From Butyrivibrio sp. (GTDB lineage Bacteria > Bacillota > Clostridia > Lachnospirales > Lachnospiraceae), in assembly GCF_017940685.1 (NCBI RefSeq), contig NZ_JAGAYD010000178.1:1-48006 (forward strand): a stretch of 48,006 nt of DNA, given 5' to 3'. Below the pieces are notes generated by a model. It ran no database searches, was not told where the DNA came from, and was given only the letters and a program-made list of their open reading frames with translations. Below are positions 1 to 48,006 of this stretch, piece by piece. The position numbers and the translations under genes were made by a program. Numbering within the stretch: position 1 is the first letter of the stretch; each line of letters begins with the position of its first letter.

Positions 1-474
1 CAGCCAGAACCTATAACGATTGAAGAACCTGAAATATATAAGGGAAATGAACTTATAACAGACTTTGGTGAAAACTTTCAGGGGCATCATTTCGATGCCG
101 AGGAAGCTGCCCTGTCTATTATAAAGGCTTATATCAATAACGATAAGTCGCTTGAATACAGTCATGTAATCCCTTATATTCAGAACTTCGTCGATGAGTT
201 TGTTGAAAATGGCAATCTTCAGACAACGTACACATCGGAGGATGGTTCAGAACACTCAAGATGGATTCCGCTTAAGTACTTTGGCGAGAGCATCTTACCA
301 CTTCAGCTTGTAGATACAGATGGATGTGCCTATTACTCAGATGGCAATGAGTTCATCATCGCAAGAGCAGATGGCAGTCTTGCAACGGACTATGAGTTCT
401 TTTATGAGAATGCCATGCTGGAAGCTCTTGAACAGGGCAACTACAAGTACAAGGCTGAAAATGTACAAGACTGA
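1..474 (+). CDS. C-terminal part of an unrecognised acidic protein
   Basis: The frame is open from base 1 and stops at TGA 472-474, giving 157 codons; the start lies outside the window. The product is acidic, with no membrane segment and no motif I recognise. Composition and codon use match the hypothetical proteins that follow. The next gene begins 89 nt downstream, after a structured intercistronic element, so this is probably the last visible part of an operon continuing to 1717. Function unknown. Confidence 0.75.
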   Translation, partial: QPEPITIEEPEIYKGNELITDFGENFQGHHFDAEEAALSIIKAYINNDKSLEYSHVIPYIQNFVDEFVENGNLQTTYTSEDGSEHSRWIPLKYFGESILPLQLVDTDGCAYYSDGNEFIIARADGSLATDYEFFYENAMLEALEQGNYKYKAENVQD

Positions 475-503
475 TAACTGAATAGCAACAAGTCAACGCC
501 CAC

Positions 504-550
504 GGGCTGCGCAGTGCTTAATTGCCAACTGCATCAGCCCATTGGGGCTG
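504..550 (+). promoter_or_regulatory. Intercistronic three-segment RNA switch A
   Basis: GGGCTG at 504-509 can pair with CAGCCC at 535-540, extended by an inner stem GCAGT 511-515 with ACTGC 528-532. The same CAGCCC can instead pair with GGGCTG at 545-550 across a 4-nt loop. The two folds exclude each other. The 3' arm is followed by GAGATTGGA and the next start codon. Elements before 3744 and 18943 share both the layout and the GAGATTGGA block. The pairing is seen; a regulatory role is inferred. Confidence 0.55.
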
Positions 551-563
551 AGATTGGATTAAA

Positions 564-1025
564 ATGTATACAGTTAGAGCATATCGGTTAAAGAACCCAA
601 GGAATGTGGAATCTGAACTTCATGTAGAGGACTTAAGAAAAGCACAAGCTCTTGCAGATGCCACATTTGAGGCAACAACGCAGACGGTCGAGGTTATCGA
701 TGGAAAAGGTATAATTGTCTATACGATGATGACTCCTAAAAATGCCTTTGACCGGGCCACTCCTAAGACCAGAGAAAGAGCCCTCATGGAAACAGCCATG
801 AGGATCATGGATGTATATGGTGAGATGGTATATTCTCAGTATTTAAGTCCTGATAAGCTCGACTCAGTAGATTACATGGAGAAGCTTCAGCTCTTTACTA
901 CATGGGCTTTGGAATATGAGGAAGAATTCTTCGAAACTGACGACTATGAAAATAATTACCTCGATCATACAGAAAAGGTATTTATTGCAAAGCTTAAGTC
1001 GGAATTCGGCTCAGAAGAAAACTAA
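564..1025 (+). CDS. Unrecognised small acidic protein sharing a module with the 1911 protein
   Basis: 153 residues, no membrane segment. Residues about 20-55 (core DLRKAQALADATFEA, then a hydrophobic strand around IIVYTM) resemble part of the large 1911 product (core DVKRARQLADETYHA), so both may carry the same small alpha/beta module. The rest is helical and acidic. The ATG follows the GAGATTGGA block of element A at normal ribosome-binding distance. No catalytic motif is visible and no function is assigned. Confidence 0.75.
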   Translation: MYTVRAYRLKNPRNVESELHVEDLRKAQALADATFEATTQTVEVIDGKGIIVYTMMTPKNAFDRATPKTRERALMETAMRIMDVYGEMVYSQYLSPDKLDSVDYMEKLQLFTTWALEYEEEFFETDDYENNYLDHTEKVFIAKLKSEFGSEEN

Positions 1026-1045
1026 ATAGTCACTAATACCTGCCT

Positions 1046-1094
1046 ATGGGCTGCCCTGTGGAGAAATCCCAACAGGAAATGCCCGTTTGCGGGC
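1046..1094 (+). promoter_or_regulatory. Intercistronic three-segment RNA switch B
   Basis: ATGGGC 1046-1051 can pair with GCCCGT 1081-1086 (one G-U), closing an inner stem CCTGT 1055-1059 with ACAGG 1072-1076. Alternatively GCCCG 1081-1085 pairs with CGGGC 1090-1094 over a 4-nt loop. The 3' arm ends just before the AAGG ribosome site of the next gene. Same architecture as elements A, C, D, E, F, K, L and M. Confidence 0.5.
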
Positions 1095-1106
1095 AAGGAC
1101 TATATA

Positions 1107-1340
1107 ATGAGGAAAATCGAAAATCTCATACATGCTACTCAGCTTGCAATCGTTATTCTTCTGTGGCTTCTTGGAAGCGTCACAGTGGTAATCGTTCCGG
1201 TTGTCGTGACACTGGTTGGATTGTTGATACTCTCCATTGGAGCGCTAATATTCTTTTCAGAGGCAAAGAAAAGATATATTGCTTCAAGAACCATAGACAA
1301 GATGATGGTTGCAGCGAAGAAAAAGACTGATGCGGCATAA
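1107..1340 (+). CDS. Small two-helix membrane protein
   Basis: 77 residues. A short basic N-terminus is followed by a nearly continuous hydrophobic stretch (about residues 12-51) that fits two closely spaced transmembrane helices, then a lysine-rich cytoplasmic-type tail. AAGG stands a few bases before ATG. It lies between elements B and the next gene's AAGGAGG site, in the same operon as 564 and 1355. A longer open frame overlaps it in another phase, but the membrane-helix pattern and the ribosome site support this frame. Function unknown. Confidence 0.7.
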   Translation: MRKIENLIHATQLAIVILLWLLGSVTVVIVPVVVTLVGLLILSIGALIFFSEAKKRYIASRTIDKMMVAAKKKTDAA

Positions 1341-1354
1341 GGAGGATCATTCAT

Positions 1355-1717
1355 ATGAAATACGTATCATTAAAAGATGGTGAGAAGCTGCTTGTTGAGG
1401 CTCTGATGCTTGCAAAGGAACTTGGCCACACCGTAGAGATCAAAAATTACGATGAAGGCTATATGCGAGAGGAAGGCTGTCCTGATTATTATGATTTTGA
1501 GTTTGAGTCTGTTATCGACGGAGATGTCGTTGCTACAGATGAGATGCCATCTTACGAAGGAGATGGCTGCAACGATGTTGTGATAAGTGTTAAGGACGGA
1601 GCAGAACTCTATGAATACAGCGTGTGGTATTCAGACGATTCCGAGGATCGCATTTATATTGATGAGATCAAGAACTACCTGGAAACATATAAGTCAGCCT
1701 CGGTTATTGGCAGTTGA
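1355..1717 (+). CDS. Unrecognised acidic protein
   Basis: 120 residues, strongly acidic, no membrane segment, no recognised motif; a DYYDFEFES segment sits near residue 45. Preceded by AAGGAGG eight bases before ATG, and starts 14 nt after the stop of the membrane protein, so it is cotranscribed. It is the last gene before the first copy of the repeated promoter/leader element, whose -35 box begins inside its last codons. Function unknown. Confidence 0.75.
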   Translation: MKYVSLKDGEKLLVEALMLAKELGHTVEIKNYDEGYMREEGCPDYYDFEFESVIDGDVVATDEMPSYEGDGCNDVVISVKDGAELYEYSVWYSDDSEDRIYIDEIKNYLETYKSASVIGS

Positions 1718-1866
1718 CTTGCAAATACGCCTATAGTATAATATTCATAACGTCAAAGTACATATAGTAAAAATCATCTAAGCCGTTTACATTCGTGTAA
1801 GCGGCTTTTTTGACGTTTTCTAATAGATTTTCTTTAAATTCCGCCGTTTCCGGCGTTTACATAGAT
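1714..1866 (+). promoter_or_regulatory. Repeated promoter and structured leader, copy 1
   Basis: Promoter TTGACT (1714-1719), 17 bp, TATAAT (1737-1742). About 7 nt later, at the expected transcript start, AACGTCAAA (1749-1757) pairs with TTTGACGTT (1809-1817). Inside is the hairpin AGCCGtTTAC/GTAAgCGGCT (1781-1805), followed by TTTTTT, which overlaps the outer 3' arm, so it resembles an intrinsic terminator. After a conserved block TAGATTTTCTTTAAATT comes a hairpin CGCCG/CGGCG (1842-1855), then TTTACATAGAT. Copies 2-5 share all parts. The inner stem here differs in sequence from the other copies but keeps its position. Confidence 0.8.
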
Positions 1867-1910
1867 TACCAATAAAACCAATTTCATACTTTGCAAAGGA
1901 GAAATAAAAA

Positions 1911-3668
1911 ATGAAGAAATATTTTTTTGTGACACTGATCATAAATGCGGTTGAGTTGCTTAAAAACAACTTCGACATAAAAGAGGAAGCCAAAAGCGTC
2001 TTCGCTTCGAATGAATACTACCGCGATACCTTAATGGATGAAATGTCTGAGGATGGCATTCTTGAAGAGTATGTTGACCTCTTTGGCTGCGGCGATCCCG
2101 AGGTGCTTTTTGACAACTATATCACTGTAGATACGGAGAATGTTGAATACAACTTCGAAGAAGATGCAGCCGATGAAGGCCAGCACAGAGACTGCTGCTT
2201 CTTTAAGGTATACTGCGATTTTGAGCTTGAAAAGTACATCAAGGCCATGGATCAGGGAAACGCTGAAGACGCGGGAGAGGATGACGAGATTGCCATCACT
2301 GTTTTCCGTGATACTATTGATCCTAATTTCCATGGAGACGACAATCTTGGAACACTTATCATCAAGAAGGATATGCTTATGAAGTATTTCAAGGAGCGCA
2401 TCCTACCTGACTTCAGGGGTGATGATAAGACTGTCTCTGACGAGGGACTTCTTCAGGAATGGCTTGATGAGTACACGGCTGATTCAACTACTGACCTTTA
2501 TGATTTCATACAGCTTGAAGAGAAGAGGGCCAAAGACAAAGAACACTATCAGAAACTCTATGATGAGAAGTATGACAAGCTTCTTGAACAGGCTAAGAAT
2601 GACGGCCTAAACGATCCTGAGGCATGGGCTAATGATACCTTTGATGAGGATGCTACACCGGAAGAGGTTGTAGGCTATTACCTTGCATGGCATGGTGATG
2701 AAGCATTTGAGGATTGGATGGAAAATCTTAGATTTTATCAATCTAAGAGCGGCATTACCAGCCCCGCCAAGAAAGAGCATGATAACAAGGTAACAAAGCT
2801 CCTTGAAAAGCTCTTTGGTCAGGTTTGGGTTGATGAGATTGAGTGGGATATCCCTGAAGGGAAGAAGCCATCCAATAAGCTCACTGATGCAGTAGCCATT
2901 CCATCTACAGTAGTAGATGTGAAAGAGTACCTTTCTAAAGTGTATGGCTTCAGCCCTAAAGCATTCAGGTGTGAGTCATTCGGTATTCGTTTGGTCTATA
3001 AAGATCCGAATTCTCGAGAGCTTGAATTTTGTCTTCCAGAAGCAATGACAGCATACCTTGAAAGCGGCGATCTCTATAATCCGATTACTGAGACTTTCGT
3101 TTCTCAGTACAACGACAAAGGCCACATCATTGTCTATACAGGCATTGATGTCAAGAGAGCAAGACAGCTTGCAGATGAGACCTATCATGCAGGTGAAGAG
3201 TCATGGACATCTGTTATCGGACCAGGCGGTGCTATCTACGAAAAGGATTTTCCTTTTGATAGTGCTGCTGACAGCTGGATTAGAGATAATTTCTCTAAGG
3301 ATGGCTGGGTTGTAGCTGATACTGATACGTTTTCCAATGAGAATAAGGTTTTCATACACCATGCATGGGATTTTGTTCCTGTTGACTGGATTGTTGGAAT
3401 CTCAGGTTCAGATATGGACGATGTAGAGGTAAAGGTTGTGCACGGCACAACTTATCAGCTCAAGAAACAGCTCATTTCAGAGATTCAGAACATCATAGCT
3501 GATGGCGATCCTGATGATTGGGATTCGGGAACTGAGGAAGCAGACGAAATCGTTATGCATAATGACGGAAAACTTTATGCGTATGTATGCTTTAAGGACT
3601 GTCACTTTGATCTGACGGCAACACCGATTTCAGTTGCATCGCACATTGATTTGTCCGGTGTGTGCTAG
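1911..3668 (+). CDS. Large unrecognised acidic protein, first gene of leader-1 operon
   Basis: 585 residues, very rich in Asp and Glu, with no signal peptide convincing enough to call (the N-terminus is mildly hydrophobic but contains charged residues soon after). AAAGGAG precedes ATG by 9 nt. Residues about 410-450 hold a module (DVKRARQLADETYHA) resembling one in the 564 product. No nucleotide-binding or metal motif is evident. It is the first gene downstream of leader copy 1 and is followed by switch element C and the 3744 gene. Function unknown; a phage- or plasmid-specific accessory protein is the most that can be said. Confidence 0.8.
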   Translation: MKKYFFVTLIINAVELLKNNFDIKEEAKSVFASNEYYRDTLMDEMSEDGILEEYVDLFGCGDPEVLFDNYITVDTENVEYNFEEDAADEGQHRDCCFFKVYCDFELEKYIKAMDQGNAEDAGEDDEIAITVFRDTIDPNFHGDDNLGTLIIKKDMLMKYFKERILPDFRGDDKTVSDEGLLQEWLDEYTADSTTDLYDFIQLEEKRAKDKEHYQKLYDEKYDKLLEQAKNDGLNDPEAWANDTFDEDATPEEVVGYYLAWHGDEAFEDWMENLRFYQSKSGITSPAKKEHDNKVTKLLEKLFGQVWVDEIEWDIPEGKKPSNKLTDAVAIPSTVVDVKEYLSKVYGFSPKAFRCESFGIRLVYKDPNSRELEFCLPEAMTAYLESGDLYNPITETFVSQYNDKGHIIVYTGIDVKRARQLADETYHAGEESWTSVIGPGGAIYEKDFPFDSAADSWIRDNFSKDGWVVADTDTFSNENKVFIHHAWDFVPVDWIVGISGSDMDDVEVKVVHGTTYQLKKQLISEIQNIIADGDPDDWDSGTEEADEIVMHNDGKLYAYVCFKDCHFDLTATPISVASHIDLSGVC

Positions 3669-3699
3669 GACTGCTTAAAAATAATCAACACCCATATAG

Positions 3700-3729
3700 G
3701 GGGCAATTTATACTGCCCCTTGTGGGCAG
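3700..3729 (+). promoter_or_regulatory. Intercistronic three-segment RNA switch C
   Basis: GGGGCA 3700-3705 can pair with TGCCCC 3714-3719, or CTGCCC 3713-3718 can pair with GGGCAG 3724-3729. The two are mutually exclusive. The block GAGATTGGA follows directly and supplies the ribosome site for ATG 3744, exactly as in elements A and M. Confidence 0.55.
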
Positions 3730-3743
3730 AGATTGGAGAAAAA

Positions 3744-4028
3744 ATGGCGAATACATTAAAGTTACACGCAAGGGTAACAAAGGAAATCGAGGTAACAGAA
3801 GAGCAGATGGAAAGGCTCTGTAACTTTCTTTGTGGAAGTACAGAAAATTGTGATGTCACAGACATCAAGGAGGCTTTTCTCAAGGGCGTAGATTCTGGCA
3901 ATTATGAGGCAGGCTACATCCCTCAGGCCTGGATTCAGGTCGATTTCGAACGGCTTGGCGATGACAATCCAATCAAACAATACCTTGATGAAAATCAGCT
4001 CAATTTCGATGATATTGAGTTGTACTAA
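3744..4028 (+). CDS. Unrecognised small protein
   Basis: 94 residues from ATG 3744; a TTG 24 nt upstream is in frame but lies inside the hairpin arm, so the ATG with GGAG at 3735-3738 is preferred. The N-terminal strand-like half (TLKLHARVTKEIEVTEEQ) and the DVTDIKEAFLKG helix suggest a small alpha/beta fold. Acidic C-terminus. No known motif. Second gene of the leader-1 operon, between elements C and D. Function unknown. Confidence 0.7.
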   Translation: MANTLKLHARVTKEIEVTEEQMERLCNFLCGSTENCDVTDIKEAFLKGVDSGNYEAGYIPQAWIQVDFERLGDDNPIKQYLDENQLNFDDIELY

Positions 4029-4053
4029 AACTAAATAGTAACTTCTGCATTAG

Positions 4054-4095
4054 GCAGGAAACGTTGATAAAAAATGTGCTCCTGCTTATGGCAGG
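4054..4095 (+). promoter_or_regulatory. Intercistronic three-segment RNA switch D
   Basis: GCAGGA 4054-4059 pairs with TCCTGC 4080-4085, or CCTGC 4081-4085 pairs with GCAGG 4091-4095 over a 5-nt loop. TAGGAGG (4101-4107), the ribosome site for 4115, follows 5 nt after the 3' arm. Confidence 0.5.
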
Positions 4096-4114
4096 GGTAC
4101 TAGGAGGTTTTAAA

Positions 4115-5122
4115 ATGAGATTTGAGAAAAATATTGACAGCAACACAATCCTTGTATCATCAGTAACTGACAGTGATGCGGTAGTTCTTGAGACACTTGG
4201 CTATACACATTCATCTGTCAACGACAGAGAAATTGATGGCAGGAACGGTTTCAAGATCAGCTGTGAGTGCTGGACAAAGAAGGAAACACAGCCTAAGCTT
4301 GGCGCATTTGTCCTTTCAACCTATTATTCTTTTGACAGCGACATGCCGGTATGGATGTTTGCTACAGAGGAGGAGGCAAGGGCAGAGCTTAAGCGTCAGT
4401 TTGATGAAGAGCTTCGCATCCAGACAGGAGAAAATGGACATGTTCAGGGAGAAGACCTTGAGATAATTTGTAGCGACGATTGGCATTTTGCTTCAATTAC
4501 AATTTCCGGATCTAATTGGGATTCAAATAAAGATGTAATGGAGTGGAATGTATCTCAGGTAAGAACGGATAAAGGTATCGGTTCAGAGATACCCGTTCCT
4601 GCAAAGGATGATTTCATGAATCCACCTGTACCCGATGAGAATGAAGTTACAAAGCATATTGTAGAGCTTCTTGATCATAATGAGCTCTCTGCCGGAAACA
4701 TCTCAGAAGTTTTCAGAGCAATTCACAGACAGGATAGCTGTATCGGAGGCAAGATCTGGAGCCATAATGATATCAGAAGTCAGCTCAGGGATAACTACAA
4801 CATAGACTTATCAGATGACGCAGTAGCCATTATCGCGGATAATATCAACGACACTCTTGATGATTGTCACGATGCTGAATGGATGGCTATAGATGAGGCA
4901 ATCAGAATTTCTGACATCAAGATCAAGGTTACAGACATTGACTGGGATGTTGATGCGAATGACTTCGATGATGAGGCTGAGTATGATGCCGTAAATGAGA
5001 ATCTTCCAAAAGAGGTTGAAATTCCTCTTTCAAACCTTGAGAACGTCTTGATCGAAGATTATCTCTCAGATAACTACGATTACTGCGTCAAATCATTCAA
5101 GACAGGGGAGGCGGCAGCATGA
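4115..5122 (+). CDS. Unrecognised acidic protein
   Basis: 335 residues from ATG 4115, chosen because TAGGAGG lies 7 nt upstream; an in-frame ATG at 4064 would begin inside element D and read through the ribosome site. The N-terminal part is a mixed alpha/beta region with a helix MFATEEEARAELKRQFDEEL near residue 75; the C-terminal third is helical and acidic. No known motif. The stop overlaps the next start (ATGA at 5119-5122), indicating translational coupling. Function unknown. Confidence 0.75.
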   Translation: MRFEKNIDSNTILVSSVTDSDAVVLETLGYTHSSVNDREIDGRNGFKISCECWTKKETQPKLGAFVLSTYYSFDSDMPVWMFATEEEARAELKRQFDEELRIQTGENGHVQGEDLEIICSDDWHFASITISGSNWDSNKDVMEWNVSQVRTDKGIGSEIPVPAKDDFMNPPVPDENEVTKHIVELLDHNELSAGNISEVFRAIHRQDSCIGGKIWSHNDIRSQLRDNYNIDLSDDAVAIIADNINDTLDDCHDAEWMAIDEAIRISDIKIKVTDIDWDVDANDFDDEAEYDAVNENLPKEVEIPLSNLENVLIEDYLSDNYDYCVKSFKTGEAAA

Positions 5123-5646
5123 GCGACAAGATAACAGTTCTTAAAGAAGTTACATATCCAGTTCAGGGGACTACTAAGTTAAGGCTTTATGATGAAGATT
5201 TTGATCAGTCCGGTACAGACCTTGAATTCTTTGGCAATATCAGCGCAGCTCCACTCGGACTGCTGCGCATTCGCAAAGTACATGTTGTATGTGAACCCGA
5301 TGAGTATTTCAAGAACGGGTTTGAGTACGATGAATACAAGGTAGATGTTTTTCAGGCCAAGAACGAAGCTATTCTTGAAGCCTATGAGCATGGTCAGTAT
5401 TACCCCAAGGCTGTAAAGAAAAGATACGGCCTCAACTGTGAGACTGCAAGCTTTGTCTGTGAGACCAAGTTTGGTTCCGACAAATTTAGCACCGGAGCAG
5501 ATGGATATTACGCCAACCTTACTCAGATGAAACAGTACTATGGAATGATTCTTCATTTCTCATTTGCAGACGACATGTTTACATTTGAAGAGCTGGAAGG
5601 AAGGTTCCTTTGCTTGTGGGCCAAGAGAAAGGCTGTTGTTGCTTAA
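5119..5646 (+). CDS. Unrecognised protein, translationally coupled to 4115
   Basis: 175 residues. Its ATG overlaps the upstream stop as ATGA, with GGGGAGG in the end of the upstream gene acting as ribosome site. Mixed alpha/beta composition with several aromatic residues; no membrane segment or known motif. It is the last gene of the leader-1 operon: leader copy 2 starts 5 nt after its stop. Function unknown. Confidence 0.75.
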   Translation: MSDKITVLKEVTYPVQGTTKLRLYDEDFDQSGTDLEFFGNISAAPLGLLRIRKVHVVCEPDEYFKNGFEYDEYKVDVFQAKNEAILEAYEHGQYYPKAVKKRYGLNCETASFVCETKFGSDKFSTGADGYYANLTQMKQYYGMILHFSFADDMFTFEELEGRFLCLWAKRKAVVA

Positions 5647-5651
5647 AACTG

Positions 5652-5802
5652 TTGTGTTTTCAATACACTTATAGTATAATAAAACCAACGTCAAACGTAA
5701 TAAGTAAAAACATTCAAGAGTCATGGCACATCTGCCGTGGCTCTTTTTTGACGTTTCAGATAGATTCCCCTAAATTCCGCCAGAAGTGGCGTTTAAATAG
5801 AT
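5652..5802 (+). promoter_or_regulatory. Repeated promoter and structured leader, copy 2
   Basis: TTGTGT (5652-5657), 17 bp, TATAAT (5675-5680). Outer stem AACGTCAAA (5687-5695) with TTTGACGTT (5747-5755). Inner hairpin GAGTCATGGC (5718-5727) with GCCGTGGCTC (5734-5743), then six T. Second hairpin CGCCA/TGGCG (5778-5791); the A-T closing pair compensates for the G-C pair of copy 1, which is covariation. It leads to the 57-codon gene at 5829. Confidence 0.85.
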
Positions 5803-5828
5803 ATCAAATATAAGGAAGGTAAAGCGTT

Positions 5829-6002
5829 ATGAAAGCTAAACCATGCACGCTGATTATGAACAGCCCTCTTAATGGTTATATCTTCACTCCCATGGAATGT
5901 GAAAGCATTGCAAAAGCAATAAAAATCGCTACAGAGTGGGAATGTCCATTCCGCATCTTTGATAAGGACGGACAGCAGATAGGACAGGGCTGGAGAAAGT
6001 GA
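5829..6002 (+). CDS. Small unrecognised protein, first gene of leader-2 operon
   Basis: 57 residues, ATG 5829 to TGA 6000-6002, with AAGGAAGG upstream. Two cysteines flank a helical centre (PMECESIAKAIKIATEWEC) and the C-terminus reads FRIFDKDGQQIGQGW, a strand-turn-strand pattern. It directly follows leader copy 2 and lies 8 nt before the next start, so it is very likely translated although short. Function unknown. Confidence 0.65.
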   Translation: MKAKPCTLIMNSPLNGYIFTPMECESIAKAIKIATEWECPFRIFDKDGQQIGQGWRK

Positions 6003-6010
6003 GGAAAACA

Positions 6011-6727
6011 ATGATAACAAATATCAAAAAAGTATATTTCCATATCAAAGGTATGGAGACATCAAAAGAAAGAGAAGGGATAAAGGGCGACCCAAATTAT
6101 ATCCTTGCGTCTCTCAATTACGACTCCGTAGGAGGCTTGTGCTATTTCTGGGACATTCGCCCGGTATATAAGTACATGCTTGGCGACGTAGAGATGGTCG
6201 CAGAACCCTTTGGTCTTGCAGTAGCAACACCTTATCTCAGGGAAAGTCTTGTAAGATGTGGCCGGAAGACTTTTAAGAAGGAAGCGCAGGCTATTGAGCT
6301 ATTTGATAGCAATGTAGTATCAGCTATTACGCATAGACTCAAATACAACATCGAGCTTGAAGACGAAATGAACGGCTACTTTAAGACAGATGACCTTCAG
6401 TGGTGTAAGAAGGTTTCTAACCATGAATTTGATCTCGTAGAGGTTAGGAGTCAGCTTAACCCTGAAGAGTTTGATGTTGTAGCAGGCAGTGTTGACATTT
6501 CTGATTACTCAGAAGATGAGCAGGAAGCATATGTAGAAGGATATTATCAGAGCCTTGATGATATTAAGACGCAATATCCTAACGATTATGCTCAGATCAT
6601 TGCCGAGTGCATCTTTGAGCAGACTCACGAGGTTGAGCTTACGAGCTTTGGCCCTTATGCATCAGAAAATGATGCTGAGAAAGAAGCAGAACGCTACATC
6701 AAGGCTCAGAAAGAGGTGGTTGCATGA
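6011..6727 (+). CDS. Unrecognised acidic protein
   Basis: 238 residues from ATG 6011, which has GAGG six bases upstream; an in-frame GTG at 5999 overlaps the previous stop and is less well placed. Mixed composition, acidic C-terminal half (DISDYSEDEQEAYVEGYY). No membrane segment and no known motif. The last codons supply GAGGTGG for the overlapping start of the next gene (ATGA at 6724). Function unknown. Confidence 0.75.
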   Translation: MITNIKKVYFHIKGMETSKEREGIKGDPNYILASLNYDSVGGLCYFWDIRPVYKYMLGDVEMVAEPFGLAVATPYLRESLVRCGRKTFKKEAQAIELFDSNVVSAITHRLKYNIELEDEMNGYFKTDDLQWCKKVSNHEFDLVEVRSQLNPEEFDVVAGSVDISDYSEDEQEAYVEGYYQSLDDIKTQYPNDYAQIIAECIFEQTHEVELTSFGPYASENDAEKEAERYIKAQKEVVA

Positions 6728-7101
6728 ATTATAAGATAGCAATCATCAAGATGGGTCGGTTAGACAAATTCACTCAGAGGCATGTTATAGTAAGCACTCC
6801 TACTGATTGTTTTACACTGTCCAGACATAAGGGAGGCGATATAAGCCTTTGGTCTGGAGGATTAACAGTAGAAGAGGGAGAACAGCTTGTACTTGCATAT
6901 AAGAATGACCCTCATTTCTTTGGACGACTTAGGAAACGGCTCTACGAAGAAAATGAGTGCGAAGGCTGCTCAGAAAGAGGCCTTTATACATACGAGAGCT
7001 TCAAAGAAATGCTTGAGCCGTTTGGCCTTGAAGAGAAGTATATCAGACTACTTTTCGAGACAATTTGCAAAAATGATGCTGAAATGATTATCGAAAACTA
7101 A
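6724..7101 (+). CDS. Unrecognised protein coupled to 6011
   Basis: 125 residues, ATG overlapping the upstream TGA. The N-terminal half is strand-rich with a SLWSGGLTVEEGEQL segment; the second half has a CEGC pair near residue 80 and is helical. No known motif. Followed by switch element E. Function unknown. Confidence 0.7.
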   Translation: MNYKIAIIKMGRLDKFTQRHVIVSTPTDCFTLSRHKGGDISLWSGGLTVEEGEQLVLAYKNDPHFFGRLRKRLYEENECEGCSERGLYTYESFKEMLEPFGLEEKYIRLLFETICKNDAEMIIEN

Positions 7102-7111
7102 AGTAACTTTA

Positions 7112-7160
7112 CCCGCCACTAGCCGGGAGTAGTTCATAAGTACTCCTGCGGTGGGGGAGT
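7112..7160 (+). promoter_or_regulatory. Intercistronic three-segment RNA switch E
   Basis: Outer CCCGCC 7112-7117 with GGTGGG 7150-7155 encloses GGAGTA 7126-7131 with TACTCC 7141-7146. Alternatively ACTCC 7142-7146 pairs with GGAGT 7156-7160, which excludes both. The string GTGGGGGAGTG recurs exactly in element N, and both precede paralogous 60-codon genes (7179 and 25195). Confidence 0.55.
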
Positions 7161-7178
7161 GCTACGAGGTACAATATA

Positions 7179-7361
7179 ATGAAGAAATTTAGAGTATGGG
7201 CAAAAATGACATCTTATGCTTACCTGGATGTAGAAGCAGAGACCGCAGAAGAAGCTTACGCGATTGCTGATTCAACAGATGGAGGAGAGTTTATCTCTGA
7301 CGAATTTAAAGGCGATTGGGAGGTTGATCCTGACTGCGATATTCAGGAAGTAGATGAGTAA
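7179..7361 (+). CDS. Small DpnD/PcfM-like protein
   Basis: 60 residues with the pattern of small DpnD/PcfM-type proteins: a strand (KKFRVWAKMTSYAYLDVEAE), then an Ala/Glu helix (TAEEAYAIADS) and an acidic tail. The 25195 product (60 residues) has the same layout and is a paralogue. GAGG lies upstream of ATG after element E. The family occurs in conjugative elements and restriction loci, but its biochemical role is not something I can state. The assignment rests on pattern only. Confidence 0.6.
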   Translation: MKKFRVWAKMTSYAYLDVEAETAEEAYAIADSTDGGEFISDEFKGDWEVDPDCDIQEVDE

Positions 7362-7391
7362 CCCTACAATATAAGAAAAGAGGAACCCAAA

Positions 7392-8069
7392 ATGGTAAAA
7401 GAAGTATATGGAGATCTGTTAAAGCAGCCTGTAGATATCATAGCTCATCAGACGAACTGCGCCGGAGTTATGGGTGCGGGAATCGCTTTACAGATCAAGA
7501 AATCTCTTTTGACTTCAGAGGAATATAACAAGTACGTTAATATCTGTAAACAGCAGGGAGCTGACCTTCTTGGTAAAACACAGCTCCTTGAAGCTCCTGA
7601 TGGCAGAATAATCGCTAACTGTTTCGGTGAGAATATCCCTACAGGAAAAGGAAAAGACACCGACTACGATGCTTTGATGCACGCGGTAGCCAAGATCCGT
7701 AACTATGCGAAAGCAAGCGGACTTAAGGTAGGTGTTCCCGGACTTATGGGATGTGGCCTTGCAGGAGGTGACTGGCGTATCGTAAAAGATATTTTATATA
7801 AGCTCTTTGGTGCCAAAGATGAGCCTGAGCTTATCATCTGCTATTTTGATAAGGATGAGTTTTACAAGAACAATCCCGATCAAAAGCCAAGACAGCTTCA
7901 TACAGAACGCGGAGATATATACGTAGAAAGGACTTTTAGGTCAAAGGAGGAAGCTTCTGCGGAAGGATATTATTATTCCTTCCGTTCTTCAGAACTTGGT
8001 AAAGACCTCTTCTCTAAGGCATTAGATGACAGAGGCTTACGCCATTCCTTTGCGATAGTAGAGGAATGA
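7392..8069 (+). CDS. Macro-domain (ADP-ribose-binding or -hydrolysing) protein
   Basis: 225 residues. The first 160 are a macro domain: GDLLKQPVDIIAHQTNCAG with the ligand-loop Asn, VMGAGIALQIKK, and the phosphate-loop segment VGVPGLMGCGLAGGDW near residue 120. Macro domains bind ADP-ribose and many remove it from proteins, DNA or RNA. The last 65 residues are an extension I do not recognise. AGAGGAACCC precedes ATG. It lies 1.3 kb upstream of two PARP-like genes in a neighbouring operon with the same leader type, so it may reverse their modification or process their product; that link is inference. Confidence 0.85.
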   Translation: MVKEVYGDLLKQPVDIIAHQTNCAGVMGAGIALQIKKSLLTSEEYNKYVNICKQQGADLLGKTQLLEAPDGRIIANCFGENIPTGKGKDTDYDALMHAVAKIRNYAKASGLKVGVPGLMGCGLAGGDWRIVKDILYKLFGAKDEPELIICYFDKDEFYKNNPDQKPRQLHTERGDIYVERTFRSKEEASAEGYYYSFRSSELGKDLFSKALDDRGLRHSFAIVEE

Positions 8070-8083
8070 ATAGATATATAGTA

Positions 8084-8137
8084 CTCCGACGGGAGGCCCT
8101 TATGGGTAGCAAAAAATACGCTGCCCGACGGGGCAGC
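8084..8137 (+). promoter_or_regulatory. Intercistronic three-segment RNA switch F with GACG-loop hairpins
   Basis: A hairpin CTCC-GACG-GGAG (8084-8095) is followed by GGGTAGC 8104-8110, which can pair with GCTGCCC 8120-8126 (one G-U), while GCTGCCC can instead pair with GGGCAGC 8131-8137 across a GACG loop. GGAGG for the 8154 gene follows 4 nt later. The same GACG loop occurs twice in element K. Confidence 0.55.
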
Positions 8138-8153
8138 CATGGAGGATTATATT

Positions 8154-8384
8154 ATGAATAGTCTATTTAATGATTTGGTTGATTTTTGTGCAGGTGTTGT
8201 TGGTTTCCTTGTAAGCGGAGGCCTTGCAATACTTGGAGTGTATATCGCAGTATGGTATGCAAAGAATTTCTCTGAAGGAAAGAACTTCTTCAGAAACATT
8301 CTTATCATCGCTGCCGTTACACTTGGCCTTGTGCTTATCGCACCAAACATCGTAACACTCTTATTCAACAACATGAAGATGTAA
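8154..8384 (+). CDS. Small two-helix membrane protein
   Basis: 76 residues from ATG 8154 (GGAGG at 8141-8145); an in-frame ATG at 8139 overlaps that ribosome site and is rejected. Two hydrophobic helices, about residues 13-33 and 46-66, joined by a short charged loop (KNFSEGKNFF). The size and topology would fit a VirB2-like pilin, a holin-type protein or an unrelated membrane peptide, and nothing in the sequence decides. Last gene of the leader-2 operon, followed by a terminator. Function unknown. Confidence 0.7.
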   Translation: MNSLFNDLVDFCAGVVGFLVSGGLAILGVYIAVWYAKNFSEGKNFFRNILIIAAVTLGLVLIAPNIVTLLFNNMKM

Positions 8385-8399
8385 CAATCAGTCTAAGAG

Positions 8400-8433
8400 A
8401 GCTGCTTTCCGAGAAATCGGAGGCAGCTTTTTT
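8400..8433 (+). terminator. Intrinsic terminator after the leader-2 operon
   Basis: AGCTGCTTTCC (8400-8410) pairs with GGAGGCAGCT (8419-8428) with a small mismatch, followed by six T. It closes the operon 5829-8384. Confidence 0.85.
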
Positions 8434-8458
8434 ATTGTTTTTATTTCTTAAATTGAAA

Positions 8459-8486
8459 GGTACGTAAAAGAACTATTTTACGTACC
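8459..8486 (+). repeat. Perfect 11-6-11 palindrome, candidate recombination core site
   Basis: GGTACGTAAAA (8459-8469) and TTTTACGTACC (8476-8486) are exact inverted repeats separated by GAACTA. The 11-bp arms and 6-bp centre are the dimensions of Xer/dif-type sites, and a tyrosine recombinase gene starts 105 bp downstream. No T-run follows, and a good terminator already stands at 8400, so a terminator role is unlikely. Direct repeats ATACGAAC follow at about 8541 and 8564. It could also be an operator for the recombinase gene. Confidence 0.55.
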
Positions 8487-8590
8487 CGATAATCGTGATA
8501 AAATCATGGGTGTGAAAAAAGCGTATTTTTTGGCTTAAATATACGAACCACAGCCATCGAAAATACGAACTTATTTTGGGGGTTTAGTTT

Positions 8591-9154
8591 TTGAACAAGA
8601 CAACAGTTGCACTCACAAATGAACAATATGAGGAAATTATAGATGTCATGAGATCGGGTGGTCCTTACTTTAGAAAAAATGACAGGATCGCTACCGCTCT
8701 TGTCCTTGAGGCCAACCTTGGACTCAGGATAGAAGATATTTTGAATCTGAAATTAAATGACATAATAATGGATGGCGACAGATACAGATTAAATATAATA
8801 GAAAAGAAGACCGGAAAGAAAAGAACATTTACTGTTCCACTTCCCATATACCAATATATAAAACTGTATGCAGTAGAAAATAGCATCCCGGGAAACGAGA
8901 AGTTATTCCCGATCACAGAAAGGGCAGTACAGAAATATCTGTTTAAGGTTGTAGACTATCTTGGCTTTGAGAATATTGGAACCCACAGCTTCAGAAAATT
9001 CTATGCTACGGATATATATACCAATAACAACTACAACATAATCCTTGTGCAGCAGCTCTTACAGCACAGCTCCGTAGCAACTACTCAGAGATATATCGGC
9101 ATCACATCTCAGATGCAGGAAGAAGCTATTCTTGGACACATGGTACTGCGCTAA
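8591..9154 (+). CDS. Tyrosine recombinase, catalytic domain only
   Basis: 187 residues from TTG 8591 with GGGGGT upstream; the next ATG would remove conserved residues. The catalytic set is visible: Arg in NLGLRIEDILNLK, Lys in KTGKKRTF, HSFRKFYAT (H-x-x-R), LLQHSSVATTQRYIG (second His and the nucleophile Tyr). The usual N-terminal SAM-like core-binding domain is absent, as in some short plasmid and integron-associated recombinases. Likely roles are resolution of replicon multimers or inversion/integration at a nearby site; the 11-6-11 palindrome just upstream is the obvious candidate substrate. It stands alone between a terminator and leader copy 3. Confidence 0.85.
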   Translation: MNKTTVALTNEQYEEIIDVMRSGGPYFRKNDRIATALVLEANLGLRIEDILNLKLNDIIMDGDRYRLNIIEKKTGKKRTFTVPLPIYQYIKLYAVENSIPGNEKLFPITERAVQKYLFKVVDYLGFENIGTHSFRKFYATDIYTNNNYNIILVQQLLQHSSVATTQRYIGITSQMQEEAILGHMVLR

Positions 9155-9162
9155 AATGCTTA

Positions 9163-9310
9163 TTGCCATTAAACTACACTTATAGTATAATAACAGTAAC
9201 GTCAAAAGAATAATCGTAAAACAATAAGAGTCATGGCTTCATAGCCGTGGCTCTTTTTTACGTTAATCATAGATTTTCTTTAAATTCCGCCCATTCAGGG
9301 CGATTACATA
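9163..9310 (+). promoter_or_regulatory. Repeated promoter and structured leader, copy 3
   Basis: TTGCCA (9163-9168), 17 bp, TATAAT (9186-9191). Outer stem AACGTCAAA (9198-9206) with TTTACGTT (9257-9264), which lacks one G and leaves a single bulge. Inner hairpin GAGTCATGGC (9228-9237) with GCCGTGGCTC (9244-9253), then six T. Second hairpin CGCCC/GGGCG (9288-9302). It drives the PARP operon. Confidence 0.85.
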
Positions 9311-9350
9311 AATCACTTTAAAAATAATTTCATATTGGAGGTAATAAGAA

Positions 9351-10568
9351 ATGGTAGAGGAAAAGTACCTTATAATGGTTGATCCATGTGACAACCACAA
9401 CAAGTTTTATCGCATGATCCCACTTCCTAACGGAAAATTCCGTGCTGAATGGGGAAGAGTAGGAGCTAATGCCCAGTCGAGAGAGTATGACCAGAAGTTT
9501 TTCTACGATAAATATCAGGAGAAAATCAGAAAAGGCTATACAGATCAGACTGATCTTCACACATCTGCAAAGACTATCCTTACAGCGCAGTCTAAGTACA
9601 GAGACATTGATGACAATGAGATAAGAATTCTCGTTGACAAGATGCTCGCTTGGGCGGACCAGGTAATCAAAAAGAATTACACGGTAAGCGCTGATGAGGT
9701 AAATCAGGATGCAATCGATAAGGCTCAGAGTATTCTGAATGCTATGACTACGGTAAGTAGTCTCCCTCAGTTTAACAGATACTTAAATGAGCTGTTCCTT
9801 ATAATCCCAAGGCAGATGAAAGATGTGAATGAGATGACCGCTAAGAGCTCATCAGAGTTCTCAGAGATCATCACAAGAGAGCAGGCACTCCTTGATACGA
9901 TGGCAGGTAAGGTTGGAAAGACTCATCCCGACATCAAGTCTGTTAAGGCCGGTAATACTCAGGGGATGACAATCCTTGAGGCAAACGGGCTTTCAATCAG
10001 ACAATGCGATCAGAAAGAAAAAGATGAAGTCAGGTCACATCTTGATCCTGAGACAGCAGGACGGTTCCTTAATTGCTGGCATGTAGAAAATGAAGCCACT
10101 CGCAAGAGGTTCGATGCTTACTGTAAGAAGTACAAAATCGGTAAGCGCGGCATCAAATTTTACTACCACGGAAGCAGAAATGCTAATTACTGGAACATTT
10201 TCAAGCAGGGACTCATGATCAGACCTACTCAAAAAGTAACAAGAGCTGGAGCTATGTTTGGTTCAGGCCTTTACTTCGCACCTAAAGCTAAAAAGAGTGT
10301 TGGTTATACCGACTCAGGCTTTTGGGCAGCAAGAACAGGCAGCGCAACCTATTCAAATAAGACCGTTCTTCTTACAGTCTTTAAAGTTGCCATGGGTAAG
10401 CAGATGGATATCTCGGCAGCTAACTCAAGTCTCACTGAGACAAAGGTTAGAAGCATGGGGTATGACAGCGTATTTGCACATGCCGGAACACAGCTTCGTA
10501 ACGATGAGTGTATCGTCTATAACGACGATGCTTGCACCATCTGTTACATCATAGAGCTCAAAAACTAA
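9351..10568 (+). CDS. WGR-domain poly(ADP-ribose) polymerase-like enzyme
   Basis: 405 residues. The N-terminus is a WGR domain (Trp-Gly-Arg at 34-36 in AEWGRVGA). A helical middle (about 85-240) corresponds to the regulatory region of DNA-repair PARPs. The C-terminal ART domain carries the H-Y-E triad of true polymerising PARPs: His273 in YYHGS, Tyr308 in GSGLYFAP, Glu386 in NDECIVY. Such enzymes transfer ADP-ribose from NAD to proteins or nucleic-acid ends, usually when the WGR domain senses DNA breaks. First gene after leader copy 3, GGAGG before ATG. Followed by a second PARP-like gene 52 nt downstream. Substrate here is unknown. Confidence 0.9.
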   Translation: MVEEKYLIMVDPCDNHNKFYRMIPLPNGKFRAEWGRVGANAQSREYDQKFFYDKYQEKIRKGYTDQTDLHTSAKTILTAQSKYRDIDDNEIRILVDKMLAWADQVIKKNYTVSADEVNQDAIDKAQSILNAMTTVSSLPQFNRYLNELFLIIPRQMKDVNEMTAKSSSEFSEIITREQALLDTMAGKVGKTHPDIKSVKAGNTQGMTILEANGLSIRQCDQKEKDEVRSHLDPETAGRFLNCWHVENEATRKRFDAYCKKYKIGKRGIKFYYHGSRNANYWNIFKQGLMIRPTQKVTRAGAMFGSGLYFAPKAKKSVGYTDSGFWAARTGSATYSNKTVLLTVFKVAMGKQMDISAANSSLTETKVRSMGYDSVFAHAGTQLRNDECIVYNDDACTICYIIELKN

Positions 10569-10578
10569 TCGATAATCT

Positions 10579-10597
10579 CTGCGGGTTTATCCCGCAG
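10579..10597 (+). other. Simple intercistronic hairpin
   Basis: CTGCGGG (10579-10585) and CCCGCAG (10591-10597) form a perfect 7-bp stem with a 5-nt loop between the two PARP genes. No T-run follows and GGAGG stands 14 nt downstream, so it is not a terminator. I see no alternative pairing here, unlike most other junctions. Confidence 0.6.
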
Positions 10598-10619
10598 GGA
10601 TATTTATTTAGGAGGAAAA

Positions 10620-12125
10620 ATGAAGGCAATCATAGACATAGACAATGAAGGAATATCACAGGAGATCGAGCACGACGGCACAGAGTCATCACTCTGGAAA
10701 CAGGTCGGTGAGTATCTGCTTAATATAGCAGTACCTAACAGAATCACTGTTACAAGTGGAGGCCAGTACGCAGTGCTTGATATTCAGAAAAGAGGAAGCT
10801 TTGTAAAGAAAGGAATAAAGCTTCCATCAATGTATGTTACTTGTGACTGTAACTACTTGCAGCTTAAACCATCACAGTACCCTGAGGCATACCTAAAGTG
10901 CGTAAACCTTGAAGGCAATAATTACAAGTTTTACCATCTACTACCTCAGGACAGTGCCGGAAAGACAGTAGCTGTAGATGCAGAGTACGGAAGCATAGAT
11001 ACAGATACTTGCAAGCCCAAACACTTGCAGACACCTTATGAACCATATCTTTACTGGATCAGGTACTATGAGAAACTATCCAAGGGATATGAGGATCATA
11101 CCAAGTTTCAGCTTGGAAGTAAGGTTATAAAAGGTATTGTATCTAAGAAGAAAGACACTTCCCCTAACGGAGCATTATACAGAGAGCTTATGGCTTATGC
11201 ACATCATGTTGTAAAAGAGTCTTTACAGGATTCTGAGAACATCACGGTTGCCCAGGTCAAAGAAGCCCGAAAGGAATTCAATAAGCTCTGTGCGATGACC
11301 ACATACAGGGGATTTACAAACCATCTTCAAAAACTTATTGCTTTGTCTCCTAGAAATATCGGAAATAGAGCAATGGGCCACGCAGCTCATATGTCTGAGC
11401 TTCTTCCAAAGGATTTTTCCTGGCAGAAGGACAAGAATAAAAGAGCAGGCCTTGAGAAAGATGAGATGGAAAGGATTATTAGCAGAGAAGAGGCACTTCT
11501 CCTTGCCATGGAAGCTGTAGTCGGTTCTCCAAACGTTAAGTCTGCAAAGGACACGCTCGATTCGTTCAAGCAGTTTGATATAGACGTGTTTGAGGCAACT
11601 GACGAACAGAAGAAAGAAGTCATGAGCTATTTATCCCCAAGGCTTCAGGCGAAAGTAGACAAAATCTATAGAGTAAAGCCACATTCTCAGGAAAAGAAGA
11701 TGCGTGAGTATTGCAAGAAACACCATATCAAAGCAATCAGGAAGTTTTGGCATGGCTCTGTTAATGCAAATTGGGCATCAATAATACAGAACTCACTTCT
11801 GATGAAACCCGCTGCAAACGGAAGGATGTTTGGTGATGGCCATTATTTTGCACCATCAGCAGATAAGTCTTTTAATTACACATCCTTCAGAGGTACTACA
11901 TGGGCACATGGAAACAGTGATACCGGATTCATGGGACTTTATGCAGTAGCTTATGGAAATCCATGGATGGTAAAAAGCAGCGGAAAATATACAGAATATC
12001 AGGTGAGAGCAAATGGTTATGACTGTGTGCACGCAGCAGCAGTAAATACAGGGCTTAGAGCAGATGAGGTAATTGTCTACTCGGACTCAGCTATCTGCCT
12101 TAACTACATAGTCAAGTTTAAATAG
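10620..12125 (+). CDS. Second PARP-like enzyme with a degenerate WGR region
   Basis: 501 residues. The C-terminal ART domain keeps the H-Y-E triad: His378 in FWHGS, Tyr409 in GDGHYFAP, Glu483 in ADEVIVY. Residues about 100-165 align in position with a WGR domain but the signature Trp is replaced (AEYGS at 121-125). About 95 extra N-terminal residues precede it. The helical middle (EMERIISREEALL) resembles that of the 9351 product (FSEIITREQALL), so the two are paralogues from an old duplication. TAGGAGG lies 5 nt before ATG. Loss of the WGR signature suggests a different activating signal; that is inference. Confidence 0.88.
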   Translation: MKAIIDIDNEGISQEIEHDGTESSLWKQVGEYLLNIAVPNRITVTSGGQYAVLDIQKRGSFVKKGIKLPSMYVTCDCNYLQLKPSQYPEAYLKCVNLEGNNYKFYHLLPQDSAGKTVAVDAEYGSIDTDTCKPKHLQTPYEPYLYWIRYYEKLSKGYEDHTKFQLGSKVIKGIVSKKKDTSPNGALYRELMAYAHHVVKESLQDSENITVAQVKEARKEFNKLCAMTTYRGFTNHLQKLIALSPRNIGNRAMGHAAHMSELLPKDFSWQKDKNKRAGLEKDEMERIISREEALLLAMEAVVGSPNVKSAKDTLDSFKQFDIDVFEATDEQKKEVMSYLSPRLQAKVDKIYRVKPHSQEKKMREYCKKHHIKAIRKFWHGSVNANWASIIQNSLLMKPAANGRMFGDGHYFAPSADKSFNYTSFRGTTWAHGNSDTGFMGLYAVAYGNPWMVKSSGKYTEYQVRANGYDCVHAAAVNTGLRADEVIVYSDSAICLNYIVKFK

Positions 12126-12135
12126 GAGGAATAAC

Positions 12136-12657
12136 ATGAACTACTATACATCCGATCTCCACTTTGGATGTCAGGCAATCTTTGACAGGACAAACCGCCC
12201 TTTCAAAGACCTTGATGAGATGAGGGATGTTCTTATAAGGAATGTAAACGAGACAGTATCACCTAAAGATACACTCTACATCCTTGGAGACATCTCCTGT
12301 GCAGAGTATGATCCGACAGATGAGCTTAAGGCTATGAACTGCCGGAAAATACTTATCAAGGGAAACCATGATGCGAGGTGGGTAAAGCACCGTCATTTCA
12401 GAGCACAGTTTGATGAGATATATGATATCAAGGCTGTAAGGGAGAATGACACAAGGATTGTCCTTTGTCACTATCCTTTAGCTGAGTGGGACGGATTCTG
12501 GAAGGGCCACTGGCACTTCTACGGACACGTTCACAACTCGAATGAAGGTGCAGGGCTCTTGATGAGCCAAATCGAAAGATCAGTAAACGTAGGCGTTGAT
12601 GTCAATGATTTCAGACCAAAGACATCAGCAGAACTCATGAACATAAGAAAGGATTAA
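12136..12657 (+). CDS. Calcineurin-like metallophosphoesterase
   Basis: 173 residues with the full metal-binding motif series: SDLHFG near residue 6, LGDIS near 51, GNHDARW near 75, CHYP near 112 and GHVHN near 133. The fold uses two metal ions to cleave phosphoesters; this short form resembles bacterial and phage phosphoesterases of unknown substrate. It starts 10 nt after the second PARP with AGGAGG, so it is cotranscribed. By context it could act on ADP-ribose-linked or terminal phosphates, but nothing in the sequence shows this. Confidence 0.88.
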   Translation: MNYYTSDLHFGCQAIFDRTNRPFKDLDEMRDVLIRNVNETVSPKDTLYILGDISCAEYDPTDELKAMNCRKILIKGNHDARWVKHRHFRAQFDEIYDIKAVRENDTRIVLCHYPLAEWDGFWKGHWHFYGHVHNSNEGAGLLMSQIERSVNVGVDVNDFRPKTSAELMNIRKD

Positions 12658-12975
12658 CACAGATTCCCCGTAGACGGGGTTCCTGTAGCGCTGCCGGGCG
12701 TCATTTTAAAATGTGCGCCCAACCAGCGTACATTTTAAGAAAGATGGGTTGTAGTAAGGGTTGTTCCTTATGTGCATCAGCTTAAAAACAGGGTAAAACA
12801 TAATAACTACGAATTGCGGAGACCGGGCACTGTGACGAGGGCGTGCCAAAGATACCGATTACAAGGTAAGTAATGAGATTATGGTAGGTATTAGACCGAA
12901 GGATAATCTCGGGGTTCCAATAGAAAACAGCATTATATGTTGCCACACGTATACGGGCAGAACCGTGTAGTGTGG
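12658..12975 (+). promoter_or_regulatory. Long hairpin-rich leader or ncRNA before the PP-loop gene
   Basis: About 320 nt with no convincing gene. Stems seen: CCCCG/CGGGG (12666-12679); CGCTG 12689-12693 with CAGCG 12724-12728 enclosing GGGCG 12696-12700 with CGCCC 12716-12720; TAAGG/CCTTA (12755-12770); GGCAC/GTGCC (12826-12847); GAGATTAT 12875-12882 with ATAATCTC 12903-12910; and CCACAC 12943-12948 plus TATACGG 12950-12956 pairing with CCGTGTA 12963-12969 plus GTGTGG 12970-12975. The last hairpin ends at the base before ATG 12976. I do not recognise a known riboswitch or ribozyme. Confidence 0.5.
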
Positions 12976-13983
12976 ATGTTGTTGAGAACTTATGAAGATT
13001 TAAAGAACCTGAAGCACCCAACAGAAGAAGAATTCATTCTCCTTGACAGGCTTCAGAAAATTGAAACCGTAGTAAATAACTACGGAGAGGATAAATTCGC
13101 CATATCTTTTTCAGGAGGCAAGGATTCTACAGTACTCTCAGCGCTTATCGACCTGGCACTTCCGGGAAATAAGATCCCGAGAGTATATGTGAATACCGGA
13201 ATCGAGCTTAACATGATAAGGGACTTTGTATTTGACCTTCAGAAGGAAGATAGCAGAGTTGAGATCATAAAGCCTCAGGTTCCCATCAAGCCGATGCTTG
13301 AAAGAGACGGATATCCCTTTAAATCCAAGAAACATGCTCATCATGTTGAGAGGTACAACCGCATAGGAATGTGTCCTTCAGTAGAGCACTATCTTGGAGA
13401 AAGCGGCGATTGGGGGACAAAACAGCGTTGCCCTAAAAGCCTTAGATATCAGTTTACTCCTGAGTTTTCTGAAAGACTTGTTGTTTCTGACCTTTGCTGT
13501 GTAAACATGAAGGAAGAGCCCTTAGAAAGATGGGGTGAAGAACATAATAGGCCAATCGCAATTGTCGGAATAATGAAGGATGAAGGCGGGCGAAGAGAAA
13601 ACGCAGTATGCCTTGCTTTTGAAGATGACAAGCTCAAAAAGTTTCAGCCAATGAGCGTAGTAACTAAGAAGTGGGAAGAATGGTTTATTAAGGAGTTTCA
13701 GATTAAAATCTGCCCTATATACCTTCCACCTTACAACTTCGAAAGGACCGGATGTAAAGGCTGCCCATTCAACAGACACGTACAGAAGGAACTTGATACT
13801 CTTGATAAGTACTTCCCAAATGAGAAGAAGCAGTGCGAACTCATATGGGCTCCGGTATATAAGGAGTATCGAAGGCTTGGTTATCGCTTAAGGAAACCTC
13901 TGAAAATAACACTTTCTGAGGATGAAACAAAGAGCTGCGATGCAAGGCAGCTTGATTTGTCAGAATTCATGCGTCTGGCGTAA
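12976..13983 (+). CDS. PAPS-reductase-like PP-loop enzyme
   Basis: 335 residues from ATG 12976; an in-frame ATG at 12937 would place the 13-bp leader hairpin inside codons, and neither start has a good ribosome site, so the start is uncertain. The PP-loop SFSGGKDST is at about residues 44-52, the adenylation signature of the PAPS reductase/ATP pyrophosphatase superfamily. Cys pairs LCC (about 175) and CKGCP (about 265) could hold a metal cluster, as in DndC-type and phage members. It may activate a substrate with ATP for sulfur transfer or modification of DNA or RNA; no partner sulfur carrier is visible. Last gene of the PARP operon. Confidence 0.85.
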   Translation: MLLRTYEDLKNLKHPTEEEFILLDRLQKIETVVNNYGEDKFAISFSGGKDSTVLSALIDLALPGNKIPRVYVNTGIELNMIRDFVFDLQKEDSRVEIIKPQVPIKPMLERDGYPFKSKKHAHHVERYNRIGMCPSVEHYLGESGDWGTKQRCPKSLRYQFTPEFSERLVVSDLCCVNMKEEPLERWGEEHNRPIAIVGIMKDEGGRRENAVCLAFEDDKLKKFQPMSVVTKKWEEWFIKEFQIKICPIYLPPYNFERTGCKGCPFNRHVQKELDTLDKYFPNEKKQCELIWAPVYKEYRRLGYRLRKPLKITLSEDETKSCDARQLDLSEFMRLA

Positions 13984-13991
13984 TTGCGGTA

Positions 13992-14138
13992 TTGCAAATA
14001 TATTTTACTTATAGTAAAATTATGGTAACGTCAAATGCATATAGTAAAACCATAAAAGAGTCATAGCGTAAGCTGTGGCTCTTTTTTGACGTTTAATATA
14101 GATTTCCCTAAGTTACGTCCAATGGGCGATTACATAGA
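13992..14138 (+). promoter_or_regulatory. Repeated promoter and structured leader, copy 4
   Basis: TTGCAA (13992-13997), 17 bp, TAAAAT (14015-14020). Outer stem AACGTCAAA (14027-14035) with TTTGACGTT (14085-14093). Inner hairpin GAGTCATAGC (14058-14067) with GCTGTGGCTC (14072-14081), where the A-T pair replaces G-C of copies 2 and 3, then six T. Second hairpin CGTCC/GGGCG (14116-14128). It precedes the ligase operon. Confidence 0.85.
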
Positions 14139-14486
14139 TGAACTACCACCACCGATGATATCGGAAATAGTTTCTACAATACCTTACGGTATAGTAAGGC
14201 ACGTTCACGGTGCCGCTACTCCGTTGGGTAAAACCCTTCGGTATACTTGAAAATGTTATTTAGTGCGCTTGTGGCACGTGGGAACTAAACACCTTGTATA
14301 TTTTACGCACCACAGGTTCTTGGTTTGTTAGATTCGTGGTACAACCCTATATATACAGTTTTCAAGGTTCCGATATACTTATTTTATCACGAACAACTGT
14401 TCGTGTAAAGGCGATTCATCCCACAACCGACTTCATCGGAAGGGGATTTCTCGCTAAATTTTATAAACAAAATGGAGGATAAATAC
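14129..14486 (+). promoter_or_regulatory. Extended structured 5' region before the DNA ligase gene
   Basis: About 350 nt without a plausible gene. Hairpins seen: CCGAT/ATCGG (14152-14164); CCTTAC/GTAAGG (14182-14199); GGCAC 14198-14202 with GTGCC 14210-14214, overlapping the former; GGGT/ACCC framed by CCG/CGG (14221-14241); CACGAAC/GTTCGTG (14388-14405); CCGA/TCGG (14427-14439). GTGCG near 14263 can pair with CGCAC near 14306. GGAGG for ATG 14487 follows. No known riboswitch class is recognised. Confidence 0.45.
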
Positions 14487-16631
14487 ATGATAACAAAAAC
14501 TTTTGTAGCTGATGGTTCAGCACAGGCAGTACTTACACAGGAACTTGCAGAAGCAAACGAGGCTTATCGCAATTCGGGAATCACTCTTATGAGCGATCTG
14601 GAGTATGACAAGAAACTTGAAGAGCTCGCAACTCTCGAAGAGAAGAACGGCTTTAAGTACGACATCAGCCCTACCGACAAGGTTGGCGCTGAGGTTGTAT
14701 CAGAACTTAAGAAGGTAACTCATGAAGCTCCTGCGCTTTCCCTTGATAAGGTAAAGTATAAGGATAGAGAAGACCTTGTTATGTGGCTTAAAAATAGCGA
14801 TGATCATGACAACGCCGTGATAAGCTGGAAAAATGACGGCCTTACAGTGGTGGCCACCTATGATAATGGCAAGCTTACTCAGGCAGTTACCAGAGGAGAC
14901 GGAGTTGTCGGCAGCGATATTACCCATAATGCAAGATTCTTTAAGGGACTTCCTTTGGAGATTCCTTTCAAGGACCATCTTGTTGTCAGAGGCGAAGCTG
15001 TAATGACTTTTGCAGAGTTCGAGAAAGTAAATGCCGAAAATGACGGCATTTATGAGAACCCCCGCAATCTCGCATCCGCAACCATTCAGATGCTTGATGC
15101 AAACGAGTCAAAGAAGCGTGAGATCAGATTTATTGCTTTTGAGCTTGTAGAACCTGGAACCGATGTTCTCATCGGAAATATCGACTTCAATCTTCAGTAT
15201 CAAATTGAGAGATTTGGCTGGCTCTACTCATTGGGATTTAACGTAGTTGAGAACGAAAAGGTAAATTCCACCAATATCCTTAATAGGATAGAGGTTTGGA
15301 AGGCCGCTCTTTCAGAACTTGACTACCCCACAGATGGCCTTGTTATCTCTTTTGATGACATGGAGTACGGTATGAGTCTTGGGAACACCGGACATCACTT
15401 CCGTCATTCAATGGCTCTTAAGTGGTCAGACGAGACGGTAGAGACTACAATCCGTGATATTGAGTGGAGTGTAGGAAAGACCGGAGTCATCACTCCTGTA
15501 GCTATTTTTGACGAGGTTCGTCTTGGCCTTGGTAGCAATGTTACAAGAGCAAGCCTTCACAATCTCAGCATTATGAGAAAGCTCGGAGTTAAAATTGGAA
15601 GCAAGGCCCAAGTTTATCTTGCAAACATGATTATTCCGCAAATTGCAGAAACAGACGGACAAGGAGAGGATATTCATTATCCGGGAACATGTCCTATCTG
15701 CGGAGAAACAACTTATGTTTCTGAAGATAATGGAGTCAGGACACTCCACTGTGAAAACAGGAACTGCGCGGCACGTCAGATTGGAAGCTTAATGAACACC
15801 TTCTCAAAGGATGGTTTGTTCGTTAAGGGCCTTGGCGAAAGTCAGATAGTAGATCTTATGGGAGCAGGACTTGTAGATTCAACACCACTTTCATTTTACC
15901 GTCTAGTGAACAAGGACAAAGATTCTATATGCCAGAATGACATCACGTTTTTAGCAATGGAAGATGGTCTTCTTTCATTGGATGGCTGGGGAAAGAAAAA
16001 ATGGGATAATCTCATGGATGCGATTGATGCTTCCAGAGGCACAACACTTCAGAAATTCCTGTACAGCCTTAACATTCCGCTCCTTGGAAACGACCTTTCA
16101 AAGAAGCTGTCAAAGTACTGGAAGGATGACATCAATGCCTTCAAGGCATTTGTAGAGTCTTTCACAGGACTTTATGAAGGTGATTATTCCCGTGATGATG
16201 AGGCATATGCAGAAGGAGTTTATGAAGCAGAATACAGAAAGCTCTGTGAGATTGATGGTGTAGGAGCTGAGAAAGCTAAGAACATCATCAACTGGGTTGA
16301 AGAGACTACAGCTTATCGTGAGAAATATGAAGATTTCATTGCTCTCATTAACGAGCTGAACTTCCCTGAGCCTAAGGCAGAGTCTTCTGACAACAGCCTT
16401 GAAGGGCTCACCTTTGTAATCACCGGTTCAGTCCATGATTATAAAAACAGAGATGAGTTTAAGGTATCTGTTGAGGCGAGAGGCGGTAAGGTCGCAGGAT
16501 CAGTAAGTGCTAAGACTTCGTTCCTTGTGAATAATGATATCACCTCTACTTCAGGAAAGAACGCCAAAGCCAAGGAGTTGAACATTCCGATCATTTCAGA
16601 GGATGAGTTCATTTCACGCTTTGGAAGGTAA
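14487..16631 (+). CDS. ligA: NAD-dependent DNA ligase
   Basis: 714 residues, about the normal length, with domains in order: Ia (MSDLEYDKKLEEL near 36), adenylation site KNDG with Lys115, RGEAVMTFAEF and ENPRNLASATIQ, DGLVISFDD, the OB-fold segment VGKTGVITPVA, a zinc finger (CPIC...CENRNC near 400-425), helix-hairpin-helix repeats and a C-terminal BRCT domain from about 636. It seals DNA nicks using NAD. The motif is KNDG rather than the common KLDG, still a valid KxDG. ATG 14487 is preferred over 14472 because GGAGG lies between them. First gene of the leader-4 operon. As hosts carry their own ligA, this is a replicon-borne extra copy. Confidence 0.95.
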   Translation: MITKTFVADGSAQAVLTQELAEANEAYRNSGITLMSDLEYDKKLEELATLEEKNGFKYDISPTDKVGAEVVSELKKVTHEAPALSLDKVKYKDREDLVMWLKNSDDHDNAVISWKNDGLTVVATYDNGKLTQAVTRGDGVVGSDITHNARFFKGLPLEIPFKDHLVVRGEAVMTFAEFEKVNAENDGIYENPRNLASATIQMLDANESKKREIRFIAFELVEPGTDVLIGNIDFNLQYQIERFGWLYSLGFNVVENEKVNSTNILNRIEVWKAALSELDYPTDGLVISFDDMEYGMSLGNTGHHFRHSMALKWSDETVETTIRDIEWSVGKTGVITPVAIFDEVRLGLGSNVTRASLHNLSIMRKLGVKIGSKAQVYLANMIIPQIAETDGQGEDIHYPGTCPICGETTYVSEDNGVRTLHCENRNCAARQIGSLMNTFSKDGLFVKGLGESQIVDLMGAGLVDSTPLSFYRLVNKDKDSICQNDITFLAMEDGLLSLDGWGKKKWDNLMDAIDASRGTTLQKFLYSLNIPLLGNDLSKKLSKYWKDDINAFKAFVESFTGLYEGDYSRDDEAYAEGVYEAEYRKLCEIDGVGAEKAKNIINWVEETTAYREKYEDFIALINELNFPEPKAESSDNSLEGLTFVITGSVHDYKNRDEFKVSVEARGGKVAGSVSAKTSFLVNNDITSTSGKNAKAKELNIPIISEDEFISRFGR

Positions 16632-16646
16632 AAAATATTAAACCCA

Positions 16647-16677
16647 GCGGGGACAGGTAAAACAGCCTTATCCCCGC
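16647..16677 (+). other. Intercistronic hairpin before thyA
   Basis: GCGGGGA (16647-16653) pairs with TCCCCGC (16671-16677). No T-run follows, so it is not an obvious terminator. A short CGCA...TGCG pair lies just before the GGAG of the next gene. Confidence 0.5.
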
Positions 16678-16743
16678 GCAAGGTTTATACATCAAATGTA
16701 AAAAAAAACGCAGTTGAATTTGCGAAAAAAAGGAGAAAGAAAC

Positions 16744-17667
16744 ATGAGAAAAGAAGATAATATGGCTAAAGCCACATTTCAGAAAATCTTGGATGAGGGG
16801 TGTATGGATATAAATCCACGTCCGCATTATGCAGACGGAACACCGGCACATACACTCTCATTCAATCACCACATGCAGAGTTATGATCTGTCCAAGGGAG
16901 AATTTCCTATCATTACACTCAGGCCTATTGCAGTTAAAACAGCAATAGCTGAGCTGTTATGGATCTATCAGCAGCAATCAAGTGACCTCGTGTTATTTGA
17001 TGCCCTGATAAATAAGCCTTCTTTCTATGATGGCGAAAACTGGAAGATCAATAACTGGTGGGAAGAATGGGCTCTCAGAAATGAGGACGGAAGTTATAAG
17101 CTCAACGAGCTTGGACACCCTTATATTGGGCAGTGCTATGGAGCCACGGTAAAACGCCATGAGCTTGTAAACAATGTCATTAACGGCATCAAGAAAGATC
17201 CTGATGGCCGCCGTCACATTATTAACATGTGGCAGGAACAGGACTTTAAGGAACCTCATGGTTTAAAGCCATGTGCATATCAGACAAACTGGAATGTAAG
17301 ACATGGAAAAGATGGCGTTGATTATCTTGATATGTGCCTTTATCAGAGATCAAGTGATTATGCCACAGCTGGATGCATCAATCAGGTACAGTATGCTACA
17401 TTTCTTGTGATCATGGCACACTGTCTTGGATATAAGCCTGGTAAATTTACCTGGTTCGTAGACAATATCCAGATCTATGACAGGCATATCGAGCAGGTTA
17501 AGGAAATGCTTGACCGTGATTCTATCGACTGTGCTCCTTATATTTGGATCAATCCGGACAAGACGGACTTTTACAGCCTTACTCTGGATGACATTAAGCT
17601 CAAGGATTATCCAAGAGAGCTGATTAAGGAGACAAACCCTCAGCTCACTTTTGAGCTCGGCATCTAA
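16744..17667 (+). CDS. thyA: Thymidylate synthase (ThyA type)
   Basis: 307 residues. It methylates dUMP to dTMP with methylene-tetrahydrofolate. The catalytic Cys177 is in GLKPCAYQ; DGRRHI near 154 supplies phosphate-binding Arg; QRSSD at 201-205 and NQVQYATF match the substrate-binding segment; DNIQIYDRH is the conserved C-terminal motif. AAAGGAG precedes ATG 16744; an upstream TTG in frame is rejected. Together with dut at 46675 it suggests control of the dTTP supply by the replicon. Cotranscribed with ligA. Confidence 0.95.
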   Translation: MRKEDNMAKATFQKILDEGCMDINPRPHYADGTPAHTLSFNHHMQSYDLSKGEFPIITLRPIAVKTAIAELLWIYQQQSSDLVLFDALINKPSFYDGENWKINNWWEEWALRNEDGSYKLNELGHPYIGQCYGATVKRHELVNNVINGIKKDPDGRRHIINMWQEQDFKEPHGLKPCAYQTNWNVRHGKDGVDYLDMCLYQRSSDYATAGCINQVQYATFLVIMAHCLGYKPGKFTWFVDNIQIYDRHIEQVKEMLDRDSIDCAPYIWINPDKTDFYSLTLDDIKLKDYPRELIKETNPQLTFELGI

Positions 17668-17736
17668 ATATGCAGTAGATAAGACAATGGAAGTGCTAAT
17701 GCTTCGTTCCTTGTGGACAATGATTTTGGAAAGTAA

Positions 17737-17790
17737 TCTCCGACGGGAGACACCTAACGGTGGTTGTTATATTAAACCACCGACGGGTGG
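17737..17790 (+). promoter_or_regulatory. Intercistronic three-segment RNA switch K with GACG-loop hairpins
   Basis: Hairpin TCTCC-GACG-GGAGA (17737-17750), then GGTGGTT 17759-17765 can pair with AACCACC 17775-17781, or CCACC 17777-17781 can pair with GGTGG 17786-17790 across a GACG loop. AAGGAG for ATG 17806 follows. The arrangement is nearly the same as in element F. The 69 nt between the thyA stop and this element show nothing else. Confidence 0.55.
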
Positions 17791-17805
17791 TCTCTAAGGA
17801 GAAAC

Positions 17806-18273
17806 ATGAACAGTTACTATAACACAAAAGGAGTTAGGGAAATATGCCATGATGTTAAGAATACGTCTTCTAATAAAGATGCAATTCTGACAATGGCCGA
17901 ATATTTCTCTGACCTGAATATCCTTGATGGGTCAAGTATCATCATCCCTGCACCACAGCATTACGGATATGCTGATTACACTTTGCAGATTGCAGAACGT
18001 GTATCTACTGTAACAGGAGCTAAGGTCCTGAACATCTTAAAGTGCCATCCAAGGGATATGCTGTATGACCTTAAAAAGCAAGGAAAAAGAAATGCAGCGG
18101 GCCTTTACTTATCGGAAGATATCAAGTTATCAGGGAAGTATTTCTTCCTCGATAACGTGATAAGCACCGGAAAGACTTTTAGAGAAGCTTGCAGCGTAAC
18201 AAAATTAAATCTTACTGCTTTAGTATATGCGGTAGATGAAACTAACTATAGACCCCTACGCATGGGACAATAA
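17806..18273 (+). CDS. ComF-like phosphoribosyltransferase
   Basis: 155 residues. The PRPP-binding signature of type I phosphoribosyltransferases is clear: YFFLDNVISTGKTF near residues 112-125 (hydrophobic strand, Asp, TG-KT loop). Upstream SSIIIPAPQH resembles the first strand and the loop after it. Such enzymes couple a base or other group to 5-phosphoribosyl pyrophosphate; the acceptor cannot be read from the sequence. AAGGAG precedes ATG. It lies between thyA and an unknown gene in the ligase operon, fitting a nucleotide-salvage context. The 3' end contains one arm of switch L. Confidence 0.8.
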   Translation: MNSYYNTKGVREICHDVKNTSSNKDAILTMAEYFSDLNILDGSSIIIPAPQHYGYADYTLQIAERVSTVTGAKVLNILKCHPRDMLYDLKKQGKRNAAGLYLSEDIKLSGKYFFLDNVISTGKTFREACSVTKLNLTALVYAVDETNYRPLRMGQ

Positions 18274-18299
18274 GCTATATCCCCCTGCGTAGAGGGGAT
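18253..18299 (+). promoter_or_regulatory. Intercistronic three-segment RNA switch L
   Basis: CCCCTACGCA (18253-18262, inside the end of the upstream gene) can pair with TGCGTAGaGGGG (18286-18297). Alternatively ATCCCC 18279-18284 pairs with GGGGAT 18294-18299. Both need the same GGGG, so they are exclusive. Because the first arm is in coding sequence, a translating ribosome would decide the fold. Confidence 0.5.
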
Positions 18300-18317
18300 G
18301 TAGCAGTTAGGAGAGCT

Positions 18318-18818
18318 ATGGGAATTATATTAAAAGATTTCCAGGATAAATTAGCAGGCAGGATCAAGATGTTCTCTAATGGCGGCTACTCAAATACGCA
18401 GCTTGCTAAAAGAAGAGACGTATCTGACAACATCCTTGCCTATGCAAAGAAAACCTTTCCGGAGATAGCTGATTTTCTTGAAATAAAGTATTTTTCAGGA
18501 TGCGGCTATTTCAGTGGCTATTCAGATTTTATGATCACATACAAAAACTGGCCAATAATCGCCATGAGCACTCACTCAAACACTATCGAAAAAAGGAGAT
18601 ATGATACAGAATATTACATTAAGTATTCTGACAGGATATGTGAGGCGGCCAATGTGGGTGATATTCCAGATCTTGAGCATGCATATACTCTTGATATGAT
18701 TGCTGATGAGTGCATGGAGTATTCAAGAGAATCAAAGCGTGCAGCCATAGAGTTTGAAATAAAAGAAAAAGAACATGAGCTTGAGAAATTAAAATCGCAG
18801 CTTACATCCATCGGATAA
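18318..18818 (+). CDS. Unrecognised protein with C-terminal coiled coil
   Basis: 166 residues. The N-terminal 100 residues are mixed with aromatic-rich segment YFSGCGYFSGYSDF; the C-terminal 35 residues are a charged heptad-like helix (FEIKEKEHELEKLKSQL). No known motif. AGGAG precedes ATG. Fourth gene of the leader-4 operon. Function unknown. Confidence 0.75.
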   Translation: MGIILKDFQDKLAGRIKMFSNGGYSNTQLAKRRDVSDNILAYAKKTFPEIADFLEIKYFSGCGYFSGYSDFMITYKNWPIIAMSTHSNTIEKRRYDTEYYIKYSDRICEAANVGDIPDLEHAYTLDMIADECMEYSRESKRAAIEFEIKEKEHELEKLKSQLTSIG

Positions 18819-18880
18819 CAACAAGGTATGCAAAGAAGCTGAGATAAGGAAAAAAACTAAATAGCAACAATCGATGCCTA

Positions 18881-18929
18881 CGGGCTGCCAAGAGCTGAAA
18901 AGCCAACTTGTCCGCCCGAATGGAGCGGA
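18881..18929 (+). promoter_or_regulatory. Intercistronic three-segment RNA switch M
   Basis: CGGGC 18881-18885 pairs with GCCCG 18914-18918 around a small GCT-GAAA-AGC hairpin, or TCCGC 18911-18915 pairs with GCGGA 18925-18929. It is preceded by AACTAAATAGCAAC as in A and D, and followed by the GAGATTGGA block shared with A and C. Confidence 0.55.
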
Positions 18930-18942
18930 GATTGGAATAATT

Positions 18943-19320
18943 ATGATTTATGCAAAACTAAATGAAACTGTAGAAAGATGCAAGAAAGCTGCTTTTGCAG
19001 CATTCACTCTTGCAGACATCATAAACGCCAGCGAGAGCGGCGGCATTGGACCGGCAAGGAAACTTCTTGGCGGCACATTCACAAAGAAAGGTGATGAGAT
19101 ATCGGTAAGACTTAACTACACATATCCTGAAACATGTGGGCTCTCAGACAGAGTGTACCACATAAAGGATGCAGGTAAGACCTTTACAGATGTCTATACT
19201 TTCAAGAACGGCAAGGCAAGTCTTAATGGTGGCAAGCTGTTCGAAGAGCCTTGGCTTTCACAGACTAAGATGATGCAGGAGAATTTCTTCTCAGAGTTTT
19301 CAGATATTATTTGTGCATGA
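18943..19320 (+). CDS. Unrecognised small protein
   Basis: 125 residues from ATG 18943, placed after GAGATTGGA; an in-frame upstream start at 18874 would read through the switch element and is rejected. A helical N-terminus (TVERCKKAAFAAFTLADI) is followed by a strand-rich middle. No known motif. Last gene of the ligase operon, closed by a terminator. Function unknown. Confidence 0.7.
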   Translation: MIYAKLNETVERCKKAAFAAFTLADIINASESGGIGPARKLLGGTFTKKGDEISVRLNYTYPETCGLSDRVYHIKDAGKTFTDVYTFKNGKASLNGGKLFEEPWLSQTKMMQENFFSEFSDIICA

Positions 19321-19331
19321 TACGTACATTT

Positions 19332-19360
19332 AGAGCTTTCCTAACAGGAAGGCTCTTTTT
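19332..19360 (+). terminator. Intrinsic terminator after the ligase operon
   Basis: AGAGCtTTCC (19332-19341) pairs with GGAAgGCTCT (19347-19356), followed by TTTTT. Confidence 0.85.
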
Positions 19361-19386
19361 GTTTGCTTATGTGCATAATATTTACA

Positions 19387-19416
19387 TTGAAAAATACACC
19401 TTTAGTGTAGTATGAT
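19387..19416 (+). promoter_or_regulatory. Promoter with TACACC/GTGTA dyad before the HTH-ATPase gene
   Basis: TTGAAA (19387-19392), 18 bp, TATGAT (19411-19416). The spacer contains TACACCTTTAGTGTA (19395-19409), an inverted repeat TACAC/GTGTA. The string AAATACACCTTTAG also occurs at 35261-35274. The position inside the promoter suits a repressor operator. Confidence 0.55.
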
Positions 19417-19438
19417 GTACGCAGAAAGGAGATGGGAT

Positions 19439-21019
19439 GTGGGAACTGAAAACAATAAATTAAAAGTACTTAGAGAAAGGGCCGGCCTTTCACAGGAAGA
19501 ATTAGCAATACTAATGGGACAAGCAGGATGGGACAAATTCAGCCGAGAGAATATCACAAGATATGAGCAAGGCGTTGGTCTTAAATTTGTAGATGCAATA
19601 AGATACGCTCAGTGCTGTAATGCAAGACTTGATGAGATGGCTAAGCTCCTATATCCTGACATGCCTTACAATCTATACCACAATCCTGAAAAGGCCATGG
19701 AAGACTTAAAGAATAACATTAAAATAGAAAACCCAAAGGGAGAATTATACGAGAAGACAAGAGAGGCTATGTCTGATTACAATATAACAATACTCAACGC
19801 AAAGGATGAAGACAGTGCTGACAATCTCAACCTTAAGGTGATTGCTGGATCTGGAGAAGGAAAATCATGTCAGCTCATAATGCCGACACTGCTCAGAGAA
19901 ATGCAAAAAGCAAATGACAATTACAAACCCAGGCCAAGACGAAGCAATATAGTTCTTGGTGGACATGCAAGCATCGCAGAAGCCATAATGAAATCCGAGA
20001 TCACTCATTGTATGGAAGAAGGCGAGAATCTATTTATCGTTATTCCAAAAGACTCTCATTATAAGAACGAGCTTGTAAGAAGGGGCAAGGAGAAAGGATA
20101 TAGGGTAGTAGATATTGCATCGCTTAATGATATAGACATTAAAAGCATGCTAATGTATGAGCGTTATGACATGAGAGGCGCTATAGATGTCTTTGTTGAT
20201 TGCCTTTTGGAAGATAGCAGAGATCCTGATGATTTTTGGCGTATTGGAACTAAAAGAATTCTGATAGAGGCTTTTACCGATATTCTAACGGAAGCTAAAG
20301 AAGGAAAACTTGCGTCGCTTCTACTTGACAGGCTTGATGGCTCCTTTGAGCTTTCTAACGATATTAGCGGTGTGGTATATGATATATGTCTTATGAGCGC
20401 ACGTATGGCTGTTACTAATCTCTATAAGCTTAACACGGTTATATCAGGCGAGCAGAGGCCACTATTTGAGGCTCTTTTGGAAAAACATATATATCTGATA
20501 ACAGAAGACGCATTCTCCCCGTATGCAGGCTATATCATTCCGCAGTATGCCAGAAACTATGAGTTTTCTCATTCTTTAGACTCAAAGTCAGCTCATACAA
20601 ACATTTTTGTGTTTGAAAGTTCAAATTCGTGCAAGATTATTCCGGGGAGCACACTATATGAAGCTATTGCCTCATATAGATTTGTGAATTTTAATCTGAG
20701 ATTCTTTAGCATAGAGAATGCTCAAGATACATTCGATACAGTAGCAAATGACATTCTTAAGATTGTAGATCTTGGAGTAGCTACAGAGTTTTGCAGTTAC
20801 GAAACACTTTCTTATATACACGGAAAGAAAAAAGTGAAAGAGAAAACCCGAAGAGGGCGAAAAAAGTTGAAGAGCGAGGAGACGCAACTACATGAGTACG
20901 CAATGCACCTCAGAAAGCAAAACATCAATTATGTCAAAGTTAAAGCTTTCCCTGACAACGAGGTAATTGAATATACCATATATTTAACGCATGAAAACGA
21001 GTCACGGCAAGACTCATAA
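19439..21019 (+). CDS. XRE helix-turn-helix fused to a TraG/VirD4-like ATPase domain
   Basis: 526 residues from GTG 19439, chosen for AGAAAGGAG eight bases upstream. Residues about 6-60 are a Cro/C1-type helix-turn-helix (LRERAGLSQEELAILMG). From about 130 a P-loop-like AGSGEGKSC appears, then NLFIVIPKDSHYKNELV (like the DPKGE segment of coupling proteins), VVDIASLND and DPDDFWRIGTKRILIEAF, matching the order of motifs in TraG/VirD4 coupling ATPases. The usual N-terminal membrane helices are missing. A basic patch (KTRRGRKKLK) lies near the C-terminus. It may couple DNA recognition to an ATPase; role unproven. Stands alone behind its own promoter. Confidence 0.65.
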   Translation: MGTENNKLKVLRERAGLSQEELAILMGQAGWDKFSRENITRYEQGVGLKFVDAIRYAQCCNARLDEMAKLLYPDMPYNLYHNPEKAMEDLKNNIKIENPKGELYEKTREAMSDYNITILNAKDEDSADNLNLKVIAGSGEGKSCQLIMPTLLREMQKANDNYKPRPRRSNIVLGGHASIAEAIMKSEITHCMEEGENLFIVIPKDSHYKNELVRRGKEKGYRVVDIASLNDIDIKSMLMYERYDMRGAIDVFVDCLLEDSRDPDDFWRIGTKRILIEAFTDILTEAKEGKLASLLLDRLDGSFELSNDISGVVYDICLMSARMAVTNLYKLNTVISGEQRPLFEALLEKHIYLITEDAFSPYAGYIIPQYARNYEFSHSLDSKSAHTNIFVFESSNSCKIIPGSTLYEAIASYRFVNFNLRFFSIENAQDTFDTVANDILKIVDLGVATEFCSYETLSYIHGKKKVKEKTRRGRKKLKSEETQLHEYAMHLRKQNINYVKVKAFPDNEVIEYTIYLTHENESRQDS

Positions 21020-21161
21020 TACTTTTGTCTAAGTATAAATGAATTTCTGTATTTATAGATCAAGTCAGCTTATCATTTTATTATACTGCTTTTGTATTGT
21101 TAAAGCCATTTCCGATGTCATCAGTCATGGTAGTTCATACCTGAGTTTGGAAGATTTTCAC
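21020..21161 (+). other. AT-rich intergenic region
   Basis: About 140 nt between the HTH-ATPase stop and leader copy 5. I see no gene, no convincing terminator and no repeat in it. Confidence 0.5.
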
Positions 21162-21312
21162 TTGCATTTTCATTACACCCATAGTAAAATAATTGTAACG
21201 TCAAATAGAAATGCGTAAAAAACTGTAAGAGTCATGACTTCATGGTCATGGCTCTTTTTGACGTTTCATATAGATTTTCTTTAAGTTCCGTCCATTCAGG
21301 GCGTTTACATAT
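21162..21312 (+). promoter_or_regulatory. Repeated promoter and structured leader, copy 5
   Basis: TTGCAT (21162-21167), 17 bp, TAAAAT (21185-21190). Outer stem AACGTCAAA (21197-21205) with TTTGACGTT (21257-21265). Inner hairpin GAGTCATGAC (21229-21238) with GTCATGGCTC (21245-21254): GAC/GTC replaces GGC/GCC of copies 2 and 3, a compensatory change. Five T follow. Second hairpin CGTCC/GGGCG (21289-21303). Confidence 0.85.
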
Positions 21313-21327
21313 ATCACTATTAAACCA

Positions 21328-21420
21328 AAGAAGCATCACCGTAGGGCGGTAAGGCTCGCCACAAGAGTAATACAATGTCGAGCTTTGCGCCGCCGTTGTA
21401 TTTCGGTATGTTTCTTTTTT
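21328..21420 (+). promoter_or_regulatory. Multibranch leader structure ending in a U-run
   Basis: AAGAAGCAT-c-ACCG (21328-21341) pairs with CGGTATGTTTCTT (21404-21416; one G-U, one bulge), closing two inner stems: GGCG 21345-21348 with CGCC 21357-21360, and TACAA 21371-21375 with TTGTA 21396-21400. TTTTTT follows the closing stem. The shape is a three-way junction that could act as terminator or sensor. GGAGG of the next gene lies 7 nt further. Not recognised as a known riboswitch. Confidence 0.5.
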
Positions 21421-21439
21421 CAATTTGGAGGACAAAATA

Positions 21440-22585
21440 ATGGATCAGAACAAAATATTTTTGAATGATTACGAGGAAAAAATGCTTAACTCAAGAGAAG
21501 CACTTCAGGAGTACCTTGATCACATCGAGGCAACAGACAAGTGGGTAACACCAACTGTCAATGAGTGCCAGGTACTCGGACTTGACTCACAGACCAATGT
21601 AGAAGAAGTTCTGAAGGTCAATAACGTGAGCATTTCCAACGACGAGGTAATGGCAACAATAGAGAATGACAATCATTTTTCACTCTATGTTAACAACCTT
21701 TTCGGAAACTTGGTACACCCTGTAAGATACACAGCATTTCCCGATATCGAGGCAAGAGCAGGCCTTTATGGAAGAGCTATTGAGAATTCTACTGAGAAGC
21801 AGGATATTCAGGTGCTTCCTGTAAGGATCAAGGCTTTCTGGCTCTCACAGTGCTTTGCGCTTAACGCAGAGCCTTGCAAGATCCTTGTCAGAGATGGGAA
21901 GATTTCCAGCATGAAGTCTAAGAAGTATCAGCCTTTCATGCAGTGGGAGGTTGTATCTCATACAGAGAATAGACTCTCATCTATTTTTCCTGAGTATGAG
22001 TACAGTACCGGCCGTGTATCACACGAAGGACTTGTTGTTGAGTACAAGCTTAACGCTAAGATGATGGAAGATGGATTTGCTAATCTCCTTTCCCAGTTTG
22101 GGTTTGGTCTGACGGCAGACGATATCAAGACAAGACTTCTTGTATCAACATCTGACATCGGAAGTAGCTGCGTTGCAGCTTCTCCTATCATCGAAGTGCA
22201 GGGAACACCTATGAGACTTGGCAAGCGCATTGAGCTTCGTCACGATGTAGGAAACACCCTTGAGATGTGGGAAGAAGCTCTCACAAAGGTAGCAGCCTCT
22301 CTTCAGGAAGCTGAAGACAGGGTAGAGGAGCTTGGTAACACAAGCATCGTAAACGCTCAGAGCGTCTTCGAGACAATGGCAGAAGAGCTCAAGATCCCCA
22401 AAAAGATCTATCAGAGTGTTCAGTTCATTGCCACATCCGCCATGGATATCTATCTTGCACTTAACCAGTGTGTAGGAGATATGGCCGGAGACCTCAACCT
22501 TTCTCAGATGATCGACATGCAGGAAAAGGTTGCCAGATACCTTTATGTAGACTATGCAGCATACGACAGGAGGGCTAACGTATGA
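21440..22585 (+). CDS. Unrecognised plasmid/phage-type protein
   Basis: 381 residues from ATG 21440 with GGAGG upstream. Mixed alpha/beta; a segment RIKAFWLSQCFALN near residue 130 and RLGKRIELRHDVGNTLEMWEEAL near 260 recall, loosely, the DUF932 type of phage and plasmid proteins, but I would not assign the family. Helical C-terminus. The stop overlaps the next start (ATGA at 22582). First gene of the leader-5 operon. Function unknown. Confidence 0.75.
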   Translation: MDQNKIFLNDYEEKMLNSREALQEYLDHIEATDKWVTPTVNECQVLGLDSQTNVEEVLKVNNVSISNDEVMATIENDNHFSLYVNNLFGNLVHPVRYTAFPDIEARAGLYGRAIENSTEKQDIQVLPVRIKAFWLSQCFALNAEPCKILVRDGKISSMKSKKYQPFMQWEVVSHTENRLSSIFPEYEYSTGRVSHEGLVVEYKLNAKMMEDGFANLLSQFGFGLTADDIKTRLLVSTSDIGSSCVAASPIIEVQGTPMRLGKRIELRHDVGNTLEMWEEALTKVAASLQEAEDRVEELGNTSIVNAQSVFETMAEELKIPKKIYQSVQFIATSAMDIYLALNQCVGDMAGDLNLSQMIDMQEKVARYLYVDYAAYDRRANV

Positions 22586-23061
22586 TAGGTCGCGAAGATA
22601 TTGAAGTTCGCTACGATCAGCTTAAATCCTTAAAGGCCGAGATTTCGGCCTCTAAGGACAAGCTTGAGAGAAATCGTAATGCCATAGAAGTTAATGGAGA
22701 AATACCTGATAAGTACAAAAGTGCTTTCAACAGGCTTGCCACATCCATTAAGAATATGGAAGAGCAGTATGACAATCTCATCGTAGAAGTAGCTCCAATA
22801 GAGGAAGAGTATGTACTCTCAGTTATATCCGGAAATCTCTTGTTCTTTAATGACGAAGAGGGTAAGAATTTTGTAAAGAAAGCTTATTCTCTGAAGCAGA
22901 CAAGACTTGACCTTATCCGCAAAGCTGAGAACTCATTCGACGTTGATGCGCTGGATGATATTCTTATGGGCCTTAGGACAAAGTTTGTAACTGAAGAGTT
23001 TGACAACTACACAAAGTATGCACAGGAGAAGAATAAGGTAAATTTTCCCGCTGTTGCATAA
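22582..23061 (+). CDS. Coiled-coil protein coupled to 21440
   Basis: 159 residues, mostly helical, with heptad-like coiled-coil stretches in the first 75 residues (YDQLKSLKAEISASKDKLE and RLATSIKNMEEQYDNLI). Its ATG overlaps the upstream TGA, with AGGAGG in the end of the upstream gene. No known motif. Likely to form a complex with the 21440 product given strict coupling; that is inference. Confidence 0.75.
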   Translation: MIGREDIEVRYDQLKSLKAEISASKDKLERNRNAIEVNGEIPDKYKSAFNRLATSIKNMEEQYDNLIVEVAPIEEEYVLSVISGNLLFFNDEEGKNFVKKAYSLKQTRLDLIRKAENSFDVDALDDILMGLRTKFVTEEFDNYTKYAQEKNKVNFPAVA

Positions 23062-23073
23062 GGAGGGATAATT

Positions 23074-23334
23074 ATGGCAATACCCAAAATCACTTTTGAC
23101 GAGTATAGATTTGGTGGAAAGTCCTACTATACCAGAGTAGTTACAACCCCCAAGCATGGGATGCAGACAGTCTCTTCGCAGTCTTTTGAAGATGCGCTTA
23201 TCGTCAATGATGAGTACGTAAATGAGCGTGCAAAGGTCATTGACTATGACATATTTTGTTATGTTGAAGACAACGCATTCTTCTCAATGAGCGACAAGGA
23301 CCTTGCAGCTCTCGTAGATAAGGAGGTGGCATGA
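23074..23334 (+). CDS. Small unrecognised protein
   Basis: 86 residues with AAGGAGG upstream of ATG. Mixed strands and a helix, aromatic-rich (EYRFGGKSYYTRVV). No known motif. Its last codons contain AAGGAGGTGG, which is the ribosome site for the overlapping next gene. Function unknown. Confidence 0.7.
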   Translation: MAIPKITFDEYRFGGKSYYTRVVTTPKHGMQTVSSQSFEDALIVNDEYVNERAKVIDYDIFCYVEDNAFFSMSDKDLAALVDKEVA

Positions 23335-23477
23335 TGGTAGAGTTCTATCAGACTGTAATGGGAAAGAGATTCTTTGAATCTCAGCTCCCGGAACTGACCA
23401 AGGCTATGAACCGTTTGGCAGATGCTGTTGAAAAGGCTAACAGCCTTGCATCCGCTAATGGAAAGACTAACTATTAA
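23331..23477 (+). CDS. Very small helical protein
   Basis: 48 codons from ATG 23331 to TAA 23475-23477, overlapping the previous stop as ATGATG. Strong AAGGAGG ribosome site. The sequence is one amphipathic helix region (LPELTKAMNRLADAVEKAN) with a polar tail. It is the last gene before the IS110 insertion. Expression is likely from the ribosome site and overlap; function unknown. Confidence 0.6.
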   Translation: MMVEFYQTVMGKRFFESQLPELTKAMNRLADAVEKANSLASANGKTNY

Positions 23478-23631
23478 AAGTCAATAGGAAAATGAGTTTT
23501 TTTGAATAAAACATGTTGGATGTTTTAGATAGCCCAGAGGCAGGCTTAAGTCTCAATTAGTACCTTGAAAACTGCATGACAAACAGAGCATCTGTATAGG
23601 TGCTCACAGAAAAGGATATGGATTTAAGAAG

Positions 23632-24801
23632 TTATTTTCGATAGGCCTCGCCTGTAAGTTCCATTCGGTAGATGGTACGTACCAGCTTCTTCGTTGCATG
23701 ACCGACTGCAACATTGTAATGCTTGCCTTCACTTATCTTCTTTGAAAGGTAGGCTCCGAAGTTTTCATCCCATTTGCACACGAACTTAGTTGCATTAAAT
23801 AAAGCATACCTCAGATAACGGGATCCTCGTTTTTCCATATGGGAATAGCTTGAATCAAGCTGCCCTGACTGATATGTAGATGGCGATAACCCTGCAAATG
23901 CAAGTATCTGATCGGCATTGTTGAAACGGGTGAAATCGCCAACCTCTGCAAGAATCATGGCTCCCATACGGTAGCTAATGCCGGGGATTGTCATAATCGG
24001 AGAGTTGCAAGTATCCATGATGGATTTGATTGAAACTTCGATTTCATCAATTTCATCCGTCAGCACCTCGATCAGATGGATGGTGTGTTTCAACTCCATT
24101 GATTTTGCTGGCATAACAGAACCAATTGAATCTTTGGCAGCATCTCTTATGGTGACAGCCATATCTCGTCCGTAGCGTCCCTTAGAAGCTATTTCAAGGA
24201 CATTTTTGAGATGAGTAAGGTGACTGTCAGCGATGTATGAAGCGCCGGGGAATTCGGAAAGCAGAGCGTACACGGAAGCCATATGAAGGCTGGGGACTAT
24301 CTTTTCAAGTTCGGGGAAAAGAATGTTTACGAGACGAGCAACAGATGTTTTGAGTTTCGCACGTTCGTGAACCTTATCGAAACGGTAACGGGTTAATGAC
24401 TTGAGTTCTTCGCTATGATATGATGTGTCTGAGTAGGGCTTGAGAGTCTTATCGGTCATCAACATCATAGCAATCGAACCGGCGTCGACTTTATCCGTTT
24501 TCGTCTTTCTAAGGCTTAGACCTTTTCTGTAAAGATTTGTATGTAACGGGTTGATAACACAGGTGGTCAGACCTTTATCAATGAGCGATCCGAGAAGATT
24601 GAGTGAGTAGTGACCGGTAGCTTCAAGACCTACTTTTATTTCGGACTTATCATCAGTCACGGAGAAAATCTTCTCATACAGCTCATCAAAGCCAGTCTTA
24701 TTATTCGGGATGGTAAATACCGGATATAGCTTATCGGATTCTGATCCCAGGATGCAGCAATCGTGTTTATCCTTTGCAACATCGATACCAACATAGATCA
24801 T
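23632..24801 (-). CDS. IS110-family transposase (bridge-RNA-guided recombinase type)
   Basis: 389 residues starting at ATG 24801 (AAGGAGG nine bases upstream); ATG 24807 is a near alternative. The N-terminal RuvC-like DEDD domain is visible: YVGIDVAKDKH, VGLEATGHYS, KTDKVDAGSIA. The C-terminal Transposase_20 domain has TIPGISYRMGAMILAEVGDF and LAFAGLSPSTYQSGQ with the catalytic-region Ser. Family members recombine DNA using a structured RNA encoded in the element's own noncoding end. The gene appears intact, so the element may be active. Opposite in direction to its neighbours. Confidence 0.93.
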   Translation of the reverse strand: MIYVGIDVAKDKHDCCILGSESDKLYPVFTIPNNKTGFDELYEKIFSVTDDKSEIKVGLEATGHYSLNLLGSLIDKGLTTCVINPLHTNLYRKGLSLRKTKTDKVDAGSIAMMLMTDKTLKPYSDTSYHSEELKSLTRYRFDKVHERAKLKTSVARLVNILFPELEKIVPSLHMASVYALLSEFPGASYIADSHLTHLKNVLEIASKGRYGRDMAVTIRDAAKDSIGSVMPAKSMELKHTIHLIEVLTDEIDEIEVSIKSIMDTCNSPIMTIPGISYRMGAMILAEVGDFTRFNNADQILAFAGLSPSTYQSGQLDSSYSHMEKRGSRYLRYALFNATKFVCKWDENFGAYLSKKISEGKHYNVAVGHATKKLVRTIYRMELTGEAYRK

Positions 24802-24839
24802 ACACATGATCCTCCTTAAAAGTATTTGACGCTGTATTG

Positions 24840-24990
24840 GATCCACAGGGCTCTCTGCCGATGTAACCTCGTTCTACATAAACCGTCATGCGGTATCTAA
24901 CTGATTAACACTTTGACAAAGAGGCTGTGGTTGGAGCCTTTCCGTAACCGTCTATGCGGTAGGAGGTGATAACCAATCCACAGCATCTTC
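24840..24990 (-). ncRNA. Candidate bridge RNA region of the IS110 element
   Basis: Upstream of the transposase on its strand. On the + strand GCTGTGGTTGG (24924-24934) pairs with CCAATCCACAGC (24973-24984; one bulge), enclosing a small stem ACCG 24947-24950 with CGGT 24957-24960. A second stem of the same sequence, ACCG 24882-24885 with CGGT 24891-24894, lies nearer the gene. Two loops sharing a core is what target- and donor-binding loops of bridge RNAs look like. RNA limits are not defined. Confidence 0.4.
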
Positions 24991-25123
24991 AACAGCATAC
25001 CCTATACCTTAAGAACAGGTAAAGAATTGGTATGACTATATAATACGAGGAGGTGATCGCATCTACTGAGGAATCAGATAGGTGCGAATAAGCCATACAT
25101 AAAAATTAAATAGATACGCCCAA

Positions 25124-25174
25124 CACGCACAGGGGCTTTTAGACACGACCCGTGCGTGGGGGAGTGTCTTTTTT
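25124..25174 (+). promoter_or_regulatory. Attenuator-like RNA switch N
   Basis: CACGCAC 25124-25130 pairs with GTGCGTG 25152-25158. The alternative AGACAC 25141-25146 with GTGTCT 25164-25169 excludes it and runs straight into TTTTTT (25169-25174), forming an intrinsic-terminator shape. It shares GTGGGGGAGTG and layout with element E, and each precedes a DpnD/PcfM-like gene. Confidence 0.55.
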
Positions 25175-25194
25175 AATATAAGAGGAAAAGAAAA

Positions 25195-25377
25195 ATGGCA
25201 AAATATGTAGTAGGTTTTGCAGTAGAAGCAAGAGCTTACGTTGAAGTAGAAGCAGACAATCTCGAAGAAGCAAAGGAAAGAGCAGAATACTTATACCCTA
25301 ATGCAGAGCTGGAAGTCAGCGACCACAAGTACATCTATACTCAGGACGCGGACGGAAATTTCATCGAGGAGGCTTAA
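25195..25377 (+). CDS. Small DpnD/PcfM-like protein, paralogue of 7179
   Basis: 60 residues: strand-helix-strand with AKYVVGFAVEARAYVEVEAD, then NLEEAKERAEYLY, then an acidic C-terminus. Same length and layout as the 7179 product, with a similar RNA leader. AGAGGAAAAG precedes ATG. It resumes the operon interrupted by the IS110 element. Molecular role unknown. Confidence 0.65.
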   Translation: MAKYVVGFAVEARAYVEVEADNLEEAKERAEYLYPNAELEVSDHKYIYTQDADGNFIEEA

Positions 25378-25380
25378 AGT

Positions 25381-25812
25381 ATGAGCAGAGACCTTTCGCC
25401 AAGAGAGTGCTGGTTTGTAAACAAGCAGTCCGGCTGCGACGCATTCCTTCAGAATATTACATATCACTATGGTGATAAGACGTGGGATCTATATACCGAA
25501 GAAGAACTTGCAGGCAGAAGGACTCATAAGGCACTTGCTGTTCTTGGAACTGATATCTATAAGAGAATCAAGGAAATGCTTTCTTCTGAGCAGTTTGAGG
25601 CTTTAAATGAGACTCTGACAAAGCTCGTAGAAGCAGATGAAAGCAATAAGAGTTTTTCGGATATTCCAAAAGAAATCATTAACTGGTACTTTAACCATGG
25701 CAATCACCACTACCATGAGCCCAACGATGATGAGTTTCTTGAGTATCTTGAAAAAGAATATAAGGAGGAAGACCGTGAAGATAACATACAGAGTGTACCG
25801 TTACGCTCCTGA
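25381..25812 (+). CDS. Unrecognised protein with His-rich segment
   Basis: 143 residues, starting 3 nt after the previous stop with GAGG in the upstream codons. Near residue 110 a cluster WYFNHGNHHYHEPND could bind metal, but no known family pattern is complete. Helical middle (KEMLSSEQFEALNETLTKL). Its 3' end overlaps the next gene by 38 nt. Function unknown. Confidence 0.7.
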   Translation: MSRDLSPRECWFVNKQSGCDAFLQNITYHYGDKTWDLYTEEELAGRRTHKALAVLGTDIYKRIKEMLSSEQFEALNETLTKLVEADESNKSFSDIPKEIINWYFNHGNHHYHEPNDDEFLEYLEKEYKEEDREDNIQSVPLRS

Positions 25813-26227
25813 GCAGAGCGTATTTTCTGTTAACGGAAAAGTGTATGCGCCCATGTATTCGCAGCTTGCTCACGACCTGGGGTGCCTTGTGATCGAAGGC
25901 AGGGTTAAAGATGCTGAAGACATGATAAAGCGCGATATCAGGAAAAAGGCTAAAGAAAGTCGCCACTGCACAATCGGTTTCTTCGAGAGGGGAACTAAGA
26001 GATATTTTTATACATCTCAGCTTATGGCAAGAGACGATGACCTTTTGGATAAGCTTCGCATCTATAAGGAGTGGAAACGCTTTATAGAAAGCAAAAACTG
26101 TGTAATGGGAATCCATGAGATTTCTGAGGGAAGTTTTATCCCTGGTCAGAAGTCGGGTGCAGAAAAACGCACCACTGAAGATATAGCGGATCTTTCAAGG
26201 CCTATCAAGATCTACCTTGTGGCATGA
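25775..26227 (+). CDS. Unrecognised basic protein
   Basis: 150 residues from GTG 25775, chosen because AAGGAGG lies just upstream; a longer in-frame reading would be a shadow of the preceding gene. The N-terminus is strand-like (KITYRVYRYAPEQSVFSV), the middle basic and helical (AEDMIKRDIRKKAKESRH). No known motif. Last gene of the leader-5 operon. Function unknown. Confidence 0.7.
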   Translation: MKITYRVYRYAPEQSVFSVNGKVYAPMYSQLAHDLGCLVIEGRVKDAEDMIKRDIRKKAKESRHCTIGFFERGTKRYFYTSQLMARDDDLLDKLRIYKEWKRFIESKNCVMGIHEISEGSFIPGQKSGAEKRTTEDIADLSRPIKIYLVA

Positions 26228-26238
26228 TAAGTAATTTT

Positions 26239-26280
26239 AGACTGTTCTTTTCCTTTATAGGAAGAGGACAGTCTTTTTTT
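26239..26280 (+). terminator. Strong intrinsic terminator after the leader-5 operon
   Basis: AGACTGTTCTTTTCC (26239-26253) pairs with GGAAGAGGACAGTCT (26260-26274), followed by seven T. It separates the leader-regulated half of the window from the second half. Confidence 0.9.
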
Positions 26281-26298
26281 GCGCAAAATAGCTGTTTG

Positions 26299-26368
26299 TA
26301 TAATAAATGTATTGCATTTATTTTGCTATTAGTGTACACTATAAGTGTATTAAAAATATAAGTACACC
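26299..26368 (+). promoter_or_regulatory. Promoter region with repeated GTGTA motifs
   Basis: A 16-bp string TAATAAATGTATTGCA (26301-26316) recurs exactly at 30622-30637. TTGCAT (26312-26317), 17 bp, TACACT (26335-26340) is a possible promoter; TATAAT also occurs at 26299. AGTGTACACT (26331-26340), AGTGTAT (26344-26350) and GTACACC (26362-26368) resemble the dyad half-sites at 19395, 31231, 35264 and 41062. Confidence 0.45.
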
Positions 26369-26382
26369 AAAAAGGAAAATAT

Positions 26383-26778
26383 ATGTCAGATAAGAAAGAA
26401 AATATATGCGCTCTTTGCCGGTTCTGCACCTTCGAGGAAAGCCATAACAGCATGGTTTGCCACAATGAAAGCAGCAAAAGCTTTGGTAAAGATTTGGATG
26501 ACAAACAAATAAAAGCACAAGCATGTGATGATTTTACACCACACAAATATCACATACCACTAAAAGAAGCGCTCAAAACAAACACTCAGTCCGATGATTT
26601 TATCGGAGCTTTTTACCATCACAAGCTTCCTGAAGAAAAGAACGACTTTGCCTGTGTCACACTGGCATTTAAGACAAACGCCGCGCTGGAAGAATGGAAA
26701 GACGCACATATGAGCCTGTTCTTCCACTGGCTCGAAATGGCAAAGAAGGATGGCGATGTCAAGGAGGAAGAAGAATGA
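26383..26778 (+). CDS. Cys-rich putative zinc-binding protein
   Basis: 131 residues. C9, C12, C15, C26 and C48 form a compact cluster (ICALCRFC) typical of a zinc or iron-sulfur site, followed by a hydrophilic helical part and a Glu-rich tail. AAGG precedes ATG. The tail codons hold AAGGAGG for the overlapping nuclease gene. First gene of the second-half operon. Function unknown. Confidence 0.7.
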   Translation: MSDKKENICALCRFCTFEESHNSMVCHNESSKSFGKDLDDKQIKAQACDDFTPHKYHIPLKEALKTNTQSDDFIGAFYHHKLPEEKNDFACVTLAFKTNAALEEWKDAHMSLFFHWLEMAKKDGDVKEEEE

Positions 26779-27545
26779 AAAAGCTACTTTTACCCATAAT
26801 TTTGATAGTAACACTTCTTACCTGCGGATGTTCCGCAGAAAGAATTGCCCAGGCAATTGACGAAGATCTTGGAACAAACTCTCAGAGCATCGGTTCCAAC
26901 ATAGACAAAAAGGCAGATGAGATTACTGAGAAATACGGCAAAGGAATAGAAAGCGGCGACACAACAGAAGTTGCCAAGGATGTCACAGGATTCATAATTG
27001 ACAAAGTTGCTGAAATTGCAGAAAACGCTACAAAGGAAGAAACCTCAGGCTCGGCTGCCAAGACGAATGAAGAGAGTAATGGGCAGTCAAATCTTGAGAA
27101 AATGACACTTGTTAGCGTAACAGATGGTGACACAATCGTTGCTCTTGGGGAAGACAGCTTTGAATACCGGATAAGACTTATCGGAATAGATACTCCCGAA
27201 TCGGTAAATGCCGACGAGAGCAAGAATAATGAATATGGCACAATGGCAAGCACATACACTAAGGAGCTTTTGAAAGATGTAGATACAATCTATATTGAAA
27301 CAGATGCTGAAATGTATGATAAATACTCAAGGCTTCTTGCTTATGTATGGCTCCGTAATGATACATCAGATCTTAATTTCATGGCCAATGCCATAATCGC
27401 TAAAAACGGTTATTGCAGGCAGATGACCATTGAGCCAAATACAAAATATGCCTCAGAATTCAAAGCTCTTATTGATGCGGCCAAGAAAAGTAATACAGGC
27501 CTTTGGCAATATGATGGGTATAGAGCCATCGCAGGCGAGGAGTAA
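26775..27545 (+). CDS. Secreted staphylococcal-nuclease-like lipoprotein
   Basis: 256 residues. The N-terminus is a lipoprotein signal (KKLLLPIILIVTLLTCGC) with a slightly atypical lipobox; then a polar linker of about 90 residues and a thermonuclease domain. Catalytic residues are present: VTDGDTI (metal Asp), RIRLIGIDTPES (Arg, Asp, Thr, Glu) and KYSRLLAYVW (second Arg). It would degrade DNA or RNA outside the membrane, anchored by lipid. ATG overlaps the previous TGA. In conjugative plasmids such nucleases are found near transfer genes, but their function there is unclear. Confidence 0.9.
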   Translation: MKKLLLPIILIVTLLTCGCSAERIAQAIDEDLGTNSQSIGSNIDKKADEITEKYGKGIESGDTTEVAKDVTGFIIDKVAEIAENATKEETSGSAAKTNEESNGQSNLEKMTLVSVTDGDTIVALGEDSFEYRIRLIGIDTPESVNADESKNNEYGTMASTYTKELLKDVDTIYIETDAEMYDKYSRLLAYVWLRNDTSDLNFMANAIIAKNGYCRQMTIEPNTKYASEFKALIDAAKKSNTGLWQYDGYRAIAGEE

Positions 27546-27550
27546 TTTTT

Positions 27551-28228
27551 ATGAAGATATATCAATTAGAAGATGCTAAGGCAGGAGTTATATTCAGAAA
27601 AACAAGTCCAAAGCTTTATAAAGCCATAAAAGACGAGCTTAAAAAAGTCGAAAAAGGAAAAACTATAAGCATGGGTTTTATAGATGCTATGTACGAAGCA
27701 GGGATTGTCCCTGACGGATGCCCCTTTTTTAACCCGCTAATACTGGATATGGACATGTGCCTTGCGATCATCATATCTAACAAGATGCAGATAGACTTAT
27801 CTGACATGGATAAGATCCGCTCGGAATTCATCGAGCTTTTTAATGAAAACGTCAATTCTGGAGAGGAAATTTCGGAAGACAATATTCTAAGAAAGCTCCT
27901 TTCAGAAGAAGATGATTCAAAAGGCCGGCAGCCCATATCGCATTGGACAAAAGATGTTTCCAAGTATGAATTCGAGGACAAGAGCTTTTACGACGATATG
28001 TTTGATGATGGCGATGAAACAGAAGATGAAGCTCTTGAAGAATGTCATATATATCACATCAAGAACCCAAGAGATCTGTTTAAGTATAAAAACGTAGCAC
28101 TGGCATATTACTATTACTGCCACGAATACTACATAGCAACCAAATATATTTTGGATGATTTCTTGGACAGGACATATATAGATGTAACCAGAGGCAAGGA
28201 AATACTGCCCGCAACTCTCACAGTTTAA
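27551..28228 (+). CDS. Unrecognised acidic protein before the ParM-like gene
   Basis: 225 residues, acidic, with a helical first half (YKAIKDELKKVEKG) and an aromatic stretch near the end (VALAYYYYCHEYY). No known motif. GGAGG precedes ATG. It lies 13 nt before the actin-like gene, the place of a possible partner protein in a segregation cassette, but I see no DNA-binding motif. Function unknown. Confidence 0.7.
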   Translation: MKIYQLEDAKAGVIFRKTSPKLYKAIKDELKKVEKGKTISMGFIDAMYEAGIVPDGCPFFNPLILDMDMCLAIIISNKMQIDLSDMDKIRSEFIELFNENVNSGEEISEDNILRKLLSEEDDSKGRQPISHWTKDVSKYEFEDKSFYDDMFDDGDETEDEALEECHIYHIKNPRDLFKYKNVALAYYYYCHEYYIATKYILDDFLDRTYIDVTRGKEILPATLTV

Positions 28229-28241
28229 AAAGGAGAATAAA

Positions 28242-29312
28242 ATGGAAAGATTTATCGCAATAGACAGTGGAAAATTTGCAACAAAGGTAGCTGAGTACAG
28301 CAAGGAAAGAGACCTCGTTAAGAAATTCTGCATCAGGACAAAGGTATCTGATGGTGATTTCAGGGACGATGCCATAGAAAAGAACACTTACGTTGTAGAG
28401 ATAGATGGTAAACAGTACAAGGTAGGTAACGGTGCAAGAGGTCAGGGAGCTGAGCTTATAACTGACAAGAAGACAGATACACACAGGATCTGTGTTCTTA
28501 CAGTTCTCGGAATGCTCGCATCTTCAAATGAGAACGACACGATCAATGTAGCGATCGGCCTTCCTGCTAACGAATGGGCTAATGTGACAAAGAGAATGGA
28601 TTTTAAGGATTATATTCTTCCCGAAGGCGAAGTGACCGTAAGGATCAAGAAAGATTCCCGCTCCGAGGTCATATCAAAGACATTTACCATTGGAAGAAGA
28701 TATGTATTCCCTGAGTCGATCGGAGCTCTTTTCTCTGATGAAATGTATAATTCCATCGAGCCAACTTCCATCACCGGCGTTATCGATATCGGAAACCTCA
28801 ACCTTAATGCAACCTACTGGCAGGGGACTGAGCTTGTCATGGACAAGTCCATTACAGCCGATCTTGGTGGAGCGCTTCTTATACAGGAGCTTTCACAGGA
28901 GCTCTCATCCCACGTAGTACCCACCGAGGAAATGATAGCAGCCAACGTCCTTAAGAGTGCCGACAGGGTGCTTCCCATGGAGTACGGCCTTTCAGAAGAG
29001 CAGGCAGAAGAGTCAAGGGAAGTAATAAAGAGAGTCCTCTTAAACCATGCAAAGGAAGTAAAGAGGCAGTGCAACTCAAGGAAATGGTCCCTTGACCTTA
29101 TGAAGGTCATTGCAATAGGCGGAACATCAAAGGATATTGAGGCAGAGCTTAAGGCCGTATTCTCAAATATCATTGTTCTTCCTAACCCCGAGTACTGCAA
29201 TGTACTTGGATTCCTTCGTATCATGTGTGCGCAGGACCCCGGAGTGGCAAAGGAAATCTCTATCTCAGATGCACCTAAGGAAGCAAAGAAAGCAGAAAAG
29301 AAAGCAAGCTAA
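28242..29312 (+). CDS. ParM/StbA-type actin-like ATPase
   Basis: 356 residues with actin-fold motifs: phosphate-1 AIDSGKFATK at 6-14, phosphate-2 GVIDIGNLNLNATY at about 179-192 and the adenosine motif IAIGGTSKDIE near 290. Plasmid actins form ATP-driven filaments that push replicon copies apart. AAGGAG precedes ATG. The adaptor (ParR-type) is not adjacent; the putative ribbon-helix-helix protein at 30687 is the nearest candidate. Supports a plasmid identity. Confidence 0.88.
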   Translation: MERFIAIDSGKFATKVAEYSKERDLVKKFCIRTKVSDGDFRDDAIEKNTYVVEIDGKQYKVGNGARGQGAELITDKKTDTHRICVLTVLGMLASSNENDTINVAIGLPANEWANVTKRMDFKDYILPEGEVTVRIKKDSRSEVISKTFTIGRRYVFPESIGALFSDEMYNSIEPTSITGVIDIGNLNLNATYWQGTELVMDKSITADLGGALLIQELSQELSSHVVPTEEMIAANVLKSADRVLPMEYGLSEEQAEESREVIKRVLLNHAKEVKRQCNSRKWSLDLMKVIAIGGTSKDIEAELKAVFSNIIVLPNPEYCNVLGFLRIMCAQDPGVAKEISISDAPKEAKKAEKKAS

Positions 29313-29321
29313 GGCATGCCT

Positions 29322-29843
29322 ATGTCAAAGAAGATAGCCGAAATTTGGAAGGATGTGCCGGGCTATGATAACTTGCAGGCTTCAAGCAAAGGCAATATAA
29401 GGCTTGCCTACAAAGATGGCACATACAGAGTCTTATGTAAATGGGCCAATGGCGGCACCAACAGACCTAAGAACCAGTACAAGGTCAGATACAGCCTTGG
29501 ACACAGAAAGAGCAAAGATCTCATTGTTGCAAGACTTGTATATGAAGCTTTCAAGGGAACTATCCCGGATGATTATTCGGTAGTTCACAAAAACGGCCTG
29601 CATACGGATAACGCGCCCGAAAACCTTATCCTATGCTCGAGAAGGGAACTTGGGAAAATCCACGGATTTAAAGGAAGGCGAAAACCGGTATCGAAACTCG
29701 AAAAAACAGGAGAGGTGATAGAATTTTTTCCATCAGCTACAGCAGCCGCAAGGAAGGGTTTTATGAACCTTCAGACGATCATAAATCACTGTAATGACCA
29801 GAAAGTAGCGCCGGATGGATATTATTATAGGTGGGAGACATGA
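29322..29843 (+). CDS. NUMOD4/HNH endonuclease
   Basis: 173 residues from ATG 29322 (AAGG seven bases upstream; ATG 29316 is too close). Domains in order: NUMOD4 (EIWKDVPGYDNLQASSKGNI, 7-26), HNH-3 core with VVHKNGLHTDNAPENL near 85-100, and a C-terminal NUMOD1-like helix-turn-helix (FPSATAAARKGF). This is the layout of free-standing homing endonucleases. It sits between the actin-like gene and a small gene it overlaps by ATGA. Confidence 0.85.
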   Translation: MSKKIAEIWKDVPGYDNLQASSKGNIRLAYKDGTYRVLCKWANGGTNRPKNQYKVRYSLGHRKSKDLIVARLVYEAFKGTIPDDYSVVHKNGLHTDNAPENLILCSRRELGKIHGFKGRRKPVSKLEKTGEVIEFFPSATAAARKGFMNLQTIINHCNDQKVAPDGYYYRWET

Positions 29844-30148
29844 ATGACATTAAACAGCTACTAACTGAATACTCAGAGGTAACAGGACGACCTCTTGCCA
29901 CGATATCCATCTCAGAATACCTGGAAATAAAAAGATATTTAGATGCAGGAGCGCATGCACCAATCACTACGCAGTTAGAAACAAAAGAAATACCGCAGGA
30001 AACAAAGACGGTAGATATAAAACCTCAGATAAAACCCGCATCAGAACCGGCAGAGATAAAAGCGGTGAAAAAGGATACTCTAAGTGAACATACAGATAAA
30101 AAGCCTATATCATCAGCCTTTATGATGATGAGGTCGATAGGAGGATAA
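29840..30148 (+). CDS. Small unrecognised protein with Lys/Pro/Glu-rich linker
   Basis: 102 residues, ATG overlapping the upstream stop, GGTGGGAG upstream. A short helical N-terminus (DIKQLLTEYSEVTG) is followed by a disordered Pro/Lys/Glu-rich segment. No known motif. Function unknown. Confidence 0.65.
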   Translation: MNDIKQLLTEYSEVTGRPLATISISEYLEIKRYLDAGAHAPITTQLETKEIPQETKTVDIKPQIKPASEPAEIKAVKKDTLSEHTDKKPISSAFMMMRSIGG

Positions 30149-30149
30149 C

Positions 30150-30605
30150 ATGAACGATAAAATATTCATAGATTTTGATGATACCATTTGCCTTCATTCC
30201 CACAGGATAAGCTCAAGACACTTTATTACATCACCACCTGAATATATTGCAAAGAAAGCCTATGAAGAGAGTATGCTCAACAAAAAGCTCTACGACTGGC
30301 TCTTACATAAGCAGGAAGACCCAAATTCCAAGGCAGTCGTTTATGTTATGTCATCTGCTTCATCTTTTATGCTTGAAGCAAAGAAGATATGGGTAAGTGA
30401 ACACTGCCCGGGCCTTAATGTACTTGACTATATCGGGGTCAGTGTAGATGTAGACAAAACTTCCGTGCTTGAAGCCTACAGGAAGGTCTTTCCCCGCGAA
30501 ATGAAGATGTACTACATCGAGGACAGCTTCTCAGAGAGGGCTAAATCAGAAAAGACACTGGAAGGAGTTATTATCAGAAGTCCTCAGTGGATCGACAATT
30601 TATGA
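30150..30605 (+). CDS. HAD-superfamily-like hydrolase
   Basis: 151 residues. Motif I IDFDDTIC has nucleophile Asp8 and Asp10; motif II VMSSAS supplies Ser69; Lys103 in DVDKTSVLEAY and the acidic pair in YYIEDSFSE (124-125) match motifs III and IV. HAD proteins hydrolyse phosphate esters; the small size fits a minimal-cap enzyme such as a nucleotidase or polynucleotide phosphatase. AGGAGG lies upstream. Substrate unknown. Confidence 0.75.
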   Translation: MNDKIFIDFDDTICLHSHRISSRHFITSPPEYIAKKAYEESMLNKKLYDWLLHKQEDPNSKAVVYVMSSASSFMLEAKKIWVSEHCPGLNVLDYIGVSVDVDKTSVLEAYRKVFPREMKMYYIEDSFSERAKSEKTLEGVIIRSPQWIDNL

Positions 30606-30662
30606 TACACATTTGGAGTAATAATAAATGTATTGCAAAAATTACGGACAATCCCTTATAAT
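30606..30662 (+). promoter_or_regulatory. Promoter with shared 16-mer before the ribbon-helix-helix-like gene
   Basis: TTGCAA (30633-30638), 18 bp, TATAAT (30657-30662). The 16-mer at 30622-30637 is identical to 26301-26316 and includes the -35 box. TACAC...GAGTA at 30606-30620 resembles the TACRCC dyads. Confidence 0.5.
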
Positions 30663-30686
30663 TGATACGGTAAAGGAGAAACAATA

Positions 30687-31145
30687 ATGGCTAACAATAC
30701 AGATACAGAAAACAGCAAGGTAAAAGGCCCCGGAAGACCCGCGGTAGAGGATGGCAGGACTGTGACCAAATGCTTCAGGCTGACAAAAGAAACCGCCCTA
30801 AAGCTTGATAAGCTCATGCAGTATTATGGAAAAAGAGAGGGGAAAGAAGCTCTTTCTATCGGAAAAACCTTGGAGATTCTGATAAATGATGACTATATAA
30901 GAGCCGTTATCAATAGCAGCCGAGATGAATTCATGGACGACCTTGAAGAAGCGAAAACCCAAATGGGAGGCGAAGTCCCAGATTCTGTAATCCTAACTCA
31001 GATGGGAAGCGCAGTCCCGGATTCTGTAGTCTTAAGGGAGAAGCCTAAAAAGAAAAAGAAAAAAACAACTCATGTAGATCCTTACGAGACTGGTTCTTAT
31101 GAAAGCTTTCCAAACAGTAACCTCTTTGAAAAGTACAATGACTGA
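30687..31145 (+). CDS. Putative ribbon-helix-helix DNA-binding protein with internal duplication
   Basis: 152 residues. GPGRPAVEDG resembles an AT-hook-like start; TKCFRLTKETALKLDKLMQ fits a ribbon-helix-helix strand plus helix. Near residues 91-116 a 13-residue unit is tandemly repeated (TQMGGEVPDSVIL, TQMGSAVPDSVVL), and it is followed by a polylysine run (KPKKKKKK). It may be a ParR-like adaptor, a relaxosome accessory protein or the regulator of the nearby dyads. It has its own promoter and terminator. Confidence 0.65.
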   Translation: MANNTDTENSKVKGPGRPAVEDGRTVTKCFRLTKETALKLDKLMQYYGKREGKEALSIGKTLEILINDDYIRAVINSSRDEFMDDLEEAKTQMGGEVPDSVILTQMGSAVPDSVVLREKPKKKKKKTTHVDPYETGSYESFPNSNLFEKYND

Positions 31146-31159
31146 TATGCGAAATTCGA

Positions 31160-31186
31160 GCGTCTGCGTAGTGCAGGCGCTTTTTT
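31160..31186 (+). terminator. Intrinsic terminator after the 30687 gene
   Basis: GCGTCTGC (31160-31167) pairs with GCAGGCGC (31173-31180), followed by six T. Confidence 0.88.
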
Positions 31187-31226
31187 GTGTATTGAAAAAA
31201 CAGCCGGAATGTAATATATTATACTT

Positions 31227-31247
31227 AAAATACGCCATGTGTGTATT
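31227..31247 (+). promoter_or_regulatory. Dyad operator candidate before topB
   Basis: AAAATACGCCATGTGTGTATTT contains TACGCC and GTGTATTT as inverted halves. It is close to the sequence at 41062-41078. A TATACT box lies just upstream (31220-31225). Confidence 0.45.
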
Positions 31248-31271
31248 TGCGTTAGTGAAAGGAGACCATCA

Positions 31272-33887
31272 GTGAAGCTTTTAATCACAGAAAAACCCTC
31301 AGTAGCGCAGCAGTTTGCCCAGGCACTTAAGGTGTTCGGGCGTAAGGATGGCTACTTAGAAAATAATGAATGGATAATTACATGGTGCGTAGGGCATCTT
31401 GTATCACTCTCATACCCTCAGGTATACAACGAGAAATATGCTAAATGGAATCTGGCCGATCTCCCATTTTTGCCATCAGAATATAAATACGAAGTGATCA
31501 AAAATGTAAAGGACCAGTATAAGGTCGTTGAATCACTCTTAAACCGCAAAGATGTTGATGTTATCTATAATGCAGGAGACTCAGGACGAGAAGGGGAATA
31601 TATTCAAAGACTTGTATTTACTCAAGCCGGTGTCGAGGGCAAAAAGAAGATCCTGAGAGTATGGATAGACTCGCAGACAGAAGATGAAATAAGAAGAGGC
31701 ATAAGAGAAGCAAAACCTGAAAGCGCATACGACAACCTCTCAAAAGCAGCTTATATGCGTGCCATAGAAGATTATTCTATGGGTATCAATTTCTGCCGTG
31801 CTCTTTCCTGTAAGTTTGGATATGAATTTAATCGGAAGATCAATTCGTCTAAATATGTTCCCATCACAGTGGGCCGCGTCATGACCTGCGTGCAGGGAAT
31901 GATAATAGACAGAGAAGAGGCTATAAAGAATTTCAAGCCCACGAATTTTTATAAGATTGATGCTCTATGCAGCGCAAATGGCGAGTCATTTACAGCACAC
32001 TGGAAGACAGATAAAAATGGAAAATACAAAGATAAGCTATATGATGAGAGCGGCTTTAAGTCTAAAGAAGATGCAGACGCTCTTATAGCCATGCTTAAAG
32101 AAGATCCAACCCTTACAATAAAGGCTGTTGATAATAAACCCGAGAAAAAGAACGCGCCACTTCTTTATAATCTTGCAGAGCTTCAGAACGAATGCTCAAA
32201 GAAATTCAAGATAAGTCCTGATAAGACTCTTGAAGTAGCTCAGGCTCTTTATGAAAAGAAGATGACTACTTACCCAAGAACAGATGCAAGAGTGTTATCC
32301 AGCGCAGTTGCCAAGGAGATCGACAAAAACCTTGAGGGGCTTATGGATTACGAGGCGATATCTGATTATGCAGAGGAAATCCTTGCAAATGACTGGCAGA
32401 TAGGGATAGAGAAGAAGCGTTATACAGATGATTCCAAGATAACAGATCACTATGCGATCATTCCAACAGGCCAGTTCGAAGATGGATTATCTGATCTCGA
32501 AAAGAATGTATACGAGCTTATCTGTAAGAGATTTTTGTCTATCTTTTATCCGGCTGCGGAATATGCAAAGTCATCAGTAGAGCTTTTGCACTCATCCGGG
32601 GAAATGTTTTACATAAATCAAAAAGTACTCACAGCCCCTGGATTCTTAAAGGTTCTTGGGAAAGAAGATGAAGAAAACGAGGAAGCTTCTCCTGTAATAG
32701 CAAAACTCAAGGCAGGAGAAAAGGTTTCATCAGAATATAAACTTAATGCCGGACAAACAAAACCGCCCAAGAGGTACACATCAGGTTCTATCATTCTTGC
32801 AATGGAAAACGCAGGACAGCTTATTGAAGATGAGGAATTAAGAGCCCAGATCAAAGGAAGCGGCATCGGTACGTCAGCTACAAGAGCAGAAGTTATTAAA
32901 AAGCTCGTCTCCTTAGGATATATAGCACTCGATAAGAAGACTCAGATACTTACTCCTACCGGAATAGGATATGAGGTCTATTACATAGTTAAGGATAATG
33001 TTCCTTCATTGTTATCGCCTAAAATGACAGCAAGTTGGGAAAAAGGTCTTTCAGCTATTGAAAATGGAGAGATCACACCCGACTCCTATAAAACAAAACT
33101 CTATAGTTTCGTCATTAAAACCGTAGACACCATAAAGAGCAAGTCTGCGGAAGAAAGACCTGAAACCCAGAGAACAGAAGCTGGAACATGTCCTGTATGT
33201 GGAGAGACCGTTTATGAGACTGAAAAAGCCTTTATATGCAGTAAATACTCAAAGAATGATAAGAAGGCATGTAAATTCGCATTTTCAAAGACAATAGCAG
33301 GAAGGGCATTCTCTGATGAAGAAATCCAGGTCCTGTTATCCGGCGGAAAGACAGATGTTCTTGAAGGCTTTACATCAAAAAGCGGTAAGCCTTTTACATC
33401 TGCCCTTGGTCTTGTTGATGGCCAGGTACAGTTCATCAGAGATACTGAGAGTACGTCACTTATCTGTCCTAAATGCGGAAAGCCCATGGTAAAGGATGAA
33501 TACACATATTCATGTTCATGTGGCAAGAAATTCTTCCACACATCCTATGGAAGGCTCATTACAGAGGATGAAATGTCAAGGCTCTTTACAGATATGGTCA
33601 TAGGACCTATAGATGGCTTTAAGGAGAAGGACACCGGAAACAACTTATCCGCATACCTTTTATATGACGGCAAGGATGTGATAACCGTAAAAGAGACCAT
33701 AAGCCAGAAGCACATCACAAGAGAAGATGCAATGGCACTTATTACAGAAGGACATACAGAGGAACTGCAAGGTTTTATTTCAAATAAAGGGACTTTATTT
33801 GCAGCAAAATTAAAACTTAACAAGGGAAAAGTAGAATTCGAGTTTGCCAACACCAAGAAAAAGGCAAAGAAGGGAGCTAAAAAGTGA
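31272..33887 (+). CDS. topB: DNA topoisomerase III (type IA)
   Basis: 871 residues from GTG 31272, with GAAAGGAG upstream. The TOPRIM domain begins KLLITEKPSVAQQF and continues with AGDSGREGEYI (the second Asp of DxD is Gly, as in many Firmicute conjugative-element TopB). The active-site Tyr is in KMTTYPRTDARVLS. The C-terminal third has two zinc-finger-like segments (CPVCGETVYE and CPKCGKPMVK) and repeated small domains around SGKPFTSALGL. It relaxes or decatenates single-stranded-region DNA; plasmid copies typically assist replication or conjugative transfer. The stop overlaps the next GTG. Confidence 0.93.
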   Translation: MKLLITEKPSVAQQFAQALKVFGRKDGYLENNEWIITWCVGHLVSLSYPQVYNEKYAKWNLADLPFLPSEYKYEVIKNVKDQYKVVESLLNRKDVDVIYNAGDSGREGEYIQRLVFTQAGVEGKKKILRVWIDSQTEDEIRRGIREAKPESAYDNLSKAAYMRAIEDYSMGINFCRALSCKFGYEFNRKINSSKYVPITVGRVMTCVQGMIIDREEAIKNFKPTNFYKIDALCSANGESFTAHWKTDKNGKYKDKLYDESGFKSKEDADALIAMLKEDPTLTIKAVDNKPEKKNAPLLYNLAELQNECSKKFKISPDKTLEVAQALYEKKMTTYPRTDARVLSSAVAKEIDKNLEGLMDYEAISDYAEEILANDWQIGIEKKRYTDDSKITDHYAIIPTGQFEDGLSDLEKNVYELICKRFLSIFYPAAEYAKSSVELLHSSGEMFYINQKVLTAPGFLKVLGKEDEENEEASPVIAKLKAGEKVSSEYKLNAGQTKPPKRYTSGSIILAMENAGQLIEDEELRAQIKGSGIGTSATRAEVIKKLVSLGYIALDKKTQILTPTGIGYEVYYIVKDNVPSLLSPKMTASWEKGLSAIENGEITPDSYKTKLYSFVIKTVDTIKSKSAEERPETQRTEAGTCPVCGETVYETEKAFICSKYSKNDKKACKFAFSKTIAGRAFSDEEIQVLLSGGKTDVLEGFTSKSGKPFTSALGLVDGQVQFIRDTESTSLICPKCGKPMVKDEYTYSCSCGKKFFHTSYGRLITEDEMSRLFTDMVIGPIDGFKEKDTGNNLSAYLLYDGKDVITVKETISQKHITREDAMALITEGHTEELQGFISNKGTLFAAKLKLNKGKVEFEFANTKKKAKKGAKK

Positions 33888-35155
33888 AACTAAAGAAAAT
33901 CAGATTCTCGAAAAAAGAATTATTTGTTGGGGCTGCAATACTGATCATTTTACTTATGCAGTTTCTTATCTACAATATACAGCTGTTGTCAGTCAAAGCA
34001 TTACAGACCGACCTCAAGGATGCTTTAAACCGAGAGATCACAACCAACATCATAAGTCAGGCACCTCTTGGAGAAAGCAATCTTGTAACTGACGCTAGTA
34101 CTGGGACAGTAGACAACAAAACAGATGATGAGAGAGCAGCGGAGCTTGCAGATACCGTTGCATCCTTGGTTATCAGTCAGATTTCTACTGAGTATAAGGA
34201 CGAACTCAAAGATCTTGTAGTGGATCAGCTCATGAGCGATATTAACGATATCGTAAGGCAGCATTATCAGGAGTATACCGACAAAGAAGCCAATGATATT
34301 GCTGCATCTGTTAAGGTTATAGTTCTTGAAGAGCTTCAGGACTATACAAAGAAGCTTGAGAGCGAAGTTTACGAAACAAAGAACCTTTATACGTCTGTTC
34401 AGAATACTCTTGCAAGTATCAAGGAAACTCAGAACAGTACTCAGGCCAAGATAGCTGAGATACAGAATACTTATAATAACGAGATTGCAAAACTAAAGCA
34501 GAAAGACAGTGACCTCCAGGCACAGATAAATACTTTGTCCGGGGCACAGACATCAAACAAAAATGAACTTAATTCATCGATTGAAAAAGCAACAACTTCT
34601 TTTAATGACGCGCTTAAGAAATTGCAGAATAATACTTTAAGCACGAATGAAGATATCTACGCAGAATTAGAAGCAGTCATGGAAGCATTAAACGAAGCAG
34701 ATGCAGCTCTTAAAGGACAGCTTTCCTCACTTGATTCGGGGATAGCAGCAAGCCTTCAGGCTGAAATAGATGCGAGAAAACAGGCCATAAGTGAAGCAAC
34801 CGCATCACTTCAGGCGTCAGATACCGCAGACAAGCAGTACCTTATAAGCCTCTTACAAACAACAAATAATACGCTTACATCAAAGCTTAATCAGACAAGC
34901 AGCAATCTGAACGAGAGGATTGATCAGACCGTTGCTGACCTTGCCGAGACAGCAAGCGAATTATCGGCTGAGGATGCTGCGAATAAGCAGGAGCTTTCCG
35001 ATAAGCTTGACAGACTCAATACGAACCTTGAAACACTCATTCAGGAACTTAGAGACACCAAGCTTGATAAATCAGCAGCTCCTTCTTATGAGACCAATAG
35101 CATAACAAATTCTGTTACAGTAACCATACCTGAAACATATCCTAATCAAAACTGA
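33884..35155 (+). CDS. Membrane-anchored coiled-coil protein
   Basis: 423 residues from GTG 33884, overlapping the topB stop. One transmembrane helix near the N-terminus (about 12-33, VGAAILIILLMQFLIYNI) then an extended coiled coil over some 330 residues with repeated SLDSGIAASLQAEIDARKQA-type heptads. The C-terminus (NSITNSVTVTIP) resembles that of the 36862 product, so the two are related. Likely an extracellular rod or adhesin-like stalk anchored in the membrane. Role in transfer or surface contact is inference. Confidence 0.8.
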   Translation: MKLKKIRFSKKELFVGAAILIILLMQFLIYNIQLLSVKALQTDLKDALNREITTNIISQAPLGESNLVTDASTGTVDNKTDDERAAELADTVASLVISQISTEYKDELKDLVVDQLMSDINDIVRQHYQEYTDKEANDIAASVKVIVLEELQDYTKKLESEVYETKNLYTSVQNTLASIKETQNSTQAKIAEIQNTYNNEIAKLKQKDSDLQAQINTLSGAQTSNKNELNSSIEKATTSFNDALKKLQNNTLSTNEDIYAELEAVMEALNEADAALKGQLSSLDSGIAASLQAEIDARKQAISEATASLQASDTADKQYLISLLQTTNNTLTSKLNQTSSNLNERIDQTVADLAETASELSAEDAANKQELSDKLDRLNTNLETLIQELRDTKLDKSAAPSYETNSITNSVTVTIPETYPNQN

Positions 35156-35168
35156 TTTTCTCAGATAC

Positions 35169-35205
35169 AAAACGCCTTTTGCATCATATATGCTTTGGGC
35201 GTTTT
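35169..35205 (+). terminator. Intrinsic terminator after 33884
   Basis: AAAACGCC (35169-35176) pairs with GGGCGTTTT (35197-35205) around an inner GCAT/ATGC stem, followed by a T-containing tail. Confidence 0.75.
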
Positions 35206-35254
35206 CTCTATGTCTACCACTTGAAAAATTGAGAGCTTTGCGGTATATTTATCC

Positions 35255-35293
35255 TATAATAAATACACCTTTAGGAAAATTGATGCAATACAT
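35255..35293 (+). promoter_or_regulatory. Promoter region with TACACC motif and inverted ATGTATTGCA
   Basis: TATAAT at 35255-35260 is followed by AAATACACCTTTAG (35261-35274), identical to 19392-19405, and by TGCAATACAT (35284-35293), the reverse complement of the core of the 16-mer at 26301 and 30622. No good -35 box is seen. Confidence 0.45.
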
Positions 35294-35305
35294 AAAAAGG
35301 AGACT

Positions 35306-36859
35306 ATGAAAAAGAATTCTATTAAAACAATGTGCCTTGTAATGAGCACTGCAATGATGCTCACAGCCTGTGGCAGCAAAAAGGCTGCATCGTATGAAGA
35401 AGGCGGCGAAGGCTATACAACGATATCAAGCATAGACGGGATTACCTTTGAAATTCCTCAAAACTTTTCAAATAAGGCCACCGCAGTAACAAGGATTGCC
35501 AACGATCAGGAATTTACAACAGATGGCATCTACTCCTACGCAAATGGAGAAGATGAGTATATGTTCTTCTGTATGGATGAGCTTGTCATTCTTGCAAATA
35601 AAGGCACAAGCTATAACTTCTCAGGAACAGAGACAAAAGAGAGCGCTCTTTCTTCCTCAAGTGTCATTGATTCAATGTGTTCCAAGCTTGGCAAGAAGTT
35701 CAGCTATACGGAATCTACAGAGGACGGCGTGTATAAGATAATCGGGGATGTTGCAGAAAATATCTCAATTACAACAGAGCTTTATGGTGACTATGTAGGC
35801 CGCCTTGCAGTAATAGAAGATGGTACAGAAGAATGGAGCGTGCTTGCAGGAGTAAAAGGAAGCAGCTTATCCGACATATCAAAAGAGCAGCTTGCGGTAA
35901 TCGATACAGTAGTCAGCTCAATGAAAGCAACTCACGGAGAAAGCGTTATACAGACCAATACCCCGGATTATGACGTAGTTATAAATGATCTTGAAACTAC
36001 CGAAGCAGCGGCCAATGAAAGAACCATCCCTGAGGCTGATACAATCAGCGAGCCCGTGGTGGAAACAGAAGAATCGGCTACTACAGAAGTTTCGAAATCC
36101 GACACAGAAACAGATGAAGTAATCCTCGATCTAGGCGAAGCTGAGGAAGCAGAAGAAACAACAGAGGTCACTGAAATAGTAGAAGCGGTAACAGAGGAAC
36201 CTTGGTCAGAGCCGGAAGAGACAGAAGAAACACCAGAAACCACAGAGCCTGTTATAGAAGAACCTTCCTCAGAAGAAGTGAAAGTTGTAGCTGTTTCCAC
36301 GGAAAGTGATGAAAAGGTACGCACGAACCAAAGAGAAAGAGATCTTACAGAAGAAAAGGTTTATAGTTCAGACATCTATTCTCTTTTAAAGACCGGTAAT
36401 TACGGTATCATGGTAAATTCTGATTCTGACGGTGAGATAAAGTACCCCGTGGTCCATTTAAAAGCCGTCTACACCGGAAATGATGCAGTTGAAATAGTAA
36501 AGAAGCAGGCTTCATCTACCACAAGGTATGACTATTTCGAAGCACCACTTGGTTATTCCTGGCAGGTTGCCGAATATGACATCATTTACACTGGAGCAGA
36601 TCCGGGACATGAAATAGACGTAAGAATGCTTGGTGTTGATGGAAACGTACTAAAGTATAGAGGTGTTCCTGCACCACAGAGAACATACTACGTTGATTAC
36701 GACATAGAAGATGATTCATCCAACGAGACTTTGAGAAATATAAAAGTATTTTACGCCGTACCAAACGGATGCAAAGAATATGTCCTTAAATTTGGAGACG
36801 GAGAAGTTGGCACAGAAACAGAACATTACTCGGCATATTTTCATGTAGGAGGAATTTAA
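35306..36859 (+). CDS. Lipoprotein with acidic Thr/Glu-rich linker
   Basis: 517 residues. The signal peptide ends in a clear lipobox (AMMLTACGSKK). An N-terminal folded domain of about 200 residues is followed by a long Glu/Thr/Pro-rich spacer (about 225-325, EPEETEETPETTEP) and a C-terminal strand-rich domain. The spacer suggests reach across the cell wall. AAGGAG precedes ATG. Surface protein of unknown partner. Confidence 0.85.
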   Translation: MKKNSIKTMCLVMSTAMMLTACGSKKAASYEEGGEGYTTISSIDGITFEIPQNFSNKATAVTRIANDQEFTTDGIYSYANGEDEYMFFCMDELVILANKGTSYNFSGTETKESALSSSSVIDSMCSKLGKKFSYTESTEDGVYKIIGDVAENISITTELYGDYVGRLAVIEDGTEEWSVLAGVKGSSLSDISKEQLAVIDTVVSSMKATHGESVIQTNTPDYDVVINDLETTEAAANERTIPEADTISEPVVETEESATTEVSKSDTETDEVILDLGEAEEAEETTEVTEIVEAVTEEPWSEPEETEETPETTEPVIEEPSSEEVKVVAVSTESDEKVRTNQRERDLTEEKVYSSDIYSLLKTGNYGIMVNSDSDGEIKYPVVHLKAVYTGNDAVEIVKKQASSTTRYDYFEAPLGYSWQVAEYDIIYTGADPGHEIDVRMLGVDGNVLKYRGVPAPQRTYYVDYDIEDDSSNETLRNIKVFYAVPNGCKEYVLKFGDGEVGTETEHYSAYFHVGGI

Positions 36860-36861
36860 AG

Positions 36862-37764
36862 ATGGCTACAAACACAGCAAGAGCAAGGAAAAATAAGAAA
36901 CTCATTGTAACGCTCTCAAGCGTTGGAGCAGCATTTGCAATAGTGCTCATTGTATTTCTGTTTATGAACACTTATTACAGAGACAATTATGCAACGAAGA
37001 AGTACGTTCTTGATGCACTTTCCGGTTCAGAGTTAAATGTATCAGAAGCTGAAATGGGCAGGATTGCAGCACAGATAAGCAAGGACCTTAATGACTCCAT
37101 AGCCACTATGGACGTAGAAAACCTGACAGACGAGCAGCTTAAGAGCCTTATGGATCAGGTTAAGACATATCTTGAGTCAGAATTTACAACAGTTGCATCC
37201 GAAACGATAAGTCAGCTTGCAAACGATATCGTAAAAGCGCAACTCAGTGAGACTTTAAAAGATAACAACACGCTTATTGAAAAGTATCAGGCACAGATAG
37301 ACGCCCTGAACAAACAGACCCTTGAGCTTCAGAAGATGCTTGAGACCATAAACAACTATTCCTATTCAGATATCTATGATGTAGTCAAGAAATATGGCAT
37401 GTCAGAGGATGATGTAAAACAGTTCCTTTCAGCTTATGAAACATCAAACAGTGCAAAACTTAAGGAGCTGTCAGATAAACTTGGAGTATCAGTAGAACAG
37501 CTCACAGCTCTCATTTCATCCAATTCAAGCAGTGATGATTCCAAGATAAAAGAGCTTGCAAATAAGCTTGGCGTAAAAGAGACAGAGCTCAAAAACCTCA
37601 TCTCCAACTACAATACCTCTCTTACTAATAAGATAGATTCCTTACAGGCTTACACAATAAACAGTATGGGAGAGTTAAGTGATACACTTCCATCTTATTC
37701 GATAACAACCAATTCAGATGGTAAGACAACAGTAACAATGACAATTCCTAGTGGACACAAGTAA
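36862..37764 (+). CDS. Membrane-anchored coiled-coil protein, paralogue of 33884
   Basis: 300 residues. Basic N-terminus, one transmembrane helix (about 14-36, SVGAAFAIVLIVFLFMNTY), then coiled coil, with an internally repeated segment (KLGVSVEQLTALISSNS and KLGVKETELKNLISNYN). The C-terminus SITTNSDGKTTVTMTIP resembles that of the 33884 product. GGAGG precedes ATG and the gene starts 2 nt after the lipoprotein stop. Probably part of the same envelope complex; function unknown. Confidence 0.8.
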   Translation: MATNTARARKNKKLIVTLSSVGAAFAIVLIVFLFMNTYYRDNYATKKYVLDALSGSELNVSEAEMGRIAAQISKDLNDSIATMDVENLTDEQLKSLMDQVKTYLESEFTTVASETISQLANDIVKAQLSETLKDNNTLIEKYQAQIDALNKQTLELQKMLETINNYSYSDIYDVVKKYGMSEDDVKQFLSAYETSNSAKLKELSDKLGVSVEQLTALISSNSSSDDSKIKELANKLGVKETELKNLISNYNTSLTNKIDSLQAYTINSMGELSDTLPSYSITTNSDGKTTVTMTIPSGHK

Positions 37765-37788
37765 TTATGGGATTGGAGGTTTATAGAT

Positions 37789-39102
37789 ATGGGTATCAGT
37801 TTTAAAAGCATTGCAAAGGAAATTTCCCTTTTTGCAGCAACACTTCTTGTTATGTTCTTTATTGTAGGAGCATTTAACAGGGCAACACCGGTATTTGCAG
37901 ACACAACAGAATATGACATCAATGTATATGCACAGGTAAATGACTCTGCCGCTTCAAGCCCTACAACACTTGAAGGCAAAACAGAAGGCGTATACGTTGA
38001 ACTGAGACAGGACTTGCAGATAACGTCAAATGACAACAAGACCTATCTTTTAAAAGGATGGGAGGATCTGACAAGTGGGGCTACAGACGGACTTCCAAAA
38101 TATACATACAGAGATGTAAATATTTCTGAGGGTAAGGCGATCCTGGGATTTTATATGCCCGCAAGAGATGTGAACATTAAGGCTGTATATGAAGAAGCTA
38201 CTGCCTACGGAAATAATACATCCAATAACCTAAGGCGCAGTAATGATGATGAAAGCCTTACCGGTTCGCTCTGGCAGGTAAGCAACATTTATATGCCGGT
38301 AGAGGGAATCACATTAAGCACTCTTACATCAGATATCAGCTCCTACATAAAAGATGGAGTAGGTGTCAGCATCGTTTACTCGGCTAATCCATTCTTAAGT
38401 GGTGGTTCAACCTACAATAAGACTATCACATTTGATGCCGGAAGCGCAGGGACAGAAACTGTTACAAAGAGAGCAGGAGACCTTGTGGTATATGCTATTC
38501 CTTATGCTAAAAGCGGTCACTATATTGACGATAGCAGCATTACGATAGCAAAAGAGAGCGGTTCTTTCACATTTATAGACAATGCAGCTTCTTACACAGG
38601 AGAAAATACATTCTTCCTGACAAGATATGCTATTGATTCTGAACAGAACAGATATGTCCTTTTGATATTCACAATGCCCGATGACAACGTGACCATTACT
38701 GCAAGCTATCCTACAGCCATTCCTGTAGCGCAGGCTGTGACTCAGGTTGAAGAGCCATCTGAGCTTAGTGCAACGATCAACTCTAAAGGCGAACTCCTTG
38801 TCAATTTCGAGGATGGAAGAGCATCTGTGATCATAGACACGGATGATATTCAAAACAACCGCACAGACATCCTTGAATTGCAAGAACAGCTTGGCAGTTC
38901 CGAAAGGATATACACATACCAGGTTGGAAGCCATATATACTTTGTCACAGGAAGCCACACTAACATAAGCTTATGTGGCACTGACGATGAAAAACTTGCC
39001 ATAATACAGGCTGAAAAAGCCGGAGAGTCTTTCCTTACATATAAAGGCAGCACGATAACCCTTGTTACAGGGGGCAATAAGACATGGCAGCAAGTTTACT
39101 AA
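37789..39102 (+). CDS. Secreted repeat protein
   Basis: 437 residues. Signal peptide with hydrophobic core (FAATLLVMFFIVGAF) and likely cleavage after VFA. Two copies of a beta-repeat ending in the form GFYMPARDVNIKAVY and FTMPDDNVTITASY, as in InlB-type B-repeats of surface proteins, and a C-terminal part with a second strand-rich domain. No LPXTG anchor is seen. GGAGG precedes ATG. Last gene of the envelope group, followed by a terminator-like stem. Confidence 0.82.
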   Translation: MGISFKSIAKEISLFAATLLVMFFIVGAFNRATPVFADTTEYDINVYAQVNDSAASSPTTLEGKTEGVYVELRQDLQITSNDNKTYLLKGWEDLTSGATDGLPKYTYRDVNISEGKAILGFYMPARDVNIKAVYEEATAYGNNTSNNLRRSNDDESLTGSLWQVSNIYMPVEGITLSTLTSDISSYIKDGVGVSIVYSANPFLSGGSTYNKTITFDAGSAGTETVTKRAGDLVVYAIPYAKSGHYIDDSSITIAKESGSFTFIDNAASYTGENTFFLTRYAIDSEQNRYVLLIFTMPDDNVTITASYPTAIPVAQAVTQVEEPSELSATINSKGELLVNFEDGRASVIIDTDDIQNNRTDILELQEQLGSSERIYTYQVGSHIYFVTGSHTNISLCGTDDEKLAIIQAEKAGESFLTYKGSTITLVTGGNKTWQQVY

Positions 39103-39137
39103 ATGCTTGCTCATACATATAAGTCTTCCTACATCTA

Positions 39138-39170
39138 AAGAAGGACTGTCCATAGCGGATAGCCCTTCTT
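39138..39170 (+). terminator. Terminator-like stem after the secreted repeat protein
   Basis: AAGAAGGaCTgTCC (39138-39151) pairs with GGAtAGcCCTTCTT (39157-39170). The T-run is poor, so function is uncertain. Confidence 0.5.
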
Positions 39171-39204
39171 GCATTATCTATTATTCTTTGGGTAATCAAA
39201 GTTG

Positions 39205-39253
39205 TTGAGGGTCTACCTTCGTGAGGGTCGTGATTGAGGGGCTTAATTGAGGG
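39205..39253 (+). repeat. Left array of TTGAGGG-type repeats
   Basis: GAGGG occurs four times: TTGAGGG at 39205, 39234 and 39247, and GTGAGGG at 39221. Last steps are 13 nt. The array lies between the secreted repeat protein and the XRE-like gene and is mirrored on the other side. Confidence 0.6.
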
Positions 39254-39331
39254 GCTGTCACTATATTAAATTGAAGTACATTGATCTCTTTCCGTTTTTC
39301 ACTACAGAAAATTAACGCAAAACAATTTGCA

Positions 39332-39361
39332 TTGCCCTGCATAAACAAAATACGATATTAT
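39332..39361 (+). promoter_or_regulatory. Probable promoter of the XRE-like gene
   Basis: TTGCCC (39332-39337), 18 bp, TATTAT (39356-39361), about 30 nt before ATG 39393. It is downstream of the left TTGAGGG array. Confidence 0.5.
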
Positions 39362-39392
39362 ATCCGTATACCTGTTCAATAAGGAGAATCGT

Positions 39393-40190
39393 ATGGCAAA
39401 ACAAAAAACATGTTCACTTGAGGAGCAGCGATATAAGAAATATCAAAGGCATCTACAAAATGAAATAGTGCAGTTAGTTGTGCCTTTGGATTTAGAAAAA
39501 GGTCTGTTCAGATTTTTTGAGGACACTTCTGACGATTATATGATAGATGCTAAATATCGGGGCGATGATTCATATAGGGAATGCCTAGAAAGTTACGCAG
39601 AACCGCTGAAGTCAGGAATATATGGCGTAAGGATTGTTTCATTGCATCGGCATGATACAGGTTATATTGTTTTAGGTGGTATATTGTCTAACAAAAGTGA
39701 ACTACAGGATGCAGGTTCAGAGTGGTGTAAATATTATTTTGAAAAGGCTAGGAAGACAAGAGACGAGCGTGAGAGAAATATATATTTAGAGCAAGAACTA
39801 TATTATAGAAACTTATTAGAGGTTAAACTTCCTGATGTTCAAATCATCTCTCGTTCAGTGAAGAAAGAATATACTTGTGAACCCAATGAGAGCCGACTTG
39901 TAGGCGCTAGAATTAAAGGCATAAGAATGTTGCAACATTGCCCTAAATCAGAACTAGCGCTTAAAATAGGAGAATCCGAAGACGATGTAGATAACGTGGA
40001 AAATGGTCTTGTAGAGCTTACTATTGAAAAATTATTTAGATATGCGACTGCACTTCATGTTAAACCGGAAGAGCTTATCACCGGACGAATAATAGATTTA
40101 ATGTCGCTGAAAGAGCAAAGTGTTATTGATGCGTACAGAAAGCTTACTAGCGAGCAGAAAATGCTGGTGGATAAAATGTTGGAAGTATAA
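39393..40190 (+). CDS. Regulator-like protein with C-terminal XRE-type helix-turn-helix
   Basis: 265 residues. The first 165 residues are charged and unrecognised; residues about 170-235 resemble a Cro/C1 helix-turn-helix domain (IKGIRMLQHCPKSELALKIG, then ENGLVELTIEKLFRYATAL). Codon use is visibly more AT-rich than in neighbouring genes, and the gene is framed by inverted arrays of TTGAGGG, which suggests a recently acquired islet. AAGGAG precedes ATG. It may bind the flanking arrays; not shown. Confidence 0.7.
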   Translation: MAKQKTCSLEEQRYKKYQRHLQNEIVQLVVPLDLEKGLFRFFEDTSDDYMIDAKYRGDDSYRECLESYAEPLKSGIYGVRIVSLHRHDTGYIVLGGILSNKSELQDAGSEWCKYYFEKARKTRDERERNIYLEQELYYRNLLEVKLPDVQIISRSVKKEYTCEPNESRLVGARIKGIRMLQHCPKSELALKIGESEDDVDNVENGLVELTIEKLFRYATALHVKPEELITGRIIDLMSLKEQSVIDAYRKLTSEQKMLVDKMLEV

Positions 40191-40201
40191 TTTAACGAGA
40201 A

Positions 40202-40231
40202 AAGGGATAAGGTATCATCGCCTTATCCCTT
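40202..40231 (+). terminator. Perfect 11-bp stem after the XRE-like gene
   Basis: AAGGGATAAGG (40202-40212) pairs exactly with CCTTATCCCTT (40221-40231). A clean U-run is missing after it. Confidence 0.65.
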
Positions 40232-40253
40232 AATCGTTGTTCAATTTACCAAA

Positions 40254-40338
40254 CCCTCAAGTTTGCCCCTCAACAAGTCAATCCATTTTTGAAGTAAACC
40301 CTCATCTTAGACCCTCAACTTGGACGGCAAACCCTCAA
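40254..40338 (-). repeat. Right array of TTGAGGG-type repeats (inverted)
   Basis: CCCTCAA (reverse complement of TTGAGGG) at 40254, 40267, 40312 and 40332, and CCCTCAT at 40299. Two steps are 13 nt. Opposite orientation to the left array, so the pair frames the XRE-like gene. The array ends just before the end of the Rex-like gene. Confidence 0.6.
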
Positions 40339-40352
40339 CAAGTTTGATTATC

Positions 40353-40910
40353 CTATTCTTTTTTGCCTTTTAGATACCAGGCATTTGATAAAAGCTCTAA
40401 TATATCAATATTTACCACGTAAAATCCCATACCGGCATCATCAATTTCTTTCCCTGTAAAGTTGATTATGACCTTTACAATGTCGGGGATTTTTCCAAAA
40501 TCTGCCAGAGCATCTTTATTTGTCAGAATAAGAGCCTGTATCTCATGAGCCTCTATCAATTCTGTATCTATCTTATCCAGCGTACCGACAATATGAAATC
40601 CGCGCCTACTACATTCTGCATTATTAAAAAGTGGAAGGCTTTCTCCAACAACGGCAACATTGACACCAATTCCGATATCCATAAGGTCTTTAAATTTATT
40701 GTACATAAAGGTGTTATTGTAGCCGTATTTTATATTTCCCGCATTCTCAATAAACAAGTTGAAATCTCTTACAATGCTGTTAGCTGATTTAAAGCCCAGT
40801 TCTGATGCAACATCCTTGGAATGGACCTTTTCAACTCCGGCATCTACAAGCCGTCCAAAATATCTGTAATAAAATGGAACTCTTTCTTTAGTGTTATTAT
40901 ATTTTTTCAT
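40353..40910 (-). CDS. Rex-like redox-sensing repressor, degenerate Rossmann domain
   Basis: 185 residues from ATG 40910 (AAGGA upstream on the - strand). The N-terminal winged helix is clearly Rex type: VPFYYRYFGRLVDAGVEKVH, then KDVASELGFKSANSIVRDF. The second half follows the Rex Rossmann pattern (VAVVGESLPLF, GFHIVGTLDKID, VKVIINFTG) but the Gly-rich NAD loop is lost, and the protein is about 25 residues short. Family members bind DNA when NADH is low. Loss of the loop suggests it no longer senses NADH or has changed ligand. Divergent from 41166. Confidence 0.8.
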   Translation of the reverse strand: MKKYNNTKERVPFYYRYFGRLVDAGVEKVHSKDVASELGFKSANSIVRDFNLFIENAGNIKYGYNNTFMYNKFKDLMDIGIGVNVAVVGESLPLFNNAECSRRGFHIVGTLDKIDTELIEAHEIQALILTNKDALADFGKIPDIVKVIINFTGKEIDDAGMGFYVVNIDILELLSNAWYLKGKKE

Positions 40911-40977
40911 TTTTATCCTTCTCAAACGCCGCAAACGCTGTCAGATACTTACTTTTTAGGCATTTTCGGTATACTAT

Positions 40978-41028
40978 ACACATTTTTGTTTTAATGCTTA
41001 TATTGTAGCATACAAAACACAAATGTGT
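40978..41028 (+). promoter_or_regulatory. Large imperfect inverted repeat between the Rex-like gene and 41166
   Basis: ACACATTTTTGTTTTAATGC (40978-40997) and GCATACAAAACACAAATGTG with a further T (41008-41028) are inverted repeats with only about two mismatches around a 10-nt centre. It lies in the divergent control region, where a Rex-like protein would be expected to bind. Confidence 0.55.
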
Positions 41029-41061
41029 GCGAAAAATCCTTGCCACAAACAATTTAAAATT

Positions 41062-41113
41062 TACGCCATTGGTGTATTTTGTTATTGCTTAAATTGGGTT
41101 ATAGGTGTAATAT
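41062..41113 (+). promoter_or_regulatory. Dyad operator and promoter before 41166
   Basis: TACGCCATTGGTGTA (41062-41076) is a dyad TACgCC/GGtGTA. A promoter TTGCTT (41085-41090), 17 bp, TAATAT (41108-41113) follows; further GGTGTA and GTGTATTT half-sites lie at 41104 and 41131. Confidence 0.5.
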
Positions 41114-41165
41114 AGTGACAGATACAATCAGTGTATTTATCTTTTTGGAGGTCAAAAAAGAAAAG

Positions 41166-41867
41166 ATGAAATTATACAAAGTAGTAAAAGACTGGGCAAA
41201 GGCCGAAGAAGTCAAGTATGAAGATGGAAGAGAAGTATCCCTTTTGGTCATTGGAGAATATGACAAAGAGGACTATATCATCGTTGATATTTACAGCGAT
41301 ATCTTAGGAGATATTCTGGATAACCAGTCAGAATATGACATCAGGATTGCACCCGGAAAAGAGCCTATGATGACAGTTCTAAGAGATAACGACATTGTTT
41401 TTATCAATAAGGATACCGCCATCTTAAAAAGAGAAGTAAATAAGGCTATCAAGGAAATCTCACCCGGAATCCTTTTTAATGCCTACGTGGAAGTCAGAAA
41501 CAACATGGGCAACAAAAATAAGCTGTCTAATGCGTTCCAGATCCTTGAAGGGATGCTCAATCAGGCAACAGGAAAAGCTCTTAATCATGCTTTCATTGGC
41601 TCAGTGCTAAAAGAATATCTTGAGACTGAGTTTTATCCTACCGACAAGGAATCCAAAGAGTATCTAAGAGCCATGGATTATGACGATATTTTAAAGCTCA
41701 TCTTGGAGATCAAGAGCTGCCAGCTCACGGAAAACCTTGATTCTATTACTGATGAATATATCAGGGAATTTGTCGGGGATAACCCATCAAAACTCAACGA
41801 GATCAAAAAATCAATAAACCTTGAGCTTGAGTACAGGGTATTTGCAGGTCAGCTCATCGAAATATAA
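41166..41867 (+). CDS. Unrecognised protein, first gene of the right-hand operon
   Basis: 233 residues from ATG 41166; GGAGG lies 14 nt upstream, somewhat far, so the start is not certain. N-terminal strands (YKVVKDWAKAEEVKYEDG) and a helical C-terminal half with alternating charges. No known motif. It opens the operon 41166-47154. Function unknown. Confidence 0.7.
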   Translation: MKLYKVVKDWAKAEEVKYEDGREVSLLVIGEYDKEDYIIVDIYSDILGDILDNQSEYDIRIAPGKEPMMTVLRDNDIVFINKDTAILKREVNKAIKEISPGILFNAYVEVRNNMGNKNKLSNAFQILEGMLNQATGKALNHAFIGSVLKEYLETEFYPTDKESKEYLRAMDYDDILKLILEIKSCQLTENLDSITDEYIREFVGDNPSKLNEIKKSINLELEYRVFAGQLIEI

Positions 41868-41878
41868 GGAGACAGTAC

Positions 41879-42091
41879 ATGCTACTTGAACAGGGCGAAA
41901 AATTGATAATTGAAAACACAATGACAGACCCAAGATATATCGCGATCATTCTTGGAGTCATCTTACTTATCATCTTCGCAGATTACGTTGTTGAAATGTA
42001 TATCTGTGCAAGAACCAAGCAGGAACTTTATCAGATGAAGAGAGAACTGCTTTCAAGACGAAGAAACAGACGATCGAAAGGAACAAAATAA
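41879..42091 (+). CDS. Small single-pass membrane protein
   Basis: 70 residues. One transmembrane helix (about 20-38, YIAIILGVILLIIFADYVV) and a very basic C-terminus (RRRNRRSKGTK), indicating a cytoplasmic C-terminal end. AAGGAG precedes ATG. Function unknown. Confidence 0.7.
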   Translation: MLLEQGEKLIIENTMTDPRYIAIILGVILLIIFADYVVEMYICARTKQELYQMKRELLSRRRNRRSKGTK

Positions 42092-42610
42092 ATGCAGTAC
42101 CCCGACTATATCGACTACGGCAATTACAGAATATTCAGAAATGGCAGGATCGTGAACATCAAGAACGGCCATGAACTGAGACAGAAAAAGATCAAAGGGA
42201 GCCATTATGTCAATCTGATATCAAAAACTCCCGATGGAGGAAATCTTAATAAGAAGATGTGTGTCGAAAGGCTCCTGTATTCACTTTTTACAGGTGAGGA
42301 GCTGACAAGAATGTATTCAATTGTCAGTAAAAAGGGAACTACGGAACCGGAATATGACGTAGAAGACCTGTTAAAGGTCGAAAAGAGTAACAGACATCTA
42401 TATGACTCTAACGCAGAGGGCGGTAGCAAATTCGATGCTGCCACCTGCGAGGAAATCAAAAGTCAGTATGACTTCGAACATAAGGCTACATCGCAGTGGG
42501 ACTCCAAAGGTCCATCAATCAGAGACCTCGCTATCAAATACGGTTGCAGCCCCAATACTATCCAGAGGATCTTGAAAGGAACTTACGTTGCTAAAAAAGA
42601 AAGACCATAA
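42092..42610 (+). CDS. NUMOD4-like protein with C-terminal helix-turn-helix, no HNH core seen
   Basis: 172 residues. The start (YPDYIDYGNYRIFRNGRI) has the weak pattern of the NUMOD4-type N-terminus of HNH endonucleases, and the end (SIRDLAIKYGCSPNTIQRIL) is a helix-turn-helix. The HNH His-Asn signature in the middle is missing. It may be an endonuclease remnant turned into a DNA-binding protein. The next gene begins inside its 3' end. Confidence 0.6.
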   Translation: MQYPDYIDYGNYRIFRNGRIVNIKNGHELRQKKIKGSHYVNLISKTPDGGNLNKKMCVERLLYSLFTGEELTRMYSIVSKKGTTEPEYDVEDLLKVEKSNRHLYDSNAEGGSKFDAATCEEIKSQYDFEHKATSQWDSKGPSIRDLAIKYGCSPNTIQRILKGTYVAKKERP

Positions 42611-44063
42611 ATCAAGACAAATTCATAAGATACTTCCTCTTGCACTGGCTATCGTCCTTGTGATGCCACTTCTGACCGGATGCACCAACATCATTGAGAG
42701 AAAAAAGAACAAGTATGCTCAGGTTCAGCTTACAAAAGAAGAACTTAAAGATGATGTCTACTACATCAAGAACGGCACGAAGTTTGTCCAGGTATATAAA
42801 GCCCAGACCTACAATGTCACAAGCACAGAATCGGGAAGAAACAAAAAGACAGTATTTCTTGGACTCGATTTCGAGACCGTACCCACACTTTATAAAGGCG
42901 AGATAATCGCTCTTGCCACAAAGAGCACAGCCTTTAAAAAGGTTGAGATAATCCGCTATGAGACTATCGGATATACTCTTGGAATGTTCGGACTTAAGAA
43001 GAACGAAGATACCGGAACACTAGACCTTAGCACGGATCAGAATCTTGCCGAGGATAGCAATGTCTACAAGACATTAAGAAAGAAAACATATTCTACAAGC
43101 CTTCAGCTTGTCAGCATCAATAATCAGCCTGTATCAGAAAGCATGATAAATGATACCGGAATATTTGACTGCCTTGAAGAGAACGGCATTTATACCCTTG
43201 AGTATTATTCCGGCACCAAGCTTTCATCATCACAGCTTCAGGCCGACATGTTCGCATTACAGGAATTTGAATATTACGAGATAAATGAAGCAGATAACAC
43301 CGCCAATGGTTATTTTGCCTTGTCTCTCCCTGAAGATGCAAAGAGCGGCTACTACTATATCGAGGGCGCAGGAATGTTTAAATATATCGCAGATAAAAAA
43401 GGCACCAATGAACTCGATATCAGCATGAATGAGCCTTATTACTCTGATGAATACTCCGCAGAGGACGCTTACGCTCAGAAATATTCCGTAGAATTTGATG
43501 TAAGAATGGCCAATGTAACGATAAATCTTAACTACGACTCTACATCTATCAACGACATCGAATCCATTACCGGAAAGGCAGTAAGTCCTGACGGCACCGA
43601 GTATTCCCTTAACGTTGACTATTCCAAGTCGCTTATCACGATAAGTCTTTTAGAAGCCATGGCCGGAAAATGGAATATCTACATTCAGCCCAAGGACATA
43701 GCCATCACAAAGGCAAATATCGTATCAAGTGCAAATCAGCAGGAAATAACACAGGAAACATACAACTTTGCTTTCGATGAAGCACAGGAAAATACCCAGT
43801 TTGTTGTGAAGTATAAGACAAGCGTAAATTCCAAAGACAAAGACCCTGAGATCTATGCCCTTTTGGTATTTCCTGATGGAACCACGCAGGAGCTTAAACA
43901 CGAAGCTAAAAACAAGGTTCTTTACAGTAATGTACCTTACATAAATGGCGGAAGCTACGTAGTAAAGGTATACCACTATACCGACACTGAAATAGATACT
44001 GTAACAACAGAAACAGGCGATCTTAGCTACGATGAAGACACGATAATCACGGTAACGGAGTAA
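42588..44063 (+). CDS. Lipoprotein of the envelope group
   Basis: 491 residues from TTG 42588 (AAAGGA at 42574-42579). Signal peptide with a lipobox MPLLTGCTN. The mature part is strand-rich with several NxT-type segments and no enzymatic motif; a repeated beta-sandwich arrangement is plausible from residue 330 on. It overlaps the 3' end of the previous gene by 23 nt. Extracytoplasmic protein of unknown function. Confidence 0.82.
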   Translation: MLKKKDHKSRQIHKILPLALAIVLVMPLLTGCTNIIERKKNKYAQVQLTKEELKDDVYYIKNGTKFVQVYKAQTYNVTSTESGRNKKTVFLGLDFETVPTLYKGEIIALATKSTAFKKVEIIRYETIGYTLGMFGLKKNEDTGTLDLSTDQNLAEDSNVYKTLRKKTYSTSLQLVSINNQPVSESMINDTGIFDCLEENGIYTLEYYSGTKLSSSQLQADMFALQEFEYYEINEADNTANGYFALSLPEDAKSGYYYIEGAGMFKYIADKKGTNELDISMNEPYYSDEYSAEDAYAQKYSVEFDVRMANVTINLNYDSTSINDIESITGKAVSPDGTEYSLNVDYSKSLITISLLEAMAGKWNIYIQPKDIAITKANIVSSANQQEITQETYNFAFDEAQENTQFVVKYKTSVNSKDKDPEIYALLVFPDGTTQELKHEAKNKVLYSNVPYINGGSYVVKVYHYTDTEIDTVTTETGDLSYDEDTIITVTE

Positions 44064-44067
44064 GAAT

Positions 44068-44697
44068 ATGGGAACACCGGCTCTTGTATGTCTATTTATC
44101 ATAATACTTGTCGTTGAGGCTGCGATTGAGGGCGCAAGAAGAGGCGTTTTATCAATAGCAAGCCCCGTTATCGCCCTTATACTTGCCCTGTCTGTCGCAG
44201 GCACAGGAAACCTTGTCCTGGGGGATTTTACAGAAAAGATATCTCAGCCAGCCTATGAATCAGCAAAGTACATTACAGAAGAAATAATAAAGAATTACAC
44301 AAGAGAGAGTCAGATCCTGCCTGAATACGATGAAGACGACTCAATGAAAACAATTTTTGATATTGAAAACAGCTTCGCAGATGAATTAAAAGAAGACCTT
44401 AAGCAGGATAAAAGCGATATTGCAAGGAATGTAGTTGCTTTCATCATCATTTATGCACTTTCAGGAATAGCAGTAAAAATTCTGATAGAAGTACTTGGAA
44501 GAGGTTTTATTATATCCATTCCCGACAGAGTACTGGGAATTATTGCAGGAGCGCTCATATCAGTTATCAAGATGTGGTTTTTCATGATGCTTCTTACATA
44601 TCTTTCAGCTTTTGCACCGCCCGCAGCAGAACTACATGAAAAACTGCTCGCAAGCAGCTTGTATTCATATATTTACATGATGAACCCATTTTTATAA
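44068..44697 (+). CDS. CvpA-family-like membrane protein
   Basis: 209 residues with about four hydrophobic helices. The first helix region carries AAIEGARRGVLSIASPVIAL and the third-fourth region DRVLGIIAGALISVI, both matching the CvpA (colicin V production) pattern, including the Gly-Arg and Asp-Arg pairs. An acidic extracytoplasmic loop of about 70 residues lies between helix 2 and 3. CvpA proteins are needed for envelope integrity and purF-related processes in other bacteria, with unclear molecular role. GGAG precedes ATG. Confidence 0.75.
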   Translation: MGTPALVCLFIIILVVEAAIEGARRGVLSIASPVIALILALSVAGTGNLVLGDFTEKISQPAYESAKYITEEIIKNYTRESQILPEYDEDDSMKTIFDIENSFADELKEDLKQDKSDIARNVVAFIIIYALSGIAVKILIEVLGRGFIISIPDRVLGIIAGALISVIKMWFFMMLLTYLSAFAPPAAELHEKLLASSLYSYIYMMNPFL

Positions 44698-44709
44698 GGA
44701 GGATTGTGA

Positions 44710-44907
44710 ATGTACGTAGTTCAGAAAAGAGACTCAGAAAAGGCACAGTGGCATACATGCAGCTACAACGGTAAGAAATGTCGTTTTAGCGACATTGCAA
44801 AGGCAAGAACAGCATTCAGGAAACAAAAAGGAACTTCCGATGCCAAAAAACATCCTGACAGGCAGTACAGGATTTATGACACATTAAGCAATAGTGAAGC
44901 GCAGTGA
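44710..44907 (+). CDS. Small basic protein
   Basis: 65 residues, basic, with a CSYNGKKCRF pair of cysteines near residue 17-24. AAGGAGG precedes ATG. No membrane segment or family recognised. In the same operon as the CvpA-like gene. Confidence 0.65.
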   Translation: MYVVQKRDSEKAQWHTCSYNGKKCRFSDIAKARTAFRKQKGTSDAKKHPDRQYRIYDTLSNSEAQ

Positions 44908-44923
44908 TAAAAAGGATTTTTCT

Positions 44924-45202
44924 ATGGATTTTGATTTAAGAATTGAGCAGATGATGACCGAGGAAAAAGAGAAGCACAAATGCCCCATATGCGGCTCAGA
45001 AAAGATAGAGTCATATAAGTCAAATGAAAAGATGTATATAAAGTGTGATAAATGCGGGCATGTTTTGTCAGAGCATAAATATCGGAATCGTGATATCGAT
45101 TACAGGTCTATTATTCCGGTACTTGTTGGAGTAATAATCTTTACCGTTATTTTTGCAGTTACCATAAGAGTTGTTTCAAGTTATATGGGGATTGGGCCAT
45201 GA
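44924..45202 (+). CDS. Zinc-ribbon protein with C-terminal membrane helix
   Basis: 92 residues from ATG 44924 (AAAAAGG upstream). C20, C23 (KCPICGS) and C41, C44 (KCDKCGH) form a zinc ribbon, followed by a single transmembrane helix (about 63-85, VLVGVIIFTVIFAVTIRVV). Similar small proteins tether a metal-binding head to the membrane; role unknown. The stop overlaps the next start (ATGA at 45199). Confidence 0.75.
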   Translation: MDFDLRIEQMMTEEKEKHKCPICGSEKIESYKSNEKMYIKCDKCGHVLSEHKYRNRDIDYRSIIPVLVGVIIFTVIFAVTIRVVSSYMGIGP

Positions 45203-45558
45203 ACACATTTAAAGATTTTAATGGAAATCAGATCGAACTCATAAAAATAGAAACCTTTCAAACGGAAAGGCTTGTTTATCTTGCCCTGGAAACAAAATTA
45301 TTCGGAAGTTACCTGCTAAGAACTTTAGAAGAAGGAGAATATGTCTCTCATTATCCAGGGCGAATATACAGATTTAATTCCGCGGATGAGAACGATAAGC
45401 CCTTACTGCTACTGGAAAGAAGCGAGAGCTTCGAAAACCTCACAGAAAAAGCCGCTCACTATAAAAAGGCAATTGAAAAAAGCATTAAAGCCCCCATAAG
45501 TAAACTTTTCCCAATAAGAAGGAGAACCCATGAACAAATCAAATGTAATGGAAATTAA
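45199..45558 (+). CDS. Unrecognised small protein coupled to the zinc-ribbon gene
   Basis: 119 residues, ATG overlapping the upstream stop. Strand-rich first half (QIELIKIETFQTERLVYLAL), helical Lys-rich second half. No known motif. Its 3' end overlaps the DUF4317 gene by 29 nt, which has its own AAGGAG inside this gene. Confidence 0.65.
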   Translation: MNTFKDFNGNQIELIKIETFQTERLVYLALETKLFGSYLLRTLEEGEYVSHYPGRIYRFNSADENDKPLLLLERSESFENLTEKAAHYKKAIEKSIKAPISKLFPIRRRTHEQIKCNGN

Positions 45559-46660
45559 AAAGACATTCAAGATAACAGTGAACGACATTCCCTGTATAAA
45601 TACGATATGCACTTGTTTTGTAAATGGGAATAAGGAGAAGCTGATATCCAACACAGAAAAGTATTTGCAGCTTGAGGAAGAAGAGCAGTTTAAGTACATT
45701 GAGCTCTTAAGCTCTGCCCTGACTGGAACAATCGGAAAGAAACTGATCAATCTTGAATACACTTCATCAGCTTCATCTATAGCTGCTCAAAAAGAGATAC
45801 AGCGTACCTACAAGGATATGTTTACTAACGACGCAGTAAGAGATGCATTCTTCGATAGGATCATTCAAAGTATCGATTTTAATGAAAATTACCTTATTGT
45901 AGCAGGCCATGGTGTTTACGATGTTCCTGTAAAAACATCTGACGGAGCAAAACTCGAAGACGAGACAGATACCTATGAATTCATGGTAACAGTTATCTGT
46001 CCCGTACATTCAACAAAGGCAGGACTTACTCTTGATACTAAGACTGGCCGCATGATCTCATCAACTCAGATTCAGATTGTAGAAAAGCCAATAAACGGAT
46101 TCTTATATCCAGCATTTAATGACAGGCAGGCCGATCTTTCAGGAATGCTTTATTTCACCAAAAAACCGGATGATGAACATCCTGAATTTATAGAGGCTCT
46201 TACCGGGACAGCTGCTCCTACTTCATCAGTAGAACAGCAGGGAATTTTCGAGAATATTATTGCAGAAGTCACAGACGATAAGGCAGGTTTTGAGATTGTT
46301 AAGACTCTGCATGAAAATCTCTCCCAGATGGCAGAAGAAGCAAAAATAAATGCAAATGATAAAAAACTCGACAAGGAAGATATTAAGACCATCTTAAAAG
46401 AGGCCGGAGTAGACGACTCAAAGCTTTCAGATTTTGATCATATCTATGAGAGGGCAGGCGGCAATGACACAACAGACTTTGCTCCTCAGAATCTTATGGA
46501 AATAAGTAAATTCAATATCAAAGCTCCTGATGTGGAGATAAAGATAAAGCCTGATAAGACAGGCCTTGTGCAGAAAAAGAAAGTAGATGGTAAAAACTGT
46601 ATAGTAGTTGTGCTTGAGGGCGATATCGAACTTAACGGTATTCAGGTAAGCGAACAGTAA
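45530..46660 (+). CDS. DUF4317-family protein
   Basis: 376 residues. The order of segments matches DUF4317, a family common in Lachnospiraceae and relatives: EIKKTFK at the start, CINTICTCFVNGNKEK, FKYIELLSSALTGTIGK, NENYLIVAGHGVYDVP, VTVICPVHSTKAGL and GFLYPAFNDRQADLSG. The C-terminal 100 residues are more variable. Function is unknown in the family. Supports the Firmicute/Lachnospiraceae assignment. Confidence 0.85.
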   Translation: MNKSNVMEIKKTFKITVNDIPCINTICTCFVNGNKEKLISNTEKYLQLEEEEQFKYIELLSSALTGTIGKKLINLEYTSSASSIAAQKEIQRTYKDMFTNDAVRDAFFDRIIQSIDFNENYLIVAGHGVYDVPVKTSDGAKLEDETDTYEFMVTVICPVHSTKAGLTLDTKTGRMISSTQIQIVEKPINGFLYPAFNDRQADLSGMLYFTKKPDDEHPEFIEALTGTAAPTSSVEQQGIFENIIAEVTDDKAGFEIVKTLHENLSQMAEEAKINANDKKLDKEDIKTILKEAGVDDSKLSDFDHIYERAGGNDTTDFAPQNLMEISKFNIKAPDVEIKIKPDKTGLVQKKKVDGKNCIVVVLEGDIELNGIQVSEQ

Positions 46661-46674
46661 AGGAAGGTAAGCAT

Positions 46675-47154
46675 ATGCAAGTAGAAATAAAAAAATTATC
46701 AGAAGATGCGCAGCTCCCTACAAGAGGGAGTGAAAAAGCTGCGGGCTACGACCTCAGGATGAGTCAGAGCACAACAATTGAGCTTAACAAGGAAAACACT
46801 GATATTTTAATGGGAATTCTTAAGATCAAGCCTCATGAGACTGTAAAAGTTGGAACAGGACTTGCTGCAAAAATTCCGGATGGATATTTTGGAGCCATCT
46901 ATGCCAGGAGTGGCCTTGCTACAAAGCAGGGATTAAGGCCCGCAAATGCAGTCGGCGTAATCGACAGTGATTACCGTGGAGAGCTTATAGTAGCACTTCA
47001 CAATGACACAGACAAAGAGCAGACGATAAAGACCGGCGACCGCATAGCACAGCTTGTTGTTATGCCTTATCTTCCCGTGGAATTTACGGAAGTAGACACT
47101 CTTGATGAAACTGAGCGTGGAGCTGGCGGATTCGGGAGCACAGGAGCCAATTAA
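46675..47154 (+). CDS. dut: dUTP diphosphatase (trimeric dUTPase)
   Basis: 159 residues with the five family motifs: AAGYDLR, YARSGLATK, GVIDSDYRGEL, GDRIAQLVV and the C-terminal RGAGGFGSTG that closes over the substrate. It converts dUTP to dUMP, both removing uracil and feeding ThyA (16744). AAGGAAGG precedes ATG. Last clear gene of the right-hand operon. Confidence 0.95.
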   Translation: MQVEIKKLSEDAQLPTRGSEKAAGYDLRMSQSTTIELNKENTDILMGILKIKPHETVKVGTGLAAKIPDGYFGAIYARSGLATKQGLRPANAVGVIDSDYRGELIVALHNDTDKEQTIKTGDRIAQLVVMPYLPVEFTEVDTLDETERGAGGFGSTGAN

Positions 47155-47365
47155 GAAAAGTAGTTTTCTTTCTAAAGCGAGGTACATATCTATGATGCAA
47201 TCAAAAGTATGGGTATTAGCAATGAGTGGTTGAATGATTGAACGCAATCTAAAATCTTTTGTGCAATAGATGGTTGAAAAATCACATGAAAGCAATGATA
47301 TTACGTGCCACAAAAGGACATATGTACCATCAAAAACTAATTAACATGAGGAATACATAACTTAT
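47155..47365 (+). other. AT-rich intergenic region
   Basis: About 210 nt between dut and the next gene. I see no promoter of consensus quality, no repeat and no stable hairpin in it. Confidence 0.4.
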
Positions 47366-47887
47366 ATGAGTAAATGTACAAATTACACACTCACCCAACA
47401 TGCGAAAAATGGCTTTTTATCTTATGGCAGGTACCTGCACATAGATGGCTATGATAATATCATTTCTTTTATTATTTGGCATACACTGGATGTGAATCCC
47501 ATCCCCGCACACCTGATTCAGACATATAGGGATCGGTGTACCATAAGGCGTTTGGATTATGCGCATAGTTATCTTCGGGTAACAGTACCGATCTCATTTG
47601 ATGAAGAAACCAAACAGAGATTTGAACGCATGTATCTAATCCTTGGAATAAAGCCAATGTCTGCCGCACTCGACCTTCTTGGCCAAGCACTGAATGAAAG
47701 CGATGCTAAGCCTGTTTACCGGCAGGATATCGACAATCCGTTTTATCTTGATAAAAGAGGCGGCATATGGAAGATAAGGTGCAGACTATCATTTCTTGAC
47801 TACCATAAAACACATGCAGACCAGGTAAAAGAAACGAATCAGGGTTGTCCAAGTCGTTCTAATCTGAGCTGGCTTTTGAATACTTAA
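47366..47887 (+). CDS. Unrecognised protein
   Basis: 173 residues starting at ATG 47366, without a clear ribosome site (GAGG lies 15 nt upstream). Mixed composition; TYRDRCTIRRLDYAHSYLRV and an EETKQRFERMYLILG helix are visible. The style (basic, few acidic runs) differs from the neighbouring operon. No motif recognised. Translation is likely but not certain. Confidence 0.5.
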   Translation: MSKCTNYTLTQHAKNGFLSYGRYLHIDGYDNIISFIIWHTLDVNPIPAHLIQTYRDRCTIRRLDYAHSYLRVTVPISFDEETKQRFERMYLILGIKPMSAALDLLGQALNESDAKPVYRQDIDNPFYLDKRGGIWKIRCRLSFLDYHKTHADQVKETNQGCPSRSNLSWLLNT

Positions 47888-48006
47888 AGCATACTAATAA
47901 CTTGGGATGAAACTGGAATTGCATACATGAAGGATGGTTTCAACCAGTTATTGCACAAGCTAAAACAGCGTGTCAGAGACGTTTCAACCAAAGAATGCAA
48001 ATAGCC
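47888..48006 (+). other. Window end without a convincing gene
   Basis: A 25-codon frame (47926-48003) is the only open one beginning with ATG. It has no ribosome site, so I do not call a gene. Confidence 0.35.

Follow-up and report, generated by a model that had tools for sequence, protein, structure and literature searches.

The Q-dependent late promoter of phage lambda carries an extra conserved sequence in its spacer and a terminator shortly downstream, and gives a short RNA by default. To our knowledge, little is known about the control of establishment genes in conjugative elements of anaerobic gut bacteria. In conjugative plasmids of the pLS20 family, EGeRS1 sequences are described as 420-750 bp long, with inverted repeats, a block to upstream transcription and no detectable sigma-A promoter, and EGeRS2 as a strong promoter with TTATCCC dual-heptamer operators (PMC8708921). 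Two systems of Gram-positive conjugative elements are reported to combine terminators with antitermination: conAn, a protein plus an RNA that loads only polymerase from the conjugation promoter (PMC8955417), and canT of Tn916, an RNA region of 341-452 nt (PMC11658703). SPBRE of phage SPbeta is described as a 15-bp DNA site read by the master regulator MrpR (PMC10516654), and regulatory sequences of the Frpo/ssi type, of which Frpo works as folded single-stranded DNA, as common to leading-region genes, among them those for SSB and antirestriction (PMC11541004). Naville and Gautheret report attenuator regulons, including 'mobile attenuators', in which related 5' terminators, often IS-derived or riboswitches, precede unrelated genes (PMC2965389).

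We analysed a 48,006-nt stretch of DNA from Butyrivibrio sp. (contig NZ_JAGAYD010000178.1; the window) in which, unlike in EGeRS1, promoter sequence and terminator are brought together in one conserved block of about 150 nt. Five copies of this cassette sit where a preliminary description had placed them, with a TTGnnn-17-TATAAT or TAAAAT promoter, a T-run hairpin (HP1) and a second hairpin of the form CGNNN/NNNCG (HP2), as follows (d, terminator score, >0 for an intrinsic terminator):

1714..1742 (+), copy 1 promoter: -35 TTGACT at 1714-1719, 17-nt spacer, -10 TATAAT at 1737-1742
1749..1757 (+), copy 1 box1, AACGTCAAA; transcript predicted to start at 1749
1766..1772 (+), copy 1 box2, AGTAAAA, a repeat of the box motif
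1780..1807 (+), copy 1 HP1 terminator hairpin, d 16.7
1809..1817 (+), copy 1 outer 3' arm, TTTGACGTT, sharing bases with the U-run
1842..1855 (+), copy 1 HP2, CGCCG(TTTC)CGGCG
1911..5646 (+), genes behind copy 1, presumed operon extent; no Pfam match at cut-off, weak DUF4274 match below it
5652..5680 (+), copy 2 promoter, TTGTGT-17-TATAAT
5687..5755 (+), copy 2 leader: box1 5687-5695, box2 5703-5709, 3' arm 5747-5755
5716..5745 (+), copy 2 HP1, d 25.2
5778..5791 (+), copy 2 HP2, CGCCA(GAAG)TGGCG
5999..9154 (+), genes behind copy 2, among them one for a DarG-like macro-domain protein and one for a short tyrosine recombinase
9163..9191 (+), copy 3 promoter, TTGCCA-17-TATAAT
9198..9264 (+), copy 3 leader: box1 9198-9206, box2 CGTAAAA 9215-9221
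9226..9255 (+), copy 3 HP1, d 28.8
9256..9264 (+), copy 3 3' arm, TTTTACGTT; minimum-energy fold partner box2
9288..9302 (+), copy 3 HP2, CGCCC(ATTCA)GGGCG
9351..13983 (+), genes behind copy 3: PARP-WGR, PARP, metallophosphoesterase, PAPS-reductase-like
13992..14020 (+), copy 4 promoter, TTGCAA-17-TAAAAT
14027..14093 (+), copy 4 leader: box1 14027-14035, box2 14043-14049, 3' arm 14085-14093
14054..14085 (+), copy 4 HP1, d 23.9
14116..14128 (+), copy 4 HP2, CGTCC(AAT)GGGCG
14472..21019 (+), genes behind copy 4, among them those for NAD-dependent DNA ligase and thymidylate synthase
21162..21190 (+), copy 5 promoter, TTGCAT-17-TAAAAT
21197..21265 (+), copy 5 leader: box1 21197-21205, box2 21214-21220, 3' arm 21257-21265
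21227..21256 (+), copy 5 HP1, d 12.5
21289..21303 (+), copy 5 HP2, CGTCC(ATTCA)GGGCG
21425..23334 (+), genes behind copy 5, encoding three proteins that lack a Pfam match and are conserved in the two elements (see below)

The preliminary description spoke of five operons; the repeated leader stands but the number was too low, because 13 copies lie on the window's element, which comprises the window contig and C96 from the same genome, and 15 on a related element that a different species of the genus carries (genome G033). Homologues thus exist well beyond the first five, 28 copies over two elements with a uniform strand within each contig, and ten pairs of leaders with the same gene context are each reciprocal best matches across the two elements. 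Counts given below over 27 copies omit the 28th (G033:C14:53400-53514), which was recovered later. The promoter regular expression matches 18 of the 28 leaders and one site elsewhere; one regular expression used to find the family was tuned on copies already seen.

Outside these two elements, the exact promoter-plus-start pattern matched twice in genome contigs (L010 and L011), which we take as chance because the terminator hairpin is missing, and not at all in viral contigs, where a looser promoter pattern matched at least 120 stretches. An outer-stem pattern matched 20 viral stretches, and these together with L010, L011 and L248 (23 sources) were discarded, having no model R2 match at E<=0.01; four other genomes of the genus with a related VirB4 likewise gave no such match. 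The best model R1 match in the related plasmid pCY186 (28.3 bits) is without a promoter, and L153 and L154, weak R1 matches in relatives, are terminators without a promoter. No matches were obtained by blastn with one leader against plasmids and another against phages. In searches that spanned over 40 genomes the filters were stricter, and the order and class samples apparently did not contain G033. No Rfam family matched in the window at the gathering threshold, in agreement with the earlier view that the leader is not a named motif. At E<=5, four leader loci gave six matches, all well under their gathering scores; the best (28.5 bits against 59) lies outside the leader, and SpF66 (18.0 bits against 42) overlaps one leader on the opposite strand only.

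The -35 TTG is present in 21 of 27 copies and missing from six, and the -10 reads TATAAT in 13 and TAAAAT in seven. In the window copies AACGTCAAA starts seven bases past the -10, at the predicted transcript start, and 18/27 copies have it exactly at box1. The initial transcript is conserved from +1 to +9, with +4 G and +5 T in all 27 copies, and box2 fits NGTNAAA in 26. Within the promoter spacer, TACRC (-23 to -19) holds 0.44-1.27 bits, as compared with 0.15-0.59 bits at -32 to -24. Between +1 and HP1 we found no Shine-Dalgarno-like sequence in the 27 copies and an ATG in only four, which speaks against a leader-peptide attenuator.

HP1 scored as an intrinsic terminator (d >0) in 25/27 copies, two failing, and in 0/270 mononucleotide shuffles. 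HP2 is of the CG type in 21 copies and absent as such from six, with loops of variable length and sequence. In an alignment of these 21 copies, 98.7% of cells are standard pairs and nine of 15 pairs have changed on both sides (46 cells). None of 500 shuffles matched the observed percentage paired, pairs, cells or covariation score, a fifth measure, further pair types (22), was reached by 15/500, and slid controls were only 32-46% paired. Both HP1 and HP2 are therefore strongly supported by covariation, which upholds the covarying second hairpin and, with the 28 copies, backs the proposal of a conserved functional RNA before many operons. Folding z-scores of the five window copies range from -4.9 to -7.7, with 0/200 shuffles of each as stable. 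The boxA motif of lambda-type nut and rrn antitermination is GCTCTTT-like; a conserved boxA was rejected here, as GCTCTT falls within the HP1 stem and, in several copies, changes jointly with the opposing strand.

The outer stem is weakly supported. Its 3' arm, described earlier as pairing with the 5' end of the transcript, departs from TTTGACGTT in the third copy and there pairs with box2 instead. The arm starts in the U-run and ends past it, so that by the time it could pair in full, polymerase would already be beyond the termination point; own and swapped arms did not differ significantly (permutation p=0.12), and the idea that this stem opposes termination was not borne out. The class of 3' arm is linked to the presence of CGTAAAA (7/9 against 3/12, Fisher p=0.024), an association that is suggestive only: the test was chosen after seeing the data and left out six of 27 copies with other arms, and p rose to 0.078 after collapsing orthologues by hand.

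An upstream gene is codirectional at 24 junctions, and HP1 is the sole predicted terminator at 22 of them, so that it probably terminates the upstream operon too; the gap is 50 nt or less at 11. The order of promoter, then terminator, could equally yield constant low expression. The genes behind the leaders encode SSB, DNA ligase, thymidylate synthase, NrdD/NrdG, YqaJ, a RecD-like helicase and a DarA-like antirestriction domain, a predicted cargo that resembles establishment genes. One shared leader differs in cargo, with nrdD and nrdG in G000 that are unmatched among the ORFs of three G033 contigs. The first protein behind copy 5 has no match in viral contigs or plasmids and occurs in 3/80 genomes of the genus, being only 23% identical in the third (G056).

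Genes for VirB4, VirD4, a ParM-like protein, SSB and ParB_N are found on the element, and the first three of these suggest conjugative plasmids, judged as such by gene content alone; the host of both elements is probably Butyrivibrio, and the element may be in integrated form. C24 and C96 have 164 predicted ORFs of at least 75 aa; a Pfam scan of 140 of these and one further ORF, in one part of which 25 of 39 families were displayed, gave no recognised antiterminator, which leaves the presumed read-through factor without a candidate. As to its protein partner, LoaP antitermination found no support: the genome of the window (94.8% complete) has a single NusG match at E<=0.1, which is on C101, with none on C24 or C96. 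A 187-aa recombinase was dismissed as an MrpR-like repressor, because by eye it keeps R, H-x-x-R, H and Y, which we take to be the recombinase motif, and does not look dead.

The puzzle is that expression of each operon requires passing a terminator right behind its own promoter. We favour, at a probability of roughly 0.55, an element-specific attenuator regulon with a default stop at HP1 and conditional read-through that switches the operons on together. The sequence itself shows a sigma-70-type promoter, a transcript expected to open with AACGUCAAA, the second box about 14 nt on, the intrinsic terminator hairpin HP1 with its end near +58, HP2 and then the operon. By default, locally started RNA polymerase would halt at HP1, leaving a leader RNA only about 60-70 nt long, and polymerase coming from the upstream operon would be halted there as well. 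Under some condition, e.g. entry into a new host cell, a factor at the promoter or the two boxes would permit read-through and turn on the leader-headed operons together; SSB, ligase, nucleotide-synthesis and recombination genes and the DarA-like antirestriction domain would fit establishment after conjugation. Pairing of box and 3' arm, complete in read-through RNA alone, may shield the 5' end of the mRNA.

The cassette is used like the EGeRS sequences of pLS20 and p576 and is not one of them: as with EGeRS1, a conserved sequence stands ahead of several operons of a conjugative plasmid, here conjugative by gene content, with variable cargo (PMC8708921). It shares with conAn and canT its occurrence in a Gram-positive conjugative element, whereas the published accounts place these at the head of a single operon or region, and their described size and copy number set them apart from a leader repeated at many operons (PMC8955417, PMC11658703). 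Like SPBRE, it is repeated at many promoters of a single mobile element (PMC10516654), but it has covarying RNA hairpins. Unlike in the set described by Naville and Gautheret, every copy here includes a promoter, and the copies found all belong to a single kind of element (PMC2965389). The conserved spacer and near terminator recall the lambda Q late promoter, with the difference that no Q-like protein was recognised here. A Q-like, promoter-loaded antitermination regulon of about 13 operons, in which a plasmid factor at TACRC and/or box1/box2 marks local polymerases, is a doubtful form of the mechanism; if true, HP1 would stop upstream transcription and pass the local polymerase, and the establishment set would come on only after transfer.

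The junctions could also reflect unregulated economy: HP1 would simply end the operon before it, the promoter of the following operon would sit within the same junction, a constant share of polymerases would leak through and give steady low expression, and HP2 and the outer stem would stabilise the mRNA. The 22/24 junctions where HP1 is alone, the short gaps and the lack of a recognised regulator among the Pfam-scanned proteins agree with this, but it leaves unexplained why paralogues conserve +1 to +9, box2 and a stretch of the promoter spacer, four leaders come after an opposite-strand gene and have no upstream operon to end, and the promoter precedes the hairpin in 28/28 copies (the model was built so, and the reversed order would escape detection). 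We consider it unlikely. If control were instead at the DNA level, the boxes or TACRC would be operators of a plasmid repressor or activator, cf. Reg of p576 or MrpR of SPbeta, and HP1 secondary. The box motif repeated beside the start site, the raised conservation at -23 to -19 and the HTH proteins of the element, of which one has a weak RstR match and 91% identity across the two elements, would suit such a regulator; box spacing nevertheless varies from 13 to 16 nt, a looser form of the motif has 13 intergenic matches outside leaders on five contigs (five with the CGT core), and the EGeRS2 dual heptamer TTATCCCnnTTATCCC is no commoner in the window than by chance (eight matches, all with three mismatches, against 4.86 expected; 10/100 shuffles reach eight), with none at the five window promoters. 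We regard operator control as rather unlikely.

Processive antitermination, in which the leader RNA, with or without a factor, modifies polymerase to pass HP1 and later terminators, as with put, EAR, conAn and canT, would explain further predicted terminators inside some leader-headed groups, namely 8401-8427 (d 37.2, between the macro-domain and recombinase genes), 19333-19355 (d 25.7, in the copy 4 group) and one between nrdD and nrdG (d 10.6). The transfer region, where leaders are absent, has such terminators too, however, and HP2, with its dissimilar loops, lies after HP1 and cannot act on it; for the put-like idea of the preliminary description we saw no favourable sign in the sequence, and we regard processive antitermination as improbable. 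Still more remote is a single-stranded DNA promoter of the Frpo/ssi type, active on the incoming strand. The cargo is like the leading-region genes that share such sequences (PMC11541004) and the region folds strongly, but the cassette promoter, unlike Frpo, is not specially paired: when 27 copies were folded as ssDNA, the mean pairing probability of -35/-10 (individually 0.14-0.96) was 0.51/0.52 on the (+) and 0.50/0.55 on the (-) strand, no higher than the 0.51 (sd 0.22) of 60 windows drawn at random from the element, and on this average the promoter type was rejected.

The presence of one shared cassette before many gene groups suggests a common switch, whose target genes may help the element to settle in a new cell. 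A single repeated cassette thereby flags a regulon from sequence, and points out genes of unknown function as candidate establishment or anti-defence genes.

The preliminary description placed five copies of a promoter followed by a structured RNA, here termed the leader, on this contig (C24), and all five are present:

1714-1866, leader copy 1
5652-5802, leader copy 2
9163-9310, leader copy 3
13992-14138, leader copy 4
21162-21312, leader copy 5

Its account of their architecture also held. A -35 TTG, a 17-nt spacer and TATAAT or TAAAAT occur in each copy, aligned at the predicted start, and AACGTCAAA begins seven bases past the -10. The terminator hairpin (HP1) ends 58-60 nt from that start, with a U-run after it, and the second hairpin (HP2), of the CGNNN/NNNCG type, starts 30-34 nt after HP1. 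Folding z-scores of the five copies ranged from -4.9 to -7.7. Another long hairpin structure lies behind copy 5, at 21330-21430, and is kept in the orthologue from G033, another genome of this genus, which carries a related element (130-nt stretches fold at -35.7 and -35.2 kcal/mol); it is perhaps related to one behind another G033 leader.

Covariance-model searches, which the preliminary description had proposed, recovered homologues beyond these five, using R1, built from nine copies, and R2, built from 27 copies with the promoter included. At E<=0.01, R2 reported 13 copies in the window's own genome, all on C24 and C96, the latter being the one other contig with copies in a DNA search, and 15 in G033, all on contigs C21, C14 and C16. 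All copies within a contig lie on a single strand (5, 8, 7, 5 and 3 copies per contig). R1 also matched further contigs of this genome weakly, e.g. at 36.7 bits on C262, and R2 reported none of these matches. In overlapping wider samples, with filters stricter than E<=0.01, R1 (E<=1e-6) detected the leader in 2 of 80 genus genomes, own included, and in 1 of 397 family genomes, the own one, and R2 (E<=1e-4) found no genome but the own among 392 of the order or 391 of the class. These counts indicate that the leader family is real and known so far from one kind of element only. Ten leaders sit among corresponding genes in the two elements, each pair being a mutual best cross-element match. Two of the ten, 21197 and C96:6872, match each other, on the same element, slightly better (237.8 vs 232.5 and 232.4), and the closest relative of copy 1 is C96:79607; copies have therefore also been duplicated or exchanged recently within an element.

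The claim of a conserved functional RNA gained support from HP1/HP2 pairing in 98.7% of cells of the 21 copies (of 27) with HP2, with double-sided changes at 9 of 15 pairs (46 cells). Pairing fell to 32-46% when the partner was slid by 1-3 columns, and all four Watson-Crick types occur at the HP2 loop-closing pair. None of 500 shuffles reached the observed pairing percentage, double-changed pairs, cells or covariation score, and 15 of 500 reached the 22 further pair types; because shuffling leaves relatedness in and the reference structure came from one of the sequences, these figures are indications, yet with a wide margin. On a d'Aubenton-Carafa type score, HP1 came out above zero in 25 of 27 copies, whereas none of 270 mononucleotide shuffles did so; of the two failing copies, one has an 11-nt loop, too long for the scan, and the other scores -8.0.

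The motif at the predicted start (box1) recurs as box2, which reads NGTNAAA in 26 of 27 copies and CGTAAGA in the other; G-to-G spacing is 14 nt (14 copies), 15 (nine), 13 (two) or 16 (one). Two orthologous copies carry the canonical ACGTCAAA in box2, with box1 altered. A looser form of the motif occurs at 13 intergenic sites outside leaders on the five leader-bearing contigs, five of these sites having the CGT core. At G33_C16 oriented 30281, on contig C16 of G033, a promoter-like sequence and AACGTTAAA directly precede a strong predicted terminator (d 27.3), with neither linker nor box2, possibly a reduced or decayed leader.

An outer stem, formed by box1 and a 3' arm overlapping the U-run, pairs perfectly in many copies, but own arms do so only slightly better than swapped ones (-7.18 vs -6.78 kcal/mol, p=0.12). 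In copy 3 the arm is TTTTACGTT, and the minimum-energy fold pairs it with the second box, CGTAAAA. The sequence CGTAAAA is present in 7 of 9 copies with a TTTTACG or TTTTGCG arm and in 3 of 12 with TTTGACG, six copies with other arms being left out (p=0.024, or 0.078 once orthologues are collapsed by hand), which suggests, short of establishing it, that the arm follows one or other of the two boxes. The outer stem had been proposed to oppose termination; since its 3' arm is complete only once the U-run is transcribed, it would be no ordinary antiterminator.

The preliminary description had recognised no named motif, and no Rfam family matched at threshold. A single-stranded DNA promoter was tested and not supported, no NusG paralogue was recognised as a LoaP partner in the genome, boxA showed no conservation apart from the HP1 stem, and EGeRS2 heptamers were not above chance in the window. 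The cassette is unreported in titles and abstract openings among the matches listed, mostly open-access literature on leading regions, Butyrivibrio plasmids and leaders, conAn/pLS20, establishment genes, SPBRE, plasmid leaders and attenuators.

Proteins encoded on these contigs include VirB4-like and VirD4-like ones, a cell-wall hydrolase, ParM-like actin, type IA topoisomerase, SSB, ParB_N and a recombinase. Of the 180 ORFs on C24 and C96, 83 have a reciprocal best hit in the related element, and the element is possibly integrated rather than circular. An MmeI-like type IIG restriction-modification enzyme lies on it (C96, L183:1230-4034, minus strand). In the plasmid collection, the VirB4 closest to this one (32% identical) is that of pCY186 from Butyrivibrio proteoclasticus B316, in which no leader was recognised. 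One genome of the genus (G100) carries the matching VirB4 at almost identical positions, which makes Butyrivibrio the probable genus. In pCY186 (L215), a repeat array with ACGTAAAAGGGAAT, perhaps iterons, occupies 35810-36257, just before the circular record's end and the first gene (replication initiation protein). Between copy 4 and the ligase gene lies a repeat of about 330 nt (14138-14466), found at 16 places in pCY360 (NC_014389) and matched in 18 of 61 genomes searched, own included, in many cases across just the final 57 nt. The repeat is apparently a miniature IS200/IS605-type element, because that end adjoins an IS200-like transposase and OrfB gene at another locus (L255); on reading, the orthologous G033 site is without it.

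By sequence, each of these leader-headed operons has a promoter and then a predicted terminator. Leaders follow a codirectional gene in 24 of 28 cases, with gaps of 50 nt or shorter in 11 of the 24; HP1 probably ends the upstream operon too, because 22 of these gaps have no other predicted terminator. The puzzle is that HP1 would stop polymerase from upstream yet let locally started polymerase pass. We favour a regulated attenuator (probability about 0.55), in which transcription would terminate at HP1 by default and a factor would enable conditional read-through. That these junctions are simply leaky and unregulated seems unlikely, and that the conserved segments act as DNA operators slightly more so; processive antitermination is the most doubtful of these readings. 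Lambda Q is a factor loaded at the promoter. A Q-like factor might likewise mark the local polymerase; we hold this improbable, on a par with operators, and keep it open because raised spacer conservation at -23 to -19, and also at -15 and -13, would fit promoter loading. In conAn, loading is confined to polymerase coming from the conjugation promoter (PMC8955417).

Within operon extents that we inferred, genes behind leaders encode proteins with PARP or macro domains, DNA ligase, thymidylate synthase, NrdD, NrdG, PAPS-reductase-like, YqaJ, RecD-like helicase, DarA_C, RNase-A-like domain, SSB and 5'-nucleotidase-like proteins, together with many lacking a Pfam match; the transfer-gene stretch has no leaders. 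Cargo differs between the elements: one leader of the window's genome precedes nrdD and nrdG, G033 keeps that leader, and neither gene has a match at 1e-5 among ORFs of its three contigs. At 7392-12125, a gene for a DarG-like macro-domain protein and two for PARP-domain proteins lie behind neighbouring leaders, which suggests ADP-ribosylation chemistry as cargo. Behind a leader on C96 (L181:14321-15685, minus strand), a 454-aa protein has weak OrfB/TnpB and Cas12f1-like matches, below cut-off. The cargo is similar to the establishment genes known from pLS20 plasmids (PMC8708921), and by this analogy it may serve establishment.
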